From the NCBI RefSeq assembly GCF_000186865.1, contig NW_008705569.1, positions 173,959 to 237,958 of the forward strand: a stretch of 64,000 nt of DNA, written 5' to 3'. Below are positions 1-64,000 of this stretch, in pieces. Under the pieces are notes generated by a model. The model saw only the letters and a list, made by a program, of their open reading frames with translations, was not told the DNA's origin and did not search any database. The position numbers and the translations under genes are program-made. Source of the DNA: Aureococcus anophagefferens. Lineage: Eukaryota > Sar > Pelagophyceae > Pelagomonadales > Pelagomonadaceae. Within the stretch, counting starts at the first letter, position 1; each line of letters starts with the position of its first letter.

Positions 1-300
1 CTGGCTTTTCAAGTGCTCGACTTCATGTTTCCGTCACACTTGCCACAGCGACCGCGCGCGTCGACTCAAAAGCTCCCGCCCATCTCGTCAGCAGCTCGAG
101 TTTTGGCCCTGCGCCCACACGCACGCACCAAAACACACGTCGTTGCAACGCAGCGACCTCGTCGGCTCGTGAGAACCGCCGCGCACCGCTCGAAAAGCGC
201 TGCGAAATTCAAATTTGCGGCGCTTGACGAGGTCGTCGTCGTCGCAGCGCGGTACCCGACGCGCTCACACGTCTAGCAGCGCACTAGCCCTCTCGAGACC
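1..300. other. 5' flank and presumed promoter of RAD21
   Basis: No coding region is supported here. The segment ends directly at the RAD21 start codon and presumably holds its promoter and 5' UTR. I see no recognisable RNA gene or repeat. Confidence 0.5.
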
Positions 301-2377
301 ATGTTCTACTCGCACAGCATCCTCGCCAAGTCGGGGCCCTTCGCGCACGTCTGGCTCGCGGCGACGTGGGAGAAGAAGCTCACGCGGTCGATGATCTTCA
401 ACACGGACATCGCGACGGCCGTCGGTGCGTGGCCTCCGCGCCTCCCGCGCGCCGCGCCGCTCCTCCGCGCGCGCGCCCGCGCGCCCGCGCCCGACCGGCC
501 CCCGCCGCGCCCGCGCAGAATCGATCGTGAACCCGTCGGCGCCGCTCGCGCTCCGGCTGTCGGCGAACCTGCTCGTCGGCGTCGTGCGCATCTACGCGCG
601 CAAGGCGCGTCCCCGGCGTCCGCCTCGATCACCGCTCCGCCCCCGCCGAGCCCCCGGCGCCCCCCGCCCCCGGCCCCGCGCGCGGTCGCGCGCGCGCGCG
701 CCGGCGGAACCGGCGGAACCGCAGGTCGCGTACCTCATGAACGACTGCAACGAGGCCATGGTGAAGATCCGCATGGCGTTCCGCGGCGGCGTCGTCGACC
801 TGCCCGAGGAGAACGCCGTGGCGTCGACGGCGGCGATCACCGCGCGGCGCGGCGTCGAAGGCGGCCGCGGTTCCGCCTTTTCTCGAACGCCGCTCTCGTA
901 GGTCGCGAACTTCGACGAGCTGGACCTGAGCTTCGAGATGAACGCGCCCTTCGGCGGCGGCGTCGGCGGCGGCGGCGACGGCGGCGCGGACGAGTGGGCC
1001 GCGGCGGCGACGACGCAGAACCTCGGCAACGCGCGCGACATCTCGCTCGCGGGCTCGGAGATGGACGACGACTCGCTCGCCGGGTCCCGGAGCCAGGAGC
1101 TCGGCGGCGCGCCCTTCTCCGCCGGCGGCGGCTCGCGGCGCTTCACGGACGCGTCGTCGATCGAGATGATGCGCGGCGTCGACGACGCCGAGGGCCGCTT
1201 CTCGAGCGTCGGCGGCCGCGACTCGTTCCTCGGCGGCGCCAACGAGGAGGACCTGGGCATGACGGACCTCGAGCCCGTCGCCCAGGCCGACCTCCTGCCG
1301 CCGGACCTGCCGGAGGACGACTTCGCGCCCGCGTACGCGCCGGAGGACGACGAGCCCATGTTCGACGCGGCGCAGCCGCGCGACGGGTCCCTGGGCCCCG
1401 TCGTCGACGACCTCGGCGCCATCACGGGCGGGGCCATGGACGTCGACGACGAGCCGCCGCCGCCCGCCGGCGACGACGCGGAGGAGGCCGCGGCGCCGGA
1501 GCCCGCGAAGAAGAAGCGGAAGCCCGCGAAGCGCGCCGTCGACCTCCGCGACGCGGCGACGCAGCTCGACGCGGCGACGATCAAGGGCTGGATGAAGGAC
1601 CGCTCGGCCATCGTGCGCGTCAAGCGGCCCCGCGACGCCGCGCCCGCGGGCGCGCGGAAGCGCGCGTTCGGCCGCGCGCCGGAGCTCGACGCGGCCGCGG
1701 ACGCGCTCGGCGGCGGCGCGCGGGGCCGCGCGGCCCTCGCGAACAACGCCGCCGGCGACGCCGCCGCCGCCGCCGCCGAGGCGGCGCCCGCGGCGCCGCG
1801 CTTCTCCGCGCAGTTCGGCGACGACGACGACGACTCCGTCGAGGTCGGCCGCTTCGAGTCGGCCGCGGCGCCGGAGCCGGGCGCGCCGGAGAGCGCCAAG
1901 GGCGACCTCCTCGACGCCGGCAGCGACGCGCCGCGCTTCGGCGAGGACGACTACGACCTGCCGCCGCCGGACTTCGAGGCGGGCGACTACGCGCCGCGGC
2001 CCGACGACGACGACGACCTCCTCGGCCCGCCGCCGGACGACGACGGCGACGCGGGCTTCCTCCAGCCCATCGACGACGAGGACCTGCCCGCGCCCGACGA
2101 CTTCGACCGGAGCGGCGCCCAGGACCGCGACTGGCACCCGAACACGATCAAGGTCGTCGGCCTCCTCCGCGACCAGCTCGACGCCGCGGAGTCCCTGAGC
2201 TTCGACGCCTTCACGGCCGGCGCGAACAAGCGCTCCGCCGTCGGCGTCTTCGTCGAGCTCCTCCACCTCAAGACCTGGGACTTCGTCCAGCTCGACCAGC
2301 CCGCGGCCTACGGCGACATCACCGTGTCCAAGGCCGCGCACTTCCACGACCCCATCCCCCAGGCCGTCGCCGCCTAG
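301..2377 (+). CDS. RAD21: Cohesin kleisin subunit Rad21/Scc1
   Basis: This is the kleisin that closes the cohesin ring and is cut by separase at anaphase. Exons are inferred as 301-424, 519-604, 725-841 and 902-2377, giving 600 residues. The N terminus opens with [20 protein letters not shown], the Rad21/Rec8 N-domain hallmark. Splicing restores the block around [19 protein letters not shown] and then [18 protein letters not shown]. The middle is long, acidic and low in complexity, as in the family. The C terminus ([16 protein letters not shown] onward) matches the Rad21 winged helix that binds the Smc1 head. Introns 2 and 3 use GC donors. A candidate separase site, SVEVGR (pattern S-x-E-x-x-R), lies near residues 421-426. 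Meiotic Rec8 is the alternative, but the N-domain reads as Rad21. Confidence 0.9.
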
Positions 2378-2467
2378 AGCCCCGGCTCCGGGGCGACGCG
2401 CGCCAAGGCCCGCCCCGTTTCTCGCCCCGGCGCCCGCAAGGGGCGCCCGGACGTCTGTGATCCTGTG

Positions 2468-2923
2468 TTACCTCCCCTTCTCACTCGCGAGCTGCTCCTC
2501 CAGCTGCCGCTCGAGCTCGGCCTCGCGCGCGGCGGCGGCGGCCGGGTCGAGGAGGTCGTCGTCGTAGCCGCCCGTGCCCGTCGCCTCGCCCTCGTCCTTG
2601 ACGCCCGCGGCGACGCTCGGGTGGACCTCGGCCGGCGGCGCGGCGGCCGCGTCGCCGGGGTCCGAGTGGAACCAGCCGAGGAAGGCGTCGGCGTCCATGA
2701 AGCCCGTGCCCGCCGGGTCGACGGCCTTCGTCGCCGCCGCGAGCGCGCCGGCCTCGAGCTTCTCGGCGCCGATGTCGACGAGGACGGCGTTGAGCTGGCC
2801 CACGGGGCAGCCCTTGCCCCCGTCGTCGTAGGCGGCGATCTTCGCGCGCACCTCGGCGAGCAGCGGGTCCTCCGTCGACGCGTAGACCTTACTGGAGCCG
2901 CTTCTCGAGCCGCAGGCGCCCAT
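2468..2923 (-). CDS. Small EF-hand-like protein with acylation-type N terminus
   Basis: A 151-residue single-exon protein. It starts MGACGSRSGSS, where Gly2, Cys4 and Ser6 fit N-myristoylation plus palmitoylation, so membrane attachment is likely (inference). Around residues 65-80 the sequence DPAGTGFMDADAFLGWF looks like an EF-hand loop, but position 12 is not Glu, so calcium binding may be weak. The C-terminal 25 residues are a short charged helix. It ends 90 bp from RAD21, tail to tail. I do not recognise an orthologue; calcium-sensor-like is the closest description. Confidence 0.6.
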   Translation of the reverse strand: MGACGSRSGSSKVYASTEDPLLAEVRAKIAAYDDGGKGCPVGQLNAVLVDIGAEKLEAGALAAATKAVDPAGTGFMDADAFLGWFHSDPGDAAAAPPAEVHPSVAAGVKDEGEATGTGGYDDDLLDPAAAAAREAELERQLEEQLASEKGR

Positions 2924-3028
2924 GCCGCGGCGCTAGCGCTGCGACGGCGGTCAACTGGAGAAGGTAAATAACGCCAAGTTGAAGTGCATAAATACTCAGT
3001 TCTCATCATTTCAATAAATTTTTTGACG

Positions 3029-6000
3029 ATGGCCGCGGCGCCGATGCGGTGGCTGCCGATGCGGTGGCTGCGCCTGCTGCTGGTGGCGCAGTGGTCCGTC
3101 GGCTTCGAGGAGTACGAGGAGATGCCGAGCCGCTGGCAGGCGGGCAAGGACGGGTCCCAGTGCGCCTACGCCAAGCCCGGCATGCTGCCGCAAGCGATCC
3201 GGTCGCGCCTCGCCTTCTTCGCCTTCATCAGCATGGACGAGCCGGAGATGCTCGAGCACTGGCTGAGCTGGTACGGCTGGCTCGGCGCGCCCGTGAACGA
3301 CGCCGCGCGGAGTTTAGTCGTCGTCCACGTGCCGCCCGGCGAGGCCGGCAGCGCGAACGCCGCGGCGACGCTGGCCCACCTCAAGGCCGCGGGCGTTTCG
3401 CGCGTCAACGAGACGGCGGTCTACAGCTCGCGCATCAAGCAGACCATGGTCAACGACTTCATCGGTCGGCTGCCGCGCGACGCGCTCCTCATCTACCCGG
3501 ACAGCGACGAGTTCTTCGCGTACCCCCGCGACGTCGAGGCCGTGTTGGCGACCGACGGCGCGGTCCACGGCCACATGGTCGAGCGCATGGCGTCGACCTG
3601 GGAGTTCGCGGACGTGAAGCCCCCGAAGGCCGCGCCCATCTGGGACCAGTTCCCGCTCCACTGCGCCGTCACCGCGAAGCATCTGGGCGCGAACCACTTC
3701 AAGCAGATGCTGACGCCCATGGTCGACTTCGAGGGCAACCGCGTCTACTACCGGAGCTCCCACAACGTCTACTGCGTCAACGAGAAGTCGCGGAACCCGC
3801 ACCCGAAGCACTGCGTCTTCCGGGGCAACCGGTCGTACGCGTTCGGACACTACCGGTTCACGCGGCGGGCCCACGCGCTCGCGGAGCACAAGCGCGACGT
3901 CTACAAGGCCGTGCTGGACGGCGCGGACACGCCGGAGAAGGCCATCGCCGACGCCGCGGACCGCGACATGCTCACCTACGAGCGCACGGTCGTGTCGCAG
4001 ACCTGGCAGTACGTGAAAGACGCGAGCCCGAAATCGACGAAAATCTCCGAAAAGGACCTCGAGGCCTGGAACGGCCGGGACCACGACAAGAACGCGGAGC
4101 TCAAACTCGCGCTCCTGCGCAAGAACGCGGACATGCGCGACCTCGGAGGCGCCGGGCCCGCGCTCGCGCGCGCGTTCCGCAACGTCGACGGCGACGGCGA
4201 CGGCTTTCTATCGAAGGCCGAATTCTTGAAATTTGGCGAGCGCACCGTCGTCGCGAAGCTCGCGGCGGCGCAGAAGGCGCGGCGCGACAAGACGAAATTC
4301 CAGTTCGACATGTACGAGGCCCTGAGCGCCGAGGTCGAGACGCGGAAGAATGGCCGCGTCGTCGTCGCCAAGGACGCGCGCGCGGCCTACAACTGCGTCG
4401 GCGAGACGCCGAAATCCAAGCCGCCGGAGCCCGGCTGCTGGCGCGGCTGCGAGCCGGCGACGGACCTCGTCGTGCTCTACCTCGTCGTCTCCGCGGACAA
4501 CCACCTGCCGCTCCTGCCCCACTTCCTGGACCACTGGCTGTCGACGCTGGGCGTGGACCCGGCGCACGTCTTCGTGGACGTGAACACGAACGAGGTCGAC
4601 GACGGGGCCATCGCGCGGGCCCTCGCGCCCGTCCGCGGGCTCTTGAGGGACCGCGGCGTGCCGCCGGCGCAGACCTTCGACTGGACGCACTCGCTCTTCA
4701 CGTCCAAGGAGAAGCGCCGGCGGTTTGATGAAGTGCTACAGATCCCCCAAGCCGTCGCCGCGCGCGCGGGCGAGCGGGGCGCGTGGATCGCGCTCGCTGA
4801 CGTCGACGAGTTCCCGCTCCTGCGGAAGGGCTTCAAGAGCCTGCCGCAGATGCTCACGGCCATGGGCGCCGAGGGGTTCACGGTGCTGGCCGGCTACACC
4901 GTGGACCGCAGCCGCCGCGACGGGTCCCTGGAGCAGCCGCGGCCCCGCGAGTCCATCTGGGCGCAGTTCCCGGTCCGATCGGGCATCACCGTCGACTGCG
5001 AGGAGTGCCGCGCGAACAAGGCCGTCGCCTACCGCTTCGCCGGGACGCCGTCGACGGACTGGAACAGCGACAAGGGCGGCCACCACGCGGAGCACTTCAC
5101 GCTGAAGTCCGCGAAATGCGAGTCCGTCGAAAAATGGGTCGAGGTCGCGCACTTCAAGTGGTGGGGCGACCTCAAGTCCTATCTGGTGAAACGAACCATC
5201 GCCGGCACGAACCAGGTCGCGGCGGCGACCCAGGAGATGCTCGACGTCCTGGGCGCGTCGAAGACGACGTCCGCGCTCGACGTGTCCAAGTACGACCTCC
5301 GGGGGGAGAAGTCCCCCACGGAGATCATGCGCCTCGAGTTCGTCAAGAACCCGGAGCTCATCCCGTCCTGCCTCGGCCCGCGGCGCACGGCGGCGCTCAA
5401 GCACCACCTCAAGTCCACGGCCGTGAGCTCGGGCGTCGTGCCCTTCCGGCCGCCTCGCGCCGCCCGGCTCAAGGCGTCCGCGTTCGACAAGACGGACGAC
5501 GCGTGGCTCGCGCTCGCGCGCGAGGTCGCCAACTACTGCGAGTGCCGCGCCGCGGAGCACAAGATCTCCCAGGTGCCCGCGGCCTGCGCGAACCATCTGG
5601 CGCCGCCCACGAAACCCGCGCGGCTCGCCGTCGCGATTCTGTCCTATCTGCCCGAGAACGCGGCGAACCTCGCGGAGACGGTCTGCCACTACGCCATGGT
5701 CCCGCGCCTCGTCGCGTCCGTGCTCGTCCAGTGGAACAACGCGAAGGTGCCGCCGCCGGCCTTCAACTGCTCCCGATCCGACGACAAGTACGTCACGACG
5801 GTGACCGTCGTCGCCTACGGCGACAACACGCTCTTGAACCGCTACCGGCGGCCGGAGCTCATGGGCGACGGCTCCGTGCTCCTCCAGGACGACGACGTGC
5901 GCTACTCGCACCGCGCGCTCCGCGCGTTCGCGTCCGTGGCGTCGCTCTTCCCGGACCACGTCCTGGGCGTCTTCGGCCGCATGGCCTTGTACAGCGACGT

Positions 6001-6814
6001 CGCGCCGGGCGTCTACATGAACCCGGACAAGCACGGCGGCGACCGCATCGAGCGCCAGTACAACATGCTCACGGGCAAGACGTCGGTCCTGGACGTCGCG
6101 ACGGTCGCGTCGTTCTTCGACGACGACCGGGTGCCTCCCGCGGCGCGCGACTGGATCGCGCAGCGGCACAAGCCCACCTGCGAGGACATGACGCTCCACT
6201 GGCACGCGGCGACGCTCCGACCGAACCCGCCGGTCTGGCTCCAGTTCTCCGGCGACGACGCCCTCGAGCTGGACGCGGACTTGCGGGAGCCCGCGGCCGA
6301 CGGCCACCAGACGGGCGAGATGCACCTCGACGTCGCCAACTGGGGCGACCTGCGGTCCCAGTGCGTCGACCGGCTCCACGACGAGTTCGGAAATGCGCCG
6401 CTCGTGCGCTCCATGTGCCGCCTCGACCTCAAGGACTACCGGCCCGGCCCGCGGCTCGACGCCGTGAAGCAAAAAAAGTCCAAGGTCGACCAGCTCGCGG
6501 CGGCGGCGGCGCTCGAGGCGGGCGCGCGCGCCATGGCCCAGCTCGAGGAGTACGAGCCTGTCCTCGCGACCCAGGCGAGCCAGCTCGGGGCCCTCGTGCA
6601 ATCCTCGTCGGACGCGGGCTTCGTCGCCGACGCCGCGACGGCGCGCGCGGATCTCGCCGAGGCGCTCCTCGCGCGGCGCGACGCGCGCTACGCGCGCGCG
6701 CGCCGCATCCTCCGGGCGCTCAAGCTCGCGCTCGACGGCGGCGCGCTCGCGGCCGCCGTCCTCGTCGTCGGCCTCGCGCTCTGGGCGGTTGCACGGCGCC
6801 GCGCGGGCTCGTAG
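3029..6814 (+). CDS. Three-domain glycosyltransferase-like membrane protein with EF-hand
   Basis: A 1261-residue intronless protein. The start at 3029 is chosen because MRWLPMRWLRLLLVAQWSVG then forms a signal peptide or anchor. Domain 1 (about 60-340) resembles family-92/GT2-type transferases, with a DxD-like PDSDEFF near residue 160. A textbook EF-hand loop, DGDGDGFLSKAE, follows near 387-398. Domain 2 (about 470-800) repeats the same fold with DVDEFP near 591. Domain 3 (about 860-1130) resembles the exostosin GT64 domain: LSYLPENAANLAETV, VQWNN and LLQDDDV near 953. A C-terminal hydrophobic helix (about 1233-1255) and basic tail suggest Golgi membrane anchoring. Substrates cannot be read from sequence. 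The three-domain reading is visual and needs a profile search. Confidence 0.7.
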   Translation: MAAAPMRWLPMRWLRLLLVAQWSVGFEEYEEMPSRWQAGKDGSQCAYAKPGMLPQAIRSRLAFFAFISMDEPEMLEHWLSWYGWLGAPVNDAARSLVVVHVPPGEAGSANAAATLAHLKAAGVSRVNETAVYSSRIKQTMVNDFIGRLPRDALLIYPDSDEFFAYPRDVEAVLATDGAVHGHMVERMASTWEFADVKPPKAAPIWDQFPLHCAVTAKHLGANHFKQMLTPMVDFEGNRVYYRSSHNVYCVNEKSRNPHPKHCVFRGNRSYAFGHYRFTRRAHALAEHKRDVYKAVLDGADTPEKAIADAADRDMLTYERTVVSQTWQYVKDASPKSTKISEKDLEAWNGRDHDKNAELKLALLRKNADMRDLGGAGPALARAFRNVDGDGDGFLSKAEFLKFGERTVVAKLAAAQKARRDKTKFQFDMYEALSAEVETRKNGRVVVAKDARAAYNCVGETPKSKPPEPGCWRGCEPATDLVVLYLVVSADNHLPLLPHFLDHWLSTLGVDPAHVFVDVNTNEVDDGAIARALAPVRGLLRDRGVPPAQTFDWTHSLFTSKEKRRRFDEVLQIPQAVAARAGERGAWIALADVDEFPLLRKGFKSLPQMLTAMGAEGFTVLAGYTVDRSRRDGSLEQPRPRESIWAQFPVRSGITVDCEECRANKAVAYRFAGTPSTDWNSDKGGHHAEHFTLKSAKCESVEKWVEVAHFKWWGDLKSYLVKRTIAGTNQVAAATQEMLDVLGASKTTSALDVSKYDLRGEKSPTEIMRLEFVKNPELIPSCLGPRRTAALKHHLKSTAVSSGVVPFRPPRAARLKASAFDKTDDAWLALAREVANYCECRAAEHKISQVPAACANHLAPPTKPARLAVAILSYLPENAANLAETVCHYAMVPRLVASVLVQWNNAKVPPPAFNCSRSDDKYVTTVTVVAYGDNTLLNRYRRPELMGDGSVLLQDDDVRYSHRALRAFASVASLFPDHVLGVFGRMALYSDVAPGVYMNPDKHGGDRIERQYNMLTGKTSVLDVATVASFFDDDRVPPAARDWIAQRHKPTCEDMTLHWHAATLRPNPPVWLQFSGDDALELDADLREPAADGHQTGEMHLDVANWGDLRSQCVDRLHDEFGNAPLVRSMCRLDLKDYRPGPRLDAVKQKKSKVDQLAAAAALEAGARAMAQLEEYEPVLATQASQLGALVQSSSDAGFVADAATARADLAEALLARRDARYARARRILRALKLALDGGALAAAVLVVGLALWAVARRRAGS

Positions 6815-6953
6815 GAGGCCGCTAAATCGAATTCGCAGGCTCTTCAAGTTTTTAAAGAAAGGCGCGAGATGGCGGTGTCGAGGCGGCGCTCGGCGGGGGG
6901 CGGGGTGAACAGGGGCGGCGGCGTCGAGGGACGCGGCGCGCGGCATGGTAGTC

Positions 6954-8662
6954 TCAGGCCCAGGTGTTGGACCGCGCGAGGCGCTGCTTCGAGAGCCGCG
7001 CGACGTCCGCGCGGTACTCCTGGACGTGCTGCTTCTCGACGGCGAGGGCCGTGGCCATCTTCTGGACCTCGGACTGGAGCTGGGGCAGCATGAGCGCCAT
7101 CTGGGCCGTCGGGCGCCAGACGGGGTTCGGGTGGAGGAGCGCGGCGACGCAGTCGCGGAGGTCGGCGGGCGTCGTCGCGGGGAAGTCCGGGCTGCCGTCG
7201 CGGAGCGCGTGCCAGGCCGGGCCGTTGGGCGCCAACGGCGCCCGCTTCAGGAGCTCGAAGGCCGTCGCGCCGAGGGAGAAGACATCGCATTTGGTCAAAT
7301 CGCGGTCGACCTTCTCCGACGCCGGCGTGAAGTCGTCGTCGTCGAGGAGCTCGCGCGACATGTAGCGCGAGTCGCCCTCGACGACGTCGCCGCCGCCGGA
7401 CTGCTTCTGGGTGGCGAGGCCGAAGTCGCCGAGCTTGAAGGTCGCCTCGCCCTTGAGGAAGACGTTGCCGGGCTTGATGTCGAGGTGCACGAGGCCGTTG
7501 CGGTGCAGCAGCTCGAGCGCGAGGAACATCTGGCGCAGGAAGGCCCAGAGGTTCTCCGGCGTCGGGTGGAAGCGCTGGCGGTGCACGCGGCTCTCGAGGC
7601 TCGCGTCGCAGAGCTCCGTCTGGATGAACAGCCGCTCGTCCTCGATCCACGCCTGGGCAGCAAAAGGGTGCGAAATTCCCAACTTCAAAGGCTCCTATCT
7701 CGGTCGTTTTCCGCTCGTTTCGGCTGATTTTTGGACGAGCGATCATCTCTCGGAGCGCTCTCGACGCGTGGATGCTTTTTCCGGAACGCGCGCGCGCGGA
7801 ACACTCATGTTGAAGCGACGTTGAATCACCCTTGTCCTGCCCCGATCCACGCCTGGTAGTAGCGGACGACGTGCTTGATGCCCTCGTGCGCGTCGTCGCG
7901 CGCGGACAGGGCCGCCAGCGCGAAGACCTCCTTGAGCGTGCGGTCGCGGTGGAGCTGGCCCTTGAACTGGTGCTTCGTGGCCTTGACCGCGTAGTGGCAG
8001 CCGTCGATGCGGCTCTTGACCTTGTGCACGGTGCCGAACGAGCCGCCGCCGACGTACTTGACGACCTCGAAGTCGTGGCGGAAGCGGCTCTCGGTTTCCG
8101 CGGGCTCCGCGGCCTGGCCGAAGCCGCCGCCGAAGAGGCCCCCGCGCCGCGCGGGCGCCGCGGGCGCGCGCGCCTTGAACGCGGACGCGGCGCCGCCGCC
8201 GTCGCACGACGACTGGCTCAGGTCCACGCTGTCGCAGCGGTTCAGGTCCTTGGGCGCGAAGGGGTTCACGTTCGCCGCCGGCGGCGCGTCGACCATGGCC
8301 GCGCCGCCGCCGCCGCCGCCGAAGAGGCCCCGCGCGGGGCCGGCGCCCGACGGCATGCGCAGCGAGAACCCGCAGTCGCCCTCGTCGTCGCTCACGCCGT
8401 CCCCGACGTCCCCGTCGCTGTCGCAGATGTCCGTCGTCGTCGACGCGCAGCTCGCCGGCGTCCCCTTGGTCCGCGGCGTCCCGAGCTTGGGCTGCTTCCG
8501 CGGCCGCGAATTCGGCGGCGACGCCATCATCGCGTCGCCGTCGCTCATCGACATCTGCCCGAACCCGAACTTCGCCTGGGGGTAGTAGTCCTGCATGGCC
8601 ACCGACGGGGGGCTCGGCGGCTCCTCGTTGGCGGGCGAGCCGGGGACCGGGCTGAGGAACAT
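6954..8662 (-). CDS. WEE1: Wee1-like inhibitory CDK kinase
   Basis: Exons are complement 7853-8662 and 6954-7652 (502 residues). The first 170 residues are disordered, acidic and proline-rich. The kinase domain begins at FEVVKYVGGGSFGTVHKVKS with the VAIK-type lysine in YAVKATKH. It continues with RYYQAWIEDERLFIQTELCD, the catalytic loop HLDIKPGNVFL, DFGLAT in place of plain DFG, and EGDSRYMSRELL. This EGD-RY segment is a Wee1/Myt1 signature. The likely role is phosphorylation of CDK on its glycine-loop Tyr to restrain mitotic entry. The single intron is a group B introner, and removing it rejoins the Wee1 motif YYQAWIEDE exactly. Myt1 is less likely because no membrane segment follows the kinase domain. 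Confidence 0.88.
7653..7844 (+). mobile_element. Introner element, group B, copy 1 (intron of the Wee1 gene)
   Basis: 192-bp element in a minus-strand gene. The 8-bp duplication (GCGTGGAT on the gene strand) lies at 7845-7852 and 7645-7652. Ends are imperfect inverted repeats (GGGCAGCAAAAGGG and CCCTTGTCCTGCCC). The spliced intron is complement 7653-7852. Its GC donor is the first two bases of the duplicated target and its AG lies in the element end. Confidence 0.9.
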
Positions 8663-9032
8663 CGTGTGCTTCGCGGCGGTTTTTGGACGTTTGGAAGCTG
8701 CTTCGACCGTTCCGCGTCGAATTTTTTCACGCGCAGCCGGCGGTCGTGTGTCGCGGCGGTAGTGAGCGTGCTGCGATGTGTTTCAGCGCGTGAGTGTGGC
8801 CGTAACGTGGTGCGCGCGCCGCAAACCGTGGAGGCGGAGGGCCAACTCAAAAAGCTGGGAGAAAGAGCGGGAACCACCTCGGCCAAAATGTTTGGTGTTG
8901 ACGAGCACTTGACGCGCAGCCGCGGATCCGAGTTAGTATTTAAGTTAGTATGTACATCGCGGGGTCGCAGCCGCCTATTCTACAGGGGGGAGGGGTTGGT
9001 GAGGAGCTGTTGACACGATACAAACGGGCAGA
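8663..9032. other. Intergenic region upstream of the Wee1 gene
   Basis: 370 bp without a supported gene. It presumably holds the Wee1 promoter and the 3' end of the next gene. A locally AT-rich patch near 8930-8955 contains GTTAGTAT twice. No RNA gene is recognised. Confidence 0.4.
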
Positions 9033-10322
9033 TCAATCGGCAGCCGAAATCTTCGGGCGGTAGAGCACGTAGATGTACCAGGGTCCGCGTCGAGACAAAC
9101 CCGCACCCGCGCGCTGGTCGTCGTTCATGCACTCACACTGCTCAAACTCATCTGGAATGTGCGCTTCGTTCCAATAGTTGCTCGTGCCCCGGCAGAGCAA
9201 TGTCAGAAGTCTGATGAGCTGGCCTTCGAGCTCCTTGGCGCGGCCCCTGGCGACGGTCTCGTCGATCAAAACCATCGTGAGGTTCGTGTCCTCCGACTGG
9301 AGCGTAGAGTTGTGCTCCTGGAAGCGCCGCTGGTAGTTGTTGGTGATGCCGCCGTAGATTTTTAGAGCCCGTCCATGGAGATCTTCGCAATTCGCAAAGC
9401 TCGAGAGACCGTAGCGATGGTAAATTCCACCCAGCGGCTCGCGACGTTCTTCTCTCCGGCGAAGTTCCTGGTTCTTGTCCTCCATCGCCTTCACCTTGGT
9501 CACGAGGGCCTTCTCGTCCCGCTCGCGCCGGGCGCTCTCTTCCCGATGCTTCGCTAGATCGCGCTTTGCTCGCGCAAGAGCGTCCTCGGTGTAATAGAGC
9601 CGCTGCTCCTCGTAAGCTGTGTCCAACGCCGGGACGTCACGCTCGGCAGCTCCATTCTCCACCCGGGGCTCTCCGAGTGCGCGCGCCGGTGCGGGCGGGC
9701 GCGCGTCGAACTGCGCCGCGTCGTCGTCGTGGAGAGCGGCGGCGGCCGGACCCGCAGCGTCACGCCGTGGCAGCGGCCCCGCGGTCTGCTGCTGCTCGGG
9801 CGGCGGCAGGGCCAGCAGTGGTCTGGCAGAAGCTTGGGAAGAAGGCGCGCGTCGCCCTTCGAACGACTGGTCATCCAGGTCGGATACCTCCATCTCATCC
9901 ATGGTGATTACGCGATCCACGATGTTCATCAGACCTCGGTCCTGCACCGGTTCCCGGTCCCGCTCCTCGTCGAAGACGCCTCCGCTGCCGACGTCCGACG
10001 CGCGTTCGATCACGACACTGCCGACATCGTCGTCGCCGCCGCCCGCGACGGATTCCGCTGTGACCTTCACGAGCTTGACGCCCGAGTCCCGAAAGACCGA
10101 ACTATAAGGCCCTTGCTGTTCACCGTTCAATTCTTGGTAAATTACCGTAATTATACTACATGCACTAAGATCCTTTCCAGCGGCCGCGAGGAGTTCACGG
10201 ACCCAGCGCTTAAGTTTTTCGTTGCTCGTCACCGCGCCTGGGAAAATTTTCTTCCGACGCTGATTCTGTCTCGTGTAGAACGCTTTGACACCGCTATAAT
10301 TAGCCCTCCTCCCAGGCGGCAT
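9033..10322 (-). CDS. Coiled-coil protein with GIY-YIG-like C-terminal segment
   Basis: The open frame runs further upstream, but the first ATG is at 10322, giving 429 residues; an upstream exon is possible. Residues about 1-70 are basic, the middle is acidic and disordered, and about 245-310 is a charged coiled coil (KRDLAKHREESARRERDEK). The C-terminal 120 residues contain KIYGGITNNYQRRFQEHNS, which resembles the core of GIY-YIG nucleases (tyrosine, then Arg and EH). Further on, AKELEGQLIRLL could carry the catalytic Glu. The first GIY motif is only approximate (GGIYHRYG), so nuclease activity is uncertain. Codon choice is less GC-extreme than in neighbouring genes, which could reflect recent acquisition. 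Low confidence in function, good confidence that it is coding. Confidence 0.5.
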   Translation of the reverse strand: MPPGRRANYSGVKAFYTRQNQRRKKIFPGAVTSNEKLKRWVRELLAAAGKDLSACSIITVIYQELNGEQQGPYSSVFRDSGVKLVKVTAESVAGGGDDDVGSVVIERASDVGSGGVFDEERDREPVQDRGLMNIVDRVITMDEMEVSDLDDQSFEGRRAPSSQASARPLLALPPPEQQQTAGPLPRRDAAGPAAAALHDDDAAQFDARPPAPARALGEPRVENGAAERDVPALDTAYEEQRLYYTEDALARAKRDLAKHREESARRERDEKALVTKVKAMEDKNQELRRREERREPLGGIYHRYGLSSFANCEDLHGRALKIYGGITNNYQRRFQEHNSTLQSEDTNLTMVLIDETVARGRAKELEGQLIRLLTLLCRGTSNYWNEAHIPDEFEQCECMNDDQRAGAGLSRRGPWYIYVLYRPKISAAD

Positions 10323-10514
10323 TGGCTGCCGAAGGGAGAGCTCGTACGCGTGCGTACGGTCCGAAGGAGTTTCGATGGGTAAGTTGCAGTTCAACCCGCA
10401 AAGGACGCGTCTAGAATCTTACTCCCTCCGCGCGCGCGCAGACGGGGGAACAGACGCGGAGACCTCGGCTCTCTCTCTCTTCTGGCTTTCGAGCGCACCT
10501 CCCGAACCGCGGCG

Positions 10515-11230
10515 CTAGTCCGTTTCATTCATCGCGGTGTCCCCCGGCTCCGGCGCGTCGTCTCCCGCCGCCGCCGGCTCCCCCTCCGCCGGCTCCTCGG
10601 CCGCCGGCTCCCCCTCCGCCGGCGCGTCGTCCTCGCCCGAGAGGTCGACGACGTCGGTGGGCGCGCGGAGCTCCTCGGCGCTCTTCTCGCCCGTCAGCTG
10701 GACCTCGTCGTCGTCGTCGTCCATGGCCGCGGGCTCGGGCACGGGCGCGGGCTCCGGCGCGGCGGCGGAGGCGGCCCCGAGCTGCGCGCGGAGCTCCGAC
10801 TCGGCCTCCTCGATGAGCTGGGCGTAGATCTCCGGCTCCTTGGCGTGGAGCTGCTCGAGCGTGAGCGGGTCGCTCTCGCCGAGGCTCGCCTGGAGCTGGT
10901 CGAGCTTCGCGCGCGCGGCCGCGTAGAGCGCGTCCGCGTCGATGGCGCCGGGCGCGGGCGCCTCGTCCTCGGAGTCCGAAAAGGCGCCGTCGTCGGGCCC
11001 GCGCGGCGTCACGGGCAACAGCGCGTCGGCCTCGAGCGTGCCCCGCTTGCCGCACGTCGTGTCGCGGCAGCCGCGGTGGACGACGACGCCCTCGCCGTCG
11101 TCCGCGGTGACGCGGACGGCCCCCGTGAGGATCCACTCGTTGGCGCCCGTGTCCCAGTGGATGTCGAACTTCTCGCCGCAGATGCGGCACTTGACGGCCT
11201 CCGCGTCGCTCGGCACCGCGACGCCCGCGC

Positions 11231-11261
<31 letters not shown>

Positions 11262-13103
11262 CTTGTCCGCGTCGAGGAAGGCGAGGACGTCGATGGGCTC
11301 GCCGTCGCGGTCGCCCTTCCAGGCACCCTTGGACGGGCCCCAGGGCCGCGACGTCGTGCCCTTCTTGCGCGAGTCGCGGAGCTGGTTCTTCCGGTAGACG
11401 ACGTCCATCCACTTCGCGAGGTCCTCGGCCGACATGAAGCGCGTGCCGTCGGCCTTGCACTGGTCCGGCCAGCCGTGGTAGAGCGCGTCGACGGCCGCCG
11501 AGTTCGCGCGGCCCGCGAGCGACTCCGTCGTGAGCTCGAAGACGCCCGGCTCGCGGACGACGGGCCGGTTCGCGCGCGGCGCCTGCTTCCGCGCGAGGCG
11601 CAGCGCGGCCGCGAGCTCGTCGCCGGCGACGACGACGGGCGGCGGCTCGTGGGCCGCGTCGTGGGCGTCGCGGTCGTCGGGCGCGAGCTTCGCGCGCGCC
11701 TTCAACCGCGCGGCTTCTTTGGCCGCGTCGCGCACGAACCGCGTCTTCAGCACGTCGACGAGGTGGCCGCAGAGCTGCTCCGGGCCCGCCGCCAGGTCCG
11801 GCGTCATCGTCGACGCCGCCTCGCCGCGCTGGTACGCCGCGCCCCGGTGCTTCAGCCCCGTCAGGAGCCGGTCCGCGTGGTCCGCGACCTCCCGGAGCGC
11901 GGCCGCGAAGTCGGGCCCGAAGGCCAGCACCTTCTTCTTCTTCTTCTTCTCCGGCGTCGCGGGCTTCGACACCTCGGCCTTGACCTCGCCCTTCTTCGTC
12001 GGCGCGCGGCTCCGCGCGGCCGCGCGGACGTCGTTCGCCGCTTCTTCGAGCAGGCGCGCGTGGATGTCCGGCTGCTGCGACCGGAGCTCCTCGAGCGTCA
12101 TGGGGTTCGCCTCGCCGAGGCCGGCCTGGAGCTCCGCGAGCTTGGCGCGGGCGGCCCGCGTCAGCGCGTCGTCGTCGTCGGCCGCGTCGACGCGCGACCG
12201 CTTCGCGGGCGGTTCGGCCGCGTCCGGGCGCGGTTGCTGCCGCGGCGGCGGCGCCCAGCGCCGCGTGAAGTCCGGCGCCTGGACGACGGGCGGCGCGACG
12301 TAGGAGTGGCCCATGGACCCCAGGGCCGCCGCGGCGGCGGCGGACGCGCCCGCGAACATGGCGCCCGCGCCCGTCGGCGCGCGCGCGGCCTGGAGCCCCG
12401 CGCGGCTCGCCGTCGCGCCGACGCGCGCCTGGCCCCCGAACTGGGGCCGCGGCGGCGGCGGCGCGGCGACGACCGGCGGCGCGAGTTGCTGGCGCGCCGC
12501 GCGGCGCCGCTCCTCCTCGCGCGCGGCGAGGCGCTGCGCGGCGAGCGCGGCCGTGCTCTGCTTTTGCGCGTGCTGCGCCGCGAGCTGCTGCTGCCGCGCC
12601 TGGGCCTGGGCCTGGGCCGTCGCCGCGGCGACGGCCGTCGCGGCGAACTCGGCGTGCCAGGGCGCGACGAGCGCGTTGAGGTCGTCGAGCGATTCGACGA
12701 AGATCTTCTTCTCGTTCCACGTCCGCAGCACGTGGTGGAGCCGCGTCCTGTCCTTGTCGTGGCACGCGGCGAAGGCCTTCTCGAAGGCGGCCTTGACGCG
12801 CAACCCGAAGAGGGGGCCGTAGACGTCGCCGACGTTCTTGACGACGCTGTCCATGGCGTAGAAGAGCGGCACGCGCCGCTCCGCGGCCGTCGCCTCGGCG
12901 CCGGCGGGCGGCGCCGCGTCGGACCCGGCGTCGTCGAGCACGTCCATGACGCAGGCCGTCATCCGCTGGGCGAGCTCCATGCCGCCGGTCTTCAACCCGA
13001 CCTTCGCCGTCTCCGTGACCTGGTGGATCACGTCGCGGTCCGGGAAGTTGCCCAGGCGCTCGATGAGCTTGCCCAACCGCGCGACCTGCTGGGCCGGCTC
13101 CAT
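10515..13103 (-). CDS. PCF11: Pcf11-like pre-mRNA cleavage and termination factor
   Basis: An 862-residue intronless ORF. Residues 1-135 form a CTD-interacting domain: ERRVPLFYAMDSVVKNVGDV, then RLHHVLRTWNEKKIF, the classic CID helix pattern that binds the phosphorylated RNA polymerase II tail. A Gln/Ala-rich stretch follows. Near residues 640-690 a zinc-finger-like block reads KCRICGEKFDIHWD, NEWILTGAV and VVHRGCRDT, as in the Pcf11 C-terminal finger that contacts Clp1. Two copies of an approximately 35-residue motif (ARAKLAELQAGLGEANPMTL and AKLDQLQASLGESDPLTL) lie near 310-350 and 745-785; I do not know their role. The acidic C-terminal tail is repetitive (PAEGEPAAEEPAEGEPA). Confidence 0.85.
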
Positions 13104-13404
13104 GGCGTCGACCGTCTACGCGCGGCGCGTTGTGTGGTGGGTTTGTTGCTACTGCGCGGCGCGGCGCGGCGCGGCGGGCTCGCTGCTGCTCCCGGCGCGG
13201 GCCTCGGGCGCCCTCTCACCCTCGCGAGCTGAGCCGCCGTCGACCACTCGACCCCCGGCCAGAGCGTGGGCAGCGTGCTGATGATGAGATGCTTCGGACT
13301 GAGAGAACTTGCGGCGTCCTGCGCGTCGACGGCGGCCCAGGCGTCACCCGCCGCGTAGCCGTCGCTTCCGACGAGCTCTCCGTCCAGGCGTCGACGGAGA
13401 CGGC
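13104..13404. promoter_or_regulatory. Divergent promoter region between PCF11 and the MFS gene
   Basis: The two flanking genes point away from each other, so this 301-bp gap must hold both promoters and 5' leaders. No TATA box or RNA gene is evident by eye. Confidence 0.45.
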
Positions 13405-14799
13405 ATGAAGCTCCCAGGCGTCGTCGCCGCGGCAGCCCACACCTTGGAGGTGGGCCAGGGCAAGGCCGCGTCGTCCAGCGACGCGCCGCCGCCACCGGTC
13501 GGCCTGCGGCGCCTGTGGCTCCTCGTCCTCGTGCAGCTGTTCCCCTTCGCTTTGGGCGTCGTCGCCCTGCCCGCTTTGCTGCTCGACGCGTGCGGCGGCT
13601 CGGAGCACGAGGCGGCCACGTACGTGACGCTCGGCAACAGCCTCTTCTTCGGTTTGCAGTGGGCCTGCGCGGGCGCCTGGGGCGGCTTCAGCGATCGCGC
13701 GGGCCGGAGGCCGCTGCTGCTCGTGGGCGTCGCGTCGGACGCGTTGGGCGCCGCGCTCCTCGCGACGGTGCCGCTCGGCGCGCTGCCGAGGGTCTACGTC
13801 AGCGTCCTGCATCCGTGACAATTTCGAGAGATTTTGACCGCAAAAACGATGAAAAATCGTTACCGACGCGTGTGGTAGGTCTACGTGGCCCTCGCCGCGT
13901 GCAGGGGGATTTTCTCCCAGTCGCGCATCGCGCTCTTCGCGGCCATCGCCGACGTGTCCGAGAGCTCGGCGCTCGCGAGGAACTACGGCGCCTTCGGCGT
14001 CGCCTTCGGGCTGTGCTTCGTCCTGGGGCCCGGCGTCGGCGCCGTGCTCTACACGGCGTCGCGGCGGCTCCCGTTCGTCGTGAGCTTCGCGCTGACGCTC
14101 GCGGCGTGGGCCTTAGCGTTCGCGCTGCCGGAGACGCTCGCGGGCGGCGCGAAGCGAAAAGCGGCGAGTTGGAACCCCGTCGCGCCCGTGCGCGCGGTCT
14201 GCGCGGCGCCCCTCGTCGCCGCGACGCTGCCGTCCTTCGTGCTCGCGAGCGTCGCGACGTCGACGTACGCGCTCTCCGTCTTCCTGCTCACGAAGCGCTT
14301 CGGCGCGTCGACGACGGTCGTGGGCGTCTTCCTGTCCTGCGTCGGCCTGGCGATCTGCGTCTGCCAGGGCGTCGTGCTGCCGCTCATGCTGAAGCGGCTC
14401 GACGACCGGCGGAGCTGCCTCGTGGGCTTCGTCGCGGCCGGGACCTACTTCCTCGCCTTCGGCCTCGCGCCGACCCTGGGCTTCGCCTTCGCGTCCGTCG
14501 CGTTGGTGTTTTTCTCGGGCCTCTTCGACCCCTGCATGCGGGCCATCATGGCCTCGGTCCTCGAGGGCGACCTCGGCGCGCTCTCGGGGGCGCTCGCGAG
14601 CCTCAGCTCCGCGAGTCACATCTCGTCCTTCGCGTTCGGCGCCTTGTTCGTCGCGGCCGGGTCCGGCGCGCCCTTCGTCGTCGCGTCGGGCCTGTGCTTC
14701 GTCGCCGGCGCGCTCGCGTGGCGGGCCTTCCGGCGGCACCCGGCCGTCGCCGCCGCGGCCGTCGAGCTCCCGCGACGAAAGGAGGCTAACCTGGTTTAA
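13405..14799 (+). CDS. Major facilitator superfamily transporter
   Basis: Exons 13405-13791 and 13879-14799 (435 residues). Hydrophobic segments begin at LRRLWLLVLVQLFPFALGVV and recur about twelve times. GGFSDRAGRRPLLLVGV is the MFS loop 2-3 signature (D-R-x-G-R-R). The overall pattern resembles TCR/TetA-like or tetracycline-family efflux MFS carriers (family knowledge); the substrate is unknown. The intron is a group C introner, and splicing restores LPRVYVALAACRG. The last codons (KEANLV and stop) lie in sequence that is also found downstream of the hydrolase exon near 16790-16808. The C-terminal tail may therefore derive from a duplicated segment. Confidence 0.8.
13800..13878 (+). mobile_element. 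Introner element, group C, copy 1 (MFS gene)
   Basis: 79-bp element beginning CAGCGTCCTGC and ending GTGGTAG. The 8-bp duplication GTCTACGT lies at 13792-13799 and 13879-13886. The intron is 13792-13878, with a GT donor from the duplication and TAG from the element. Confidence 0.88.
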
Positions 14800-15190
14800 T
14801 GACAACATCCCCCAGAAACCCCCGGACGACGCCGACGAGCTCGTCGCGGTCCGGGAAGAGGCCCGCGGCGCCGTGCTCCTGCGAGTCGACGTGGTACACG
14901 GCCATGGCGTCGCCGAGCCGCTCCCGGATGGCCCCGGCGACGGCGACGTCGCGCGCGTTGCGGCCGCCGACGACGCACTTCGCCGGCGCGGTCGTCGGGG
15001 CGAACTCGGAGAAGACGCCCGCGTCGAAGGCGGCCATGTCGTTGCGCCAGGGCGAGAACGCGACGACGGCGCCCGTCGCGCGCGACGCGTGGCGCAGAGC
15101 CCCGAACGCGCCCTGCGAGCTGCCGAGGAAGGACACCGCGTCGTACTCGCCCGCGAGGTTCGCGAGGAAGGCGCCGAGGGCGTAGGACCG
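14786..15190 (-). pseudogene. Truncated duplicate of the hydrolase exon at 16809-17336
   Basis: About 390 bp nearly identical to the last exon of the ligase/LRR/hydrolase gene. It encodes SFLGSSQGAFGALRHASRAT and a matching tail to EHGAAGLFPDRDELVGVV. Homology stops near 15184, so the N-terminal part of the fold is missing and no upstream exon is visible. The frame is open from an ATG at 15136. Its end overlaps the MFS stop region by 14 bp. A short expressed protein cannot be excluded, but a dead duplicate is more likely. Confidence 0.65.
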
Positions 15191-15313
15191 ACTCCGGCGG
15201 CACGGGGGCGCATGTTCGGCCGACCCGGTGGAGAAATTCTATTTATTTCCCCTCTCCCCTAGAATCTCGAAAATTGGCTGGGTGGGGTGGGGGGGCGAGT
15301 CTGCCACGAGCGC

Positions 15314-16596
15314 CTACGGGCACTCGTAGCAGCGCGGCTGGTTCTCGTAGGGCTTGTTGCGGTGGCAGCCCTTCTTCTTCTCGCGCGCCGTGAGCTTGAG
15401 CTTGTAGAACCGGCACTCGCGGTGCGAGATGCGGTTGTGCGTCGTCGAGCCTACCAAATGCGTCGGTAACGAGTTTCGTCGTGTTCCCGGTCGAACTCTC
15501 TCGGAAATCACCACGGCCGCAGGACGCTGCGTCGACCGCAGCGGCACGGCTTCAGCTTCGCGGCCTCGTGGCCGCGCTTGCACGCCGCCGAGATGGCGCG
15601 CGCCTTGGCCTTGGCGGGGAGGTTCGCGAACTTGACCTGGCCCTTCGCGCACTTCGCCGCGTGCTTGACCTTCGCCGGCCCCGCCTTCATGCCCTTGCCC
15701 TTCGTGCTCTTGCAGCCGCCGGCCTTCGCTAACTTCTGGCCCCACTGCTCGCGCGTCTTGTGCTGCATGGACTCCTTCGCGTGTTCGGCGAGGTCGTCGC
15801 CCGTGAGCTTGTGCCGCGCCGTGCGCTCCGCGACCCAGTTGGTCGCCGTCTCGCCGGGCGGCGTCAGGTGCATGCCGTAGAGCGGATTCGTCGTGTCCGT
15901 GATCTGCGACACGTACTTCAACTGGTCCTCGTCGAGCGGGAACACCTTCCGCGGCGACATCTGGTGGCAGACCTCGGGCACCGACTCCTTGCCCATCTCG
16001 ATGACCGTGGCCTCGTCGCAGAGGGTCATGGGCCCGCGGAGGGCCGGGCCGCAGATGAGCCAGGAGCGGACGTCGTGGCCGCTGCACCAGACGCGCGACG
16101 TCACTCGCGGCGACTGCGCGGACCCGCAGTAGAGCAGGTCCCCGTACTTGCCCCAGTCGACGCAGCGGTGGCTGAAGTAGACCTCGATCAGCTCGTAGCG
16201 GTCGGGCGCGACGCACCGCGCCGTGACGAGCATCTGGAGGTACGCGTCCACGTACGGCGCCACGTCCACGTCGTCCTCGTGCGTGAAGAGGCGCGAGCCC
16301 TTGGGGACCGCGTGGTGCTGCGTGAGCTCGAGGAAGTTGCGGTAAAGCGTCGTGAGGCCGAGACTCTCGATGAGCTTGTTCCGCGCGGCCTTGCGGCTGA
16401 GCTCCTTCGTCTTCGCCCACCAGCCGGTGCCGTGCGGGCCGCCCGCGCGCCGGCCGTTGCCTTTCTGAATGTACGGCTTCCGCCGCGCCGCCTTGACGAG
16501 GTGGTCGCGGTCGACGATTTCGAAGATGGTGTCGAGCTTGTGCATCCCGGTGGGTAATTTCGTCACGGAACCGCGGGGCCAGTCGTCGACGGACAT
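15314..16596 (-). CDS. Uncharacterised Cys/Lys-rich protein with EDDV motif
   Basis: Exons complement 15537-16596 and 15314-15450 (398 residues). The middle section, YRNFLELTQHHAVPKGSRLF followed by HEDDVDVAPYVD, resembles the acidic EDD motif of GT25-like glycosyltransferases, but this is a weak match. Residues 270-350 are Lys- and Cys-rich. The C terminus after the intron reads HRECRFYKLKLTAREKKKGC and ends in CYECP, suggesting a metal-binding or disulfide-rich tail. The intron is a group C introner read on the minus strand. It joins CRCG to STTHNRISHREC in frame. Function unknown. Confidence 0.6.
15451..15529 (-). mobile_element. Introner element, group C, copy 2
   Basis: 79-bp element reading CAGCGTCCTGCGG to TTTGGTAG on the minus strand. 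The downstream target copy is GCTCGACG (15443-15450). The upstream copy is GTCGACG (15530-15536), one base shorter. The intron is complement 15451-15536. The missing base appears to have turned a GC donor into GT. Confidence 0.82.
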
Positions 16597-16752
16597 TGTG
16601 CTGCGCTCTCTGCGCATCGGTTTCGGCGCAGCCAAACCACATTTTGATTGGGTCGCACGACGATCGCCGGGGCAAAAAAGACGCGTCTTCCAGCGGTAGG
16701 CGTCGCGGTGCCAAGGAGTTTCTGCCGATGATAGTATCTCGCGACCTACGCA

Positions 16753-16788
16753 CGGCGGTCCGCAGGACGCGGCGCGCGACGTCCGCGA
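16753..16788 (+). repeat. 36-bp exact copy of part of the ligase/LRR gene (18984-19019)
   Basis: An identical 36-base segment occurs at 16753-16788 and inside the coding sequence at 18984-19019. It abuts the region homologous to the 14.8-kb duplicate, so it looks like a join left by segmental duplication. Confidence 0.75.
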
Positions 16789-16808
16789 AGGAAGGAGGCT
16801 AGCCTGGT

Positions 16809-19800
16809 TTAATAACATTCGCGAAACCCCCTGACCCCGACGAGCTCGTCGCGGGTAGCAACATCGGCCAGCAACCCCTTGACGACCCCGACGAGCTCGT
16901 CGCGGTCCGGGAAGAGGCCCGCGGCGCCGTGCTCCTTCGAGTCGACGTGGTACACGGCCATGGGGCCGCCGAGTCGCTCCCGGATGGCCCCGGCGACGGC
17001 GACGTCGCGCGCGTTGCGGCCGCCGACGAGACACTTCGCCGGCACAAGCGTCGGGGCGAACTCGGAGAAGACCCCCGCGTCAAAGGCGGCCATGTCGTTG
17101 CGCCAGGGCGAGAACGCGACGACGACGCCCGTCGCGCGCGACGCGTGGCGCAGAGCCCCGAACGCGCCCTGCGAGCTGCCGAGGAAGGACACCGCGTTGT
17201 ACTCGCCCGCGAGGTTCGCGAGGAAGGCGTCGAGGGCGTCCGCGTTTTGCGTGTAGGAGCTCCGCTCGAGGTCGAAGAGGTAGCACACGTCGACGTCGAG
17301 CTTCGCGGCGTCCAGGACCAGCCCCCACTCCCCGACCTGTGTGGAAATCAACCACTGGTTTGGGTGGTCCTGACCAAACTTCAGAACTCTCTATCTCGAT
17401 CAAATCGACGTCGATTCGGCTGATTTTTGGACGCATCGATTGCTCTCGTCGAGTTCTCGAAGCCCAGCCGAAGAGCTTGTGTCAAAACATTCGAATACGC
17501 TCACATTGAAGTCGGGTTGAAGATTTGATTTCCACACAGTCACCGACGCCCCCGATCGCGAAGCAGACGACGCAGTGGCGATGGCTCCTGCGGACGTGGA
17601 AGTTCGCGAAGGGCTGGGCGCGGTCGCACCGTCCGCGGACGACGGCGCCCGCGAGGTGGTCCGCGGGGCAGGTCTCGTCGACCCAGGCGAGCGCCGACGT
17701 CACGGGCGGGATCGTCGCGAGCTTCGGATTGCCGAGAAGGAAGAGCCCCTTGAGGTACCGTAGATTCGCGAGGTCCGGCGGCAGCGTCGAGAGGTCGTTG
17801 TACGAGAGCTTCAGCAGGCGCAGGTTCGGGGGCAGTCTCGCCGGGAGCGCCTCGAGGTCGTTGTACTCGAGGTTCAGCGTCGCGAGGTTCGTCAAATCGC
17901 CGACGGCCGCCGGCAGGGACCGCAGGCGGTTGCTGTTTAAATGGAGCGCCTCGAGCGTCGAGGTGGCGCAGAGCTCGCCGGGGAGCTCGCGGATCTCGTT
18001 CTCGTCGGCCGTGAGCAGGCGGAGCCGCGGAAAGGCGTTCGCGGGCAGCGCGGCGAGGCGGTTCGAGTTGACGATGAGCGTCTCGATGTTCGGGCCGAGG
18101 GCCGGGAGCGCCGTCAGGCGGTTCGTGTCGACGAGGAGCGACTCGAGGCTCGCCGGGAGGTCCTCGGGGAGCCTTTCCAGGCGGTTCTTGTGGGCCCCGA
18201 GGATCCGCAAGTTCGCCGGGAGGCGCGGGAGCGCCGCCAGCCGATTCTCGTGGACGACGAGCTCCGCGAGCGTGTCCGGGAGGCCCTCCGGCAGCGCGCG
18301 CAAGCCGCTGCTCTCGACGCGCAGCACGCGGAGGCGCCGGAGCCCCGCCAACGGCAGAGCCTCGAACGCGTTTCGCGACGCGCGCAGCACCTCGATGGTC
18401 TCCGGAAGCTCGAGCGTCTCGAGCCCGTTGCCGTCGACGGAGAGCGTCGCGAGGCGAGGCGGGAGCGGCGGCAACTCCGCGAGCGCGTTGTCCTCGAGGC
18501 TGAGGATGCGCAAATTGTCGAGGCCCGCGGCGGGGAACGTCGCCAGCCGGTTCTCGTCGACCGTTAACGCCGTCAGCGACGGCGGGAGGACGCCCTCGAG
18601 GCTCGCCAACCGGTTCTCGTTGAGCGTGAGCGCCTCGAGGCGTCGGAGTTGCGCGAGTTCCACCGGTAGCGCCTCGAGCGCGTTGCCGTCCGCGAAGAGG
18701 TTCCGCAGCAGCGCGAGTTCACCGACGGCCGCGGGGAGCGCCGCCAGCCGGTTGTTGCGGACGCTCAGCGCGTCGAGGGCCCAGAGGCAGCCGACGGCGT
18801 CCGGGAGCTCCGCGAGGCCGCTTCCCGAAAGGTCGAGGTAGGCCAGCGGATTCACGGACACGCCGTCGGCCTCGACGGCGTGCCAGCGGCGCAGGAGCCG
18901 GCCGCAGAGCAGCCGCGCGTTCGTCCGCGGGGCCGCGTCGGCGAGCGACAGCGGCCGCCGGAGCGGCGCGAGGGCCGCCTCCGCGGCGGTCCGCAGGACG
19001 CGGCGCGCGACGTCCGCGACGGAGACGACGGTCCCCGTCTCCGGCGGCGCCGCCGCGGCGACCGCGTTCGTCTCCGGCGGCGCCGCCGCCGCGGCCCGCC
19101 GCGCGAAGACGCCCATGCTGTCGACGCCGTCCGCGGCGTCGTCGACGACCTCGTCGACGCGCCGGAGCCGCGGCGGCGCGGGCGCGGCCCAGTCGACGTC
19201 GCCCGCGTCGAACGTCGCGCGGTCGCCCTCGAGCGTCGGCAGGCCCAGGCGCGCCGCGAGGCCGACGCGCAGCGCCTTGCCCGTCGGGCCCAGGGGCGCG
19301 CCGCTCGCGACGACGAGCGCCGCGGGCAGGTGCGCGTCGCGCAGCGTCCTGGCCGCGTGGCGCCGCAGGTCGCCGAGGGACGCGACGCGGCCCGGCCGGA
19401 GCGCCACTAAAACGCCGACGGCTTCCCCCAGGCGCGCGTGGGGCGCCGCGAAGGCGACGACGGAGCCCACGGCCGCGTGCGACGCGAGCGCATGTTCCAC
19501 GGCCAGCGGCGAGAGCTGCTCGCCGCCGCGGTTGATCGTCTCCTTGAAGCGGCCGTCGAGGACGAGGTGGCCGTCCGCCAAAAAGGTCCCGCGGTCGCCG
19601 GTCCGCAGGTAGCCGTCCGCGAACAGCGCCGCGTTCGGGTCGGCGTCGCCCCGGCGCTCGTAGCCCGCCGTGACGCAGGCGCCGCGGACGCACACCTCGC
19701 CCGTGGCGACCTCGTCCCGCGACGGGTGCGGCGCGAGGAGCCTGACGTCCGGGCCGCTCGCGGGGCCGACGGTGTCGAGGCGCCGGCCGCGGCCGCGCGG

Positions 19801-20739
19801 GTTCGCCGCGATGGGCATGGACTCCGTCATCGCGTAGGTCGCGATGGCCTCGCAGCCGAAGGCCGCCTCGAGGCGCGCGGCGACGGCCGGCGGGAGCGCC
19901 GCGCTGCAGTTGCGCGCGTAGCTCACGCGGCCCGACGTCCCGTCGCCGGCCAAGGCCTCCAAAAGCGCCGCGTGCATCGTCGGCACGGCCGAGTAGCCGT
20001 CGACGCCCCGCAGCGCGTCCAGGACGCCCGCCGGGCCCAGGGCCGCGAAGCCCGGCGCGGCGACGCAGCAGGCGCCGGCCGCGAGCGCCGCGAGCACGTT
20101 CGCGGCTAAACCGTGGATGTGGAAGAGGGGCATGACGTTCAGCACCGTCGTCCCCGGCGCGAGCTCGAGGGCGGTCGCGATGGCCACGCCGCCCGCCCGG
20201 AGGTTCGCGTGCGACAGCGGCACAAGCTTCGGCCGCGCCGTGGAGCCCGACGTGTGGAGCACGAGCGCGACGGCGTCGCCGCCGCGCGCGGGCCGCGGCG
20301 CCGCCGCGGCGCCGCGCGGCTCGACGGAGAAGAACCCGTGCGTGCCGACGACGGCGACGACGACCGGTAAAGATGCCTCTCTCGCGGCGGCGACGAAGAC
20401 CTCCGCGCCGTCGTCGTCGTGCACGAGGACCGCGGCCGCGGGCAGGTCCTCGAACTCGAACGCGTACTCGCTCGCGCGCAGCGACCGCGACAGCGGCGCG
20501 AAGGTGCAGGCGAGGGGGAGCGCGAGAAACGCGAGCGCCGCGGCGACGCCGTCTCTCAAGGCGACGGCGACGCGGTCGTCGCCGTCGAGGCCTGCCAGCG
20601 CCGAGAGGTCGAGGCCGCGCGCGAAGTCGACGAGCTGCCGGAAGCTGATGGGCTGCCCATGCGGCGCGCGGAGGGCGGCGGCGTCGCTCGTCGCATCGAA
20701 GAGGTCGAGCACGCTGCAGCCCGTCGCGGCAGCGTCCAT
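16809..20739 (-). CDS. AMP-forming acyl-CoA ligase / leucine-rich repeat / hydrolase-like fusion
   Basis: Exons complement 17548-20739 and 16809-17336 (1239 residues). Residues 1-500 form an ANL-superfamily adenylating enzyme: LHTSGSTARPKLVPLSHANL, TYAMTESMP, YLRTGDRGTF, GRFKETINRGGEQLSP and the catalytic Lys in GPTGKALR. This fits acyl-, oxalyl- or coumaroyl-CoA ligases. A 120-residue linker follows. Residues about 620-1020 hold some 17 short LRRs of 20-23 residues (pattern LxxLxVxxNRLxxLP), close to bacterial-style repeats. The second exon carries SFLGSSQGAFGALRHA, a G-x-S-x-G-like nucleophile elbow, and EHGAAGLF late in the domain, suggesting an alpha/beta hydrolase. The intron is a group A introner, and splicing gives IGGVGEWGLVLDAAK. 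All three parts share one frame, so the fusion is supported by sequence, but transcript evidence is lacking. Confidence 0.78.
17337..17539 (+). mobile_element. Introner element, group A, copy 1 (ligase/LRR gene)
   Basis: 203 bp with perfect 15-bp terminal inverted repeats (CTGTGTGGAAATCAA and its complement). It sits in a minus-strand gene. The target copies GTCGGTGA and GTCGGGGA (17540-17547 and 17329-17336) differ at one base. The intron is complement 17337-17547 with a GT donor. Confidence 0.92.
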
Positions 20740-20855
20740 CGACTAGGAGCTGCGAGCGTCCATCGCGCGGGCAGGGGCTGCAAGAGTCGGAGTTGAACCT
20801 GCTTGAACGTGCCTGTGATTGGTCGGAGCTGCCCATTCGAAGTGTAATATATATA

Positions 20856-21996
20856 ATGCGCTTGCTCGAAGCGCTGCACGCGCTGCACGCGCTTCTGTTC
20901 GCTATCGACTCGAGCAATGGTGTGATTGCAGGGTCCTCGACCGGGGCAGTCGGAGGCACTTTGCGGGCGAGTAGCGCGATGCACACGACCACCTACGCGA
21001 CACGCAACGTGTCGCTGCTCATCCGCGACCACATCGCCGTCAATCGAAGCTTCGTCGTCCACGGGCCCACGACGACGAAAAGCAACACAAAGCTGCCGCT
21101 CGTCCTCGGCTTCCACGGCCAGTCCGGTACCGGCTGGACGCAGCAGGGCGAGCACGCCTTCAACGCCTACGCGGCGCGCGACGGCTGGCTGGTCGCGTAC
21201 TTGGACGGCATGGGCGACGGCGACCAAGGCACGGGCTGGAACTGCGGCACGGCCGGCGACAACCAGCGTCCTGCGGTGACGATTTTCGAGAGCTTTTGAC
21301 CGGGAAAACGATGAGAAATCGTCACCGTCATGCTTGGTAGGCGACAACTCTACGTGCATCGTCGGCACGCAGAACGTGGGCTGTTACGAGAGCTGCGCGG
21401 CCCGGGGGCTCTGCGGCCGCTGCAACTGGAACACGTGCCACGACGACGGCAGATTCGTGGAGGCAGTGATAGAGGAACTAGACGCCGAGTATGGCGTCGA
21501 CCGGTCGCGGCTCTTCGCCTTCGGCGGCAGCAACGGCGGCATGGCCGTGCACCACCTCGTCGCGGCGCGGCTGCCGGGAGTGTTCCTCGGGGCCGCGCCC
21601 GTGTTCGGGCTGCCGCTCATAGGCTACGCGGCCGGCGGGCCCGGCATGCCGCTGCTGCGCTCCCCGAACGCGTCGCGGACGTCGATCCTCCAGCTCCACG
21701 ACCGCAGCGACTCAGTGATTCCCTGGCAGGGCGGCGTCGACGGCGACGGCTGGATCTACGAGACCGGCACCGTCGCGCTGGCCACCTGGGCCGCGGTCAA
21801 GGGCTGCAAAGCGGTGCCCACCCCGCAGAACACGACCCTATCGGGCGGCGCGGACCACGCGGCCTGCTACGCCTTCGAGGGCTGCGACGCCGGCGTCCTG
21901 CGCTACTGCCTCTACGACGGCACGCACGGCGTCTGGCCGCCGCAGCCGGCCGCCGACGCGCTCATCTGGGCCTTCTTCACCGAACTCGCACCGTAA
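20856..21996 (+). CDS. Secreted PHB-depolymerase/feruloyl-esterase-like hydrolase
   Basis: Exons 20856-21255 and 21341-21996 (351 residues). The N terminus MRLLEALHALHALLFA is a probable signal peptide. LPLVLGFHGQSGTGWTQQGE supplies the oxyanion region and FGGSNGGMAVHHL the nucleophile Ser (G-x-S-x-G). HDRSDSVIPWQGG probably holds the catalytic Asp and YDGTHGVWPPQ the His. Many paired cysteines fit extracellular life. The fold matches the esterase/LpqC/PHB depolymerase family; likely substrates are esterified polymers, but this is not resolved. The group C introner intron is removed to give TAGDNSTCIVGT. The start is chosen at the first ATG after a TATATA-rich run and gives a clean signal peptide. 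Confidence 0.83.
21264..21340 (+). mobile_element. Introner element, group C, copy 3 (esterase gene)
   Basis: 77 bp, CAGCGTCCTGCGG to CTTGGTAG. The perfect 8-bp duplication GCGACAAC lies at 21256-21263 and 21341-21348. The intron is 21256-21340, GC donor. Confidence 0.88.
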
Positions 21997-22039
21997 AATT
22001 GGTAAGTCGCGCGGCGTCGACGCCGGCGGGCGCGCGGCG

Positions 22040-22654
22040 CTAGACGAGCGCGTCGTCGCCGTCGAGCGCGCTCGCGGTCGTCGGGTGGGAGCAGCTCGTG
22101 CCGTGGAGCTTGTAGTTGCCGACGTGACGCGAGAGCTGGGCGATGGCGCAGCAGCCGCACCAGAGGCCGAGGCAGCAGTCGTCGAGATGGCCCGGGAGCT
22201 GCGAGAAGTCGCCGAGCATGCCCGGGTTCGGCCGAAAGTATCGCCGGACCTTGAGCCGCACCGCGAAGATGACGCCGGCCCAGGTCGCGAAGTAGATCGC
22301 CTCCGTGAGGGGCGAGTCGAGGAAGACGACGACACCCAGCGCGGCGAAGAGCACGAGCGGCGGCAGCCAGCACGGCGCGACCTGGAGCCGCCGCGCGAGC
22401 TGGCCGACGTGGACGTAGGGGCACAGGAAGCTCAGGAAGCACGACGGGTACACGTTCTCCGTGCACTCGAAGACGCCGTCCCGGAACATGTTCAGCTCGT
22501 CGTACTCCGCGAGGTGCGCCAGCTGGTTCGCCGTCAAATTGCTCGCGCCGCTCGACACCGTGCTCGTCTGGTACTGGCGGCTGCCGCCCGCCGCCGGCGC
22601 CGGCGCCTCCTCGCGCGGCTCGCTCGTCTCCACGCGCTCGTAGGCGGCGGCCAT
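22040..22654 (-). CDS. PLAC8-family cysteine-rich membrane protein
   Basis: 204 residues starting MAAAYERVETSEP; an in-frame ATG further upstream looks like leader sequence. Around 60-90 the sequence CFLSFLCPYVHVGQLARRL matches the first PLAC8 block. The later block is DDCCLGLWCGCCAIAQLSRH, the CC-x-x-x-x-CC-x-x-C motif. Two hydrophobic segments (PPLVLFAALGVVVFLD and a following helix) lie between them. Family members act at the plasma membrane in cell-size control, metal handling or calcium traffic; the specific role here is unknown. It ends 43 bp from the esterase stop, tail to tail. Confidence 0.82.
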   Translation of the reverse strand: MAAAYERVETSEPREEAPAPAAGGSRQYQTSTVSSGASNLTANQLAHLAEYDELNMFRDGVFECTENVYPSCFLSFLCPYVHVGQLARRLQVAPCWLPPLVLFAALGVVVFLDSPLTEAIYFATWAGVIFAVRLKVRRYFRPNPGMLGDFSQLPGHLDDCCLGLWCGCCAIAQLSRHVGNYKLHGTSCSHPTTASALDGDDALV

Positions 22655-22866
22655 GTCGCAGAGCGCGTCGACGCGCAAAAAACGATTGCGATCGGCCGAC
22701 GCGGTTGGCGTATGTCGGTCGGCTGCGACAAGCTTTTGAGCTCGAATCGGCGACGTTGAAGCGGCGCGAGCCGATTGCGAGCCGCCCGGGCCGCGATCGC
22801 GATCGCGACGTCGAAGCGCGCACACTGGCGTCGGACCGGCGTCCGCGATCTGGTCGATTCGCTATC

Positions 22867-25677
22867 TTACAGGCCGATGGTCTTCGGCGGCGGCGGCGAG
22901 CCGCCGAACTCCTCGTCGAAGTCGTCGTCGTAGACCTCGTCGTCCGAGGCCGGCGGCGTCGGCGGCTTCCGCTTCCGCGGCGACGACGACGACTTGCCCG
23001 CGACGGAGGACGTCGACTGGCCCGTCTTTTGCCGCTTGGCGGGCGGCAGGCAGTCGGGCATGGACGCGCCGTCGCGGAAGCTCTGGCGCGGCGGCGCCTG
23101 CGCCTTCGCCTTCGGCGGCGCCGGCGCGGCGTCGCGCTTCTGGCGCGCCTTGGCCTGCACCAGCGCGCCCGCGAGGTCGTCGCTCGTCGTCGCGGCGTCG
23201 GGGACGCGCGCGTCGGGCATGCTCTCCGTGGCGTCGGAATCCGCGACGTCGTCGTCGGCCGCCTCCGGCGCCTTCGCCTCGGGCAGCTCGGACGCCTTGG
23301 GGCCGCCCGCCTTCTCCCACTCGAGGTCGAAGAAGTTCAGGAGCTTCTCGCGCTTGGCCTTGACGTCCTCGCGCTTGAAGAGCTTCTTCGAGAAGCGGTC
23401 GCCGAAGGTCATGTCGTCGTCCGCGGCGCGCGCCGGCAGCGGCTTGTCGAAGAGGAGGTCGAAGAACTTGAGGACGTAGACGCCGCAGTCGAAGGAGTTG
23501 CGCTGCTTCGGCAGGTCCGGCGCGAAGACGGGCATCGTCTCGGCCTCGAAGCGGCCGTCGAGGTCGCGCGACGCGTGGCGGTCGGCCCAGGCGCACTTGA
23601 GGAACGCGCGGAGGTACTCGGCGATGCGGCCCTTGTCGTGGGACCGGAGGCTGTCCATGGCGAGGATGTAGGGCTCCGACGAGTCGGGCGTGGCGTCCGC
23701 GTCGTCGCCGTCGCCGTCGCTGTCGGAGTCGATTTCGATGACGTCGCCCTTCTTCGGCTTCGGCTTCGGCGCGCGCGGCGTCCGCCGCGAGGGCTTCTTG
23801 CCGGGGTTGACGACGACGGCGAGGCTCCAGTGGAGGTGCTCGTTGACGGGCACGAAGAGGAGGTCCTGGTCGAAGACGTCGACGTTCTTCGTCCACCGCT
23901 TGACCTTGGCGTAGGCCTTCTTGGCGTCGAAGGAGCCGGGGAAGGCCTCGGCCTCGAGCATCTTCGTGAAGAAGAAGGTCGAGAAGACGTGGACGCTCAC
24001 GACCGACGCGAGCTGGTTGTGCATCTTGTTCTTGAGGTAGAGGTTGATCAAATTGTCGTTGAGGAACTCGCCGTCCTGGAGGCGGAGGCGGTCGCCCTTG
24101 AGGCACGTGATCGCGTCGGGCGCCTTCGCGCTGGGGAACGTGAAGGCGGGCTCGGCGTTGGCCGGGTCGTCGACGAGGTTGACGTGCGCCGGCGCCGCGC
24201 CGCGCTTGCGCTTCGAGCCGCCGCGCGGCGCCGCGGCGGCCGGCTCCGCCTCGTTCTGCTTCGCGCGGCGGCGCTTCTCCATGGCGTCGGCGTCCGTGAC
24301 GCCGAGGAGGTAGGGGGCCGCGGCGTCCGCGCCGCTGATCAGGTTGATCGTCGCGTGCGAGTAGTGGTCGTAGAGGAAGCCGAGGACGTCGTCGGTGAAG
24401 ACGCGCGCGGCCGAGCCGGCGAGGTCGAGGACGACGTGGCAGTGGGGGCCCGGGTTCTGGCTCGGGTCGAAGCGGTCGCGGCTCAGGCTGTTGCTGACCC
24501 AGGCCGTCTTGTCCAGCGTCAGCGCGACGAACTTGACGACGGGGCCCCCGTCGCTCAGGTCCGCCGGCTCGTCGTCGCCGCAGAGGTCGATGGGGCCGGC
24601 GTCGGCGTCGTCCTGCGTCTTGTACGCCATGGACTCGATGTCGCGCGCCTGGATGGCCACGAGGCGGTAGTTGCCCGTAAACTCGCTCTTCCACTCGATG
24701 TTGATGGCCTGTTCCGAGATGACGATGCCCGCGCCGAAGTAGAGCTCCGTGCCGAAATAGACGCGCTTGCAGTTGAGCTTGCACTGCGGCGCGCCGCCGG
24801 ACTTCTTCTCGCGGCTCGGCTGGCGCCGCGTCGGCGGCGGGCTCGCGCGCCGCTCCGGCGTCTTCTTCGGCAGCGGCTTTGTGCCGTTGTACGGGCGGGC
24901 CCGGGGGCGGCCGCCGAGGACCTGGCCGCTTCCGCTTCCGTAGACGACCTTGCCGTCGTCGAGGCGCCGGCCGCTCGGGCCCGTGCCCGCGGGCCCGCGC
25001 TTCTGGCCGCCCGACTTGTACTGCTGGCCGGGCGCCGCCGTCGCGGGCTTGGCGATCTTGTGCTGCCCGAGCTGCGGCGGCGCCTTCGGCTTCGGCTTCC
25101 GCGCGCGCTCGTCGTCGCCGTCGCCTACGATCGCGTCGCGTCGCGCGCGCGCGAGGCATGGGGCGCGAGACGCGGGCCGCGCGCTGTCGGAGCCGATCTC
25201 GATGGCCTCCTCCTTGGCCTTGCCCGCCTTGTTGCCGCCGCCCTCCTGCGTCGCGCGCTGCAGCGGCAGCGGCGGCGGCGCCCCTTGAGGAGAAACAAAG
25301 TGGCGGCTCGTGCGCTGCGGCGCCTTGTGCTTCGCCGTGGTCGGCTTCAAGGCCACCATCTCCGTCGACTCCTTGGCGCGGTGGTCGCCCCGCGTCGTGC
25401 GGCTGTCCGTCGTCTGCTTCCAGTCGTCCTCGGACCCGGAATCGTCGTCCCGCACGTAGCCCCCGGTCGGGCCGCGCCGCTTCCCGGAGCCCCGCCGCTT
25501 CTCCTGCTGCTTCTCCTTGCGCCGCCGCGCGGGCGAGGCGTTATCGATGGCCCCGTGGTCGTCAAACTCGAAATCGTCCAGCCGGCTCATGCCTTGCTTT
25601 TTCTCTCCTTGCGCGCCGCGCGCGCCTTGGGCTTGAATGAAATTTCGCGTTTTGCGCTCCTCGTCGTCGTGGTCCAT
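22867..25677 (-). CDS. SUMO-specific cysteine protease (ULP/SENP type)
   Basis: 936 residues from the ATG at 25677; a shorter start (MSRLDDFEF) 87 bp downstream is possible. The first 300 residues are disordered and basic. The C48 catalytic domain spans about 500-780: GEFLNDNLINLYLKNKM, His in NEHLHWSLAVVV (near 612), Asp in LAMDSL (near 674), and Gln-Cys in LPKQRNSFDCGVYVLKFFD (Cys near 729). An acidic insert separates His and Asp, which is typical of the Ulp2/SENP6-7 branch. The likely role is removal of SUMO or trimming of SUMO chains in the nucleus. The C-terminal tail ends in Lys/Arg-rich and acidic clusters. Confidence 0.88.
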   Translation of the reverse strand: MDHDDEERKTRNFIQAQGARGAQGEKKQGMSRLDDFEFDDHGAIDNASPARRRKEKQQEKRRGSGKRRGPTGGYVRDDDSGSEDDWKQTTDSRTTRGDHRAKESTEMVALKPTTAKHKAPQRTSRHFVSPQGAPPPLPLQRATQEGGGNKAGKAKEEAIEIGSDSARPASRAPCLARARRDAIVGDGDDERARKPKPKAPPQLGQHKIAKPATAAPGQQYKSGGQKRGPAGTGPSGRRLDDGKVVYGSGSGQVLGGRPRARPYNGTKPLPKKTPERRASPPPTRRQPSREKKSGGAPQCKLNCKRVYFGTELYFGAGIVISEQAINIEWKSEFTGNYRLVAIQARDIESMAYKTQDDADAGPIDLCGDDEPADLSDGGPVVKFVALTLDKTAWVSNSLSRDRFDPSQNPGPHCHVVLDLAGSAARVFTDDVLGFLYDHYSHATINLISGADAAAPYLLGVTDADAMEKRRRAKQNEAEPAAAAPRGGSKRKRGAAPAHVNLVDDPANAEPAFTFPSAKAPDAITCLKGDRLRLQDGEFLNDNLINLYLKNKMHNQLASVVSVHVFSTFFFTKMLEAEAFPGSFDAKKAYAKVKRWTKNVDVFDQDLLFVPVNEHLHWSLAVVVNPGKKPSRRTPRAPKPKPKKGDVIEIDSDSDGDGDDADATPDSSEPYILAMDSLRSHDKGRIAEYLRAFLKCAWADRHASRDLDGRFEAETMPVFAPDLPKQRNSFDCGVYVLKFFDLLFDKPLPARAADDDMTFGDRFSKKLFKREDVKAKREKLLNFFDLEWEKAGGPKASELPEAKAPEAADDDVADSDATESMPDARVPDAATTSDDLAGALVQAKARQKRDAAPAPPKAKAQAPPRQSFRDGASMPDCLPPAKRQKTGQSTSSVAGKSSSSPRKRKPPTPPASDDEVYDDDFDEEFGGSPPPPKTIGL

Positions 25678-25926
25678 GTGCCGCTTGGCGTCTCCACGGG
25701 GTGGCTCGCACGGGCCCCGGGCACGATGCGCGCGCGTCGAGGCTGGGAGGCGCGCGTCTCGGCCGAGCTCTCCTCGGACCCGACGGCAGCATTGACCTTG
25801 AAGACTGCATTGAAGCCTCGATGCCCTCCGAAGCTTGGCCAACTAATGGCCAACGGCCCCCACTGCGCTTCCTCGTCGCCGACCATCGTCGGCCAGGACG
25901 AAAAGCTTCCGAGGGTTACTCGGCGC

Positions 25927-26835
25927 CTAGGCCGCGCGGGACGCGTTCGCGGGCGCGGACTTCTGGGCCTCGACGAACAGGACGACGTCGCGGCCGCGGC
26001 AGCGGAGCGGCGTCGCCTCGGGCACGTGGGGGTCGACGCGCACGCGGCGCTGGCGCCGGTCCACGGACACGGAGCGGAAGTCGCGCGCGTAGCCCGCGTC
26101 GAAGCCCGCGTGCTCGGCCCAGAGCCCGCGGTAGTCGTCGGAGCCGCCGATGAAGCGCGCGCCGGCGACGTTGATGCCCTTGGAGACGTAGGTCAGGGAG
26201 CAGGCGTCGTGGAAGGCCGCGGACCTGGGCGCGGAGATCCGGCCGATGTCGCGGAGGAGCTCGCGCGTGTCGTCGACGCCGAGGTACATGAGCAGCCCCT
26301 CGAGGATCCACACCGTGGGCGTGCGCTCGTCGAAGCCCGCGGCGGCCAGGTCCCTGGCCCAGGCGCCGCGCGCCGTGAAGTCCGTGGCGACGACGCGGCG
26401 CGCGGCCACCTTCGGCCGGTCGTTCGCGACCAAGGGCTCCTTGACGTCGAAGATCGTGCGCTGGTCGACCTCGAAGACCTTGAGGTCGTCGAGCCCGCCC
26501 ATGCGGAAGGCGCGCGAGTCCATGCCCGCGCCCAGGAGCACGAGCTGGCGGCAGCCGTTCGCGTAGTGGAGCCGGAGGTAGTCGTCGGCGTACCGCGTCC
26601 GCGGCGTCATGATCCACGAGCCCATGGGCTGCGCCAGGCCCTCGTCGCCCGCGAGCTTCTTCGCCAGCGGATCGTCGAAGAGGCTGTCGGGCCGCGACGA
26701 CTCCTCCCAGCGGCTCGCGGCGCACATTCGAGCGGTGAACGCGTGCGAGTTCGCCACGCGCGTCTCGGCGCAGCTCGGCTCGAGGGCGAGCGAGCGCATG
26801 GCGGACACGAGGAAGATGTTCTGCGCAGTGCCCAT
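25927..26835 (-). CDS. SAM-dependent methyltransferase of the LCMT/TIGR00027 type
   Basis: 302 residues, intronless. Family blocks are clear: RTRYADDYLRLHY, then QLVLLGAGMDSRAFRM (SAM-binding glycine loop), VFEVDQRTIFDVKEPLV (acidic residue binding the ribose) and TVWILEGLLMYLG. These are shared by leucine carboxyl methyltransferases and the bacterial and algal polyketide-type O-methyltransferases. The short length and lack of LCMT1-specific segments favour the second group. The substrate is unknown. Confidence 0.82.
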   Translation of the reverse strand: MGTAQNIFLVSAMRSLALEPSCAETRVANSHAFTARMCAASRWEESSRPDSLFDDPLAKKLAGDEGLAQPMGSWIMTPRTRYADDYLRLHYANGCRQLVLLGAGMDSRAFRMGGLDDLKVFEVDQRTIFDVKEPLVANDRPKVAARRVVATDFTARGAWARDLAAAGFDERTPTVWILEGLLMYLGVDDTRELLRDIGRISAPRSAAFHDACSLTYVSKGINVAGARFIGGSDDYRGLWAEHAGFDAGYARDFRSVSVDRRQRRVRVDPHVPEATPLRCRGRDVVLFVEAQKSAPANASRAA

Positions 26836-27012
26836 TCAACAGCTCTTGAAAAGCGCGAGTTCTCGAGCAGGGGCGAGGCGGTCGCAGACGCTGCGGCTGC
26901 CGGAGGCGTCGAGCACGGCGGCCACCTCGATGTTTGCTTCCGCGGCTGAAGCGCGCGCGAACATGTTCGGATCGATGCTTCAAGTTGATGCTGCACTAAA
27001 TTACGCCGCGCC

Positions 27013-27915
27013 CTACGCGGCGTGGACGTGCGTGTGGTAGCGGCTGCCGAGGGGCGACGGCGGCGCGTGGGCGAAGGCCGGCGCGGCGTCGGCGCCGCCC
27101 GCGGCGCGCGGCGCGGGCGCGCCGCGGGTCTCCCAGCCCTTGGCGTACTTTTGGATCTTCGCGTCGGCCTCGGCGAGCTGCTTGTTCTGGAGGCACGACA
27201 GCCCGTCGTCCTTGAGGATGGAGATGAAGTGGGGCAGGTCCGGCGCGCGGTCCCTGGCCTCGCGGAAGCGGATCGCGCGCTCGCACGCGTCCCTCCGCGC
27301 GGCCTTGGCGAGCTCCTCGAGGAGCTCGAGGCCCTGGGTCGCGTTCTGGTGCACGCGGGCGCGCTCCTTGAGGCGCGGGTCCGCGGAGGCGTCGACGCGG
27401 GCCTGGAGCGCCTGGACCGCGGAGAGCTTCGCCGCGAGCGTCTTCACCTTGGCCTCGAGCTGCTCGTGGAGCGCGTGGCGCCGCTCGGCGGGCGTGAGCT
27501 TGGGCGAGGACGTCTCGGGCCCGGCGGCGGCGCGCTTCGCGAGCTCGTCGAGGCGCGCCTGCTCGAAGACCGCGCGCGTCGCCGCGCCGGCGCCCGACGC
27601 GTTCTCGGGCAGCGCGCCGACGCCCTGGAGCTTCGCGAGCGCCGCCATGGCCTCGTCGAGGGCCGCGTCCTTCTTGAGGAACTTCTTCGCGTGCTTCGAC
27701 ACGGGCTTGCGCAGGATGGCCTTGCGCCGCGGCCGCGCCTCCTCCAGGGGCTGGGGCAGCGGGCCCAGGATCGTCGTCGACCGGCTCCCGGGCAGCGCCT
27801 TGTGCGTCGCGTCGGAGCCGCGGATGTTCATCAACGCGTCCGTCGACCGCGCCTTGGACAGGGCCCGCCGCAGGCCGTTCAGGCTCGGCGCCTCCGGATC
27901 CATGTCGACGCCCAT
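27013..27915 (-). CDS. Hypothetical coiled-coil protein
   Basis: 300 residues from an ATG at 27915 (MGVDMDPEAPSLNGLRRAL). The first third is basic (RRKAILRKPVSKHAKKFLKK). Residues about 150-215 form a heptad-like helix (LHEQLEAKVKTLAAKLSAV). A tail rich in Ala and Pro follows. No known domain is visible. It shares a 133-bp divergent promoter with the sulfotransferase gene. Confidence 0.6.
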   Translation of the reverse strand: MGVDMDPEAPSLNGLRRALSKARSTDALMNIRGSDATHKALPGSRSTTILGPLPQPLEEARPRRKAILRKPVSKHAKKFLKKDAALDEAMAALAKLQGVGALPENASGAGAATRAVFEQARLDELAKRAAAGPETSSPKLTPAERRHALHEQLEAKVKTLAAKLSAVQALQARVDASADPRLKERARVHQNATQGLELLEELAKAARRDACERAIRFREARDRAPDLPHFISILKDDGLSCLQNKQLAEADAKIQKYAKGWETRGAPAPRAAGGADAAPAFAHAPPSPLGSRYHTHVHAA

Positions 27916-28048
27916 CGCGGCTGCCCCGAAACGAGACGGTCGCAAGCTAACCGTCCCCCGAGCCACCTCATCGGCGCCGTTGGGGGGATCTTCGGCGCGC
28001 CTAGAAATCCTCAATCGGGGCTGCCTAAAAAAGATGGGCTGAAGCAAA

Positions 28049-29143
28049 ATGAGCCTGCTCCTGCTCGTCGTCGCCTGCGTGCGCGGCGACGACGACGTGC
28101 TGCGCGACCCGGCCGCGACGCTGCGCAACCGCTGGGCCATCACGCGGCTGCGCTTCGAGGCCATCACGAAGCGCTTCGTCGACGAGGCGCCGAACGCGAC
28201 GCGCTCCCTCGCGCGCAGCGACGCGCCGTCGCCGGCGCGGCCCTTCGTCTTCCTGCACCAGCGGAAGACGGGCGGCACGACGCTGCGCAAGGGCCTGCAC
28301 CGCCGCGCGCAGCAGCTGGGCGTCCACAGCTGGCTCCCCTGCTTCGACGACGTGCCGTGCCAGTCGTACGCGGCGCCGGAGTTTCTCGCCAACGTCTCCC
28401 TGCTCGGCGGCCACCTCGCCTGGCCCGACGTGGCGGCGCGGCTGCCCGGCGGCTTCGACTGCTTCACGGTCTTCCGCGAGCCCGTCGCGCGCGTCGAGAG
28501 CTGCTGGAACTTCCGCTTCGTCCAGCAGCCGCAGCTGCCCAACTGGAAGGCCCGGGGCGCGACGCCGCGCGAGCCCTTCCACGCCATGAACGCGACGGCG
28601 CTCCGCGCGACGCTGCCCGTCGCGCGGTCGCTGCAGCGCGAGGGCTGCAACAACGAGCCCTACCGCGTGCTCGGACCGTTCTCCCGCGGCGACGAGGACG
28701 CGGTGTCGTCGCTCACGTCGGCGGATGCGGCGAGCGACGTCGACGTGGCCACGGACGCCCTCTTCGAGACGCTCGAACACGCCGGCCGCTGCGTCGTCGG
28801 CGTCCTCGAGCGCTGCGACGACACCGCGGAGGTCCTCGCGCATTTCCAGCCCTGGGCGGCGGCCGTCGCCCGGAGCGAGTGCGCCCACGACGCGACGATG
28901 CTCCAGCGCGGGAGCACGGCGCGGGCGGGGCTGGACGCGGCGCAGGTGGACGCCGTGCGGCGCGAGAACGCGCTCGAGGTCCACGCCTACGCGGCCGCGA
29001 ACGCGATGCTCGACGCGCAGCTCGCGGTCGCGCGGGGCGCCAACCCCTGGCGGCGGACCGCGGACGGCGAGGGGCGGCGCGCGTGGCTGGACGCGGCGGA
29101 CAAGGTGGCGCGCGGGAGCCGGGAGGCAACGACTGCAACATAA
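28049..29143 (+). CDS. Secretory-pathway sulfotransferase
   Basis: 364 residues, intronless, starting [13 protein letters not shown], a short signal peptide or anchor. The 5'-phosphosulfate loop is [18 protein letters not shown], and the 3'-phosphate segment is [20 protein letters not shown]. Both motifs are standard for PAPS-dependent carbohydrate sulfotransferases of the Golgi lumen. Four to six cysteines could form disulfides. The acceptor, possibly a cell-wall or exudate polysaccharide, is not determined by sequence. Confidence 0.8.
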
Positions 29144-29297
29144 GCCTCAATCAATGAATTTTCCAGCCCAAGTTTTGTCCTTGTCATTCTCAACCGCAGA
29201 ATCGATCGATTCAGAATCAGTGCCTGCGACGTCTCGCCGCGCTGCTCGCCACTCACACGCTCATCGCACCGCACCACTTGCACGTCCACACACCATC

Positions 29298-31425
29298 ATG
29301 CTCGCCGCGCGCCTCGCCGCGCGCCCGCTCCTGCGCCTGCGCCGGCTGCCGCTGGCCGCTTCGTACTCGGCCGTGCCCGACGAGCCCTGGGCCGCGCCCA
29401 AGGAGCCCTGCGAGCTGCGCTCCCGCTACGACGCGCTCGTCCAGGAGGGCCGCGACGACGAGCACGACGCCGCCTGGGATCGCCTGCGTCCGGAGGGCGT
29501 CGCGGCCGCGGTCGCGCGCGCGCGCTACGACGTCGCGGAGACGCTCACCGGCGACAAGGCCTGCGAGGCCGCGGGCCTCGACGCGCTCGGCATCACGCGG
29601 CCGACGACGGTCTTCCGCAACCTGACCTTCGAGGAGCTCCGGACCCACGAGCTCGCCAACGGCGAGGGCGTCCTCGCGCGCGCGGCCTACGGGGACACGT
29701 TCGCCGTGGACACGGGCGAGTTCACGGGCCGGTCGCCGGGCGACAAGTGGACCGTGCGGCGCGCCGGCTCCGAGTCGGAGAAGCACCTCTGGTGGGGCCC
29801 CGTGAACAAGCCCATGCGGCCCGAGGTCTTCGACGAGCTCCTCGCGGGGGCCGTCGACTACTTCGACGGCCTCGACAAAGTCTACGTCGCGGACCTGCAC
29901 TGCGGCGCGAGCGCGGGCTCGCGCATCAACGTCCGCTTCGTGCACGAGCTCGCGTGGCAGCAGCACTTCGTGACGAACATGTTCATCCGGCCCGAGTCGC
30001 TCGCGGGCTTCCTGCCGACGGACGAGCGCGTGGACTTCACGATCGTCAACGCGTGCGCGCTGCGGAACGAGCGCTGGGAGGCGCACGGCCTGAACAGCGA
30101 CGTCGCCGTCGCCTTCGACCTCGAGCGGAAGCTCGCGGTCATCTACGGCACCTACTACGGCGGCGAGAACAAGAAGGGCATCTTCTCGCTCATGAACTAC
30201 CTGCTCCCGCTCCGGGGCATCCTCTCGATGCACTGCTCGGCGAACGTCGGCGAGTCCGGCGACGTCGCGCTCTTCTTCGGCCTCAGCGGCACGGGCAAGA
30301 CGACGCTCTCCGCGGACCCGAAGCGCGCGCTCATCGGCGACGACGAGCACGGCTGGGACGACGCGGGCGTCTTCAACTTCGAGGGCGGCTGCCAGTGTGG
30401 AAATCAACCACTGGTTTGGGGGGTCCCCACCAAACTTCAGAACTCTCTAGCTCCGTCAAATCGACGTCGATTCGGCTGATTTTTGGACGAATCGATTGCT
30501 CTCGTCGAGTTCTCGAAGCACGGCAGAAAGCTTTGCGTCGAAACGGTCGCATACGCGCACATTGAAGTCGGGCTGAAGATTTGATTTCCACACAGGCGGC
30601 TGCTACGCCAAGACCGCGGACCTGCAGGAGTCGTCGGAGCCCGACATCTTCAAAGCGATCCGCGCGGACGCCATGCTCGAGAACGTCGCGCTCGACCCCG
30701 AAAGCGGCGCGCCGGACTACTCGGATCTGTCCAAGACGCCCAACGGCCGCGTGTCGTACCCGATCCACCACATCCGGACGTTCCACCGGCCGCAGGCCGC
30801 GGGCCACCCGGAGACCGTGGTCTTCCTCACCTGCGACGCCTTCGGCGTCCTGCCGCCCGTGTCGCGCCTGAGCGAGGGCCAGGCCATGTACCACTTCCTC
30901 TCCGGCTACACGGCCAAGGTCGCCGGCACGGAGCGCGGCGTCGCCGAGCCGACGGCGACGTTCTCCGCGTGCTTCGGCGCGGCCTTCCTCACGCTCCACC
31001 CGACGGTCTACGCGGACCTGCTCCGCGACAAGCTCCGGCGCCACGGCGCGACGGCCTACCTCGTCAACACGGGCTGGGCCGGCGGCGGCTACGGCGTCGG
31101 CGAGCGCATGGCCATCGACGTCACGCGCGCGTGCGTCGACGCGGTCCTCGACGGGTCCATCCAAAACGCGGACTTCGCGACGACGCCCGTCTTCGGCCTC
31201 GACGTGCCGACGGCGCTCCCGGGCGTCGACGCGGCGCTCCTGGACCCGCGGCGCTCGTGGGCGGACCCCGCGGCGTACGACGCGGCGCTCGAGAAGCTCG
31301 GCCGCCTCTACCGCATCAACTTCGAGCAGTACGACTCCCCCGACGTCGCGGCCCACGGGCCCGATGTCTCCCTCACGGCCGACGAGCGCGCCGAGGTCGC
31401 CTACCTCGTCGCCAGCGAGAAGTAG
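29298..31425 (+). CDS. PCK: ATP-dependent phosphoenolpyruvate carboxykinase
   Basis: Exons 29298-30384 and 30596-31425 (638 residues). It converts oxaloacetate and ATP to phosphoenolpyruvate, CO2 and ADP, for gluconeogenesis or carbon recycling. The N terminus [20 protein letters not shown] resembles a mitochondrial presequence. Diagnostic blocks are [27 protein letters not shown], the P-loop [11 protein letters not shown] (near 330) and GDDEHGWDD. After splicing, FNFEGGCYAKT is restored. [17 protein letters not shown] follows near the C terminus. These define the ATP-type enzyme, not the GTP type. The intron is a full-length group A introner, and it provides the cleanest demonstration of the splicing mechanism in this window. 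Confidence 0.95.
30393..30595 (+). mobile_element. Introner element, group A, copy 2 (PEPCK gene)
   Basis: 203 bp. The 8-bp duplication GCGGCTGC is perfect (30385-30392 and 30596-30603). The left end CAGTGTGGAAATC has one mismatch to the right end. The intron is 30385-30595: GC donor from the target copy, CAG acceptor from the element. The invariant PEPCK sequence fixes the junction. Confidence 0.95.
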
Positions 31426-31466
31426 AGGCCCGCGCGTCCCCCCCCAAGCAGGCGCCCGCCCCATGC

Positions 31467-33545
31467 TTAGATCAGCTTCACGTCCGTCTTCTTCGGCGCG
31501 TCCGGGCAGTGGTCGAGCATGGTCGCCATGTCGTCGTAGACGAAGGGCAGCTCGTCGTTGCGCGGGTCGAAGAGCTGGACGAGCTCGCCGTTCGTGTAGT
31601 CCGTAAAGTCGCTGTGGTTCGTGAAGCTACTGAAGGGGAGCTTCGACGCCCAGTAGACGCCCCAGCACGTGCCGTTGCGGAGCTGGGGGACGGCGTGGAC
31701 GTAGTCCCACAGCCCCTCGAGCTTCGCGGCGCCCGCGGGCATCGCGTACGCGCCGTCGAGTTGCACGTAGTGCCAGAGCCGCTCCCAGTTCGAGTGGCTC
31801 GACCAGAACAAGGGGTCGTTGGGCGCCGCGAGGGGCGTCGTGAAGGGCCCCACGGACGCCGGGTTCATGAGGAGCTTCACCAGCAGGACCTTGAGCTCCG
31901 AATTCGCCGCCGCGTCCAAAGGCGCGCCGTCGCCGTCGAGGAAAAAGACGTCGTGGTGGAATCCGCCGCGGTCCGCGTCCGACGTGTTCGCCCAGAGGAT
32001 GACCTTGTCCTGGGCGTGGAAGATCTCGCTGTAGATCCTGTTCTTGTTGAGGACCTCGTGCGCGAGCCGCTCCTCGGCGAGCGCGTCGCCCCGGACCTTG
32101 TCGTAGGCCGCGTCGAACGCGTCGCTTTTGCAGCGGCAGTCGCCGCCCTCGACGCACGAGTCCTTCGCCGGGCAGCGCACGTTGTAGGCGCAGTCGCCGA
32201 AGTCGCAGCCGACGTCGTCGTTGAGCTCCGCGCGCCATAGCAATTGGATATAGGTCGCGATCGTCTCGACGGCCGTCCGCGCGGCCGGCCACTTCTCGAC
32301 GAAGGCGCCGAGGTCCAGCGACGTGCCGTCGGTCATGGTGCAGTCCCAGGCGCCGCCGATGGCCCCGTGCAGCACGGAGTGGAACTCGTTCTCCACGGCG
32401 CTGTGGAAGCCGCTCAGCAGCCCGAAGGGCCGCGTGTCGTTCGCCGACTTGAGCACGTCCCGCAGGTTGGCGCACCCGGGCAGGCGCGCCTTCGTCTCGA
32501 GGCCGCAGACGGTCCGCGCGCGCGCGACGTACTTGTCCGCGGCGCCGTTCCACCGCTCCGTGAGCTTCCCGTACGCGTTCGTCTCCGGCCAGTCGTAGAC
32601 GCCGAGCGCGCCCTCGGCGGCGACGGGCGCGAAGGCGAAGGGCCCGCCGGAGATGACGTGGTCCGCCGTCGCGTAGGACCCAAAGTAGGCATCGGTAAAA
32701 AGCTCGCTGTCCGCGGCCCAGTCCTTGCCGTAGACCGCGTCGTCCCGCGTGTAGTCCCAGTAGGGGCTGCTCAGCGACGCGTCGACGGTCTGGAGCGCCT
32801 GCTCGAACTCGAGGTTGAAGGCCGCGTGGGCCGTGAGGAAGACGTCGTGGCCGTGGTAGGGCGTGCAGCCCAGCAGGCTCCGCCGGTCCAGATGCTTCGC
32901 CGTCAGGCTCTCGTAGTTCGAAAACTTCTTGCCGTACTTGGCCCGGCCCTCGGCGTGGCCGAGGCGGTGCACCTCGCTCATGGCGCCGAAGAGCTTCGCG
33001 CGCTCGTCGTCGCCCAGCGCGCGGATCTCCCGCCGCACGTACTTGCACTTCAATTTCACCGTCGTCTCGGCGCGCGTCGTCTCGTCGGCGAGGAAGAGCT
33101 CGTAGTCGCCGGCGACGCGGTAGAACTCGACCTCGATGACGTTCGACGCCGACGAGATGACGGCGTGGCTCGCCGCGGGCCGCGCGGCGTTGGCCGCGCC
33201 GTCGCGAGACGCGCTCCGGCCCGTCGCGCCGACGTGGCCGACCGCGAGCACGTAGGAGTTGCTCCCGGCGACCTCGATGGTCGTCCGCCGGAAGGGCTCG
33301 ACGACGTACCTCCAGGGGTAGGCCGTCGTCGACCGCCAGGCGCCGTGGTCGTTGCGCACGGTGATCGACGGCTCCGACGACGCCGCGGCGGCCGCCGCGG
33401 CGAGGGCGGGCGGCGCGGCCCCGCCGCGGCGGTAGTAGGCGAGGCCCGCGACGCCCGCGACGGCGGCGAGGCCCAGGGCCGCCAGGGGCAGCCGTCGTCG
33501 GCTCCGTCGCGCGCCGATGGGGGCGTAGGGGCCGCCCATGGTCAT
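31467..33545 (-). CDS. Tyrosinase-like type 3 copper oxidase
   Basis: 692 residues from the ATG at 33545, intronless. After a basic cytosolic start, LPLAALGLAAVAGVAGLAYY (about 19-38) is a single membrane anchor, so the bulk is lumenal or extracellular. The copper-A region reads YHGHDVFLTAHAAFNLEFE with surrounding His residues. Copper-B reads NDPLFWSSHSNWERLWHY. The block SPYWDYTRDD is also typical. About a dozen Cys and several N-x-S/T sites fit secretion. The enzyme would oxidise phenols to quinones. The His set is not checked by alignment, so an inactive haemocyanin-like relative cannot be excluded. It ends 41 bp from the PEPCK stop. Confidence 0.82.
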   Translation of the reverse strand: MTMGGPYAPIGARRSRRRLPLAALGLAAVAGVAGLAYYRRGGAAPPALAAAAAAASSEPSITVRNDHGAWRSTTAYPWRYVVEPFRRTTIEVAGSNSYVLAVGHVGATGRSASRDGAANAARPAASHAVISSASNVIEVEFYRVAGDYELFLADETTRAETTVKLKCKYVRREIRALGDDERAKLFGAMSEVHRLGHAEGRAKYGKKFSNYESLTAKHLDRRSLLGCTPYHGHDVFLTAHAAFNLEFEQALQTVDASLSSPYWDYTRDDAVYGKDWAADSELFTDAYFGSYATADHVISGGPFAFAPVAAEGALGVYDWPETNAYGKLTERWNGAADKYVARARTVCGLETKARLPGCANLRDVLKSANDTRPFGLLSGFHSAVENEFHSVLHGAIGGAWDCTMTDGTSLDLGAFVEKWPAARTAVETIATYIQLLWRAELNDDVGCDFGDCAYNVRCPAKDSCVEGGDCRCKSDAFDAAYDKVRGDALAEERLAHEVLNKNRIYSEIFHAQDKVILWANTSDADRGGFHHDVFFLDGDGAPLDAAANSELKVLLVKLLMNPASVGPFTTPLAAPNDPLFWSSHSNWERLWHYVQLDGAYAMPAGAAKLEGLWDYVHAVPQLRNGTCWGVYWASKLPFSSFTNHSDFTDYTNGELVQLFDPRNDELPFVYDDMATMLDHCPDAPKKTDVKLI

Positions 33546-33689
33546 CGGATTAAAACTCCGTCGGTTTGTTGAAGCTTGTATCCTCTCGTTTGTTGCAGAG
33601 GTGGTGCCGCGGAGAAGCAGCTCCCGCTGGTGCTGGCACCAGCTCCTTCGCGGTGTGCGCGCCAGCCACCGCAGCTCACCACAGTCGAC

Positions 33690-34157
33690 ATGACGGCGCC
33701 CAACTCGGAGCCGAACACGGACGAAGAGACGGACCCGCTCGACGCCTACATGCAAACGCTGGGCATCGCCACGCCCCAGGAGGACGACTCCCTCACCACC
33801 CCCGCGTCGCCCGGCGGCCGGCGGCGCACGGACGACGAGATCCGACGACGGAACCGGCGCTTCGAGTACTGCCAGCGGCGGCTGCGGGCCGGCGACCCCT
33901 TTTTTGGCGACGCGGCCATGAAGGACCGCGACGCCGCTCTCTACCGAGACTGCTTCGGCCGCCTGCACCCGCGCGAGACGCCGCCGGACGTGCTCGCGCG
34001 CGCGCGCGACGCCCTCGTGCGCGCCTTCTGCGAGCGCTTCATCAGCGGCGACGACGACGCGGACGTCGACTACGCGGCCATCGACGGCGACGCGGGACTC
34101 GACGACCTCCGCGAGCTCGGCCGCGCGGCGGAGGAGCGCTACTTCGCGGACGACTAA
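33690..34157 (+). CDS. CCDC97-like small acidic protein
   Basis: 155 residues from ATG 33690. The core DEIRRRNRRFEYCQRRLRAG followed by FFGDAAMKDRDAALYRDCFG resembles the CCDC97 family domain, whose members associate with the SF3B spliceosome complex (family knowledge). The flanks are acidic and disordered. The assignment rests on one block only. The stop is 5 bp from the convergent ARMC6 stop, and the promoter is shared with the tyrosinase gene (144 bp). Confidence 0.5.
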   Translation: MTAPNSEPNTDEETDPLDAYMQTLGIATPQEDDSLTTPASPGGRRRTDDEIRRRNRRFEYCQRRLRAGDPFFGDAAMKDRDAALYRDCFGRLHPRETPPDVLARARDALVRAFCERFISGDDDADVDYAAIDGDAGLDDLRELGRAAEERYFADD

Positions 34158-34162
34158 TTGAT

Positions 34163-35605
34163 TTAGAGGAGCCGCGGCGGATCCGCGTCGCCGCGGGGCG
34201 CCATCGCGGCCTCGACGCCGAGGCCGCGGAGCGCCGCGAAGGCGACGTCGACGTTCGCCGCGTCCGCGGCGGCCGCGGCCCGCAGCGCGGCCTCGGCGCC
34301 CGCCGCGAGGAGCGGCGCCGCGTGCTCCGGGTTCCGGGCGACGAGGTTGCGGAGCGCGAGCGCGCCCTGGCGGTTCAACCCCGCGTGCGCCGGGTGCGCC
34401 GCCATCGCGGCGACGACGAGCGCGCCGCCGGCGACGCCGATCTTCGCGGCGTTCGCCGGCCGCCGCAGCGCCATGCGCGCGAGGCAGGCGACGACGTGCT
34501 CGCCGAGCGCCGGGTCCTCGTCGCGGAACGTTTCGAGCACCTCTAAAAGCTCCTCGAGCGTGCCGTCGGCGCACATGGCGTCCTTGGCGCCGTCGTCGCC
34601 CGCGAGATGTCTCAGCACCCCCGCGAGGCCGCGGCGCCGCGCCGCGGACCCTCGGCGCTCCCGGAGCGCGTCGCGGCAGGCGCGCGCGCCGCCCGCGCGC
34701 ACGATCTCCGCCGCGGCGTCCTCCGACGCCGCCAGGAGCGCGAGGCCGTCGACGGCGGCCCGCGCCGCGGCCTCGTCGCCAAAGGCCGCGAGGGCCGCGA
34801 GTAAGGCGTTGACCGCGCCCGCGTCCGCCAGCTTCGTCGCCGTCGCCGCGGCGCCGGCGCTCGCGGCGCGCGGGTCGTCCGCCGCGGCGACGGCGGCGAG
34901 CGCGCGGCAGGCGACGGCGCCGAGCCGCGCGTCGCCGGCTTCGACGGCGGCGAGGACGAGCTCGACGGTCAAGGGGCACGCGCCGCCCGCGACGAGCGGC
35001 GCCTTGACGCCCTCCGTCCCCGCGGCGGCCGCGGCGACGACGGCGAGGCCCGCGCGGCCGAGGCGCCGGTCGCCGGCGCTCGCGGCGGCGCGCAGGACCC
35101 GTAGAACGGCCTCGACGCAGCCGCCGTAGCGGAACGCGTCGCGCGCGGCCGCGTCGCCCCGCACGCTCGCCGCGAGCGCCGGGAGGCACTTCAGCAGCAG
35201 GGGCCGGTCGCCGTCTTCGACGCAGGCGTCGACGAGCGCGGCGAGGGCCGCGAGGCCCCGGGCGGCGACGACCGTCGCGCGCGCCGCCGCCGCGGCCCTG
35301 GGCGCCGCGTCCCTGCCGCAGGCCGCGGCGACGAACGCGAGCGCGGCGTCGAGCTCCGCGCGCGTCGCGCCGCCGACGCCGCGCGCCAGCAGCGCGACCT
35401 GGATGCGTAGCACGTCGCGCGCCTCGCGGCGCTCGCCGGGGCCGTCGGGATCGACGGCGCTGAGGTCCGCGTTCTGGAAGTCGAAGTGCTCGTAGGCGTT
35501 CCACACGGCCTCCTCGCGCCCCATGCCGCAGTCCTCGACGTTCTCCGCGACGCACGCGTCGAAGGCCTGCTGGGAGATGCGCCGCCGCTGCCCGAAGGCG
35601 GCCAT
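34163..35605 (-). CDS. ARMC6: Armadillo-repeat protein ARMC6-like
   Basis: 480 residues from an ATG at 35605. The N terminus RRRISQQAFDACVAENVEDC with EEAVWNAYEHFDFQNADLS matches the ARMC6 N-terminal signature. The rest is a run of about nine Ala/Leu-rich armadillo-like helical repeats ending at GVEAAMAPRGDADPPRLL. Its molecular role is poorly known in other eukaryotes. The upstream region runs into an assembly gap 36 bp away, so an additional 5' exon cannot be ruled out. Confidence 0.75.
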   Translation of the reverse strand: MAAFGQRRRISQQAFDACVAENVEDCGMGREEAVWNAYEHFDFQNADLSAVDPDGPGERREARDVLRIQVALLARGVGGATRAELDAALAFVAAACGRDAAPRAAAAARATVVAARGLAALAALVDACVEDGDRPLLLKCLPALAASVRGDAAARDAFRYGGCVEAVLRVLRAAASAGDRRLGRAGLAVVAAAAAGTEGVKAPLVAGGACPLTVELVLAAVEAGDARLGAVACRALAAVAAADDPRAASAGAAATATKLADAGAVNALLAALAAFGDEAAARAAVDGLALLAASEDAAAEIVRAGGARACRDALRERRGSAARRRGLAGVLRHLAGDDGAKDAMCADGTLEELLEVLETFRDEDPALGEHVVACLARMALRRPANAAKIGVAGGALVVAAMAAHPAHAGLNRQGALALRNLVARNPEHAAPLLAAGAEAALRAAAAADAANVDVAFAALRGLGVEAAMAPRGDADPPRLL

Positions 35606-35640
35606 GGCGCCGCTGCGCGCGGCGGGCAGCCCGTGCTGAA

Positions 35641-35842
35641 NNNNNNNNNNNNNNNNNNNNNNNNNNNNNNNNNNNNNNNNNNNNNNNNNNNNNNNNNNNN
35701 NNNNNNNNNNNNNNNNNNNNNNNNNNNNNNNNNNNNNNNNNNNNNNNNNNNNNNNNNNNNNNNNNNNNNNNNNNNNNNNNNNNNNNNNNNNNNNNNNNNN
35801 NNNNNNNNNNNNNNNNNNNNNNNNNNNNNNNNNNNNNNNNNN
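35641..35842. other. Assembly gap of 202 undetermined bases
   Basis: Run of N. It removes the promoter of the ARMC6 gene and the 5' end of the following oxidase gene. The stated gap size may not be the true one. Confidence 0.98.
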
Positions 35843-37288
35843 GGCGCGGCCTCCGGGAGCCGTCGAAGACCTGGCCCTGGTGGTGGTTCGGCGTCGACCA
35901 GCGTCTCGCGGTCGCGACAATTTTCGAGAGATTTTGACCGGGACGCGACGGAACGTCGTCACCGACGCGCTCGGTAGGCGTCGACACGGACTCGACGCTC
36001 GCGCCGTCGACGCTCTACGCGTCCACGGGCAACGGCGACTTCTCGTCGCCCGAGGAGCTGCGGGCCGCGTTCCCGGAAGACGCGTGGGCGGAGCTCGAGG
36101 CCGCGGGCGCCGCCATGGCGAACCTCGCGGCGTCCGTCGGCTGCGAAGCGCACGAGGACGACGCCTGGGCCGCCCTCGACGGGTCGACCTTCGAGAGCTG
36201 GATCCGAGCGAACGTGGCGAAAGACGAGGCTCGGGGCGCCCTGCGGTCCATGTGCCGGGGCATGATCGCGCAGGAGCCCGCGGGCGTGAGCCTGCTGTTC
36301 ACGGTCCGGTCGCTCAAGGGCTGCTGGTCCAGCGGCGACGACGACCAGTACCGCATCCGCGGGGGCACGCAGGGGCCCCTGCTCGCCCTCGCGGCGCGCT
36401 TCGGCGGCCGCGTCGCGCTCGATGCGGAGGTCGTCGCCGTGACGGCGAGCGACGGGAAGTGGCGCGTGGCGCTCCGGTCCGGGGCCCGCGTGTTAGCGAA
36501 ATACGTCGTCGTCACGGGTCCTCCCGCCGTCGTCGCGAAGATCCGCGCGCCCGCGTTTTCCGCGATCACGAAGCAGCTGCTCCAGCGCATGCCCATGGGC
36601 GCGTCGACGAAGTACTTCCTGATCTACGACGAACCGTGGTGGCGCGCCTTCCACTCGGGCCAGGTCGTCGTGACGGACCCGGACCCGGCGACGGCGCGGG
36701 ACGTCTACGTCTACGCGTGCGAGGACCACAGCCCCTACAGTGGCCTGCGCGCCCGCGGCCCCGGCGCGCTTATGTGCTGGATCGAGGGCGCGTGCAACCT
36801 GCGCTTCGACGGCCTCACGGAGGCCGAGCGGCGCGCGCACGTGACGTCGCTCTTCGCCGGCGCGTTGAAGAACGACTCGCGGCTCTACGCGCCGACGCAC
36901 GTCGTCGCCCACGACTGGAAGGCGCAGCCCTTCGCGGAGGGCGCCTACACGTCCTACTTTCCGCCGGGATGAGTCAGGGCGCGTTCTGGCGCGAAGCGCT
37001 CGCGCCTGTGTGGAAATCAACCACTGGTTTGGATTTTTGGACGGATCGATTGCTCTCGTCGAGTTCTCGAAGCACGGCCGAAGAGGCTGCGTCGAACTTG
37101 TCGCATATGCGCACATTGAAGTCGGGTTGAAGATTTGAATTCCACACAGGCTCGCCCAGCAGAAGGCGCCGGGCCTCTTCCTCGCGGGCTCCGACTACGT
37201 CGCGGGCTACGGCGCGGGCTATATCGAGGGCGCCGTCCGCTCGGGCCAGGCCGCGGCGGCGGCCATCCTCGGTTCACTACTTCCGTAA
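35843..37288 (+). CDS. FAD-dependent amine-oxidase-like protein, 5' partial, with a frameshift
   Basis: The start is lost in the gap. Inferred exons are <35843-35890, 35978-36997 and 37150-37288. The C-terminal part is clear: QAPSYFPPG-like AYTSYFPPG, MSQGAFWREAL and GLFLAGSDYVAGYGAGYIEG with GAVRSGQAAA, the FAD-binding tail of flavin monoamine oxidases. A TGA at 36970-36972 interrupts the frame. Reading resumes one base out of phase at MSQGAFWREA, so one base seems missing near 36966-36969. This may be a sequencing error or a true lesion. Two introners interrupt the gene: group C joins WWWF to GVDTDS, and a shortened group A joins REA to LAQQKAPG. Confidence 0.7.
35899..35977 (+). mobile_element. 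Introner element, group C, copy 4 (amine oxidase gene)
   Basis: 79 bp, CAGCGTCTCGCGG to CTCGGTAG. Perfect duplication GCGTCGAC at 35891-35898 and 35978-35985. The intron is 35891-35977 with a GC donor. Confidence 0.86.
37006..37149 (+). mobile_element. Introner element, group A, copy 3, internally deleted
   Basis: 144 bp instead of 203: about 59 bp are missing between CTGGTTTGG and ATTTTTGG. The terminal repeats are kept. Target copies GCTCGCGC and GCTCGCCC (36998-37005, 37150-37157) differ once. The intron is 36998-37149, GC donor, so the shortened element still gives correct splice ends. Confidence 0.9.
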
Positions 37289-37340
37289 ATTGAAGAACAC
37301 AGGGCCCCCCCGCGCGGGCACGGACGGGGGGCGGCGGCGC

Positions 37341-39046
37341 CTAGGCGGCCGCGGCGGCCTTGGGCACCGGGTCCGGGAGCCAGGCCTGGGGCGAGGGCGG
37401 CGTCGGCATGGCGCTCGGCGAGACGGGCTCCGAGTCGGAGTCGGAGTCGGCGGCGAGCTTCTGGAAGAGCATGGAGCCCTTCTTGCTCGTGACGCGCCGC
37501 GGCGGCGGGCCGTTCGGGCTGATCTTCGGCGCGTCCTTGCCGAAGACGTCCGGCGAGTCCGGCTCGCCGGCCTCGGGCAGGCGCGGCGTGAAGCTGAGGC
37601 CGCTGCCGTTGAGCGACGGCGACCGCGCGGCCTCGGGCCGCGGCGGCAAACGCGCGCGGAAGCCCCGCGCGGCGGCCTGGAGCCGCGACGCCGCGGCCTC
37701 GTCGGCGCCGTGGAGCGACGCGACGGCGGCCGCGGCGTCGGCGTCGAGCAGCGCCGCCGCCCGGGCGAAGCGACCGACCCAGGGCGGCAGCGGGCCCACG
37801 CCGAGCTCGTCTGCCTGTGCCGAAATCAACCACTGTCTCGGCGGTCCCGGCCAAACTTCGAGCCTCTCGAGCTCGATCACATCGAAGTCGATTCGGCTGA
37901 TTTTTGGACGAATCGATTGCTCTCGTCGAATTCTCCACGGAGCCAGAACAAGTCGCGTCGAAACTGTCGCATACGCTCACGTTGAAGTCGGGTTGAAGAT
38001 GTGATTTCGGCCCGGTCGTCCGCGAGCGCGGAGCAGAACGCCGCGCCGTTGCGCGCGAGGAGGTCGAAGCCCGCCCCCGGCCAGTCCGGCTCCAGGGCCC
38101 GCACGGCGGCCCGCGCCTCGGCCTCGGACCGCTTGCAGTCGCCGAGGTAGACGGACTGGCGGTACGTGTGGCCCGGCGCGCGCCGCGGCCGGCCCGCGTA
38201 GACGCCCGTCCGCCGCCCCGCCCGCGGCCCGAAGCTCCACTCGTCGCCTAGGACCTCGAGGCCCGCGTGGAGCAGGCCCGCCTCGCCGAGCAGCGCCTGG
38301 GCCGACGGCTCGAGGTGCGCCAGGTTCGACGCGTGGCCCACGGCGTAGACGTGGAGCGTCACCGGCGCGGACGCCTTGGACGCCATGGCCGCGATGGCTT
38401 GCTCGTCGGGCTGGGGCCGCTCGCGCGGCGCGAAGGTCCCCTCGAGGCGCCCGCCGCCGCAGGCCAGGAGCGCGGCCTTGAGCGGGCCCCTGAGCGGGTG
38501 GTCGACGCGGCGGAGCGCGGGGCCGACGGTCAGCGTCTGCGCCGGCGCGTCCGTCTTGAAGCGGTCGACGCCGTCGTGGAACGCGCGCGTCTCGAGGCGG
38601 TTCGCGAGGCGCATCTCGACGACCTCGCCCTCGCCCTCGTCGTCGAGGATCGACGTCCGCCGCGGCGTCCACGTGTCCGGGCCCGCGTGGTCCCGGGGCT
38701 TCTGGAAGGCCTCGGCCGCCGCGCCCTTCAAATCCACGCGGCGCCCGAACATGCCGTAGGGCGTGCCCGGGCACTCGGGGAGCGGCTCCTCCTCCTCCGG
38801 CGCGTCCGGCGGCGGCGGCGCGGCGCCGTCGCCGTCGAGGCGCTGCGGCGACGCGTCGCTCCCGTTCCAGCGGACGCCCGGCGCCGGGTCCGGCACGGCG
38901 TAGCTGCCCGTGTCGATGTCCGTCAGATTCTCCTTGAGGCCCTTGAGCCGCTCCTCGCGCCCGCTGAAGAGGTAGGGCGTCGGCGGGTCCGAGCCCACGG
39001 GCGTCTCCGGCCGCGGCTCCGCGGCGTCGCCCGCCGCGACGGCCAT
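37341..39046 (-). CDS. PPPDE (DeSI-like) domain protein with substituted catalytic Cys
   Basis: Exons complement 38024-39046 and 37341-37814 (498 residues). The first 210 residues are disordered and Pro/Glu-rich. The PPPDE fold spans about 225-370: VTLHVYAVGHASN, LLHAGLEVLGDEWSFGP (with the family His), TYRQSVYLGDC, FDLLARNGAAFCSALADELG and PPWVGRFARA. In deSUMOylating/deubiquitylating members the N-C of NCNxF is the nucleophile; here it reads N-G, so catalysis at that site is not expected. A Cys four residues later is the only candidate. An IQ-like RLQAAARGFRARL follows. The group A intron, removed, restores CSALADELGVG. Confidence 0.72.
37815..38015 (+). mobile_element. Introner element, group A variant, copy 4
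   Basis: 201 bp with diverged ends (CTGTGCCGAAATC and GATTTCGGCCCGG) but the same core. It lies in a minus-strand gene. Target copies on the gene strand are GCGGACGA and GCAGACGA (38016-38023, 37807-37814). The intron is complement 37815-38023, GC donor. The matched changes at both ends suggest a distinct terminal subtype. Confidence 0.88.
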
Positions 39047-39619
39047 GGCGCCGTTCGCGTACGGTCTCGAGAGGTGCTTCTCGTCCGCCGCGGATCACCC
39101 GGCCGCCGGCGCCCGCCGGCGGATGGGCTGCCCCGTCTCCGCCACCACCTTCACGGGGCCAGCCCTTCAATGAGCCAGCCGATCCTTGAAAGTGTTAGGA
39201 GTAACTACCGATCTCCACCTTGAACCTCATACTTGAACCTCTGCTTTTGCTGCTGGACGGCACATGCGTCCCCAGGTGCGGCGGATGAGGACGGGGCGTT
39301 GCGCGTCTCGGTCGCATCGCTGTCGCGCGTCGCGAAGACGTCGTGAGTCCTCCCTTCCGCGTCGAGCGCTCGCGCGACGACCGCCTCGCCGCGGCTCGCG
39401 CGGTTCCAGCCGCGCCGGCGCCGCCGGTCAACGCGAGGCGCACGCTAGAGCAACTCGAGCGGACAGGGGTTACTTGGGGTCTCCCAGAGCGGGGCGCGGA
39501 GTCCGCGCGCCGCTCGAAAGCGCGCGGCCGCCGCGCCCCTCGGCGGCGGAGATGTTGGTGGGCGGGAGCGGGGTGCGTCTGCGAACGAATGCTGCGTCGT
39601 GGCCTGCAGCGACGAGCGC
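39047..39619. other. Intergenic region upstream of the PPPDE gene
   Basis: 573 bp with no supported gene. It contains three TTGAA words near 39186-39237. Short open frames here have no family resemblance. It presumably holds the PPPDE promoter and the 3' UTR of the cold-shock gene. Confidence 0.45.
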
Positions 39620-40300
39620 CTAGTAGGAGTCCTCGTAGCGCGGCTCGGGGCGCGGCGCGCCCTGGACGTAGTCGCCCTCCGGGCCCGTGACGGAGACGGC
39701 GCGCTCGCGGCCGTTCTGGTCCATCTCGATCTCGAACTCGACGTTCTCGCCCTCGGCGAGGGAGCGGAACCCCCGGGCGTAGATCTGCGTCTGGTGCACG
39801 AAGACGTCGCCGCCGCCGTTGTCGGGCGTGATGAAGCCGTAGCCCTTGACGGTGTTGAACCTGGGGGACGTCGCCGTGAGTTGTTGCAGCCGTGCGGGGC
39901 GCGGCGGCGGGGCGGGGGGGGGGACGGGGCGCCGCTCGTTCGGGCGGCGCGGGGGCGGGGGCGGGCCGCGGCGGCGCGCGCGGAGGGAACCGCAACTACG
40001 TCTGAACGGGCGCCGGCGCGCGCCACTTGACCGTGCCGATCTTCTTCTCGTCGGACCTGCGGCGTCGCGGGCGTCGCGGCGCTGGCCCCGCTGGATTTTG
40101 GAGCTGCCGGGCGCCGGGGGGGCGGCCCCGCGCCCGCCGAAACGGGCGAATCGCTGACGCCGCGTTCCTCGCATCTCGATGCCGGAGAACATGCGCACCG
40201 GCGCGCGAACCGGCGCCATCGTGAGGCCCGCGCGCGGGACGAAGGCGCGGCAGGACCGGACGGCGGTGGCGAGGAACATGATGGCAGAGGCAAAGTACAT
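39620..40300 (-). CDS. Plastid-targeted cold-shock domain protein
   Basis: Exons complement 40134-40300, 40024-40056 and 39620-39860 (146 residues). The N terminus [20 protein letters not shown] is a signal peptide ending at an AFVP-like site, the bipartite plastid-import pattern of heterokont algae. Splicing two GC-AG introns builds the cold-shock domain: [20 protein letters not shown], then [20 protein letters not shown] and [20 protein letters not shown]. Both RNA-binding motifs (GYGFI and DVFVH) are intact. The likely role is RNA chaperone activity in the plastid. The 33-bp middle exon is inferred only from frame and domain continuity. Confidence 0.8.
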
Positions 40301-40497
40301 CAATCTAGTGGTATCGCTGGTGGAGGCTCTGCTCGTCTTGCGGAGCGTGGAGCTCAACACTCATCGAGGTCAACATCTATCCTGAGGGCAAACATCACCG
40401 CGCGGCCGCTTGACCTCGAGTCTGAGCCTCAGTTTGATCGACCCGAACGCCAACCGGCAGCCCCGCGTCTCCGGCCGCCTCGACGGTCCGCAGCACC

Positions 40498-41073
40498 ATG
40501 CCTCGCACGAGCTCGCGCCTGGCGAAGATCGAGGAGGAAAACAAGGCGGCGGAGGAAGCGAACAAGCGCGAACTGGAAAAGCTGCGGGCCGTGCTGGCAT
40601 CCAAGGAGAAGAAGACGAAGAAGCCCGCGAAGACGAAGACGGTGTCGAAGAAGTCCCGCAAGGTGGCCGCGGAGAAGGCGGGGCAGCTGCTGACCGTGGT
40701 GCAGATGCTCAAGAAGAAGCTGCTGGCGCCGGGGCCCATCACGCTCGACCACCACAAGTCGAAGCCGACGCGCATCACGAAGAAGGTGCGCGCGCATTCC
40801 AACCGCGCGCGTCGACCGCGCGCGCGCGCAGGGCGTGCTGAACAAGGACGGCAGCATCGAAGCCAAGGGCGTCGTCTACGCGCGTCTTCCCGGGTCCCCG
40901 AGAGAGCGCGCCGCGGACGGCGCGCGGCCCGAAACACACCGCCATAGGCCACGCCGAACTCGTGGGTGCAGCACTGCCTCAGCGACCACCCCGTGCCCAA
41001 GTGCAACCCGTTCGTCGTGCTCCACGTCGGCGGCCAGACGCTGGCCGCGATCCGCGACGGCGCGCGGTCCTAG
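40498..41073 (+). CDS. Small basic protein with possible RAMA-like C terminus
   Basis: Exons 40498-40785, 40832-40879 and 40948-41073 (153 residues). The first 95 residues are a Lys/Glu-rich coiled coil followed by a basic tract (KEKKTKKPAKTKTVSKKSRK), implying nuclear or nucleic-acid contact. Splicing yields GVLNKDGSIEAKGVVYATPN then SWVQHCLSDH. Its G-x-I ... Y-x-T/S-P-x-x-W pattern is reminiscent of RAMA domains, which occur with DNA-methylation proteins. This is a weak pattern match. The exon structure is inferred from continuity of frame. Confidence 0.45.
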
Positions 41074-41163
41074 GCGTCCGTCGTTCGAGCGTTACGGAGC
41101 AAAGCGTCGGGGCGCGCGGGCGGGCGTGGCAGGGCGCGCGCGGCGCGCGGGCGATCCGGCGCC

Positions 41164-41907
41164 CTAGGCCGCGATGCGCGCGACGACGGCGGTGATCTCC
41201 GCCTCCGTGTAGACGTGGAAGCCGCCGTCCTTGGTCACCGAGGCGACGTCGACGTTGTCCGTCGTGAGCTTGTCCTCCATGACCTGCTTGAGCGTGCTGA
41301 GCGCGAGCACCTCCGCGTCGGCGAAGGACATGGACTCGCTGTAGCTCTCCTGGAGGTTCGACTGCGCGCCCTCGCCCCCGGAGCCCATGGCCTTGGCCTT
41401 GTACTGCGTGAAGGTGCCGCTGGGGTCCGCGTAGTAGAGCTGGGCGCCGTCGTCGTCGTAGCCCGCGACGAGGAGCGCGACGCCGAAGGGGCGGCTCATC
41501 TTCGAGCCGCCGCCCTCGCGCTCCTCGCTGTCCTCGCCGAAGGACAGCGCGAGGTCGCAGACGCTCTGGGTCAGCGCCGTCGTCGGCATGGGCTCGTCGT
41601 AGGTGAAGCGGTGGTTCTGCGCCTCGACGCGCGCGTGGTCCACGAGCGTCCGCGCGTCCGCGATCAGGCCGGACATCGCCGCGCCGCAGTGCGAGTCGAT
41701 CTCCATGACCTTCTCGATGGAGCTGCTCTCCATGAGCGTCGACGTGACGCGCTTCTCCACGGCGAGCACCACGCCGTCGGCCGTCTTGATGCCGATGGAC
41801 GTCGACCCGAGCTTGACGGCCTGGATGGCGTACTCCACCTGGAAGAGGCGGCCCTCGGGGCTGAACGTGTTCACGCCCCGGTCGTACTCGCTCTTCGCCA
41901 TGAACAT
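41164..41907 (-). CDS. PSMA5: 20S proteasome subunit alpha type-5
   Basis: 247 residues, intronless, and full length for the family. The alpha-subunit N-terminal signature [20 protein letters not shown] is present, then [40 protein letters not shown] and [15 protein letters not shown]. The combination, in particular [10 protein letters not shown] and the acidic insert before [10 protein letters not shown], identifies alpha-5. It forms part of the outer ring of the core particle. The promoter is shared with the UPF0489 gene. Confidence 0.93.
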
Positions 41908-42209
41908 GGTGGCGGACCAGGCAGCGACGAGCCCCGCAGAGCCCGCGCGCTAAGAAAAGGAGGCGCACCGGCGGCCGCTGAGGCGTCGGAGGCGCGGACA
42001 GCGAAGGCGCTCGAGTCGACTTCGGCGCGGCAAGAGCTCGTCGAGGGACGATGGTGCCCTGACTTCCAGCGCTCCGCCGGTCGCCCTCGCGCCTTGCACG
42101 CGGCTCCTGAGCGACGCGCAAACTCCTCAAAGATACGCTCTTGCGAGTGGCAACGCGCGCGGCGACGCGCGCGCGCGATCCTGCACTCGCGCACTAGAAC
42201 CACACCAGC
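41908..42209. promoter_or_regulatory. Divergent promoter region between PSMA5 and the UPF0489 gene
   Basis: 302 bp between two diverging start codons; it must carry both promoters. No clear TATA element or known motif is recognised. Confidence 0.45.
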
Positions 42210-44060
42210 ATGCTGCGCCTCGCCGTCGCGCTCTGCGCGCTCGCGCGCGCGGCGGAAGAGTACCCGGACTACGTGCTCGTCGAGGAGCACCACCACGTCG
42301 TGCCATTTCTGCTCGAGGCCGTGGCGTCGGGCAAGCTCGCCGCGGGCGCGACGCTCGTGCACTTCGACAGCCACCACGACGGCGGCCTGCCCGAGAAGCT
42401 CTGGACCGAGAGCGAGACCCACGACGCGCTGCTCGAGCACGTGCACATCAACAACTTCCTGCTCGCGCTCGCGTGGAAGGGCGCCGTCGAGCACGTCGTC
42501 TTCGTGGAGCCGCCGTGGTCCGTGCAGTGCGTCAAGCTCCACAACGTGACGATGGAGCTGCGCGTGGGCCTCGACGAACCCGGCGGCGCCGCGCGCGTCG
42601 CCGTCGCCGGCGACGCGAGCCTCATGGACGGCTTCTTCGACGCGGGCCAGGTCGCGGAGCGCCGCGGGGACCTCCACCTGCCGCAGGCGCTGCGCTACAC
42701 CGTCGTCGCTCTGGAGGACGCCGCGGCGGTGCTGCCGGGCCTCGTCGGCGCACACGACGTCGTCCTCGACGTCGACCTCGACGCCTTCGGGACGACGAGC
42801 CCCGGCGCGCTGACGCTGCGGACGGCCGTCCCCGCGCCGGACCTCCGGCGGCTCTACCGCCTCGCGCACGACCTGTGCGTCTTCGACGGCGGCCACGACT
42901 TCTCCAGGGCCCCGCCGGCGGACTGCGCGCGCGAGCCGACGAAGCTCGACGGCCCCGCGCCGCTCCACCACAACTTCCTCGTCGGCGCGGTCGTCGACGC
43001 GTTCAAGAACCGCGGCTTCAACTTGAAGCACGACGCGGCGCGCCTCGGCAAGATCGCGGAGATCGTGCGGCTCCGCGAGGCCGCGCTCGTGGGCCTCGAG
43101 GAGCGGCACGGCAACGTGAGGAACAAGGTCGCCGGCTTCCTCGACCAGCCCTACGAGACGAACCCGGCCGTCGTCGACGGCGCGATACGGGCGTTTTCGG
43201 CCGTCGCGAAGCTGCTCCCGCGGCCCAAGGTCGTCACGTTGGTGCGGTCGCCCTTCTACGCGCCCGCGGAGACGTTGGGCACCGTCGAGTGCCACGCCGC
43301 CGACGCGCTCGTCGAGCTCTACGGGCGGGGCGGCGTCCTGCGGCACCACGCGGGCGTCGACGTCGACCGCGTGCACTGCGCGGCGCGCCACCCGTCGACG
43401 TCCGTCGCCGACGCGGGCGTGCTGGACCACGTCGACCGGCGACGGCTCCACGAGGAGAGCGTCGACGCGCTCTTCGCCTTCGACGGCGAGGCGCGCGACG
43501 ACGCGCGCGACGTCACGGTGCAGTTCGCGAACGACCGCGGCGAGGACGTCGCGCTCTTCTGGCGCGAGACGAAGCTCGCGGAGCTCGGCCCGGGCCGGCA
43601 CCAGGGCTTCAACACGCTCGCGGGCGAGCCCTGGACCTTCAGGTCCGCCGACGGCGGTACGAAGCTCCTCTCGCTCGTCGTCGACGCGCGCGACGGCGCG
43701 CAGCAGCGCTACTCGTCGACGCGCGGCCTCGTGCCCTTCGACGAGACGCCCGTGAAGCTCGTCGTCGTGGCGCCGACGCGGCGCGCGTCCGCGCCGGACG
43801 ACGACGACGACGACGGCGCCGCCGCGGACGAGCCGGCCTACTACTACCGCGGGACGGCCGACGAGGCCGAGCTCCGGGTCCACTTCGACACGGGCAACGG
43901 CGAGGTCTTCTTCCGCCAGCTCAACTACGGCCAGACCCTCCGCGTGGACACGTTCCACGGCCACGTCTGGCACATCTACGAGGGCGGCGACCGCCTCAAC
44001 ACGATCACCGTCGACGCCGCGAACGGCCGCGAGCAGTCCTTCGGCGCCGAGGAGCTGTGA
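42210..44060 (+). CDS. Secreted UPF0489 (arginase-fold) protein with VHL-beta-like repeats
   Basis: 616 residues, intronless. MLRLAVALCALARA is a signal peptide. The UPF0489/C5orf22 core follows: LVEEHHHVVPFLLEAV, LVHFDSHHDGGLP, NNFLLALAWKG, VVLDVDLDAFGT and FDGGHDFSR. The D-S-H-H-D and D-V-D-L-D sets resemble the metal ligands of arginase/deacetylase-fold enzymes. Residues about 430-485 and 550-616 each resemble the VHL beta domain: VQFANDRGEDVALFWRE with LGPGRHQGFNTLAGEPWTFR, then VHFDTGNGEVFFRQLNYGQT and VDTFHGHVWHIYEGG. An acidic spacer separates them. The catalytic role is unknown. Confidence 0.75.
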   Translation: MLRLAVALCALARAAEEYPDYVLVEEHHHVVPFLLEAVASGKLAAGATLVHFDSHHDGGLPEKLWTESETHDALLEHVHINNFLLALAWKGAVEHVVFVEPPWSVQCVKLHNVTMELRVGLDEPGGAARVAVAGDASLMDGFFDAGQVAERRGDLHLPQALRYTVVALEDAAAVLPGLVGAHDVVLDVDLDAFGTTSPGALTLRTAVPAPDLRRLYRLAHDLCVFDGGHDFSRAPPADCAREPTKLDGPAPLHHNFLVGAVVDAFKNRGFNLKHDAARLGKIAEIVRLREAALVGLEERHGNVRNKVAGFLDQPYETNPAVVDGAIRAFSAVAKLLPRPKVVTLVRSPFYAPAETLGTVECHAADALVELYGRGGVLRHHAGVDVDRVHCAARHPSTSVADAGVLDHVDRRRLHEESVDALFAFDGEARDDARDVTVQFANDRGEDVALFWRETKLAELGPGRHQGFNTLAGEPWTFRSADGGTKLLSLVVDARDGAQQRYSSTRGLVPFDETPVKLVVVAPTRRASAPDDDDDDGAAADEPAYYYRGTADEAELRVHFDTGNGEVFFRQLNYGQTLRVDTFHGHVWHIYEGGDRLNTITVDAANGREQSFGAEEL

Positions 44061-44319
44061 GCGCCGGCCCTAAGACCCAAGCTGAACAAAGCCAACTCAA
44101 AGCCGAGCCGAGAATACTACCGAGAATGTCGGCTTCAGGTACTCATGTTGAAGTTATGTACAAAAAGGTGAAGTCCTAGTTGGCGAGCCTCTGAGCTGCA
44201 CATCGGGCGCCACCGAGGCCCTCGTCCGTCGTCACTTGGCGGCTGTTTCCTGCTGGCCGGCACTGCGCTTTCGCCAGCACGCGTCCGGCGGCGCGCGGCG
44301 CACCAGCCACCGAAGCGCC

Positions 44320-45379
44320 ATGGGCGGCGGCGCGCCGCCGGCGAAGGCGGAGGAGCTCGCGACGCCCGTCGTGCAAGGGCTGCTCTCCGTGGGCGTGCTC
44401 TGCTGCTTCAGCGTGAGCTCGCTGACGCAGGAGGCGCTGACGAGCAAGCGCTACGGCGCCGATGAGGCGCCGTTCCACTTCAAGAACTTCCTGCTCTTCG
44501 CGCAGTCCGTCGCCGCGGCGGCCGTCGCGCTCGGCATGCTCGCGCGGCCGCGGGCGCCGCGCGCGGCCGGCGCGGGCGACGGCGAGCGGCACTACGCGCG
44601 CTGGGTCGTCGTCGTCGGCGCCTACTACGCGAGCCACTGGCTCGGCCTCGCGTCGCTGCACCACCTCAGCTACCCGGTGCACGTGACCTTCAAGAGCTGC
44701 AAGGCGATCCCCGTCGTCATCGGCGAGCGGCTCCTGACGACGAAGCGCCACGGCGCGGCCAAGCTCTGCGGCGTCTTCGCCATGTGCGTCGGCGTCGCGC
44801 TCTTCCTCCTTTTTACGCCCGAGGAAGCCGCGCACGCCGAGCGGTCGACGTCGCTCCGGGGCGTCGTCCTCGTCGTCGGCGCGCTCCTCGCCGACGGCAC
44901 GCGCGTCCGCCGGCGCCGCGTTTTTTTTCGTTCCGGATCCGCGCGTCCCTAGGTACGCGGGCTACCAGACCGCGCTCGTGTCGCGGTGCGCGAGCGAGTG
45001 GACGCTCATGCTGCACATGAACGCGTGGCAGGGCCTCCTCTCCTACGCGACGTGCTGGAGCAACGGCGACGAGGCCTCCCGCGCGCTGGCCTTTGTGCGC
45101 GCGCACCCGGACGTGTCGCTCGACCTCGGCGCGTTCCTCGTGTCCAAGGCGCTGGGGACGCTCTGCGTCTACAAGCTCCTCCGCGAGTCCGGCACCATCG
45201 TCGTCGCCACGATCACGACGCTCCGCAAGGTCCTCTCCGTCCTCCTCTCCGTCGCCATCTTCGGCCACGCGGTCGGCCCCGTCCAGTGGGCCGCGCTCGC
45301 GCTCGTCTTCCTCCACAAGTACGTCGGCGAGTACGCCGCCGCCGCGCTCGTCGAACGGAAGAAGCCCAAGGCCGCCTAG
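44320..45379 (+). CDS. SLC35B-type nucleotide-sugar or PAPS transporter
   Basis: Exons 44320-44900 and 44953-45379 (335 residues). About ten membrane segments are visible, starting at QGLLSVGVLCCFSVSSLTQE. SYPVHVTFKSCKAIPVVIGE matches the SLC35B conserved segment, and GTIVVATITTLRKVLSVLLS the late TTVRK-type segment. The C terminus KKPKAA resembles a dilysine-like retrieval tail. It probably moves PAPS or UDP-sugars into Golgi or ER lumen, feeding enzymes such as the sulfotransferase in this window. The intron (GC donor at 44901) is short and not an introner; removal gives LLADGTYAGYQTALVS. Confidence 0.82.
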
Positions 45380-45633
45380 GGGGGGGGCTTACGCGGGTCT
45401 AGCGCGGGCGGCGGCGACGCGAGCGGCGACATGTGTGTCGCAGCGCGCGAGGGCCTTGCTTGTGCAGCGATCGGCTCGCTCGCCGAGCTGCTTCAAAGCG
45501 GCATGGCCTACATCGCTTGTGTGCCTTTGACACGCGAGTGATTCGCCGCCAGCGCGCCGCCGCGGTCCACCGCGACGCCAGCGACCGCACGTGCGCAGCG
45601 CATCCGGCGCGCCGGCGCGCGCCGCCGAACGCC

Positions 45634-47451
45634 ATGGCGCGGACGTCGGTGGAGTCGATGCTCAAAACACTGAACCTCATGGCCTACTACGATAACTTCA
45701 AAATCGAGCGCGTCGAAGATGTGGAGACGGTGCGGAACCTGACCATCGAGGAGTTCCGGTTAATCGGCGTCGACGACGAGTCCGCGAAGCGCATCCAGCG
45801 CTGGGCCTTCGACGAGCAGAACCGCCAGCGCGACAGCGAGCGCGCCGCCGCGGTGCAGGCGGCGCCCGCGGCGCCCGCGGGCACCTGGGCGGCGGCCGTC
45901 GTCGCCGGGCCCCGGACCGCGCCCGCGCCGGCGCCCGCGCGGCCCGGCGGCGACGCCGGCGGCGCCGGCGACGCGCCGGAGAAGAAGTCGAACCGCCAGC
46001 TTAGACGGGAGAAGGAGAAGTTAGAGAAGTTAGAGCGGAAGGAGCTCGAGCAGAAGGAGAAGGACCGCAAGAAGGACCGCAAGAAGGAGAAGGAGGCCGC
46101 GAAGAAGGCCGAGAAGCGCACCGCCTCGCCGGCGGTGACGCTCGGCGACCTCCTCCCGACTCCAAAGGCGCCGGCCCCGAAGGCGCCGGCCGCGCCGGGC
46201 CGCCGGGTCGCCGGGGCCGCGCCGAAGCCCGGCCAGAGCCTCACGGGCGCGATCGTCGAGATCTACGAGGACCTGCGGCGGAGCGACCGCGAGGCCCTCC
46301 GGAGCCACGCGAGGCGCTTCTCGTGCAAGCTCGACGACGCGCCGCACGTCGTCGTCTCGCTCCGAGACGGGCCGCACCGCGGGCGCTACCTCGTCCCCGT
46401 CGGGTTCGACGGCGCGCTCTACGCCAACGGCGCCTGGGCGGGGTCGTGGCGCCGCGACGTGCGCTTCGACGTCGTCGTGAGCGCGCCCGTGGCCAAGGAG
46501 GGCCAGGAGCGGGGCGCCGACGCGACCTCCGCGTACGACCACGGCTACGGCTGCAACCCGCGGCCCCTCGCGACCTGGGACGGCGGCAAGCCGAAGCCCG
46601 ACGCGGACTACCAGCGCGAAGCGCAGCAGTTCCTCTCCGCCCAACCGCGGGGTCGCGGCCGCGGCAAACTCGGCAAGGGCGGCCGCGGCGCCGCCGTCGA
46701 GGGCGCGGCCAAGGGCGGCGGCCGCGGCGCCGGCGCCGAGGGCGCGGCCAAGGGCGGCGGCCGCGGCGCCGCCGTCGAGGGCGCGGCCAAGGGCGGCGGC
46801 CGCGGCGCCGGCGCCGTCGGCGCCGCGGCCAAGGGCGGCCGCGGCGCCGGCCCCCGGGGCGCGGCGAGGGGCGGCGGCAAGGGCGGCGACGCGTCCGAGT
46901 GGCCGACGGCGGCGGACGCGAGCGTCCGCGAGGCCGGGGACGCGCCGCTCCGCGCGGTGAAGTGGTCCGGCGCCAAGGTGCCCGCCGCCGCCGCCGCCGA
47001 CGGCTCCGACCGGTACGCGTTCCGGTCGGCGCTCGCGCGGCCCGAGCGCCGGCCGAAGGGCACCGGGCTCGCGCGCCCCTACGAGCCCCTGGCGGCCATC
47101 GTCGCGCCGCCGGCGCTCGCCGCGGGCCGCCCCGCGGGCGGGCCGCCGCCGCGCCTCGCGCTGCGGCTCAAGCTCGCCGAGGCCGGCGCGCGGCGGCCCG
47201 CCGCGCTCGCGGCGGCGCTCGACGACGAGGAGCTGGCCTGGGGCGACCTCGCGCGCGTCTTCGCGCTCGAGGGCGTCGCGGGCGCGTCGGCGATCCTCGA
47301 GAAGGTCCGGGGCGTCTCCGCGGGCGCCGTCTGCTGCGTCACGACGCTCCTCGCGAGCGAGGCCCGGGGCGGCGCCGCCGCGCCGCCGCCGCGGCGGCGC
47401 TCGCCGCCGCCCGTCGACGACGACCTCCCGCCGCTCCTCGACGCGACCTAA
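45634..47451 (+). CDS. SAM-domain protein with Gly/Arg-rich repeats
   Basis: 605 residues. Residues 1-65 form a sterile alpha motif: TSVESMLKTLNLMAYYDNFK, then NLTIEEFRLIGVDDESAKRI. A Lys/Glu-rich helix (KEKLEKLERKELEQKEKDRK) spans about 125-160. Residues about 350-410 are tandem 13-residue units (pattern GRGAAVEGAAKGG), similar to RGG-like RNA-binding tracts. The final third is Ala-rich with no known domain. A role in RNA or ribonucleoprotein assembly is plausible but inferred. The stop is 5 bp from the convergent neighbour. Confidence 0.68.
   Translation: MARTSVESMLKTLNLMAYYDNFKIERVEDVETVRNLTIEEFRLIGVDDESAKRIQRWAFDEQNRQRDSERAAAVQAAPAAPAGTWAAAVVAGPRTAPAPAPARPGGDAGGAGDAPEKKSNRQLRREKEKLEKLERKELEQKEKDRKKDRKKEKEAAKKAEKRTASPAVTLGDLLPTPKAPAPKAPAAPGRRVAGAAPKPGQSLTGAIVEIYEDLRRSDREALRSHARRFSCKLDDAPHVVVSLRDGPHRGRYLVPVGFDGALYANGAWAGSWRRDVRFDVVVSAPVAKEGQERGADATSAYDHGYGCNPRPLATWDGGKPKPDADYQREAQQFLSAQPRGRGRGKLGKGGRGAAVEGAAKGGGRGAGAEGAAKGGGRGAAVEGAAKGGGRGAGAVGAAAKGGRGAGPRGAARGGGKGGDASEWPTAADASVREAGDAPLRAVKWSGAKVPAAAAADGSDRYAFRSALARPERRPKGTGLARPYEPLAAIVAPPALAAGRPAGGPPPRLALRLKLAEAGARRPAALAAALDDEELAWGDLARVFALEGVAGASAILEKVRGVSAGAVCCVTTLLASEARGGAAAPPPRRRSPPPVDDDLPPLLDAT
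46678..46850 (+). repeat. 39-bp coding tandem repeat (about 4 units)
   Basis: Units encode GRGAxxEGAAKGG inside the SAM-domain gene, with two alternating variants (AAVE and AGAE). High similarity suggests recent expansion; boundaries are approximate. Confidence 0.8.
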
Positions 47452-47456
47452 GGGTC

Positions 47457-48518
47457 CTAGGGGTCGAGGTCGCAGGGCCGCGGCGGCGCCGCGCCGCAGT
47501 TCGCGTAGGCGACGCGCGCGTCGCACGCGCACGGCCCGCCCCACGCCGCGTCGGCGCCGTCGAGCTGCGGCGCGTGGCGGGGCACCGGGAGCCCCCAGCG
47601 CAGGGGCACGTGGTCCGGCGGGCAGGCGTCGGTCCAGACCTCGCGGCTCCGGGGCAGGTCGGCGCCGCGGCAGTCGAGGATCTCGTAGGAGTAGCCGTGG
47701 AACGACCGGAGCAGCTGGATCGTGTCGTAGCCCGCGCGCCGCGCGTCCGCGCACGACTCGGCGTGGGCGCCGTCCGTCGCGTTGCGGCGCAGCGATCTCC
47801 CGACGTCGAGCCAGACGCCGGAGCCCGCGGCGCGCCAGAACCAGACCTGGCCGCGGCTGCAGACCTCCGTGGGCGCGCGCTTCGTCTCGAGCCGCGACAC
47901 GCGGAGCACCTCGACCCAGCGCCCGTCGGGCACGCCGTCGACGTAGACGGCGTCGAGGCGGTCCGGGTCGTAGCGCTGGACGAAGAAGCCCGGGAAGCGG
48001 AGCCGCGGCTCGCCGTAGCCGCGCTCGAGGTCGCGCCAGAGCCGCTTGCCGCCGCACCCCCTCCCGGAGACGCACTGGGCCCGGAGCTCCGGGTCCGTGA
48101 GCATGGCGGGCGCGACCTTGGCCTCCTCGACGGGCGCCCAGAGCCGGCCCGGCGCTAAATAGCCGTACCTGGGGCACTGGTAGCAGGACCACTGCGCCGC
48201 GAACGACGTCCGGTTCGGAACCGAATCCCAGAAGAAGGTCGCCCGCGCCGCGGCCGGCGGAGACGGCACGTCGCCGCCGTAGACGCGCCGCCAGTAGTCG
48301 CGCAGCAGCGCGCCCGACGACTCGGCGGCGCCGAGCCACGCGGCCTGCGCCGGTTCCACCTCCGGCCGCAGGCAGTTCTCCCGCAGTTTCGGCGGCTCGC
48401 GGTCGCCCATGCAGTAGGCGCGGTACGGCGCCGCGCCGCCGGCGAAGGGGCCGCGCCGGCCGCAGGCGCGGTCGCTGCGAACGCCATGGAGCAGCAGCGC
48501 AGCCGCGACGAGCATCAT
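47457..48518 (-). CDS. Secreted cysteine-rich protein of unknown function
   Basis: 353 residues, intronless. MMLVAAALLLHGVRS is a signal peptide. About 19 Cys are spread along the mature protein, along with Trp-rich stretches (QVWFWRAAGSGVWLDVG). YDTIQLLRSFHGYSYEILDC is a recognisable block but I cannot match it to a family. Disulfide-bonded extracellular or lumenal protein is the safest reading. Confidence 0.6.
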   Translation of the reverse strand: MMLVAAALLLHGVRSDRACGRRGPFAGGAAPYRAYCMGDREPPKLRENCLRPEVEPAQAAWLGAAESSGALLRDYWRRVYGGDVPSPPAAARATFFWDSVPNRTSFAAQWSCYQCPRYGYLAPGRLWAPVEEAKVAPAMLTDPELRAQCVSGRGCGGKRLWRDLERGYGEPRLRFPGFFVQRYDPDRLDAVYVDGVPDGRWVEVLRVSRLETKRAPTEVCSRGQVWFWRAAGSGVWLDVGRSLRRNATDGAHAESCADARRAGYDTIQLLRSFHGYSYEILDCRGADLPRSREVWTDACPPDHVPLRWGLPVPRHAPQLDGADAAWGGPCACDARVAYANCGAAPPRPCDLDP

Positions 48519-48592
48519 CGGTGCGCATCCATAAGCCCAACTGCTCGTTTGAATTCAAGGTGAATATTTTACACGTCGTGTTGAATTAAAGT

Positions 48593-50386
48593 TTACAGGA
48601 GGTACATGTCGTCGTCCGTCGTCAGCGCCGTGTGCCCCCGGCTCGGCGGGAGCTCGTAGTCGTGGGTCGTCGGCGAGAGCTCGCGCTTCCACTTGCAGCA
48701 GTAGACGACGAGGAACAGGGAGAAGAAGGCCGCCGAGACGCCCGCGGCCGCGATGGCCGCCGGCGCGTCGAGGCTCGCGACGGCGATCGTCGGCGCCGCC
48801 GTCCTCGTCGCCGCCGAGGGCCGCGGCGTCGGCGCGGGCGCGGGCGCGGGCGACGAATCGCGCGCCTTGGGCCGCGCCGTCGGCGCGGGCGACGCCGCCG
48901 GATCCGCGGGCGACGCGGCGCGATAGACGCGCGTGATGTAGACGGGCGCCACGGGCACGTCGTCGAGGCCCCCGGCGACCGTGTGCGTCGCGACGCGCGC
49001 GATGGCGTCGAGCGTCGCCAGGGACGCGGCCGCGTCGTCGCCGGCGATCAAGCCGAAGGCGCAGTAGCCGTTGTGGTCGCTCCGGCTGTCGAGGAACTTG
49101 TTGTCCGCGTGGTTGATGAAGAATTCCGACGCCGCGGAGTCGGGGTGGTTCGTCCGCGCCATGGCGATCGTCCCCCGCCGGTTGCTGACGCCGGACCGCT
49201 CGAGGGGGATGGGATCGCGCGCCGGCTTCTCGTTCATCTCGTCGTCGAAGCCGCCGCCCTGGACCATGAAGTTTTCGATGACGCGGTGGAAGATCAGGCC
49301 GTCGAAGAAGCCGTCGTCGACGTAGGCGAGGAAGTTCGCCACCGTCAGCGGCGTCAAGCCCGGCGTGAGCTCGACCGCCATGGACCCGAGGGACGTCTCG
49401 ATGACGACGACGGGCGACGGGTCGGCGGCCGCGGCGGCGACGGGCGCGGGCGACGGCGCCGCGGGCGCGGCCGTCGCGGCGACGGGCGACGGCGTCGGCG
49501 CGGCGACGGGCGGCGGCGTCGGCGCGGCGACGGGCGGCGGCGTCGGCGCGGCGATTGGCGACGGCGTCGGCGCGGCGACGGGCGACGGCGTCGGCGCGGC
49601 GACGGGCGGCGGCGTCGGCGCGGCGACGGGCGACGGCGTCGGCGCCTTTGCGGTGCCGTCGCTGGCCCTCGTCGTCGTCGAGGGCCCGTAGGACGGCGAC
49701 GCCGTCGGCGCGGCGAGCGCCGTCGGCGCCAGCGTCAGCGCCGCAGTCGGCGCGGCCGTCGGCGCCGGCCCGACGCGCCGGACCGACGTGATGAGCACGG
49801 GCTCGACGGGCACGTTCTGGAAGGCGTGGCCGTCGACGGTGACGGTGCGCGTCGCGACGGCGGCGATGGCGTCGAGCGTCGCGAGGCCGCGCGACGCGTC
49901 GCTCCGGTCGTCCGGCGGCCCGACGAGAAAACCAAAAACCGCGTAGCCCTGGCTCGTGCTCGACGCGTCCAGGTTCGCGTTGTCCTTGTGGTTGACGAAG
50001 AACTGGGACGTCGCCGAGGCCGCGACGTTGGTGCGCGCCATGGCGATCGTGCCTCGCCCGTTCGACGTCGCCGACGCCGCCTCGAGCGGGATGGGGTCGC
50101 GCGTCGCCCGCTGGTGCATGGCCGCGTCGAAGCCGCCGCCCTGGACCATGAAGTTTTCGATGACGCGGTGGAAGATCAGGCCGTCGAAGAAGCCGTCGTC
50201 GACGTAGGCCAGGAAGTTGCTCACGGTCGCCGGCGTCATCTGCGGCGTGAGCATGAAGCGCATGCTGCCGAGGCTCGTCACCATCTCGACCTCCGGCGCC
50301 GCGTCCTCGGCGAGCGATCGCCGGTCGTCGCCGCCGGCGACGGCCTGCAGCCACAGCAGACAGAGGAGCACCGCCGAGCTCCTCAT
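48593..50386 (-). CDS. Type I membrane protein with two cyclophilin domains
   Basis: 597 residues. MRSSAVLLCLLWLQAVAGG is a signal peptide. Two PPIase domains (about 35-215 and 300-480) each carry FDGLIFHRVIENFMVQGGGF, GTIAMART and a QFF/EFF-type active-site motif (TSQFFVNH; ASEFFINH). A Thr/Pro/Ala linker with seven copies of AAPTPxPV joins them, and a second Pro-rich spacer precedes the helix AAIAAAGVSAAFFSLFLVVY (about 535-555) and a charged cytosolic tail. The two domains are near-identical around the active site, so they arose by internal duplication. It likely folds or scaffolds proteins at the cell surface or in the ER; the tail may signal (inference). Confidence 0.83.
   Translation of the reverse strand: MRSSAVLLCLLWLQAVAGGDDRRSLAEDAAPEVEMVTSLGSMRFMLTPQMTPATVSNFLAYVDDGFFDGLIFHRVIENFMVQGGGFDAAMHQRATRDPIPLEAASATSNGRGTIAMARTNVAASATSQFFVNHKDNANLDASSTSQGYAVFGFLVGPPDDRSDASRGLATLDAIAAVATRTVTVDGHAFQNVPVEPVLITSVRRVGPAPTAAPTAALTLAPTALAAPTASPSYGPSTTTRASDGTAKAPTPSPVAAPTPPPVAAPTPSPVAAPTPSPIAAPTPPPVAAPTPPPVAAPTPSPVAATAAPAAPSPAPVAAAAADPSPVVVIETSLGSMAVELTPGLTPLTVANFLAYVDDGFFDGLIFHRVIENFMVQGGGFDDEMNEKPARDPIPLERSGVSNRRGTIAMARTNHPDSAASEFFINHADNKFLDSRSDHNGYCAFGLIAGDDAAASLATLDAIARVATHTVAGGLDDVPVAPVYITRVYRAASPADPAASPAPTARPKARDSSPAPAPAPTPRPSAATRTAAPTIAVASLDAPAAIAAAGVSAAFFSLFLVVYCCKWKRELSPTTHDYELPPSRGHTALTTDDDMYLL
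49479..49646 (-). repeat. 24-bp coding tandem repeat, seven units
   Basis: 168 bp encoding seven AAPTP(S/P)P(V/I) octapeptides in the linker between the two cyclophilin domains. Only a few substitutions separate units. Confidence 0.85.
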
Positions 50387-50496
50387 GCCGTCGATAATGC
50401 TGCGTTTGCGATGTGGCCAATGTTGACGAGGGATTGAACGGCACTGAACCAAGTTGAACCAAACCTCCCGGGATCCCGAGACGAAACCGCGGCGCT

Positions 50497-53400
50497 TTAC
50501 ACGGACCGCTGGAGCTTGGCGACGCCCTTGGCGAAGTCGCGGTTCTTCTCCTCGAGGCTGAACTTGCGGAGCGTCTTCATGAGCCCCGCCTTCATGGCGT
50601 TCTCGAGCTCGTCGAAGCGGTCGAGGATGCGCGCCTCGAGCGCGTCGACGCGCCTGTGCACGGCGCGGAGCGCGGGGGCGTCGACGCGCGGCGGCGCCGG
50701 CGGCGGCCGCGCGTCGCTCGTCGCGGGCGCCCGGAGGGCCGCGGCGCCGTCGAGGACGTCCGCGCCGCCGTCGTCGCCGCCGCCGTCCGCGGGCCGCTCG
50801 CCGTCGCCGCGCGCGACGGCGGCGTCCGGGTCCGAGTCGCGGCGCCGCGGCGCGTCGGAGAGCGACTCGTGGCGCCCGTCGGGCGGCGGCTCGACGCGCG
50901 CGAGGTCGTCGTCCGCGCGGAAGGCGAGCGTGTGCTGCGCCCTCTTCAGCCAGAGGCACGCCGCCAAAGCGACGCGCGCCGTGAGCCCGTCCGGGAGCTT
51001 CGACCGCGGCGCGGGCGGGTCGTGGCGGTGCGCGCGCACGGAGCGCTGCTCCTCGAAGTCGTCGAGCACGGACGCGTCGTGCTCCGAGGGCCCGAAGGCG
51101 TCGTACGCGCCGCCGGCCGCGCCCCCGGCGAGGCTCCCCCGGTCGCGCGGCCGGCCGCCGCGCAGGCTCCGCCCGCAGCTGCGATAGCACGACCGCGGCT
51201 CGCCGTCGTCCGCGAGGCCGTAGCGCACGACCGCGTGGCGCACGGCCGTGAGGTGGCGCGTCGACGTGAGCCGGCCGTAGAACGCCGCGCGCCGCGCGGC
51301 GACGAGGCGCCCCATGGCGACGCCGAAGTTCGGGAACTCGTCCCGCAGCGCCCGGAAGTTCGGCGCCGACAGCACGAGGAGCTCCGACGAGTCGAGGGAC
51401 CGCGCGGAGTAGGGGTGCTTCGCCGTCTTGGTGGCCGCGATGGAGTAGTGCGCGAACGAGTCGCCGCGCCGGAGCGTCGCGAAGCCCGCGCGCGGCTCGA
51501 CGTCGAGGTCCGCCGCGACGCCGGGGGGGAGCGTGATGAGCAGCGCGATGGACCCGTTGGCGATGAAGTAGAGGTCGTTGCCCACCTCGCCCTCGCGGAC
51601 GACGATCGCGCCCGGCGCGACGCGCGTCAACACCAGCTTCAGGCAGACCTTCGCGAGGCACTGGGCGTCCAAATTGTCCAGGAACGCCACGGACTGGATG
51701 ATCGCGCGGTTGTTGTGCAGCGTCACCTCCGTCCGCAGGAACGACGGCAGCTCGAGCAAAATCTCGTCCTCGTCCCAGACGGACGTCCGCTGCCAGAGGT
51801 AGGAGAAGTGGCTCCGGATCTGCAGCTTGATGGCCAGCGGGAGGTCGCGGTGCCGCATGTAGGCGTTGATGCGCGCGACCTTCTCCTTGATCTGCGTCAG
51901 GCTCATGTCCTCGCGCGTGAGCATCGCCGCGACGTCGCCCATGACGTAGCCGAGGCAGCACGTGCCCGCGAACTGGACGAAGATGGTCCAGAACATCTCG
52001 CCGTCGCTCACGGGCTTGACGTCGCCGTAGCCCACGGTCGTGAGGGTCGTGAAGGCCCAGTACCTGCGCGCGCGCGCGTCCGCGCGGGCCGCGGCGCGCG
52101 AGGAAGACGCCGCGGGCGGACAGCGCGACGACGTAGAGCCGCCAGGGGTCCGGGTAGGACGCGTCGCGGTGGTAGCCCGCGGCCGAGCGCACGGCCGCGA
52201 GGCGCTCCGCGGCCGTCACGTCGCCGAGGAGCACGTCGCTCGCGTTGCGGAGCTGCGCCTCCGAGAGGAAGAAGTCGTCGTCGTCGTTCTTGTAGAGCGC
52301 GTGGCCGTCGTTGAAGTAGTCCGCGACCCAGGTCTGGGCGCCCCAGCCGTCGCCCGCCGTGCCGCCGCCGTCGGCGATGAGCGCGAAGATGCACGCGGCG
52401 AGGTGCGCCATGAGCAGCACGCCCATGATGAGGTGCACGAAGTGGCGGCCGTCGGCGAGGAGCTGGTGGCTCGGGTCGTCGTCCCACTGGCTCGCGCCGT
52501 TCATGAGCTTGGCGAGCTTGAAGAGCTTGAGCATGCGGCTCACCTTGAGGATCTTCAAAAGCCGCGTGAGCGAGCTCGCGCGGCCCGCGGACCGGTTCTC
52601 GTTGTGCTTGATGAGCAGGAAGATGTGCGTGAAGGGCACGCTCGCCAGCAGGTCGATGGTCGCGAAGCCCTTGAGGTAGGTCTTGGCCTACCGAGCGCGT
52701 CGGTGACGATGGCTCGTCGTGTCCCCGGTCGAAAGCTCTCGAAACTCGCCGCGGGACGCCGGTCTTCGCGATGACGTAGCGGCTCTCGACGACGCCGCCC
52801 TGGACGACGATGCCCGTCTGGAACGTAATCAAAAAGTCCGCGAGGAAGCACATGTCCATGGCGAGGTTCAGCGACTCGATGGGCGAGAAGGGGCCGCTGT
52901 TGGACCGCTCGAAGCAGAGCTGGTAGGGCGTGATGATGAGGCAGAGCATGAGCACCTGCGCCGGAACCAACCAGTGGAACGCCCCGTCCGGCAAAAGCTT
53001 CGAACCTCTCGAGCTCGGTCGCGTCGACGTTGTTTCGGCTGAGTTTCGGACGGATCGTGTTCTCTCGGCGACTGCTTTTCAGACAGGAGAGCAACGATAT
53101 CCTGCAAACACATGCCTATTGAAGTCGCGTTGTTTCCTGCGCGGACGAGCGCGAAGCCCGTGCACGAGTCCCAGCGGAGCTTGAGCGGCGCGAGCGGGTG
53201 GATGACGCCGACGCGCGCGTCGAGCCAGCTCGAGATCTGGTAGAGGCCCCGGCTCGCCGTCGTCGCGTGGCGCTTCGGCGTCGTCCGCCGCCGGTCGTCG
53301 CCGCCGCGCGCCGCGAGGCCGCCCGAGTCGACGACGGCGATCTGCGCGTCGCGCCGCCGCTGCTCCACGGGCAGCTCGAGGCGCCCCTTGGCGAAGCGCT

Positions 53401-53584
53401 TGTGGAGCCGCTTCATGAGCTGCAGGCGCCGCGACTGCTCCGCGGTCCGCAGCGGCAGCCCCGTGCGCAGCCGCCCCCAGAGCATCTTGCTCCGCGCCTG
53501 CTGGGCCGAGCTCAGCGGCGAGCGCATGCCGCTCACGGCGTTGGGGAGCTGGTCCCAGATCGTCTTCTTCCGCTCCCGCGTCAT
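50497..53584 (-). CDS. Voltage-gated K+ channel with cyclic-nucleotide-binding domain (KCNH/EAG-like)
   Basis: Exons complement 53153-53584, 52770-52955, 52122-52687 and 50497-52063 (916 residues). S1 starts FVLMLCLIITPYQLCFERSN; S2-S3 include FLADFLITFQTG and KTYLKGFATIDLLASVPFTH. S4 is SLTRLLKILKVSRMLKLFKL. S5 reads FVHLIMGVLLMAHLAACIFA. The pore, ALYWAFTTLTTVGYGDVKP, has the K+ selectivity sequence TVGYGD. A C-linker and a cyclic-nucleotide-binding fold (VAPGAIVVREGEVGNDLYFI) follow, then a disordered tail and short coiled coil. The first two introns are introners, a diverged group A and a group C; the third (58 bp, GT donor) is ordinary. Each junction restores the channel motif. Confidence 0.9.
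52688..52761 (-). mobile_element. Introner element, group C, copy 5 (K+ channel gene)
   Basis: 74 bp, CGGCGTCCCGCGG to CTCGGTAG on the minus strand. Target copies GCGAAGAC and GCCAAGAC (52762-52769, 52680-52687) differ once. The intron is complement 52688-52769, GC donor. Confidence 0.85.
52956..53144 (+). mobile_element. Introner element, diverged group A, copy 5 (K+ channel gene)
   Basis: 189 bp, the most degraded A/B copy. Ends are CTGCGCCGGAACCAACC and GTTGTTTCCTGCGCGG. Target copies on the gene strand are GCGCTCGT and GTGCTCAT, six of eight matching. The intron is complement 52956-53152, GC donor. The core CGGCTGAGTTTCGGACGGAT is recognisable. It appears to be an older insertion. Confidence 0.8.
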
Positions 53585-53800
53585 GGAACGCCACCCCCGC
53601 CTACCAAACCGACGATCCCAACCCGACGCCAACCGCGGCCATCCCGGCTTCTTTCGTCCCGTTTGCCCTACGGCCTCAAAGATGCACCAACATTGAAGCT
53701 TGTCGAGCGACAATTGATCGTGCGTCCGACCCGCCGCCGCCGAAGCTTGTTTCAAGTCGGGCCCAAGCAGCCGAAGCACGTGACCAACGAAGCAGCAAGC

Positions 53801-54559
53801 ATGAGAGCGCCCCTCCTCGCGACGCTGGCGCTCACGACGTCGGCGAAGCTGTCGCCCGAGTGGCGCGTCGTCGCGGAGAACCGGGGCGTCGTCACGCGGG
53901 CCCGCATCGACGAGGCGTCGCAGCTCTGCGCCGTCCACGGCGAGGCCGTCGTGGGACTGTCCATGGCCGAGCTCATGACCGTCTTCTTGGACCTGGAGCA
54001 GTACGACAAGTGGGACGACACGCTCGTCGAGAAGCGGCAGTGGCGGGCGGACGGCGCGGACTTCATCTACCAGCGCTTCCAGCAGCCCTGGCCCGTGCGC
54101 GACCGGGAGCTCGTGCTCAAGATGACGACGTACCCGTACCCCGACGAGAACCGCCTCGCCGTGCGCTACGAGTCCGTCGACGACGGCACGCCCGTCGCGC
54201 GCGGCGCGGTGCGGACCAAGGCCCAGAAGGTCTGGTGGAACTTCACGGCCGTGTCCGAGACGGAGACGCTGATCTCGCACTACTCCTGCGTGGACCCGGG
54301 CGGCGCCATCCCGGGCTGGGCGCGGGACCTCGTCGTCCAGAAGTGGTGCGCGTCGCAAATCTTGGCGCTCGTCGAGACGGCCAAGGAGCTCGGGCTGGCG
54401 CCCGTCGAGGAGTTCCTGGGCTGGGGCGCGCCCAAGGCCGTGGAGCTGCTGAGCTACAAGGCGCAGTCCGAGGAGTGCGAGGAGGGGGGCGTCGCGACGT
54501 GCCCGAGTCCGACGCCGCGGCCCGTGCCGCCGGAGGCCGCCTTCGCCTTCGAGCCGTGA
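53801..54559 (+). CDS. Secreted START-domain lipid-binding protein
   Basis: 252 residues, intronless, with signal peptide MRAPLLATLALTTSA. The body is a START/SRPBCC fold: WRVVAENRGVVTRARIDEAS, then FLDLEQYDKWDDTLVEKRQW, WPVRDRELVLKMTTYPY and the C-terminal helix WCASQILALVETAKELG. START domains bind sterols or phospholipids; a secreted or lumenal version is less usual. It shares a 216-bp divergent promoter with the K+ channel gene. Confidence 0.8.
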   Translation: MRAPLLATLALTTSAKLSPEWRVVAENRGVVTRARIDEASQLCAVHGEAVVGLSMAELMTVFLDLEQYDKWDDTLVEKRQWRADGADFIYQRFQQPWPVRDRELVLKMTTYPYPDENRLAVRYESVDDGTPVARGAVRTKAQKVWWNFTAVSETETLISHYSCVDPGGAIPGWARDLVVQKWCASQILALVETAKELGLAPVEEFLGWGAPKAVELLSYKAQSEECEEGGVATCPSPTPRPVPPEAAFAFEP

Positions 54560-54870
54560 GGCGCCGCCGCAATTAACCGACCCCTTTGTTGTCCTTTTTT
54601 TTTTCGTGTTCATCGTTGTGCACAGTCGCGCGCGGGAGAGTTGAGGAGAATGGCGGGAGAACAGCGTCAACGAGTCATCAACGTCCGCCCGCGGGAGGCA
54701 AGCCGCCGGCCGCGTCACATCGCGGCGCCGCCACCGACGCAGTGCAATTGCAAAGCGGTCACATAGCAGCGCCGCCACCGACGCAGTCCACTTGCAAAGC
54801 GCACACCGCCGCCGCTAGACGCCGCGTCACATTAGCCCGACGCAGTCGCCTGCAAAGCACACACACGACG
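54560..54870. other. Intergenic region upstream of the NSF-like gene
   Basis: 311 bp with no supported gene. It carries a T-run near 54594-54604, which may belong to the START gene 3' end, and the 44-bp repeats listed separately. Confidence 0.5.
54714..54860 (+). repeat. 44-bp promoter-proximal repeat (two full units and a degenerate third)
   Basis: Units at 54714-54757 and 54758-54801 share GCCGCCACCGACGCAGT and TTGCAAAGCG. A shortened third copy lies at about 54825-54860, just before the start codon of the NSF-like gene. These may be 5' UTR or promoter repeats. Confidence 0.8.
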
Positions 54871-56391
54871 ATGCTGCTCCGCACGCTCGCAAACACCCTC
54901 GCGCGCCCGACGCGGCGCCGCTTCGCGCTGCCCGCGAAGCAAACGTCGAGCGCGAGCATCGCCGAGAAGCAGCGGCGGGCCATCGTCGACGCCTCCGAGG
55001 ACCTCGGCGCCGCGCTCGGCGTCGGCGGCTTCGGCGAGGAGCTCAGCGGCGTGCTGCGGCGCGTGCTCATGTCGCGCATGGTGCCCGCGGAGACGCGCGA
55101 GCGCCTGGGCCTGCGCCACGCGCGCGGCCTGCTGCTCCACGGGCCGCCGGGCACGGGCAAGACGTTGATCGCGCGCGGCCTCGCCAGGGTCCTGGGCGAC
55201 CGGAAGCCCGTCGTCGTCGAGGGGCCCGAGGTCTTCAGCCACCTGCTCGGCGCATCGGAGCAGGCCGTGCGCGGCCTCTTCAAGCCCGCGGACGACGAGT
55301 GGAAGCGCCTCGGCCGCGCGTCGTCGCTGCACGTCGTCGTGCTCGACGAGTGCGACGCCATCATGCGCAAGCGCGGCGGCGGCGAGACGGGCGACGGGTC
55401 CTTCGGGGGCGCGGCGCGCGACGGCGTCGTGAACCAGCTTCTCGCGAAGCTCGACGGCATGAGCCAGCAGAGCAACATCTTGGTCATCGGGACGACGAAT
55501 CGCCTGGACCTCGTGGACCCGGCGGCGCTGCGGCCGGGCCGCCTCGACGTGCAGGTCGAGATCGCGCTGCCGGACGCGCCGGGCCGCTACGACATCCTGC
55601 GGCTCCACTGCCGCGCGCTCGAGGCGTCCGGCGCGCTGACGCTCGGCGACGCGGAGCGCGCGGCTCTCCGGGAGCTCGCGGACGCGAAGACGGCCAACTT
55701 CTCCGGCGCGGAGCTCGAGGCCGCCGTGCGCAACGCGTCGTCCCTCGCGCTGGCGCGCGCCTTCCGGAGCGACGAGCCCGACGCGGTCGTCGTCGCCGCG
55801 GACGACCTCCTGCGAGCCGCCGACGACGTCACGCCCGTCTTCGGCAGGAGCCGGCGGTCCCGCGCGGACCAGAGCCTCGACCGGTCGGGCGACGCCGCCT
55901 TCGTCGAGGCGCGCGACGCCTGCCTCGCCGCCGCCGCGGCCGTGTCCGCCGCGGCGGCGACGGCGCCCGCCGCGGACCGCAAGAAGAGCCTCGCGCTCGT
56001 GGGCCCGGCCGGCGCGGGCAAGCGCACGCTCGCCGACGCCGTCCTCGACGCGGCGCCGGACCTGGCCTTCCAGCGCGCCGTCGACGCCGCCCACTTCGCG
56101 GGCAGGGATCTCGACGTCGCGCGGAGGCGCCTCGTCGACCTGTTCTCGGACGCGCGGCGGTCGCCGTCGGCCGCCGTCGTCCTCCACGACCTGCACCTGC
56201 TGGATCCGCGGCTCCTCCCCTGCCTCGCGGCCCTGCTCCGCGAGGGCCACGCCGACGACCACCGGCGGCTCGCGCTGGCCACCGTCGACGGCGACCACCC
56301 GGCGGCGGCCGCGGCGGCGGCCGCGTTCGACGCGACGCACGCCGTGCCGAGCTTGGACGGGGGGGACAAGCTCGACCGCTTCATTCTCTAA
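54871..56391 (+). CDS. NSF-like AAA ATPase lacking the N domain, organelle-type leader
   Basis: 506 residues. The N terminus MLLRTLANTLARPTRRRFAL is basic and amphipathic like an organelle presequence. The first AAA module is clearly NSF-type: GLLLHGPPGTGKTLIARGLA (Walker A), HVVVLDECDAIMRKRG (Walker B), DGVVNQLLAKLDGM and ILVIGTTNRLDLVDPAALRP with GRLDVQ. The second module is degenerate: Walker A is LVGPAGAGKRTL, while Walker B is weak (VVLHDLHLLDP). The substrate-adaptor N domain of normal NSF (about 200 residues) is absent, so this is not the standard SNARE-disassembly enzyme. Its function in an organelle is inference. Confidence 0.8.
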   Translation: MLLRTLANTLARPTRRRFALPAKQTSSASIAEKQRRAIVDASEDLGAALGVGGFGEELSGVLRRVLMSRMVPAETRERLGLRHARGLLLHGPPGTGKTLIARGLARVLGDRKPVVVEGPEVFSHLLGASEQAVRGLFKPADDEWKRLGRASSLHVVVLDECDAIMRKRGGGETGDGSFGGAARDGVVNQLLAKLDGMSQQSNILVIGTTNRLDLVDPAALRPGRLDVQVEIALPDAPGRYDILRLHCRALEASGALTLGDAERAALRELADAKTANFSGAELEAAVRNASSLALARAFRSDEPDAVVVAADDLLRAADDVTPVFGRSRRSRADQSLDRSGDAAFVEARDACLAAAAAVSAAAATAPAADRKKSLALVGPAGAGKRTLADAVLDAAPDLAFQRAVDAAHFAGRDLDVARRRLVDLFSDARRSPSAAVVLHDLHLLDPRLLPCLAALLREGHADDHRRLALATVDGDHPAAAAAAAAFDATHAVPSLDGGDKLDRFIL

Positions 56392-56393
56392 AG

Positions 56394-56440
56394 GTTCACA
56401 TCGGCCGCCTCCGAGTTTCACATCGGCCGCCTCTCATAGC
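56394..56440 (+). repeat. Short direct repeat after the NSF-like gene
   Basis: TTCACATCGGCCGCCTC occurs twice in tandem immediately downstream of the stop codon. Confidence 0.7.
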
Positions 56441-56449
56441 TTGCTTAGC

Positions 56450-56836
56450 CTAGGGCGTGTTCGGACACTGCTTCCACGCCGTCGGCGTGCAGGGCCCCTT
56501 GTTCTTGAACGCCTTGTCCGTGAACTGGTCCGGCATCTTGAGCTTCTTGATATCGCCGTCGAAGCCCGTCGCGGCGGAGAAGGCCTCGCCGATGCTTTTT
56601 GAGGATTGGCCCGCGTAGCCCGAGTTGGGGAAGCCGATCGGCGTGCCGTCGCCGGTGCCGCCCGCGGCCTTGCCGATGATTTTCGCGAGGTTCGGCTTGT
56701 CGTCGCCGTCGTCGGCGGACGCGACGAGCGGCGTCAGGGCGACGCCGGAGAAGGCGCCGAGGGCGGCGCGGCGCGACTGGAGCTGCAGCGCGGCTGATGG
56801 TGCACCGCGGCCTGTACGTCTTCCCCGCGCCTCCAT
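56450..56836 (-). CDS. Small protein with Tat-like thylakoid lumen signal
   Basis: 128 residues. RRAALGAFSGVALTPLVASA is a twin-Arg signal with hydrophobic core and A-x-A cleavage site, as found in thylakoid lumen proteins. The mature part starts ADDGDDKPNLAKIIGKAAGG and ends CTPTAWKQCPNTP, with two Cys that could pair. The N-terminal 20 residues do not look like a full heterokont signal peptide, so a missing 5' exon is possible. No family recognised; the lumenal location is inferred from the signal alone. Confidence 0.6.
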   Translation of the reverse strand: MEARGRRTGRGAPSAALQLQSRRAALGAFSGVALTPLVASADDGDDKPNLAKIIGKAAGGTGDGTPIGFPNSGYAGQSSKSIGEAFSAATGFDGDIKKLKMPDQFTDKAFKNKGPCTPTAWKQCPNTP

Positions 56837-56858
56837 GCCCCCGTGCTTCGAACGCGCC

Positions 56859-58217
56859 TTAGTCCTGCTTCCCCTTGAAGGGCGCCAGCAGCGCCGCCAG
56901 CGCGAGCCCCGCGAGGAAGCCCGACGTCGGGTCCGCGACGACGGACACGGCCGCGGTCGCCCAGCCCACGGCCGCGTCCGCGCCGGAGAGCGCGAGGAGC
57001 GCCTTGGGCTTGGCGACGCCCGGCCCGACGGCGGCGAGCACGACGGCGGCGAGCGCGGCCTTGGGCGCGGCCTTGAGCACCGCCGCGTAGGGCAGCAGCG
57101 CGACGGCGGCGGCGCCGTGGACGAAGCCCGCCTTGGCGCTCCTCGCGCCCGTCATGCGCGCGAGCATGGACCGCGACAGCGACGCGCCGCAGGGCCCGCC
57201 GAGGAAGGCGCCGGAGGCCACGGACGCGACGCCCTGGCCCGCGAGCTCGCGGTTCGGGGACCACGACAGCGCGTTCTCCGACTCGAAGGCCGAGCACACG
57301 GACACGGACTGGAGGAAGTCGACGGCGGCGAAGGTCGCGGCCGACAGCGCCAGCTTGAGGAAGGACCCGCCGAAGCACAGGTCGACGAGCCGGTCCCAGG
57401 GCAGCGCCCAGGGCGCGACGATGCGCTCCCACGGCGCGCCGCCGGCGCCCTCGGGCGGCGCGCCCACGACGCCCCCGCCGTAGCCGACCTGCTCGCTGTA
57501 GAGCGCCGCGGCGCCGACGAGGACCAGCACCTCGACGCCCGGCGGCGCGCCCCTGGGCAACAACTTCTTGCCGTGGAGCGTGCCCAACAGGACGACGGCC
57601 GCGACCGCGACGACCTCGGGCGACCAGCTCGCCGGGTGGCAGACCGCGTAGAGCACGCGCAGCGTCGGCAGCGCGCCCGCGAGGAGCCCGCCCAGGGCCG
57701 GCGACGCCTCGCGGAACGCCGCGAGCGCCGCCGCCGCCGCGCCGAAGGCGCCGTCGTCGCCCGCGAGGAGCGCCGCGAGGTCCCGCTTGCCGCCCGCGAA
57801 GAGCGCGGTGGCGCACTGCGACGAGATCACGGCGCAGCCGAAGCCGAGCTTGAAGCCCGCCTTGACGGCCCCGGGGATGCGCTCGACGGCGACGCCGCCG
57901 AGGCCCAGCGCCGCGAGCGCGACGGACGCGACGCCCACGGCGACGGCGAAGCACGCGTAGACCGCGACGTAGGCCTCCTCGTCTAAAGCCTCGTGGGCGT
58001 CCGCCAGGGCCGTGCGCGCCATGAGCGCCGTGATGGACGTGACGCCGATGGACGCCCAGGGCGAGCCCGTGACGAGCGCGTAGGCCATGCAGGGGAAGCC
58101 CATGGTCGCCAGGCCCCGCCAGCCGGCGACGCCGCTGAGCTCCGCGTAGGCCACGGCCTGGGGAATCGACGTGAGCGCCAGCGTGATGCCGGCGATGCCG
58201 TCGCGCGCCAGGTCCAT
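56859..58217 (-). CDS. SulP/SLC26-family anion transporter
   Basis: 452 residues from the ATG at 58217, with about ten to twelve hydrophobic segments. DLARDGIAGITLALTSIPQA and VAYAELSGVAGWRGL match the SulP N-terminal signature. FLQSVSVCSAFESENALSWS with NRELAGQGVAS is the conserved block near TM8. No STAS domain follows, which is unusual for eukaryotic SLC26 but seen in some SulP members. Substrate could be sulfate or bicarbonate. It starts 196 bp from the divergent RCC1 gene. Confidence 0.82.
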   Translation of the reverse strand: MDLARDGIAGITLALTSIPQAVAYAELSGVAGWRGLATMGFPCMAYALVTGSPWASIGVTSITALMARTALADAHEALDEEAYVAVYACFAVAVGVASVALAALGLGGVAVERIPGAVKAGFKLGFGCAVISSQCATALFAGGKRDLAALLAGDDGAFGAAAAALAAFREASPALGGLLAGALPTLRVLYAVCHPASWSPEVVAVAAVVLLGTLHGKKLLPRGAPPGVEVLVLVGAAALYSEQVGYGGGVVGAPPEGAGGAPWERIVAPWALPWDRLVDLCFGGSFLKLALSAATFAAVDFLQSVSVCSAFESENALSWSPNRELAGQGVASVASGAFLGGPCGASLSRSMLARMTGARSAKAGFVHGAAAVALLPYAAVLKAAPKAALAAVVLAAVGPGVAKPKALLALSGADAAVGWATAAVSVVADPTSGFLAGLALAALLAPFKGKQD

Positions 58218-58413
58218 GGTGTCACGGCGCGAGGGTGCCAACTCTGATGGCGCGCAAGCTTCAAGCTCTGATGTTTTTTGCGATCGAGTTTTTGTGGCGG
58301 GGCGTGTTGTGGCGGATTGGCCTCGAGGAGGCCAACCTTTGACGGCGCATCCTGCCCATCGAGGTGCGCCGGTGCCCGCGCGCTCGCGCCCCGTGCCGGG
58401 GGGAAACTTCGCG

Positions 58414-60828
58414 ATGGAGTCCCCCCGCGTGGTGGGCGTGGAGGCCGTGACCGTGGCCTGCCTCGACGCCCTGGAGATGCTGGAGAAGCACGCCGACGAC
58501 GAGGAGCCGCTGCGCCAGCGCTACCCGTCGACGGGCGCCCTCGCGCGCGCGCTGTACCGGGCGCTGCGGGCGCTCCACGAGCGCGAGGCCGGGTCGGCGT
58601 CGACGCTCGCCTACGTGCTCGCCTGCGCGCGGGCCGCGCGCGACGCGCTCGAGGACCTGCGGACGCGCCGGTCCAACTTCTTCGGGGCCGAGTTCCGCGA
58701 CCGGAGCCCGCTCTCGACGCTGCGCAACGTGGAGCGCAAGGTGTCGCAGCTCGCCGAGTCCCTGAGCGGCGGTCCCGCGGCGGAGAGCGGGAGCTGCTAC
58801 GTCGGCGGCGCGCTCGGCGACGACGACGCGGAGCTCGCGGTCGCCGACGTGCCGAGCCGCCTCTTCTGGATCGAGCGCTTCGGCCGCTTCTCCAGCGAGG
58901 TGCCCTGGGCCCAGTTCACGGCGTCGGTCGTCGACGAGTTCGGCGAGCAGCCCCGGGGCACGCTCGAGCTGCTCAAGCCCGCGCTCGGCGTCCGCGACGC
59001 CGCGGGCTTCGTGTCCATGGCGTCGTTCGGGCGCTTCGCGGAGCACCGGGGCCGCGGCGGCGGCTTCTACGGCGCCTTCGTGGCGCTGTCCGACCCGGCG
59101 CGGGTCGTCTACGCCATGGGCACCGTCGACGACGACGCGCAGGGCGGCGAGCCCCGGGGCAGCACAAGGGTGCGAAATTCCCAACTTCAAAGGCTCCGAT
59201 CTCGGCCGTGTTCCACTCGTTTCGGCTGATTTTTGGACGAGCGATCATCTCTCGGAACGGTCTCGAAGCGTGGATGCTTTTTCCGGAACGCGCGCGCGCG
59301 GAACACTCACGTTGAAGCGACGTCGAATCACCCTTGTGCCAGGCGAGCCCGCGCCCGCGCTCGTCGAGGGCCTGCTCGGCGTCGCCGTCGCGGCCGTGTG
59401 CTGCGGCGGCCAGCACGCGGCGGTGCTGACGGCGGCGGGCGAGGTCTACACCTGGGGCCGCGGCGGCTTCGGGCGCCTGGGCCACGGCGACGCGCACTCG
59501 CTCAAGGCGCCGCGGCTCGTCCGAGGCGCGCTCGTCGGCGTCGTCTGCGCGCAGGTCGCGTGCGGCTTCGCGTACACGGCCGCCGTGAGCGCCCAGGGCG
59601 CGCTCTACACCTGGGGCGCCGGCGAGAACGGGCGCCTGGGTTTGGGCGACGTCGACGACAGGGCAGGAAAAGAGAGCGACATGCCCAACTTCAAAGGCTC
59701 CGATCTCGGCCGTTTTCCACTCGTTTCGGCTGATTTTTGGACGAGCGATCATCTCTCGGAACGGTCTCGAAGCGTGGATGCTTTTCCCGGAACGCGCGCG
59801 CGCGGCACATTCACGTTGAAGCGAACTTGAATCTCTCTTTTCCTGCCCAGGTCGACGACCGCCACGAGCCGTCGCGCGTCGACGCGCTCTGGCCGCACCG
59901 GCCGCTCCGCCGCGTCAACGCGGGCTCCGTGCACACGTGCGCGCTGGGCGTCGACGGCGTCGCCTACTCCTTCGGCAAGCACGAGTACACGGGCCACGGC
60001 GCGGCGGCGGACGTGCTCACGCCGCGGCCCCTCGACGCGTTCGGGGGGCGCGCGGTCCGCGAGATCTCCGTCGGGCCGGGCGGCTACCACACGGTGGCCC
60101 TCGTGTCGCCCGCCGACGTCTACACCTGGGGCCACAACCGCGTCGGCCAGCTCGGCTACACGAACAACGACGTCGTGCCGCGCAACGGCGAGGGCGCGCA
60201 CTTCGTGCCGCGGCCGCGGCGCGTCGACTCCGTGTCCGGGCTCCGCGTGCGCCGCGTCGTCGCGGGCTGGGGCCACACGGCGCTCCTGACGGCCGAGGGC
60301 GCGGCCTACGTCTGCGGCCGCAACTTCCAGGGCCAGCTCGGCCTCGGCGACCCGGAGTCGTTCCCCCACAACGAGCGCGGCCACCCGTACCAGCCGGACT
60401 TTCGGCTCCTCGACCGCCTCGGCGCGAAGCGCGTCGCGCAGATCGCCTGCGGCGGCGAGCACTCCGTGGCCCTCACGGAGGACGGCGAGGTCCACTCCTG
60501 CGGCGCGGGGAACAAGGGCCAGCTCGGCCACGGCAACGTCGACAACGAGCAGTTCCCGCGCGTCGTCTCGAGGCTCAAGGCGAGCCGCCGGGACGTCCTC
60601 GAGGTCGCCTGCGGCAACAACGGCACCCTCGTGCTCTGCGGCTACTTCAACCCGCCGTCCCTCTTCGACTGCTGCGCCGAGGTCATCTGCGCGGACCCGG
60701 ACCGCTTCGACGACGTCGACGCGATCCTGCCGCCGTCCCTCGTCCAGCGCGTCCGCGCCGCGGGGGCCTCCTCGGGGGCCGCGCGGCCCGACACGGACCT
60801 CCCGGAGCCGCCGAGCGCCCAGCCCTAG
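58414..60828 (+). CDS. RCC1-repeat (beta-propeller) protein
   Basis: Exons 58414-59146, 59343-59650 and 59851-60828 (672 residues). Residues 1-245 form a helical N-terminal region of unknown type (LFWIERFGRFSSEVPWAQFT). RCC1 repeats follow: CCGGQHAAVLTAAGEVYTWG, GRLGHGD, ACGFAYTAAVSAQGALYTWG, GRLGLGD, VSPADVYTWGHNRVGQLGYT, CGRNFQGQLGLGD and ACGGEHSVALTEDGEVHSCG. Seven blades are expected for a closed propeller. This may be a Ran-GEF relative or, more likely, one of the many RCC1-like scaffolds. Both introns are group B introners 308 bp apart. Confidence 0.85.
59155..59342 (+). mobile_element. Introner element, group B, copy 2 (RCC1 gene)
   Basis: 188 bp. Perfect duplication GCGAGCCC at 59147-59154 and 59343-59350. 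The intron is 59147-59342 with a GC donor and CCAG acceptor. The sequence is highly similar to copy 3, 300 bp downstream. Confidence 0.92.
59659..59850 (+). mobile_element. Introner element, group B, copy 3 (RCC1 gene)
   Basis: 192 bp with ends CAGGGCAGGAAAAG and CTTTTCCTGCCCAG, a near-perfect inverted repeat. Perfect duplication GTCGACGA at 59651-59658 and 59851-59858. The intron is 59651-59850 with a GT donor. Confidence 0.93.
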
Positions 60829-60869
60829 GGGCGCGCATAAAAAGAGCGGTGGAGTTCCGAGCGCTCTCT

Positions 60870-61253
60870 ACAGCCGCGCTGGCCGCTCGACTTCTTTTAG
60901 TGGAAGTGGCCGCGTACTTGCGCGCGAAGGCGCACTTCTCCTTGAAGTTGAGCTTGTAGACGCGGCTCAGCCGGTCGAACTCCGCGACCCACGCGCTGTT
61001 GCACGTCATGCAGCAGTTGGTCAGGCGCGACGACACGAGGCCGTTCGCGCCTACCGCCTTGTCGTGCTCGACGAAGGTGTAGCCGCCCTGGTCGCGGGCG
61101 GCGAGCGCTTGCAGATGTAGCAGTGTTGCGTGTGGTCGAATTTGCCCTCGGCGTCCTTGAACGGCGGGAACTTGACGAAGGCGACGATCCATGCCATGTC
61201 CTGATTTCGCGGGAGCTCGTGCGTTCCGCAGCCGTGCATGATGGCGTAGTTCG
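60870..61253 (-). pseudogene. Frameshifted coding remnant with Cys/His clusters
   Basis: Two frames carry protein-like sequence in succession on the minus strand: NYAIMHGCGTHELPRNQDMA and HTQHCYICK, then one base out of phase QGGYTFVEHDKAVGANGLVS and RLTNCCMTCNSAWVAEFDRL. C-x-x-C pairs suggest a zinc-binding module. No normal-sized intron joins the frames, so a one-base lesion or sequencing error is likely. It may be the continuation of the upstream glycosyltransferase-like gene or a separate decayed gene. Confidence 0.4.
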
Positions 61254-62327
61254 TCAGTGACCCGAATCGGCACGATTCATCTGCAGAGAAGGGCACATCA
61301 CTGGATTTTTACGCATCCAGTCAAAATAATAGCTGTCATTATGCGCCAGCATGCGCTTGTAAATCGGCCCTCTCTCCTTGTCATTATGATACGTGGCAAG
61401 CTTCTCCTTGGCAAGTTTAAACTGTGTTTTTGTGAGACTGAAGTGTTCCATTGCACCCTTACAGGAGGAAATCTTGCATTTAGTACCGTTGTAATGGCCG
61501 CGTTGCGAACCTTTAAACTGCAAAATTCTTCGGTTGCACATGATAGGTGCCGTGGCAATTTTTCTTATGCCGCCCTTTAACAGTCTCCCACGCACATTAG
61601 CGCACAGCGGAGATGTCTCGTTCCAGCGATCGATCATCGTTGCAATTATGATCTTGTCTGTAGACGTACACGAACAGGGCAGATAAAGTCGCTCATCGCC
61701 ATCCACTTGAGCTATGAGCGCATTCGGGTGTCTTGATCCGAGGTCTCGAAGGTGCGCGTTTATAATATCTCGCTTGACAGCGGAAGTATACGTTATATTT
61801 GGATAATAACGCAGGTTTACACGCGGTACGGGAACATCAAGTTTGGCGCCGTGAACGAAAATGTGCAGGTTTGTAGGAGCCACACCAAGTATGTCTACAT
61901 GATGCGCTACAAAGGCACTCATATCAACGGAGTGATGGATAAAAGATAGTATGTGCATGCGTTGTGCAACACTACGCTCAATCGCGCAGAACGTCGTGGG
62001 GCAGATGCCGCACGCCACGGGGCAGGCGACCTTGGCCTTGACGCCGTGTATGACCCAGGCGGCCTTGCAGCGCTTCGCGGGCGACTTGCCGACCCACGCG
62101 CAGGTCTTCCACTTCTTCGTGCCCTGGTACCACGTCTCCGAGTCCGCGCACGCTTCCGAGAGATGGCGGGCCGAGTCCTCGACGCCCGGTAGACCATCGA
62201 CGTCCGCGTCCTCGGCGTCGTCGGACGGGACCGCCTCGGGGCTGGCGTCGGACCCCTCGAGGCCGTCGAACACCGACGCATTCGCGACGACGCCGAGCGC
62301 GAGGAGCAGGAACGCGTTCCAATTCAT
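61254..62327 (-). CDS. Secreted ShKT-like / glycosyltransferase-like chimera
   Basis: 357 residues from ATG 62327 with signal peptide MNWNAFLLLALGVVANA. Residues about 60-110 form a six-Cys ShKT-like module (CADSETWYQGTKKWKTCAWV through KVACPVACGIC). The remainder looks like a glycosyltransferase: ILSFIHHSVDMSAFVAHHVD, PNALIAQVDGDERLYLPCSC (acidic D-G-D-E motif) and MEHFSLTKTQFKLAKEKLAT. Base composition drops sharply near 61960, from GC-rich to AT-richer codons, exactly where the second part begins. The stop at 61254 is followed by coding-like sequence in another frame, so the true end is uncertain. Confidence 0.6.
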   Translation of the reverse strand: MNWNAFLLLALGVVANASVFDGLEGSDASPEAVPSDDAEDADVDGLPGVEDSARHLSEACADSETWYQGTKKWKTCAWVGKSPAKRCKAAWVIHGVKAKVACPVACGICPTTFCAIERSVAQRMHILSFIHHSVDMSAFVAHHVDILGVAPTNLHIFVHGAKLDVPVPRVNLRYYPNITYTSAVKRDIINAHLRDLGSRHPNALIAQVDGDERLYLPCSCTSTDKIIIATMIDRWNETSPLCANVRGRLLKGGIRKIATAPIMCNRRILQFKGSQRGHYNGTKCKISSCKGAMEHFSLTKTQFKLAKEKLATYHNDKERGPIYKRMLAHNDSYYFDWMRKNPVMCPSLQMNRADSGH

Positions 62328-62973
62328 CTTCGTGTGAACTGTGTAGCTAATACGGCGCGAAAGCCTGTGAGGGGGGCGCGAGGGTAAGGTCTCGGTCGCG
62401 TAGCGCGAGGAGCGGGTCCCGGCGCGTTCGGGCGCTCGGGCCCGAGGGCGTCGGCGATCCGCGGAGCGGGCGATGCGGGGGCGGGCGAGGGCGGGGCGGG
62501 CAACGTGGTGGTCGGCGGACGATGGGTCAGCGGGGAAGCGGGTTCGGGCGAAATCGGCCGATCCGAGGCGGACGCGCGATCGTCTACGATCGGCGAACCG
62601 CGGACGGGCCGCGGGATGCGGCCACGTCGCCAAGGTCGCCAAGGCCGCGCGCGACGGTCGTACGGCGCACCGCGAGGTTTCATACGGCGCGCCGCGACGG
62701 CGCGCCGCGACGGCGCGCCGCGACGGCGCGCCGTTGATTCGGTCGTCGCCCGGCCGCCGCGGCCGTTTGCCCGGAAAGCGTGGCGAGCGGTCGATTTTTT
62801 TAGGGTCGTACACGATGTGGGACGCGGGGCGGCACTATGAGGAAGGGGATGATGTGCGAGTGCGAGCGTGGGCGTGGGCGACGTCGTTGATGGGCTTGAA
62901 GACCTCATGCCGGAGCTCATGTGCGGAGCATGGTCGACGCCTCCCGCTCTCCCAGATCTCTCCCCACGCGCGT
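62328..62973. other. Intergenic region with short GC-rich repeats
   Basis: 646 bp without a supported gene. About 62685-62735 holds roughly four copies of a 13-bp word (GCGCGCCGCGACG). Presumed promoter of the ShKT/glycosyltransferase-like gene and 3' end of the LRR gene. No RNA gene recognised. Confidence 0.45.
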
Positions 62974-64000
62974 TTAGTAGAACTCGATCAGCGCGCCGCC
63001 CCCGCGCGCCTTCAGCACGACGTCGAAGAAGACGGCGATGGCGACCTCCGCGTCGGCCACGTCCGTCTTCGACTTCCTCCGCCCGGGCCAGCGCGGGAGG
63101 TGGAAGCGCTTCGGCGCCAGCACATCGCGGATCGTCTCGAGGTCGTCCACCAGATCTTCCGAGTCGCGGCTCGCGACCCAGCGCAGGTGCGACAGCCTCG
63201 GGCAGTCCATGACCACGGCCAGCACGCCGCGGATCGTGACGCCCGGCGCGTGCTCCACCGAGAAGATGCGGAGCGTCTCGCGCGACGGCCCGTTCAACAG
63301 GCAATAGAGCGCCGCGTTCGTCGCGTAGTCGCTGAGGCGGATCTCGCAGTGCGTCAGCGCGAGCCCCGCGAAAAAGGGCTCGAGGTCCTCGTCGCCGATG
63401 CAGCTGTCCTCGGGCCTGTGTGGAAATCAACCACTGGTTTGGGGGGTTCCCACCAAACTTCAGAACTCTCTATCTCGGTCCAATCGACGTCGATTCGGCT
63501 GATTTTTGGACGGATCGATTGCTCTCGTCAAGTTCTCGAAGCATAGAAGAAGAGCTCGCGTCGAAACCGTCGCATACGCTCACATTGAAGTCGGGTTGAA
63601 GATTTGATTTCCACACAGCCTCGGGCAGGATGCAGCCCGCGAGCTTCGGCGCCGCCGCCGCGACGTCGCCCAGACGCCGCTCCAAGTCCGGGCAGCCCGT
63701 CGTGCAGGGAAGCGTGAGGCGCCGCAGGTGCGGGCACCGCGCGCAGCAGTCGACGAGGTCGCCGACGGGCACGCAGGCGTCCTCGAAATCAATCGTCACG
63801 AGGCGGTCGCCGGCGGCGTCGACGATGCGCGGCAGATCGCCCGCGCCGAGCGACACGCCGTCGAAGTCCACGTGCGCGACGTCCGGCAGGGCCTCGAGCG
63901 CCTTGACGACGCGGTCGACGCGGAGCGCGTGGTTGCTCGCGTTCGTGCCGCAGTCCAGTTTCGTCAGGCGCGGGAACAGCGGCGCCCACGACTCCGCCGG
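62974..64000 (-). CDS. Leucine-rich-repeat-like protein, 5' end beyond the window
   Basis: Exons complement 63627->64000 and 62974-63415. LRR-like segments without an obvious catalytic domain: FPRLTKLDCGTNASNHALRV, RLVTIDFEDACVPVGDLVDC, CPHLRRLTLPCTTGCPDLE and CPRLSHLRWVASRDSEDLVD. The pattern (L-x-x-L-x-L/F with Cys-rich turns) resembles F-box/LRR or RNI-type proteins. No F-box is visible, but the N terminus is missing. The intron is a full-length group A introner; splicing gives AGCILPEDSCIGDEDLEPFF. Confidence 0.65.
63416..63618 (+). mobile_element. Introner element, group A, copy 6 (LRR gene)
   Basis: 203 bp, the same length as copies 1 and 2, with perfect CTGTGTGGAAATCAA ends. Perfect duplication CCTCGGGC (GCCCGAGG on the gene strand) at 63408-63415 and 63619-63626. 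The intron is complement 63416-63626, GC donor. Confidence 0.93.

Follow-up and report, generated by a model that had tools for sequence, protein, structure and literature searches.

Fourteen short elements interrupt 11 genes in a 64,000-nucleotide stretch of Aureococcus anophagefferens DNA (the window; contig C9, 173959-237958), and they are very probably, judging from their sequences, short non-autonomous DNA transposons (introners) that are spliced out by means of a donor supplied by the target. In the proposed mechanism, insertion would duplicate 8 bp of target, the upstream target copy would provide the 5′ splice site with its first two bases, and the terminal AG of the element would be the 3′ splice site. 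An insertion in coding sequence would be removable exactly when its sense-strand target begins with GC or GT, and the mRNA after splicing would have the pre-insertion sequence. The duplications, element ends, frame restoration, donor rule and orientation are read directly from the DNA; splicing itself, the transposase type and the role of selection are the parts that we infer.

Elements and target duplications in the window

All of the elements described in the earlier note, 14 in 11 genes with 8-bp duplications, were re-found (Table 1), and a BLAST search of the window with all resolved copies gave 14 clusters and no 15th. Three genes carry two elements each (A2 and A3, C5 and B5, and C4 and B3). 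Read along the gene sense, each element lies between its two 8-bp target copies, with exon sequence on either side of these. The two target copies match at 8/8 positions for eight elements, at 7/8 for four and, read by eye, at 6/8 for B5, with a one-base loss in C2; for one fixed pair of positions, a match of 6/8 or better has a chance of 0.010, or ∼1e-28 for 14/14 with C2 scored as a match. The upstream donors are GC in 10/14 and GT in 4/14. That every downstream target copy starts with G-C or G-T is likewise borne out (14/14), and since only 20.6% of random coding positions begin in this way, the chance of this is 0.206^14 (∼2e-10). In C2 the upstream copy is one base short (GCTCGACG reduced to G-TCGACG); with the C of the GC donor lost, a GT donor is left, which lies at the second G of GGTCGACG (window 15536, minus strand). 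Two donors were tried for C2, and only the one at 15536 keeps the frame.

Table 1. The 14 elements of the window, with coordinates of the predicted introns
Copy	Window position	Strand	Length (nt)	Donor	Target duplication (TSD)	TSD match	Host gene and Pfam domains
A1	7653..7852	-	200	GC	GCGTGGAT	8/8	Wee1-like kinase; Pkinase spans junction
C1	13792..13878	+	87	GT	GTCTACGT	8/8	MFS transporter; MFS_1 spans junction
C2	15451..15536	-	86	GT (after 1-base loss in upstream copy)		one base short
B1	17337..17547	-	211	GT	GTCGGTGA/GTCGGGGA	7/8	LRR protein; LRR domains upstream of junction only
C3	21256..21340	+	85	GC	GCGACAAC	8/8	Esterase-like; Peptidase_S9 match downstream of junction only
B2	30385..30595	+	211	GC	GCGGCTGC	8/8	ATP-dependent PEPCK; PEPCK_ATP spans junction
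C4	35891..35977	+	87	GC	GCGTCGAC	8/8	Same gene as B3; its piece has no Pfam match
B3	36998..37149	+	152 (shorter B copy)	GC	GCTCGCGC/GCTCGCCC	7/8	FAD amine oxidase-like; Amino_oxidase begins 2 residues before junction
B4	37815..38023	-	209	GC	GCGGACGA/GCAGACGA	7/8	PPPDE peptidase; Peptidase_C97 spans junction
C5	52688..52769	-	82	GC	GCGAAGAC/GCCAAGAC	7/8	Ion channel; Ion_trans spans junction
B5	52956..53152	-	197	GC	GCGCTCGT/GTGCTCAT	6/8	Same channel gene as C5; Ion_trans begins 6 residues before junction
A2	59147..59342	+	196	GC	GCGAGCCC	8/8	RCC1-repeat gene; RCC1-like domain spans A2 and A3 junctions
A3	59651..59850	+	200	GT	GTCGACGA	8/8	Same RCC1 gene as A2
B6	63416..63626	-	211	GC	GCCCGAGG	8/8

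Excision from the upstream-copy donor to the terminal AG of the element leaves the reading frame open through the junction in 14/14 cases, in line with the earlier claim that removing the segment from copy start to AG restores the protein, with the donor one base later in C2. The B3 junction is open only in the frame that starts beyond a frameshift near 36969, upstream of the element. Nine of the 14 junctions are crossed by Pfam domains (kinase, RCC1-like at two junctions, PEPCK, PPPDE peptidase, MFS, ion channel at C5 and B5, and amine oxidase at B3), by only two residues at B3 and only six at B5; the scan left out B6 and C2, and B1, C3, and C4 were scanned without a domain across the junction. 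A PEPCK protein (P0001, from a 3,254-bp contig in ENA) is 97% identical (621/638) and uninterrupted at the B2 junction, a protein comparison that is compatible with element-free DNA or with a spliced gene model. The PEPCK protein search had no record named A. anophagefferens among the best 120 of 7,999 matches.

The gene shared by C4 and B3 has a frameshift in 36960-36980, ∼30 bases upstream of B3, where one frame stops after ...SYFPPG and another reads MSQGAFWREA, and a run of 202 N (35641-35842) precedes C4 at a short distance, within or next to this gene. We also note a 300-bp direct duplication (14803-15102 and 16859-17158, 94% identity) that resembles a duplicated gene fragment, one copy of which is within or beside the gene carrying B1, and an island of 51% G+C at 61001-62000 in a gene-like region of a window with ∼71% G+C. 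An Rfam scan of the window at gathering thresholds gave no match.

The elements fall into three sets, A, B, and C, as previously described, but these are better regarded as two related families plus a short family C, because A and B share a common core (77% identity over 61 nt); C and A have short matches only, at chance level. Family A elements are ∼192 nt long (introns of 196 to 200 nt in the window), family B elements ∼203 nt (introns typically 211 nt, range 152 to 211), and family C elements ∼80 nt (introns of 82 to 87 nt). The 3′ terminus is CAG in A and B, and GGTAG in C. The inverted ends of family B are close enough that the same exact 15-mer is present at both ends of one copy at 8 of 20 loci, and the terminal inverted repeats of A and C are imperfect.

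Copies and donors across the genome

The genome searched comprises 49.05 Mb in 86 contigs, with 774 occurrences of the exact 15-base family B end and 372 matches to one family A end pattern. The sample of copies that were fetched includes the 30 best of each family, and is to that extent biased to similarity, together with 20 contig C1 loci that contain one or more exact family B ends and were taken in positional order; the addition of 11 more copies from the window brings the total to 122. Four were left out by the script (L049, L064, L071, and L087) and two are duplicates (L044 with the same flanks as L039, and L100 at the position of L045), so that 116 remain. L039 and L044 have the same element and near flanks on contigs C9 and C13, and represent a segmental duplication or an alternative haplotype. 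What looked like a larger element with family B ends (L110, contig C1:2651791-2652535) turned out to be two separate family B copies ∼545 bp apart (within contig C1:2651600-2652700), both in sequence called coding.

This genome search with the elements, which the earlier note had proposed as a check on duplications and donors, gave GC or GT in 107/116 copies by script (61 GC, 46 GT, and nine other), with target copies matching at 8/8 in 77/116 and at least 7/8 in 102/116. In five of these nine cases (L016, L091, L101, B3, and C2) the script had misplaced the boundary or the strand; the donor is GA in L014 and L076, which are exceptions, and L067 and L082 stay without assignment. The acceptor is AG in 112/116, the exceptions being L016, L026, L067, and L101, and in L026 the acceptor is five bases short of the duplication. 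The four copies missed by the script are compatible by eye with a G-Y donor, coding strand aside; the duplication matches only about half in L064 and L071, and L087 has a one-base indel. In the position-sampled set, a G-Y donor is found in 18/20 by script and in 20/20 when L091 and L101 are re-read from the sequence.

Coding sequence was called independently of the donor, using a third-order model that is right for 109/113 in-sample and that took the place of a first codon model (37/48 in-sample). The call is positive for 106/116 copies, compared with 76.8% of 3,000 random window positions, and for 18/20 of the position-sampled copies, with L101 and L109 under threshold.

The donor constraint was also assessed on the family B ends, genome-wide and as exact matches, A and C being assessed on fetched copies only. 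Just 6 of the 774 ends have neither G1 nor C8 of the adjoining duplication, whereas window composition predicts 40%, or ∼310, and one of the six (L035, contig C4:1103831) has a GT donor once its boundary is moved by one base. The fraction of unconstrained copies is at most 3.9% if the 774 ends are independent, 5.2% for ∼569 distinct copies (scaled from 147 distinct per 200 listed), and 7.6% for 387, such that family B copies free of the donor constraint make up at most ∼5% (4 to 8% by end counting). The reading in which the duplication provides the donor thus has support both within the window and, in the case of family B, throughout the genome.

In family B, copies without a spliceable donor are nearly absent, probably through selection and perhaps through biased insertion too. 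Of the DNA, ∼16% consists of G-Y positions on the sense strand of coding sequence, which carry at least ∼95% of family B copies, and ∼23% consists of positions not called coding, which carry at most ∼5%; the densities differ by a factor of at least ∼27 (between 18 and 36, according to the number of distinct copies assumed). Random insertion with purging of unspliced exonic copies does not, on its own, predict so few unconstrained copies. Selection against unspliceable exonic copies would by itself spare intergenic copies. A coupling of insertion itself to transcribed coding exons, in place of random insertion followed by purging, is a tentative and rather unlikely explanation.

Donor sequence context was examined in 147 distinct family B sites among 200 listed of 470 matches, which were preselected for duplications that start with G-Y and do not end in C. 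Position 2 has a strong excess of T (72 T to 75 C, compared with 35 to 112 expected), position 7 deviates weakly (24 A compared with 15.5, p 0.009), and the remaining positions show no deviation at p <0.05. When 135 distinct words were divided by class (61 GT and 74 GC; twelve tests), the GT words show no deviation beyond the dinucleotide (smallest p 0.06; 4 with A7 against 5.9 expected), and the GC words have an excess of A7 (18 compared with 8.0, p 0.0009) and of G8 (55 compared with 42.2, p 0.009). This class-wise result softens a reading in which nothing is needed beyond G-Y, and it may be that GC donors require a little more flanking sequence than GT donors do. In the fetched sample, 46 GT and 56 GC donors compare with 21 and 79 percent available among coding G-Y sites (p 2.7e-8), and GT is favored ∼threefold over GC relative to availability. 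Because position 7 does not mirror T2 among the GT words, the excess of GT more likely results from splicing selection than from target preference. Intron phase tracks G-Y availability (39/26/37, compared with 0.392/0.260/0.347 expected from availability by codon position; p 0.95).

Orientation, mobility and alternative explanations

The family B core is in the sense orientation relative to the gene in 20 copies, antisense in 25 and undecided in five (n=50). Both family B ends carry TTGATTTCCACACAG, which ends in AG, so that either end can act as acceptor, and both orientations are used. The exact ends at the gene-sense 3′ and 5′ sides number 253 and 217, respectively, and we did not adopt a better-conserved 3′ end on the basis of so weak a trend. 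Family A cores are mostly antisense (25, with three sense and one undecided; n=29), in a sample biased to A1. For family C, the GGTAG end is downstream by coding strand in 30/31 resolved copies, the exception being L067, whose boundaries are uncertain.

The first eight intron bases are specific to the site, with 128 different words at 147 listed family B sites, and match the downstream exon of the same site, which indicates that what moves is the element rather than the intron. Together with the 8-bp duplication and the inverted ends, this leads us to favor a cut-and-paste DNA transposon as the probable source. The same observations bear on the idea that excised intron RNA is reverse-spliced at new sites and that the repeats arise later, a route that, according to PMC9860276, others have proposed for fungal introners and that would fit the finding of copies almost only in coding, sense-spliceable contexts, as expected if transcripts are the target. 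Against it, a reverse-spliced intron would keep its old first eight bases, and family B has inverted terminal repeats and lies in both core orientations; we consider this route very improbable. The intron RNA of B2 does pair (z -3.5), as expected from inverted repeats, and we do not count it as evidence of function.

Less probable still is that the elements are gene-disrupting insertions that are left unspliced. The case for splicing is made from DNA sequence, which gives this explanation its opening, but the GC and GT donors are far in excess of the share at random coding sites, conserved domains cross the junctions, and the PEPCK with 97% identity is a protein without interruption. That these are ordinary old introns later hit by repeats, which are common within introns generally, is the least credible of all, since the intron contains nothing beyond the element and one 8-bp duplication in 13/14 (in C2, the element and seven bases), the donor itself lies within the duplication, and three window genes have two such introns each.

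As to the enzyme that would mobilize cut-and-paste elements of this kind, hAT transposons make 8-bp duplications and have CAGNG ends and a target pattern of nTnnnnAn. The window elements resemble hAT MITEs in the 8-bp duplication and in the C(A/T)G starts of their ends. The target pattern does not agree, since A7 is present in 4/61 GT-starting words and its excess sits in the GC words, in a test that sees only G-Y sites and in which selection hides part of the pattern; a hint of hAT from duplication position 7 is weakened by the same class-wise comparison. Profile searches of the genome with PF05699, PF14372, and PF18758 had no matches, and the controls likewise matched nowhere. A hAT-like transposase is a guess.

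Known introners and GC-AG introns in Aureococcus

Use of a target-donated donor is already known for A. anophagefferens, and what we add to the mechanism is the genome-wide numbers. The introners of this alga described by Huff, Zilberman and Roy (2016, Nature) reportedly take one of their splice sites from the duplicated target, and are described as short, non-autonomous elements with inverted ends and a phase bias that tracks target availability. The window elements are like those reported ones in the inverted ends, the duplication-donated splice site, and the phase that follows availability. The comparison with Aureococcus introners drawn in the earlier note fits: the window's proteasome alpha-5 protein is a near-exact match to an A. 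anophagefferens record (P0123; 228/245, with differences only in a few short patches). This one protein is the basis on which the sequence itself points to the species, and the PEPCK search result given above speaks against it.

The typical family B intron of 211 nt is close to the characteristic length of ∼210 bp given for A. anophagefferens introners in PMC9481584, and their direct plus inverted repeats are mentioned in PMC7789003. The introner class was surveyed by Gozashti et al. (2022, PMC9860276), who likewise cover a splice site taken from the target duplication and report insertion between nucleosomes for A. anophagefferens. An Aureococcus sp. example displayed there has both splice sites in the element and adds 12 bp to the mRNA; unlike it, the 14 window copies would add nothing. 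A non-exhaustive literature search, outside Huff 2016 and all supplements, found no statement that unconstrained copies are nearly absent or that GT is preferred over GC.

A 2011 survey places GC-AG introns at 39.6% in A. anophagefferens and terms this an enigma (PMC3033335). GC accounts for 79% of coding G-Y sites and for about half of introners (56/102 fetched; 75/147 among the sites listed). Target-donated donors, with this availability and the ∼threefold preference for GT, provide a direct account of the high GC-AG share, and other introns would dilute the GC share further, below the approximately one-half seen in introners. This account may already be in Huff 2016. Introners are known to have brought about intron gain on a large scale, and with minimal donor needs beyond G-Y and few unconstrained copies, whether they are targeted to such sites or purged from others is directly testable.
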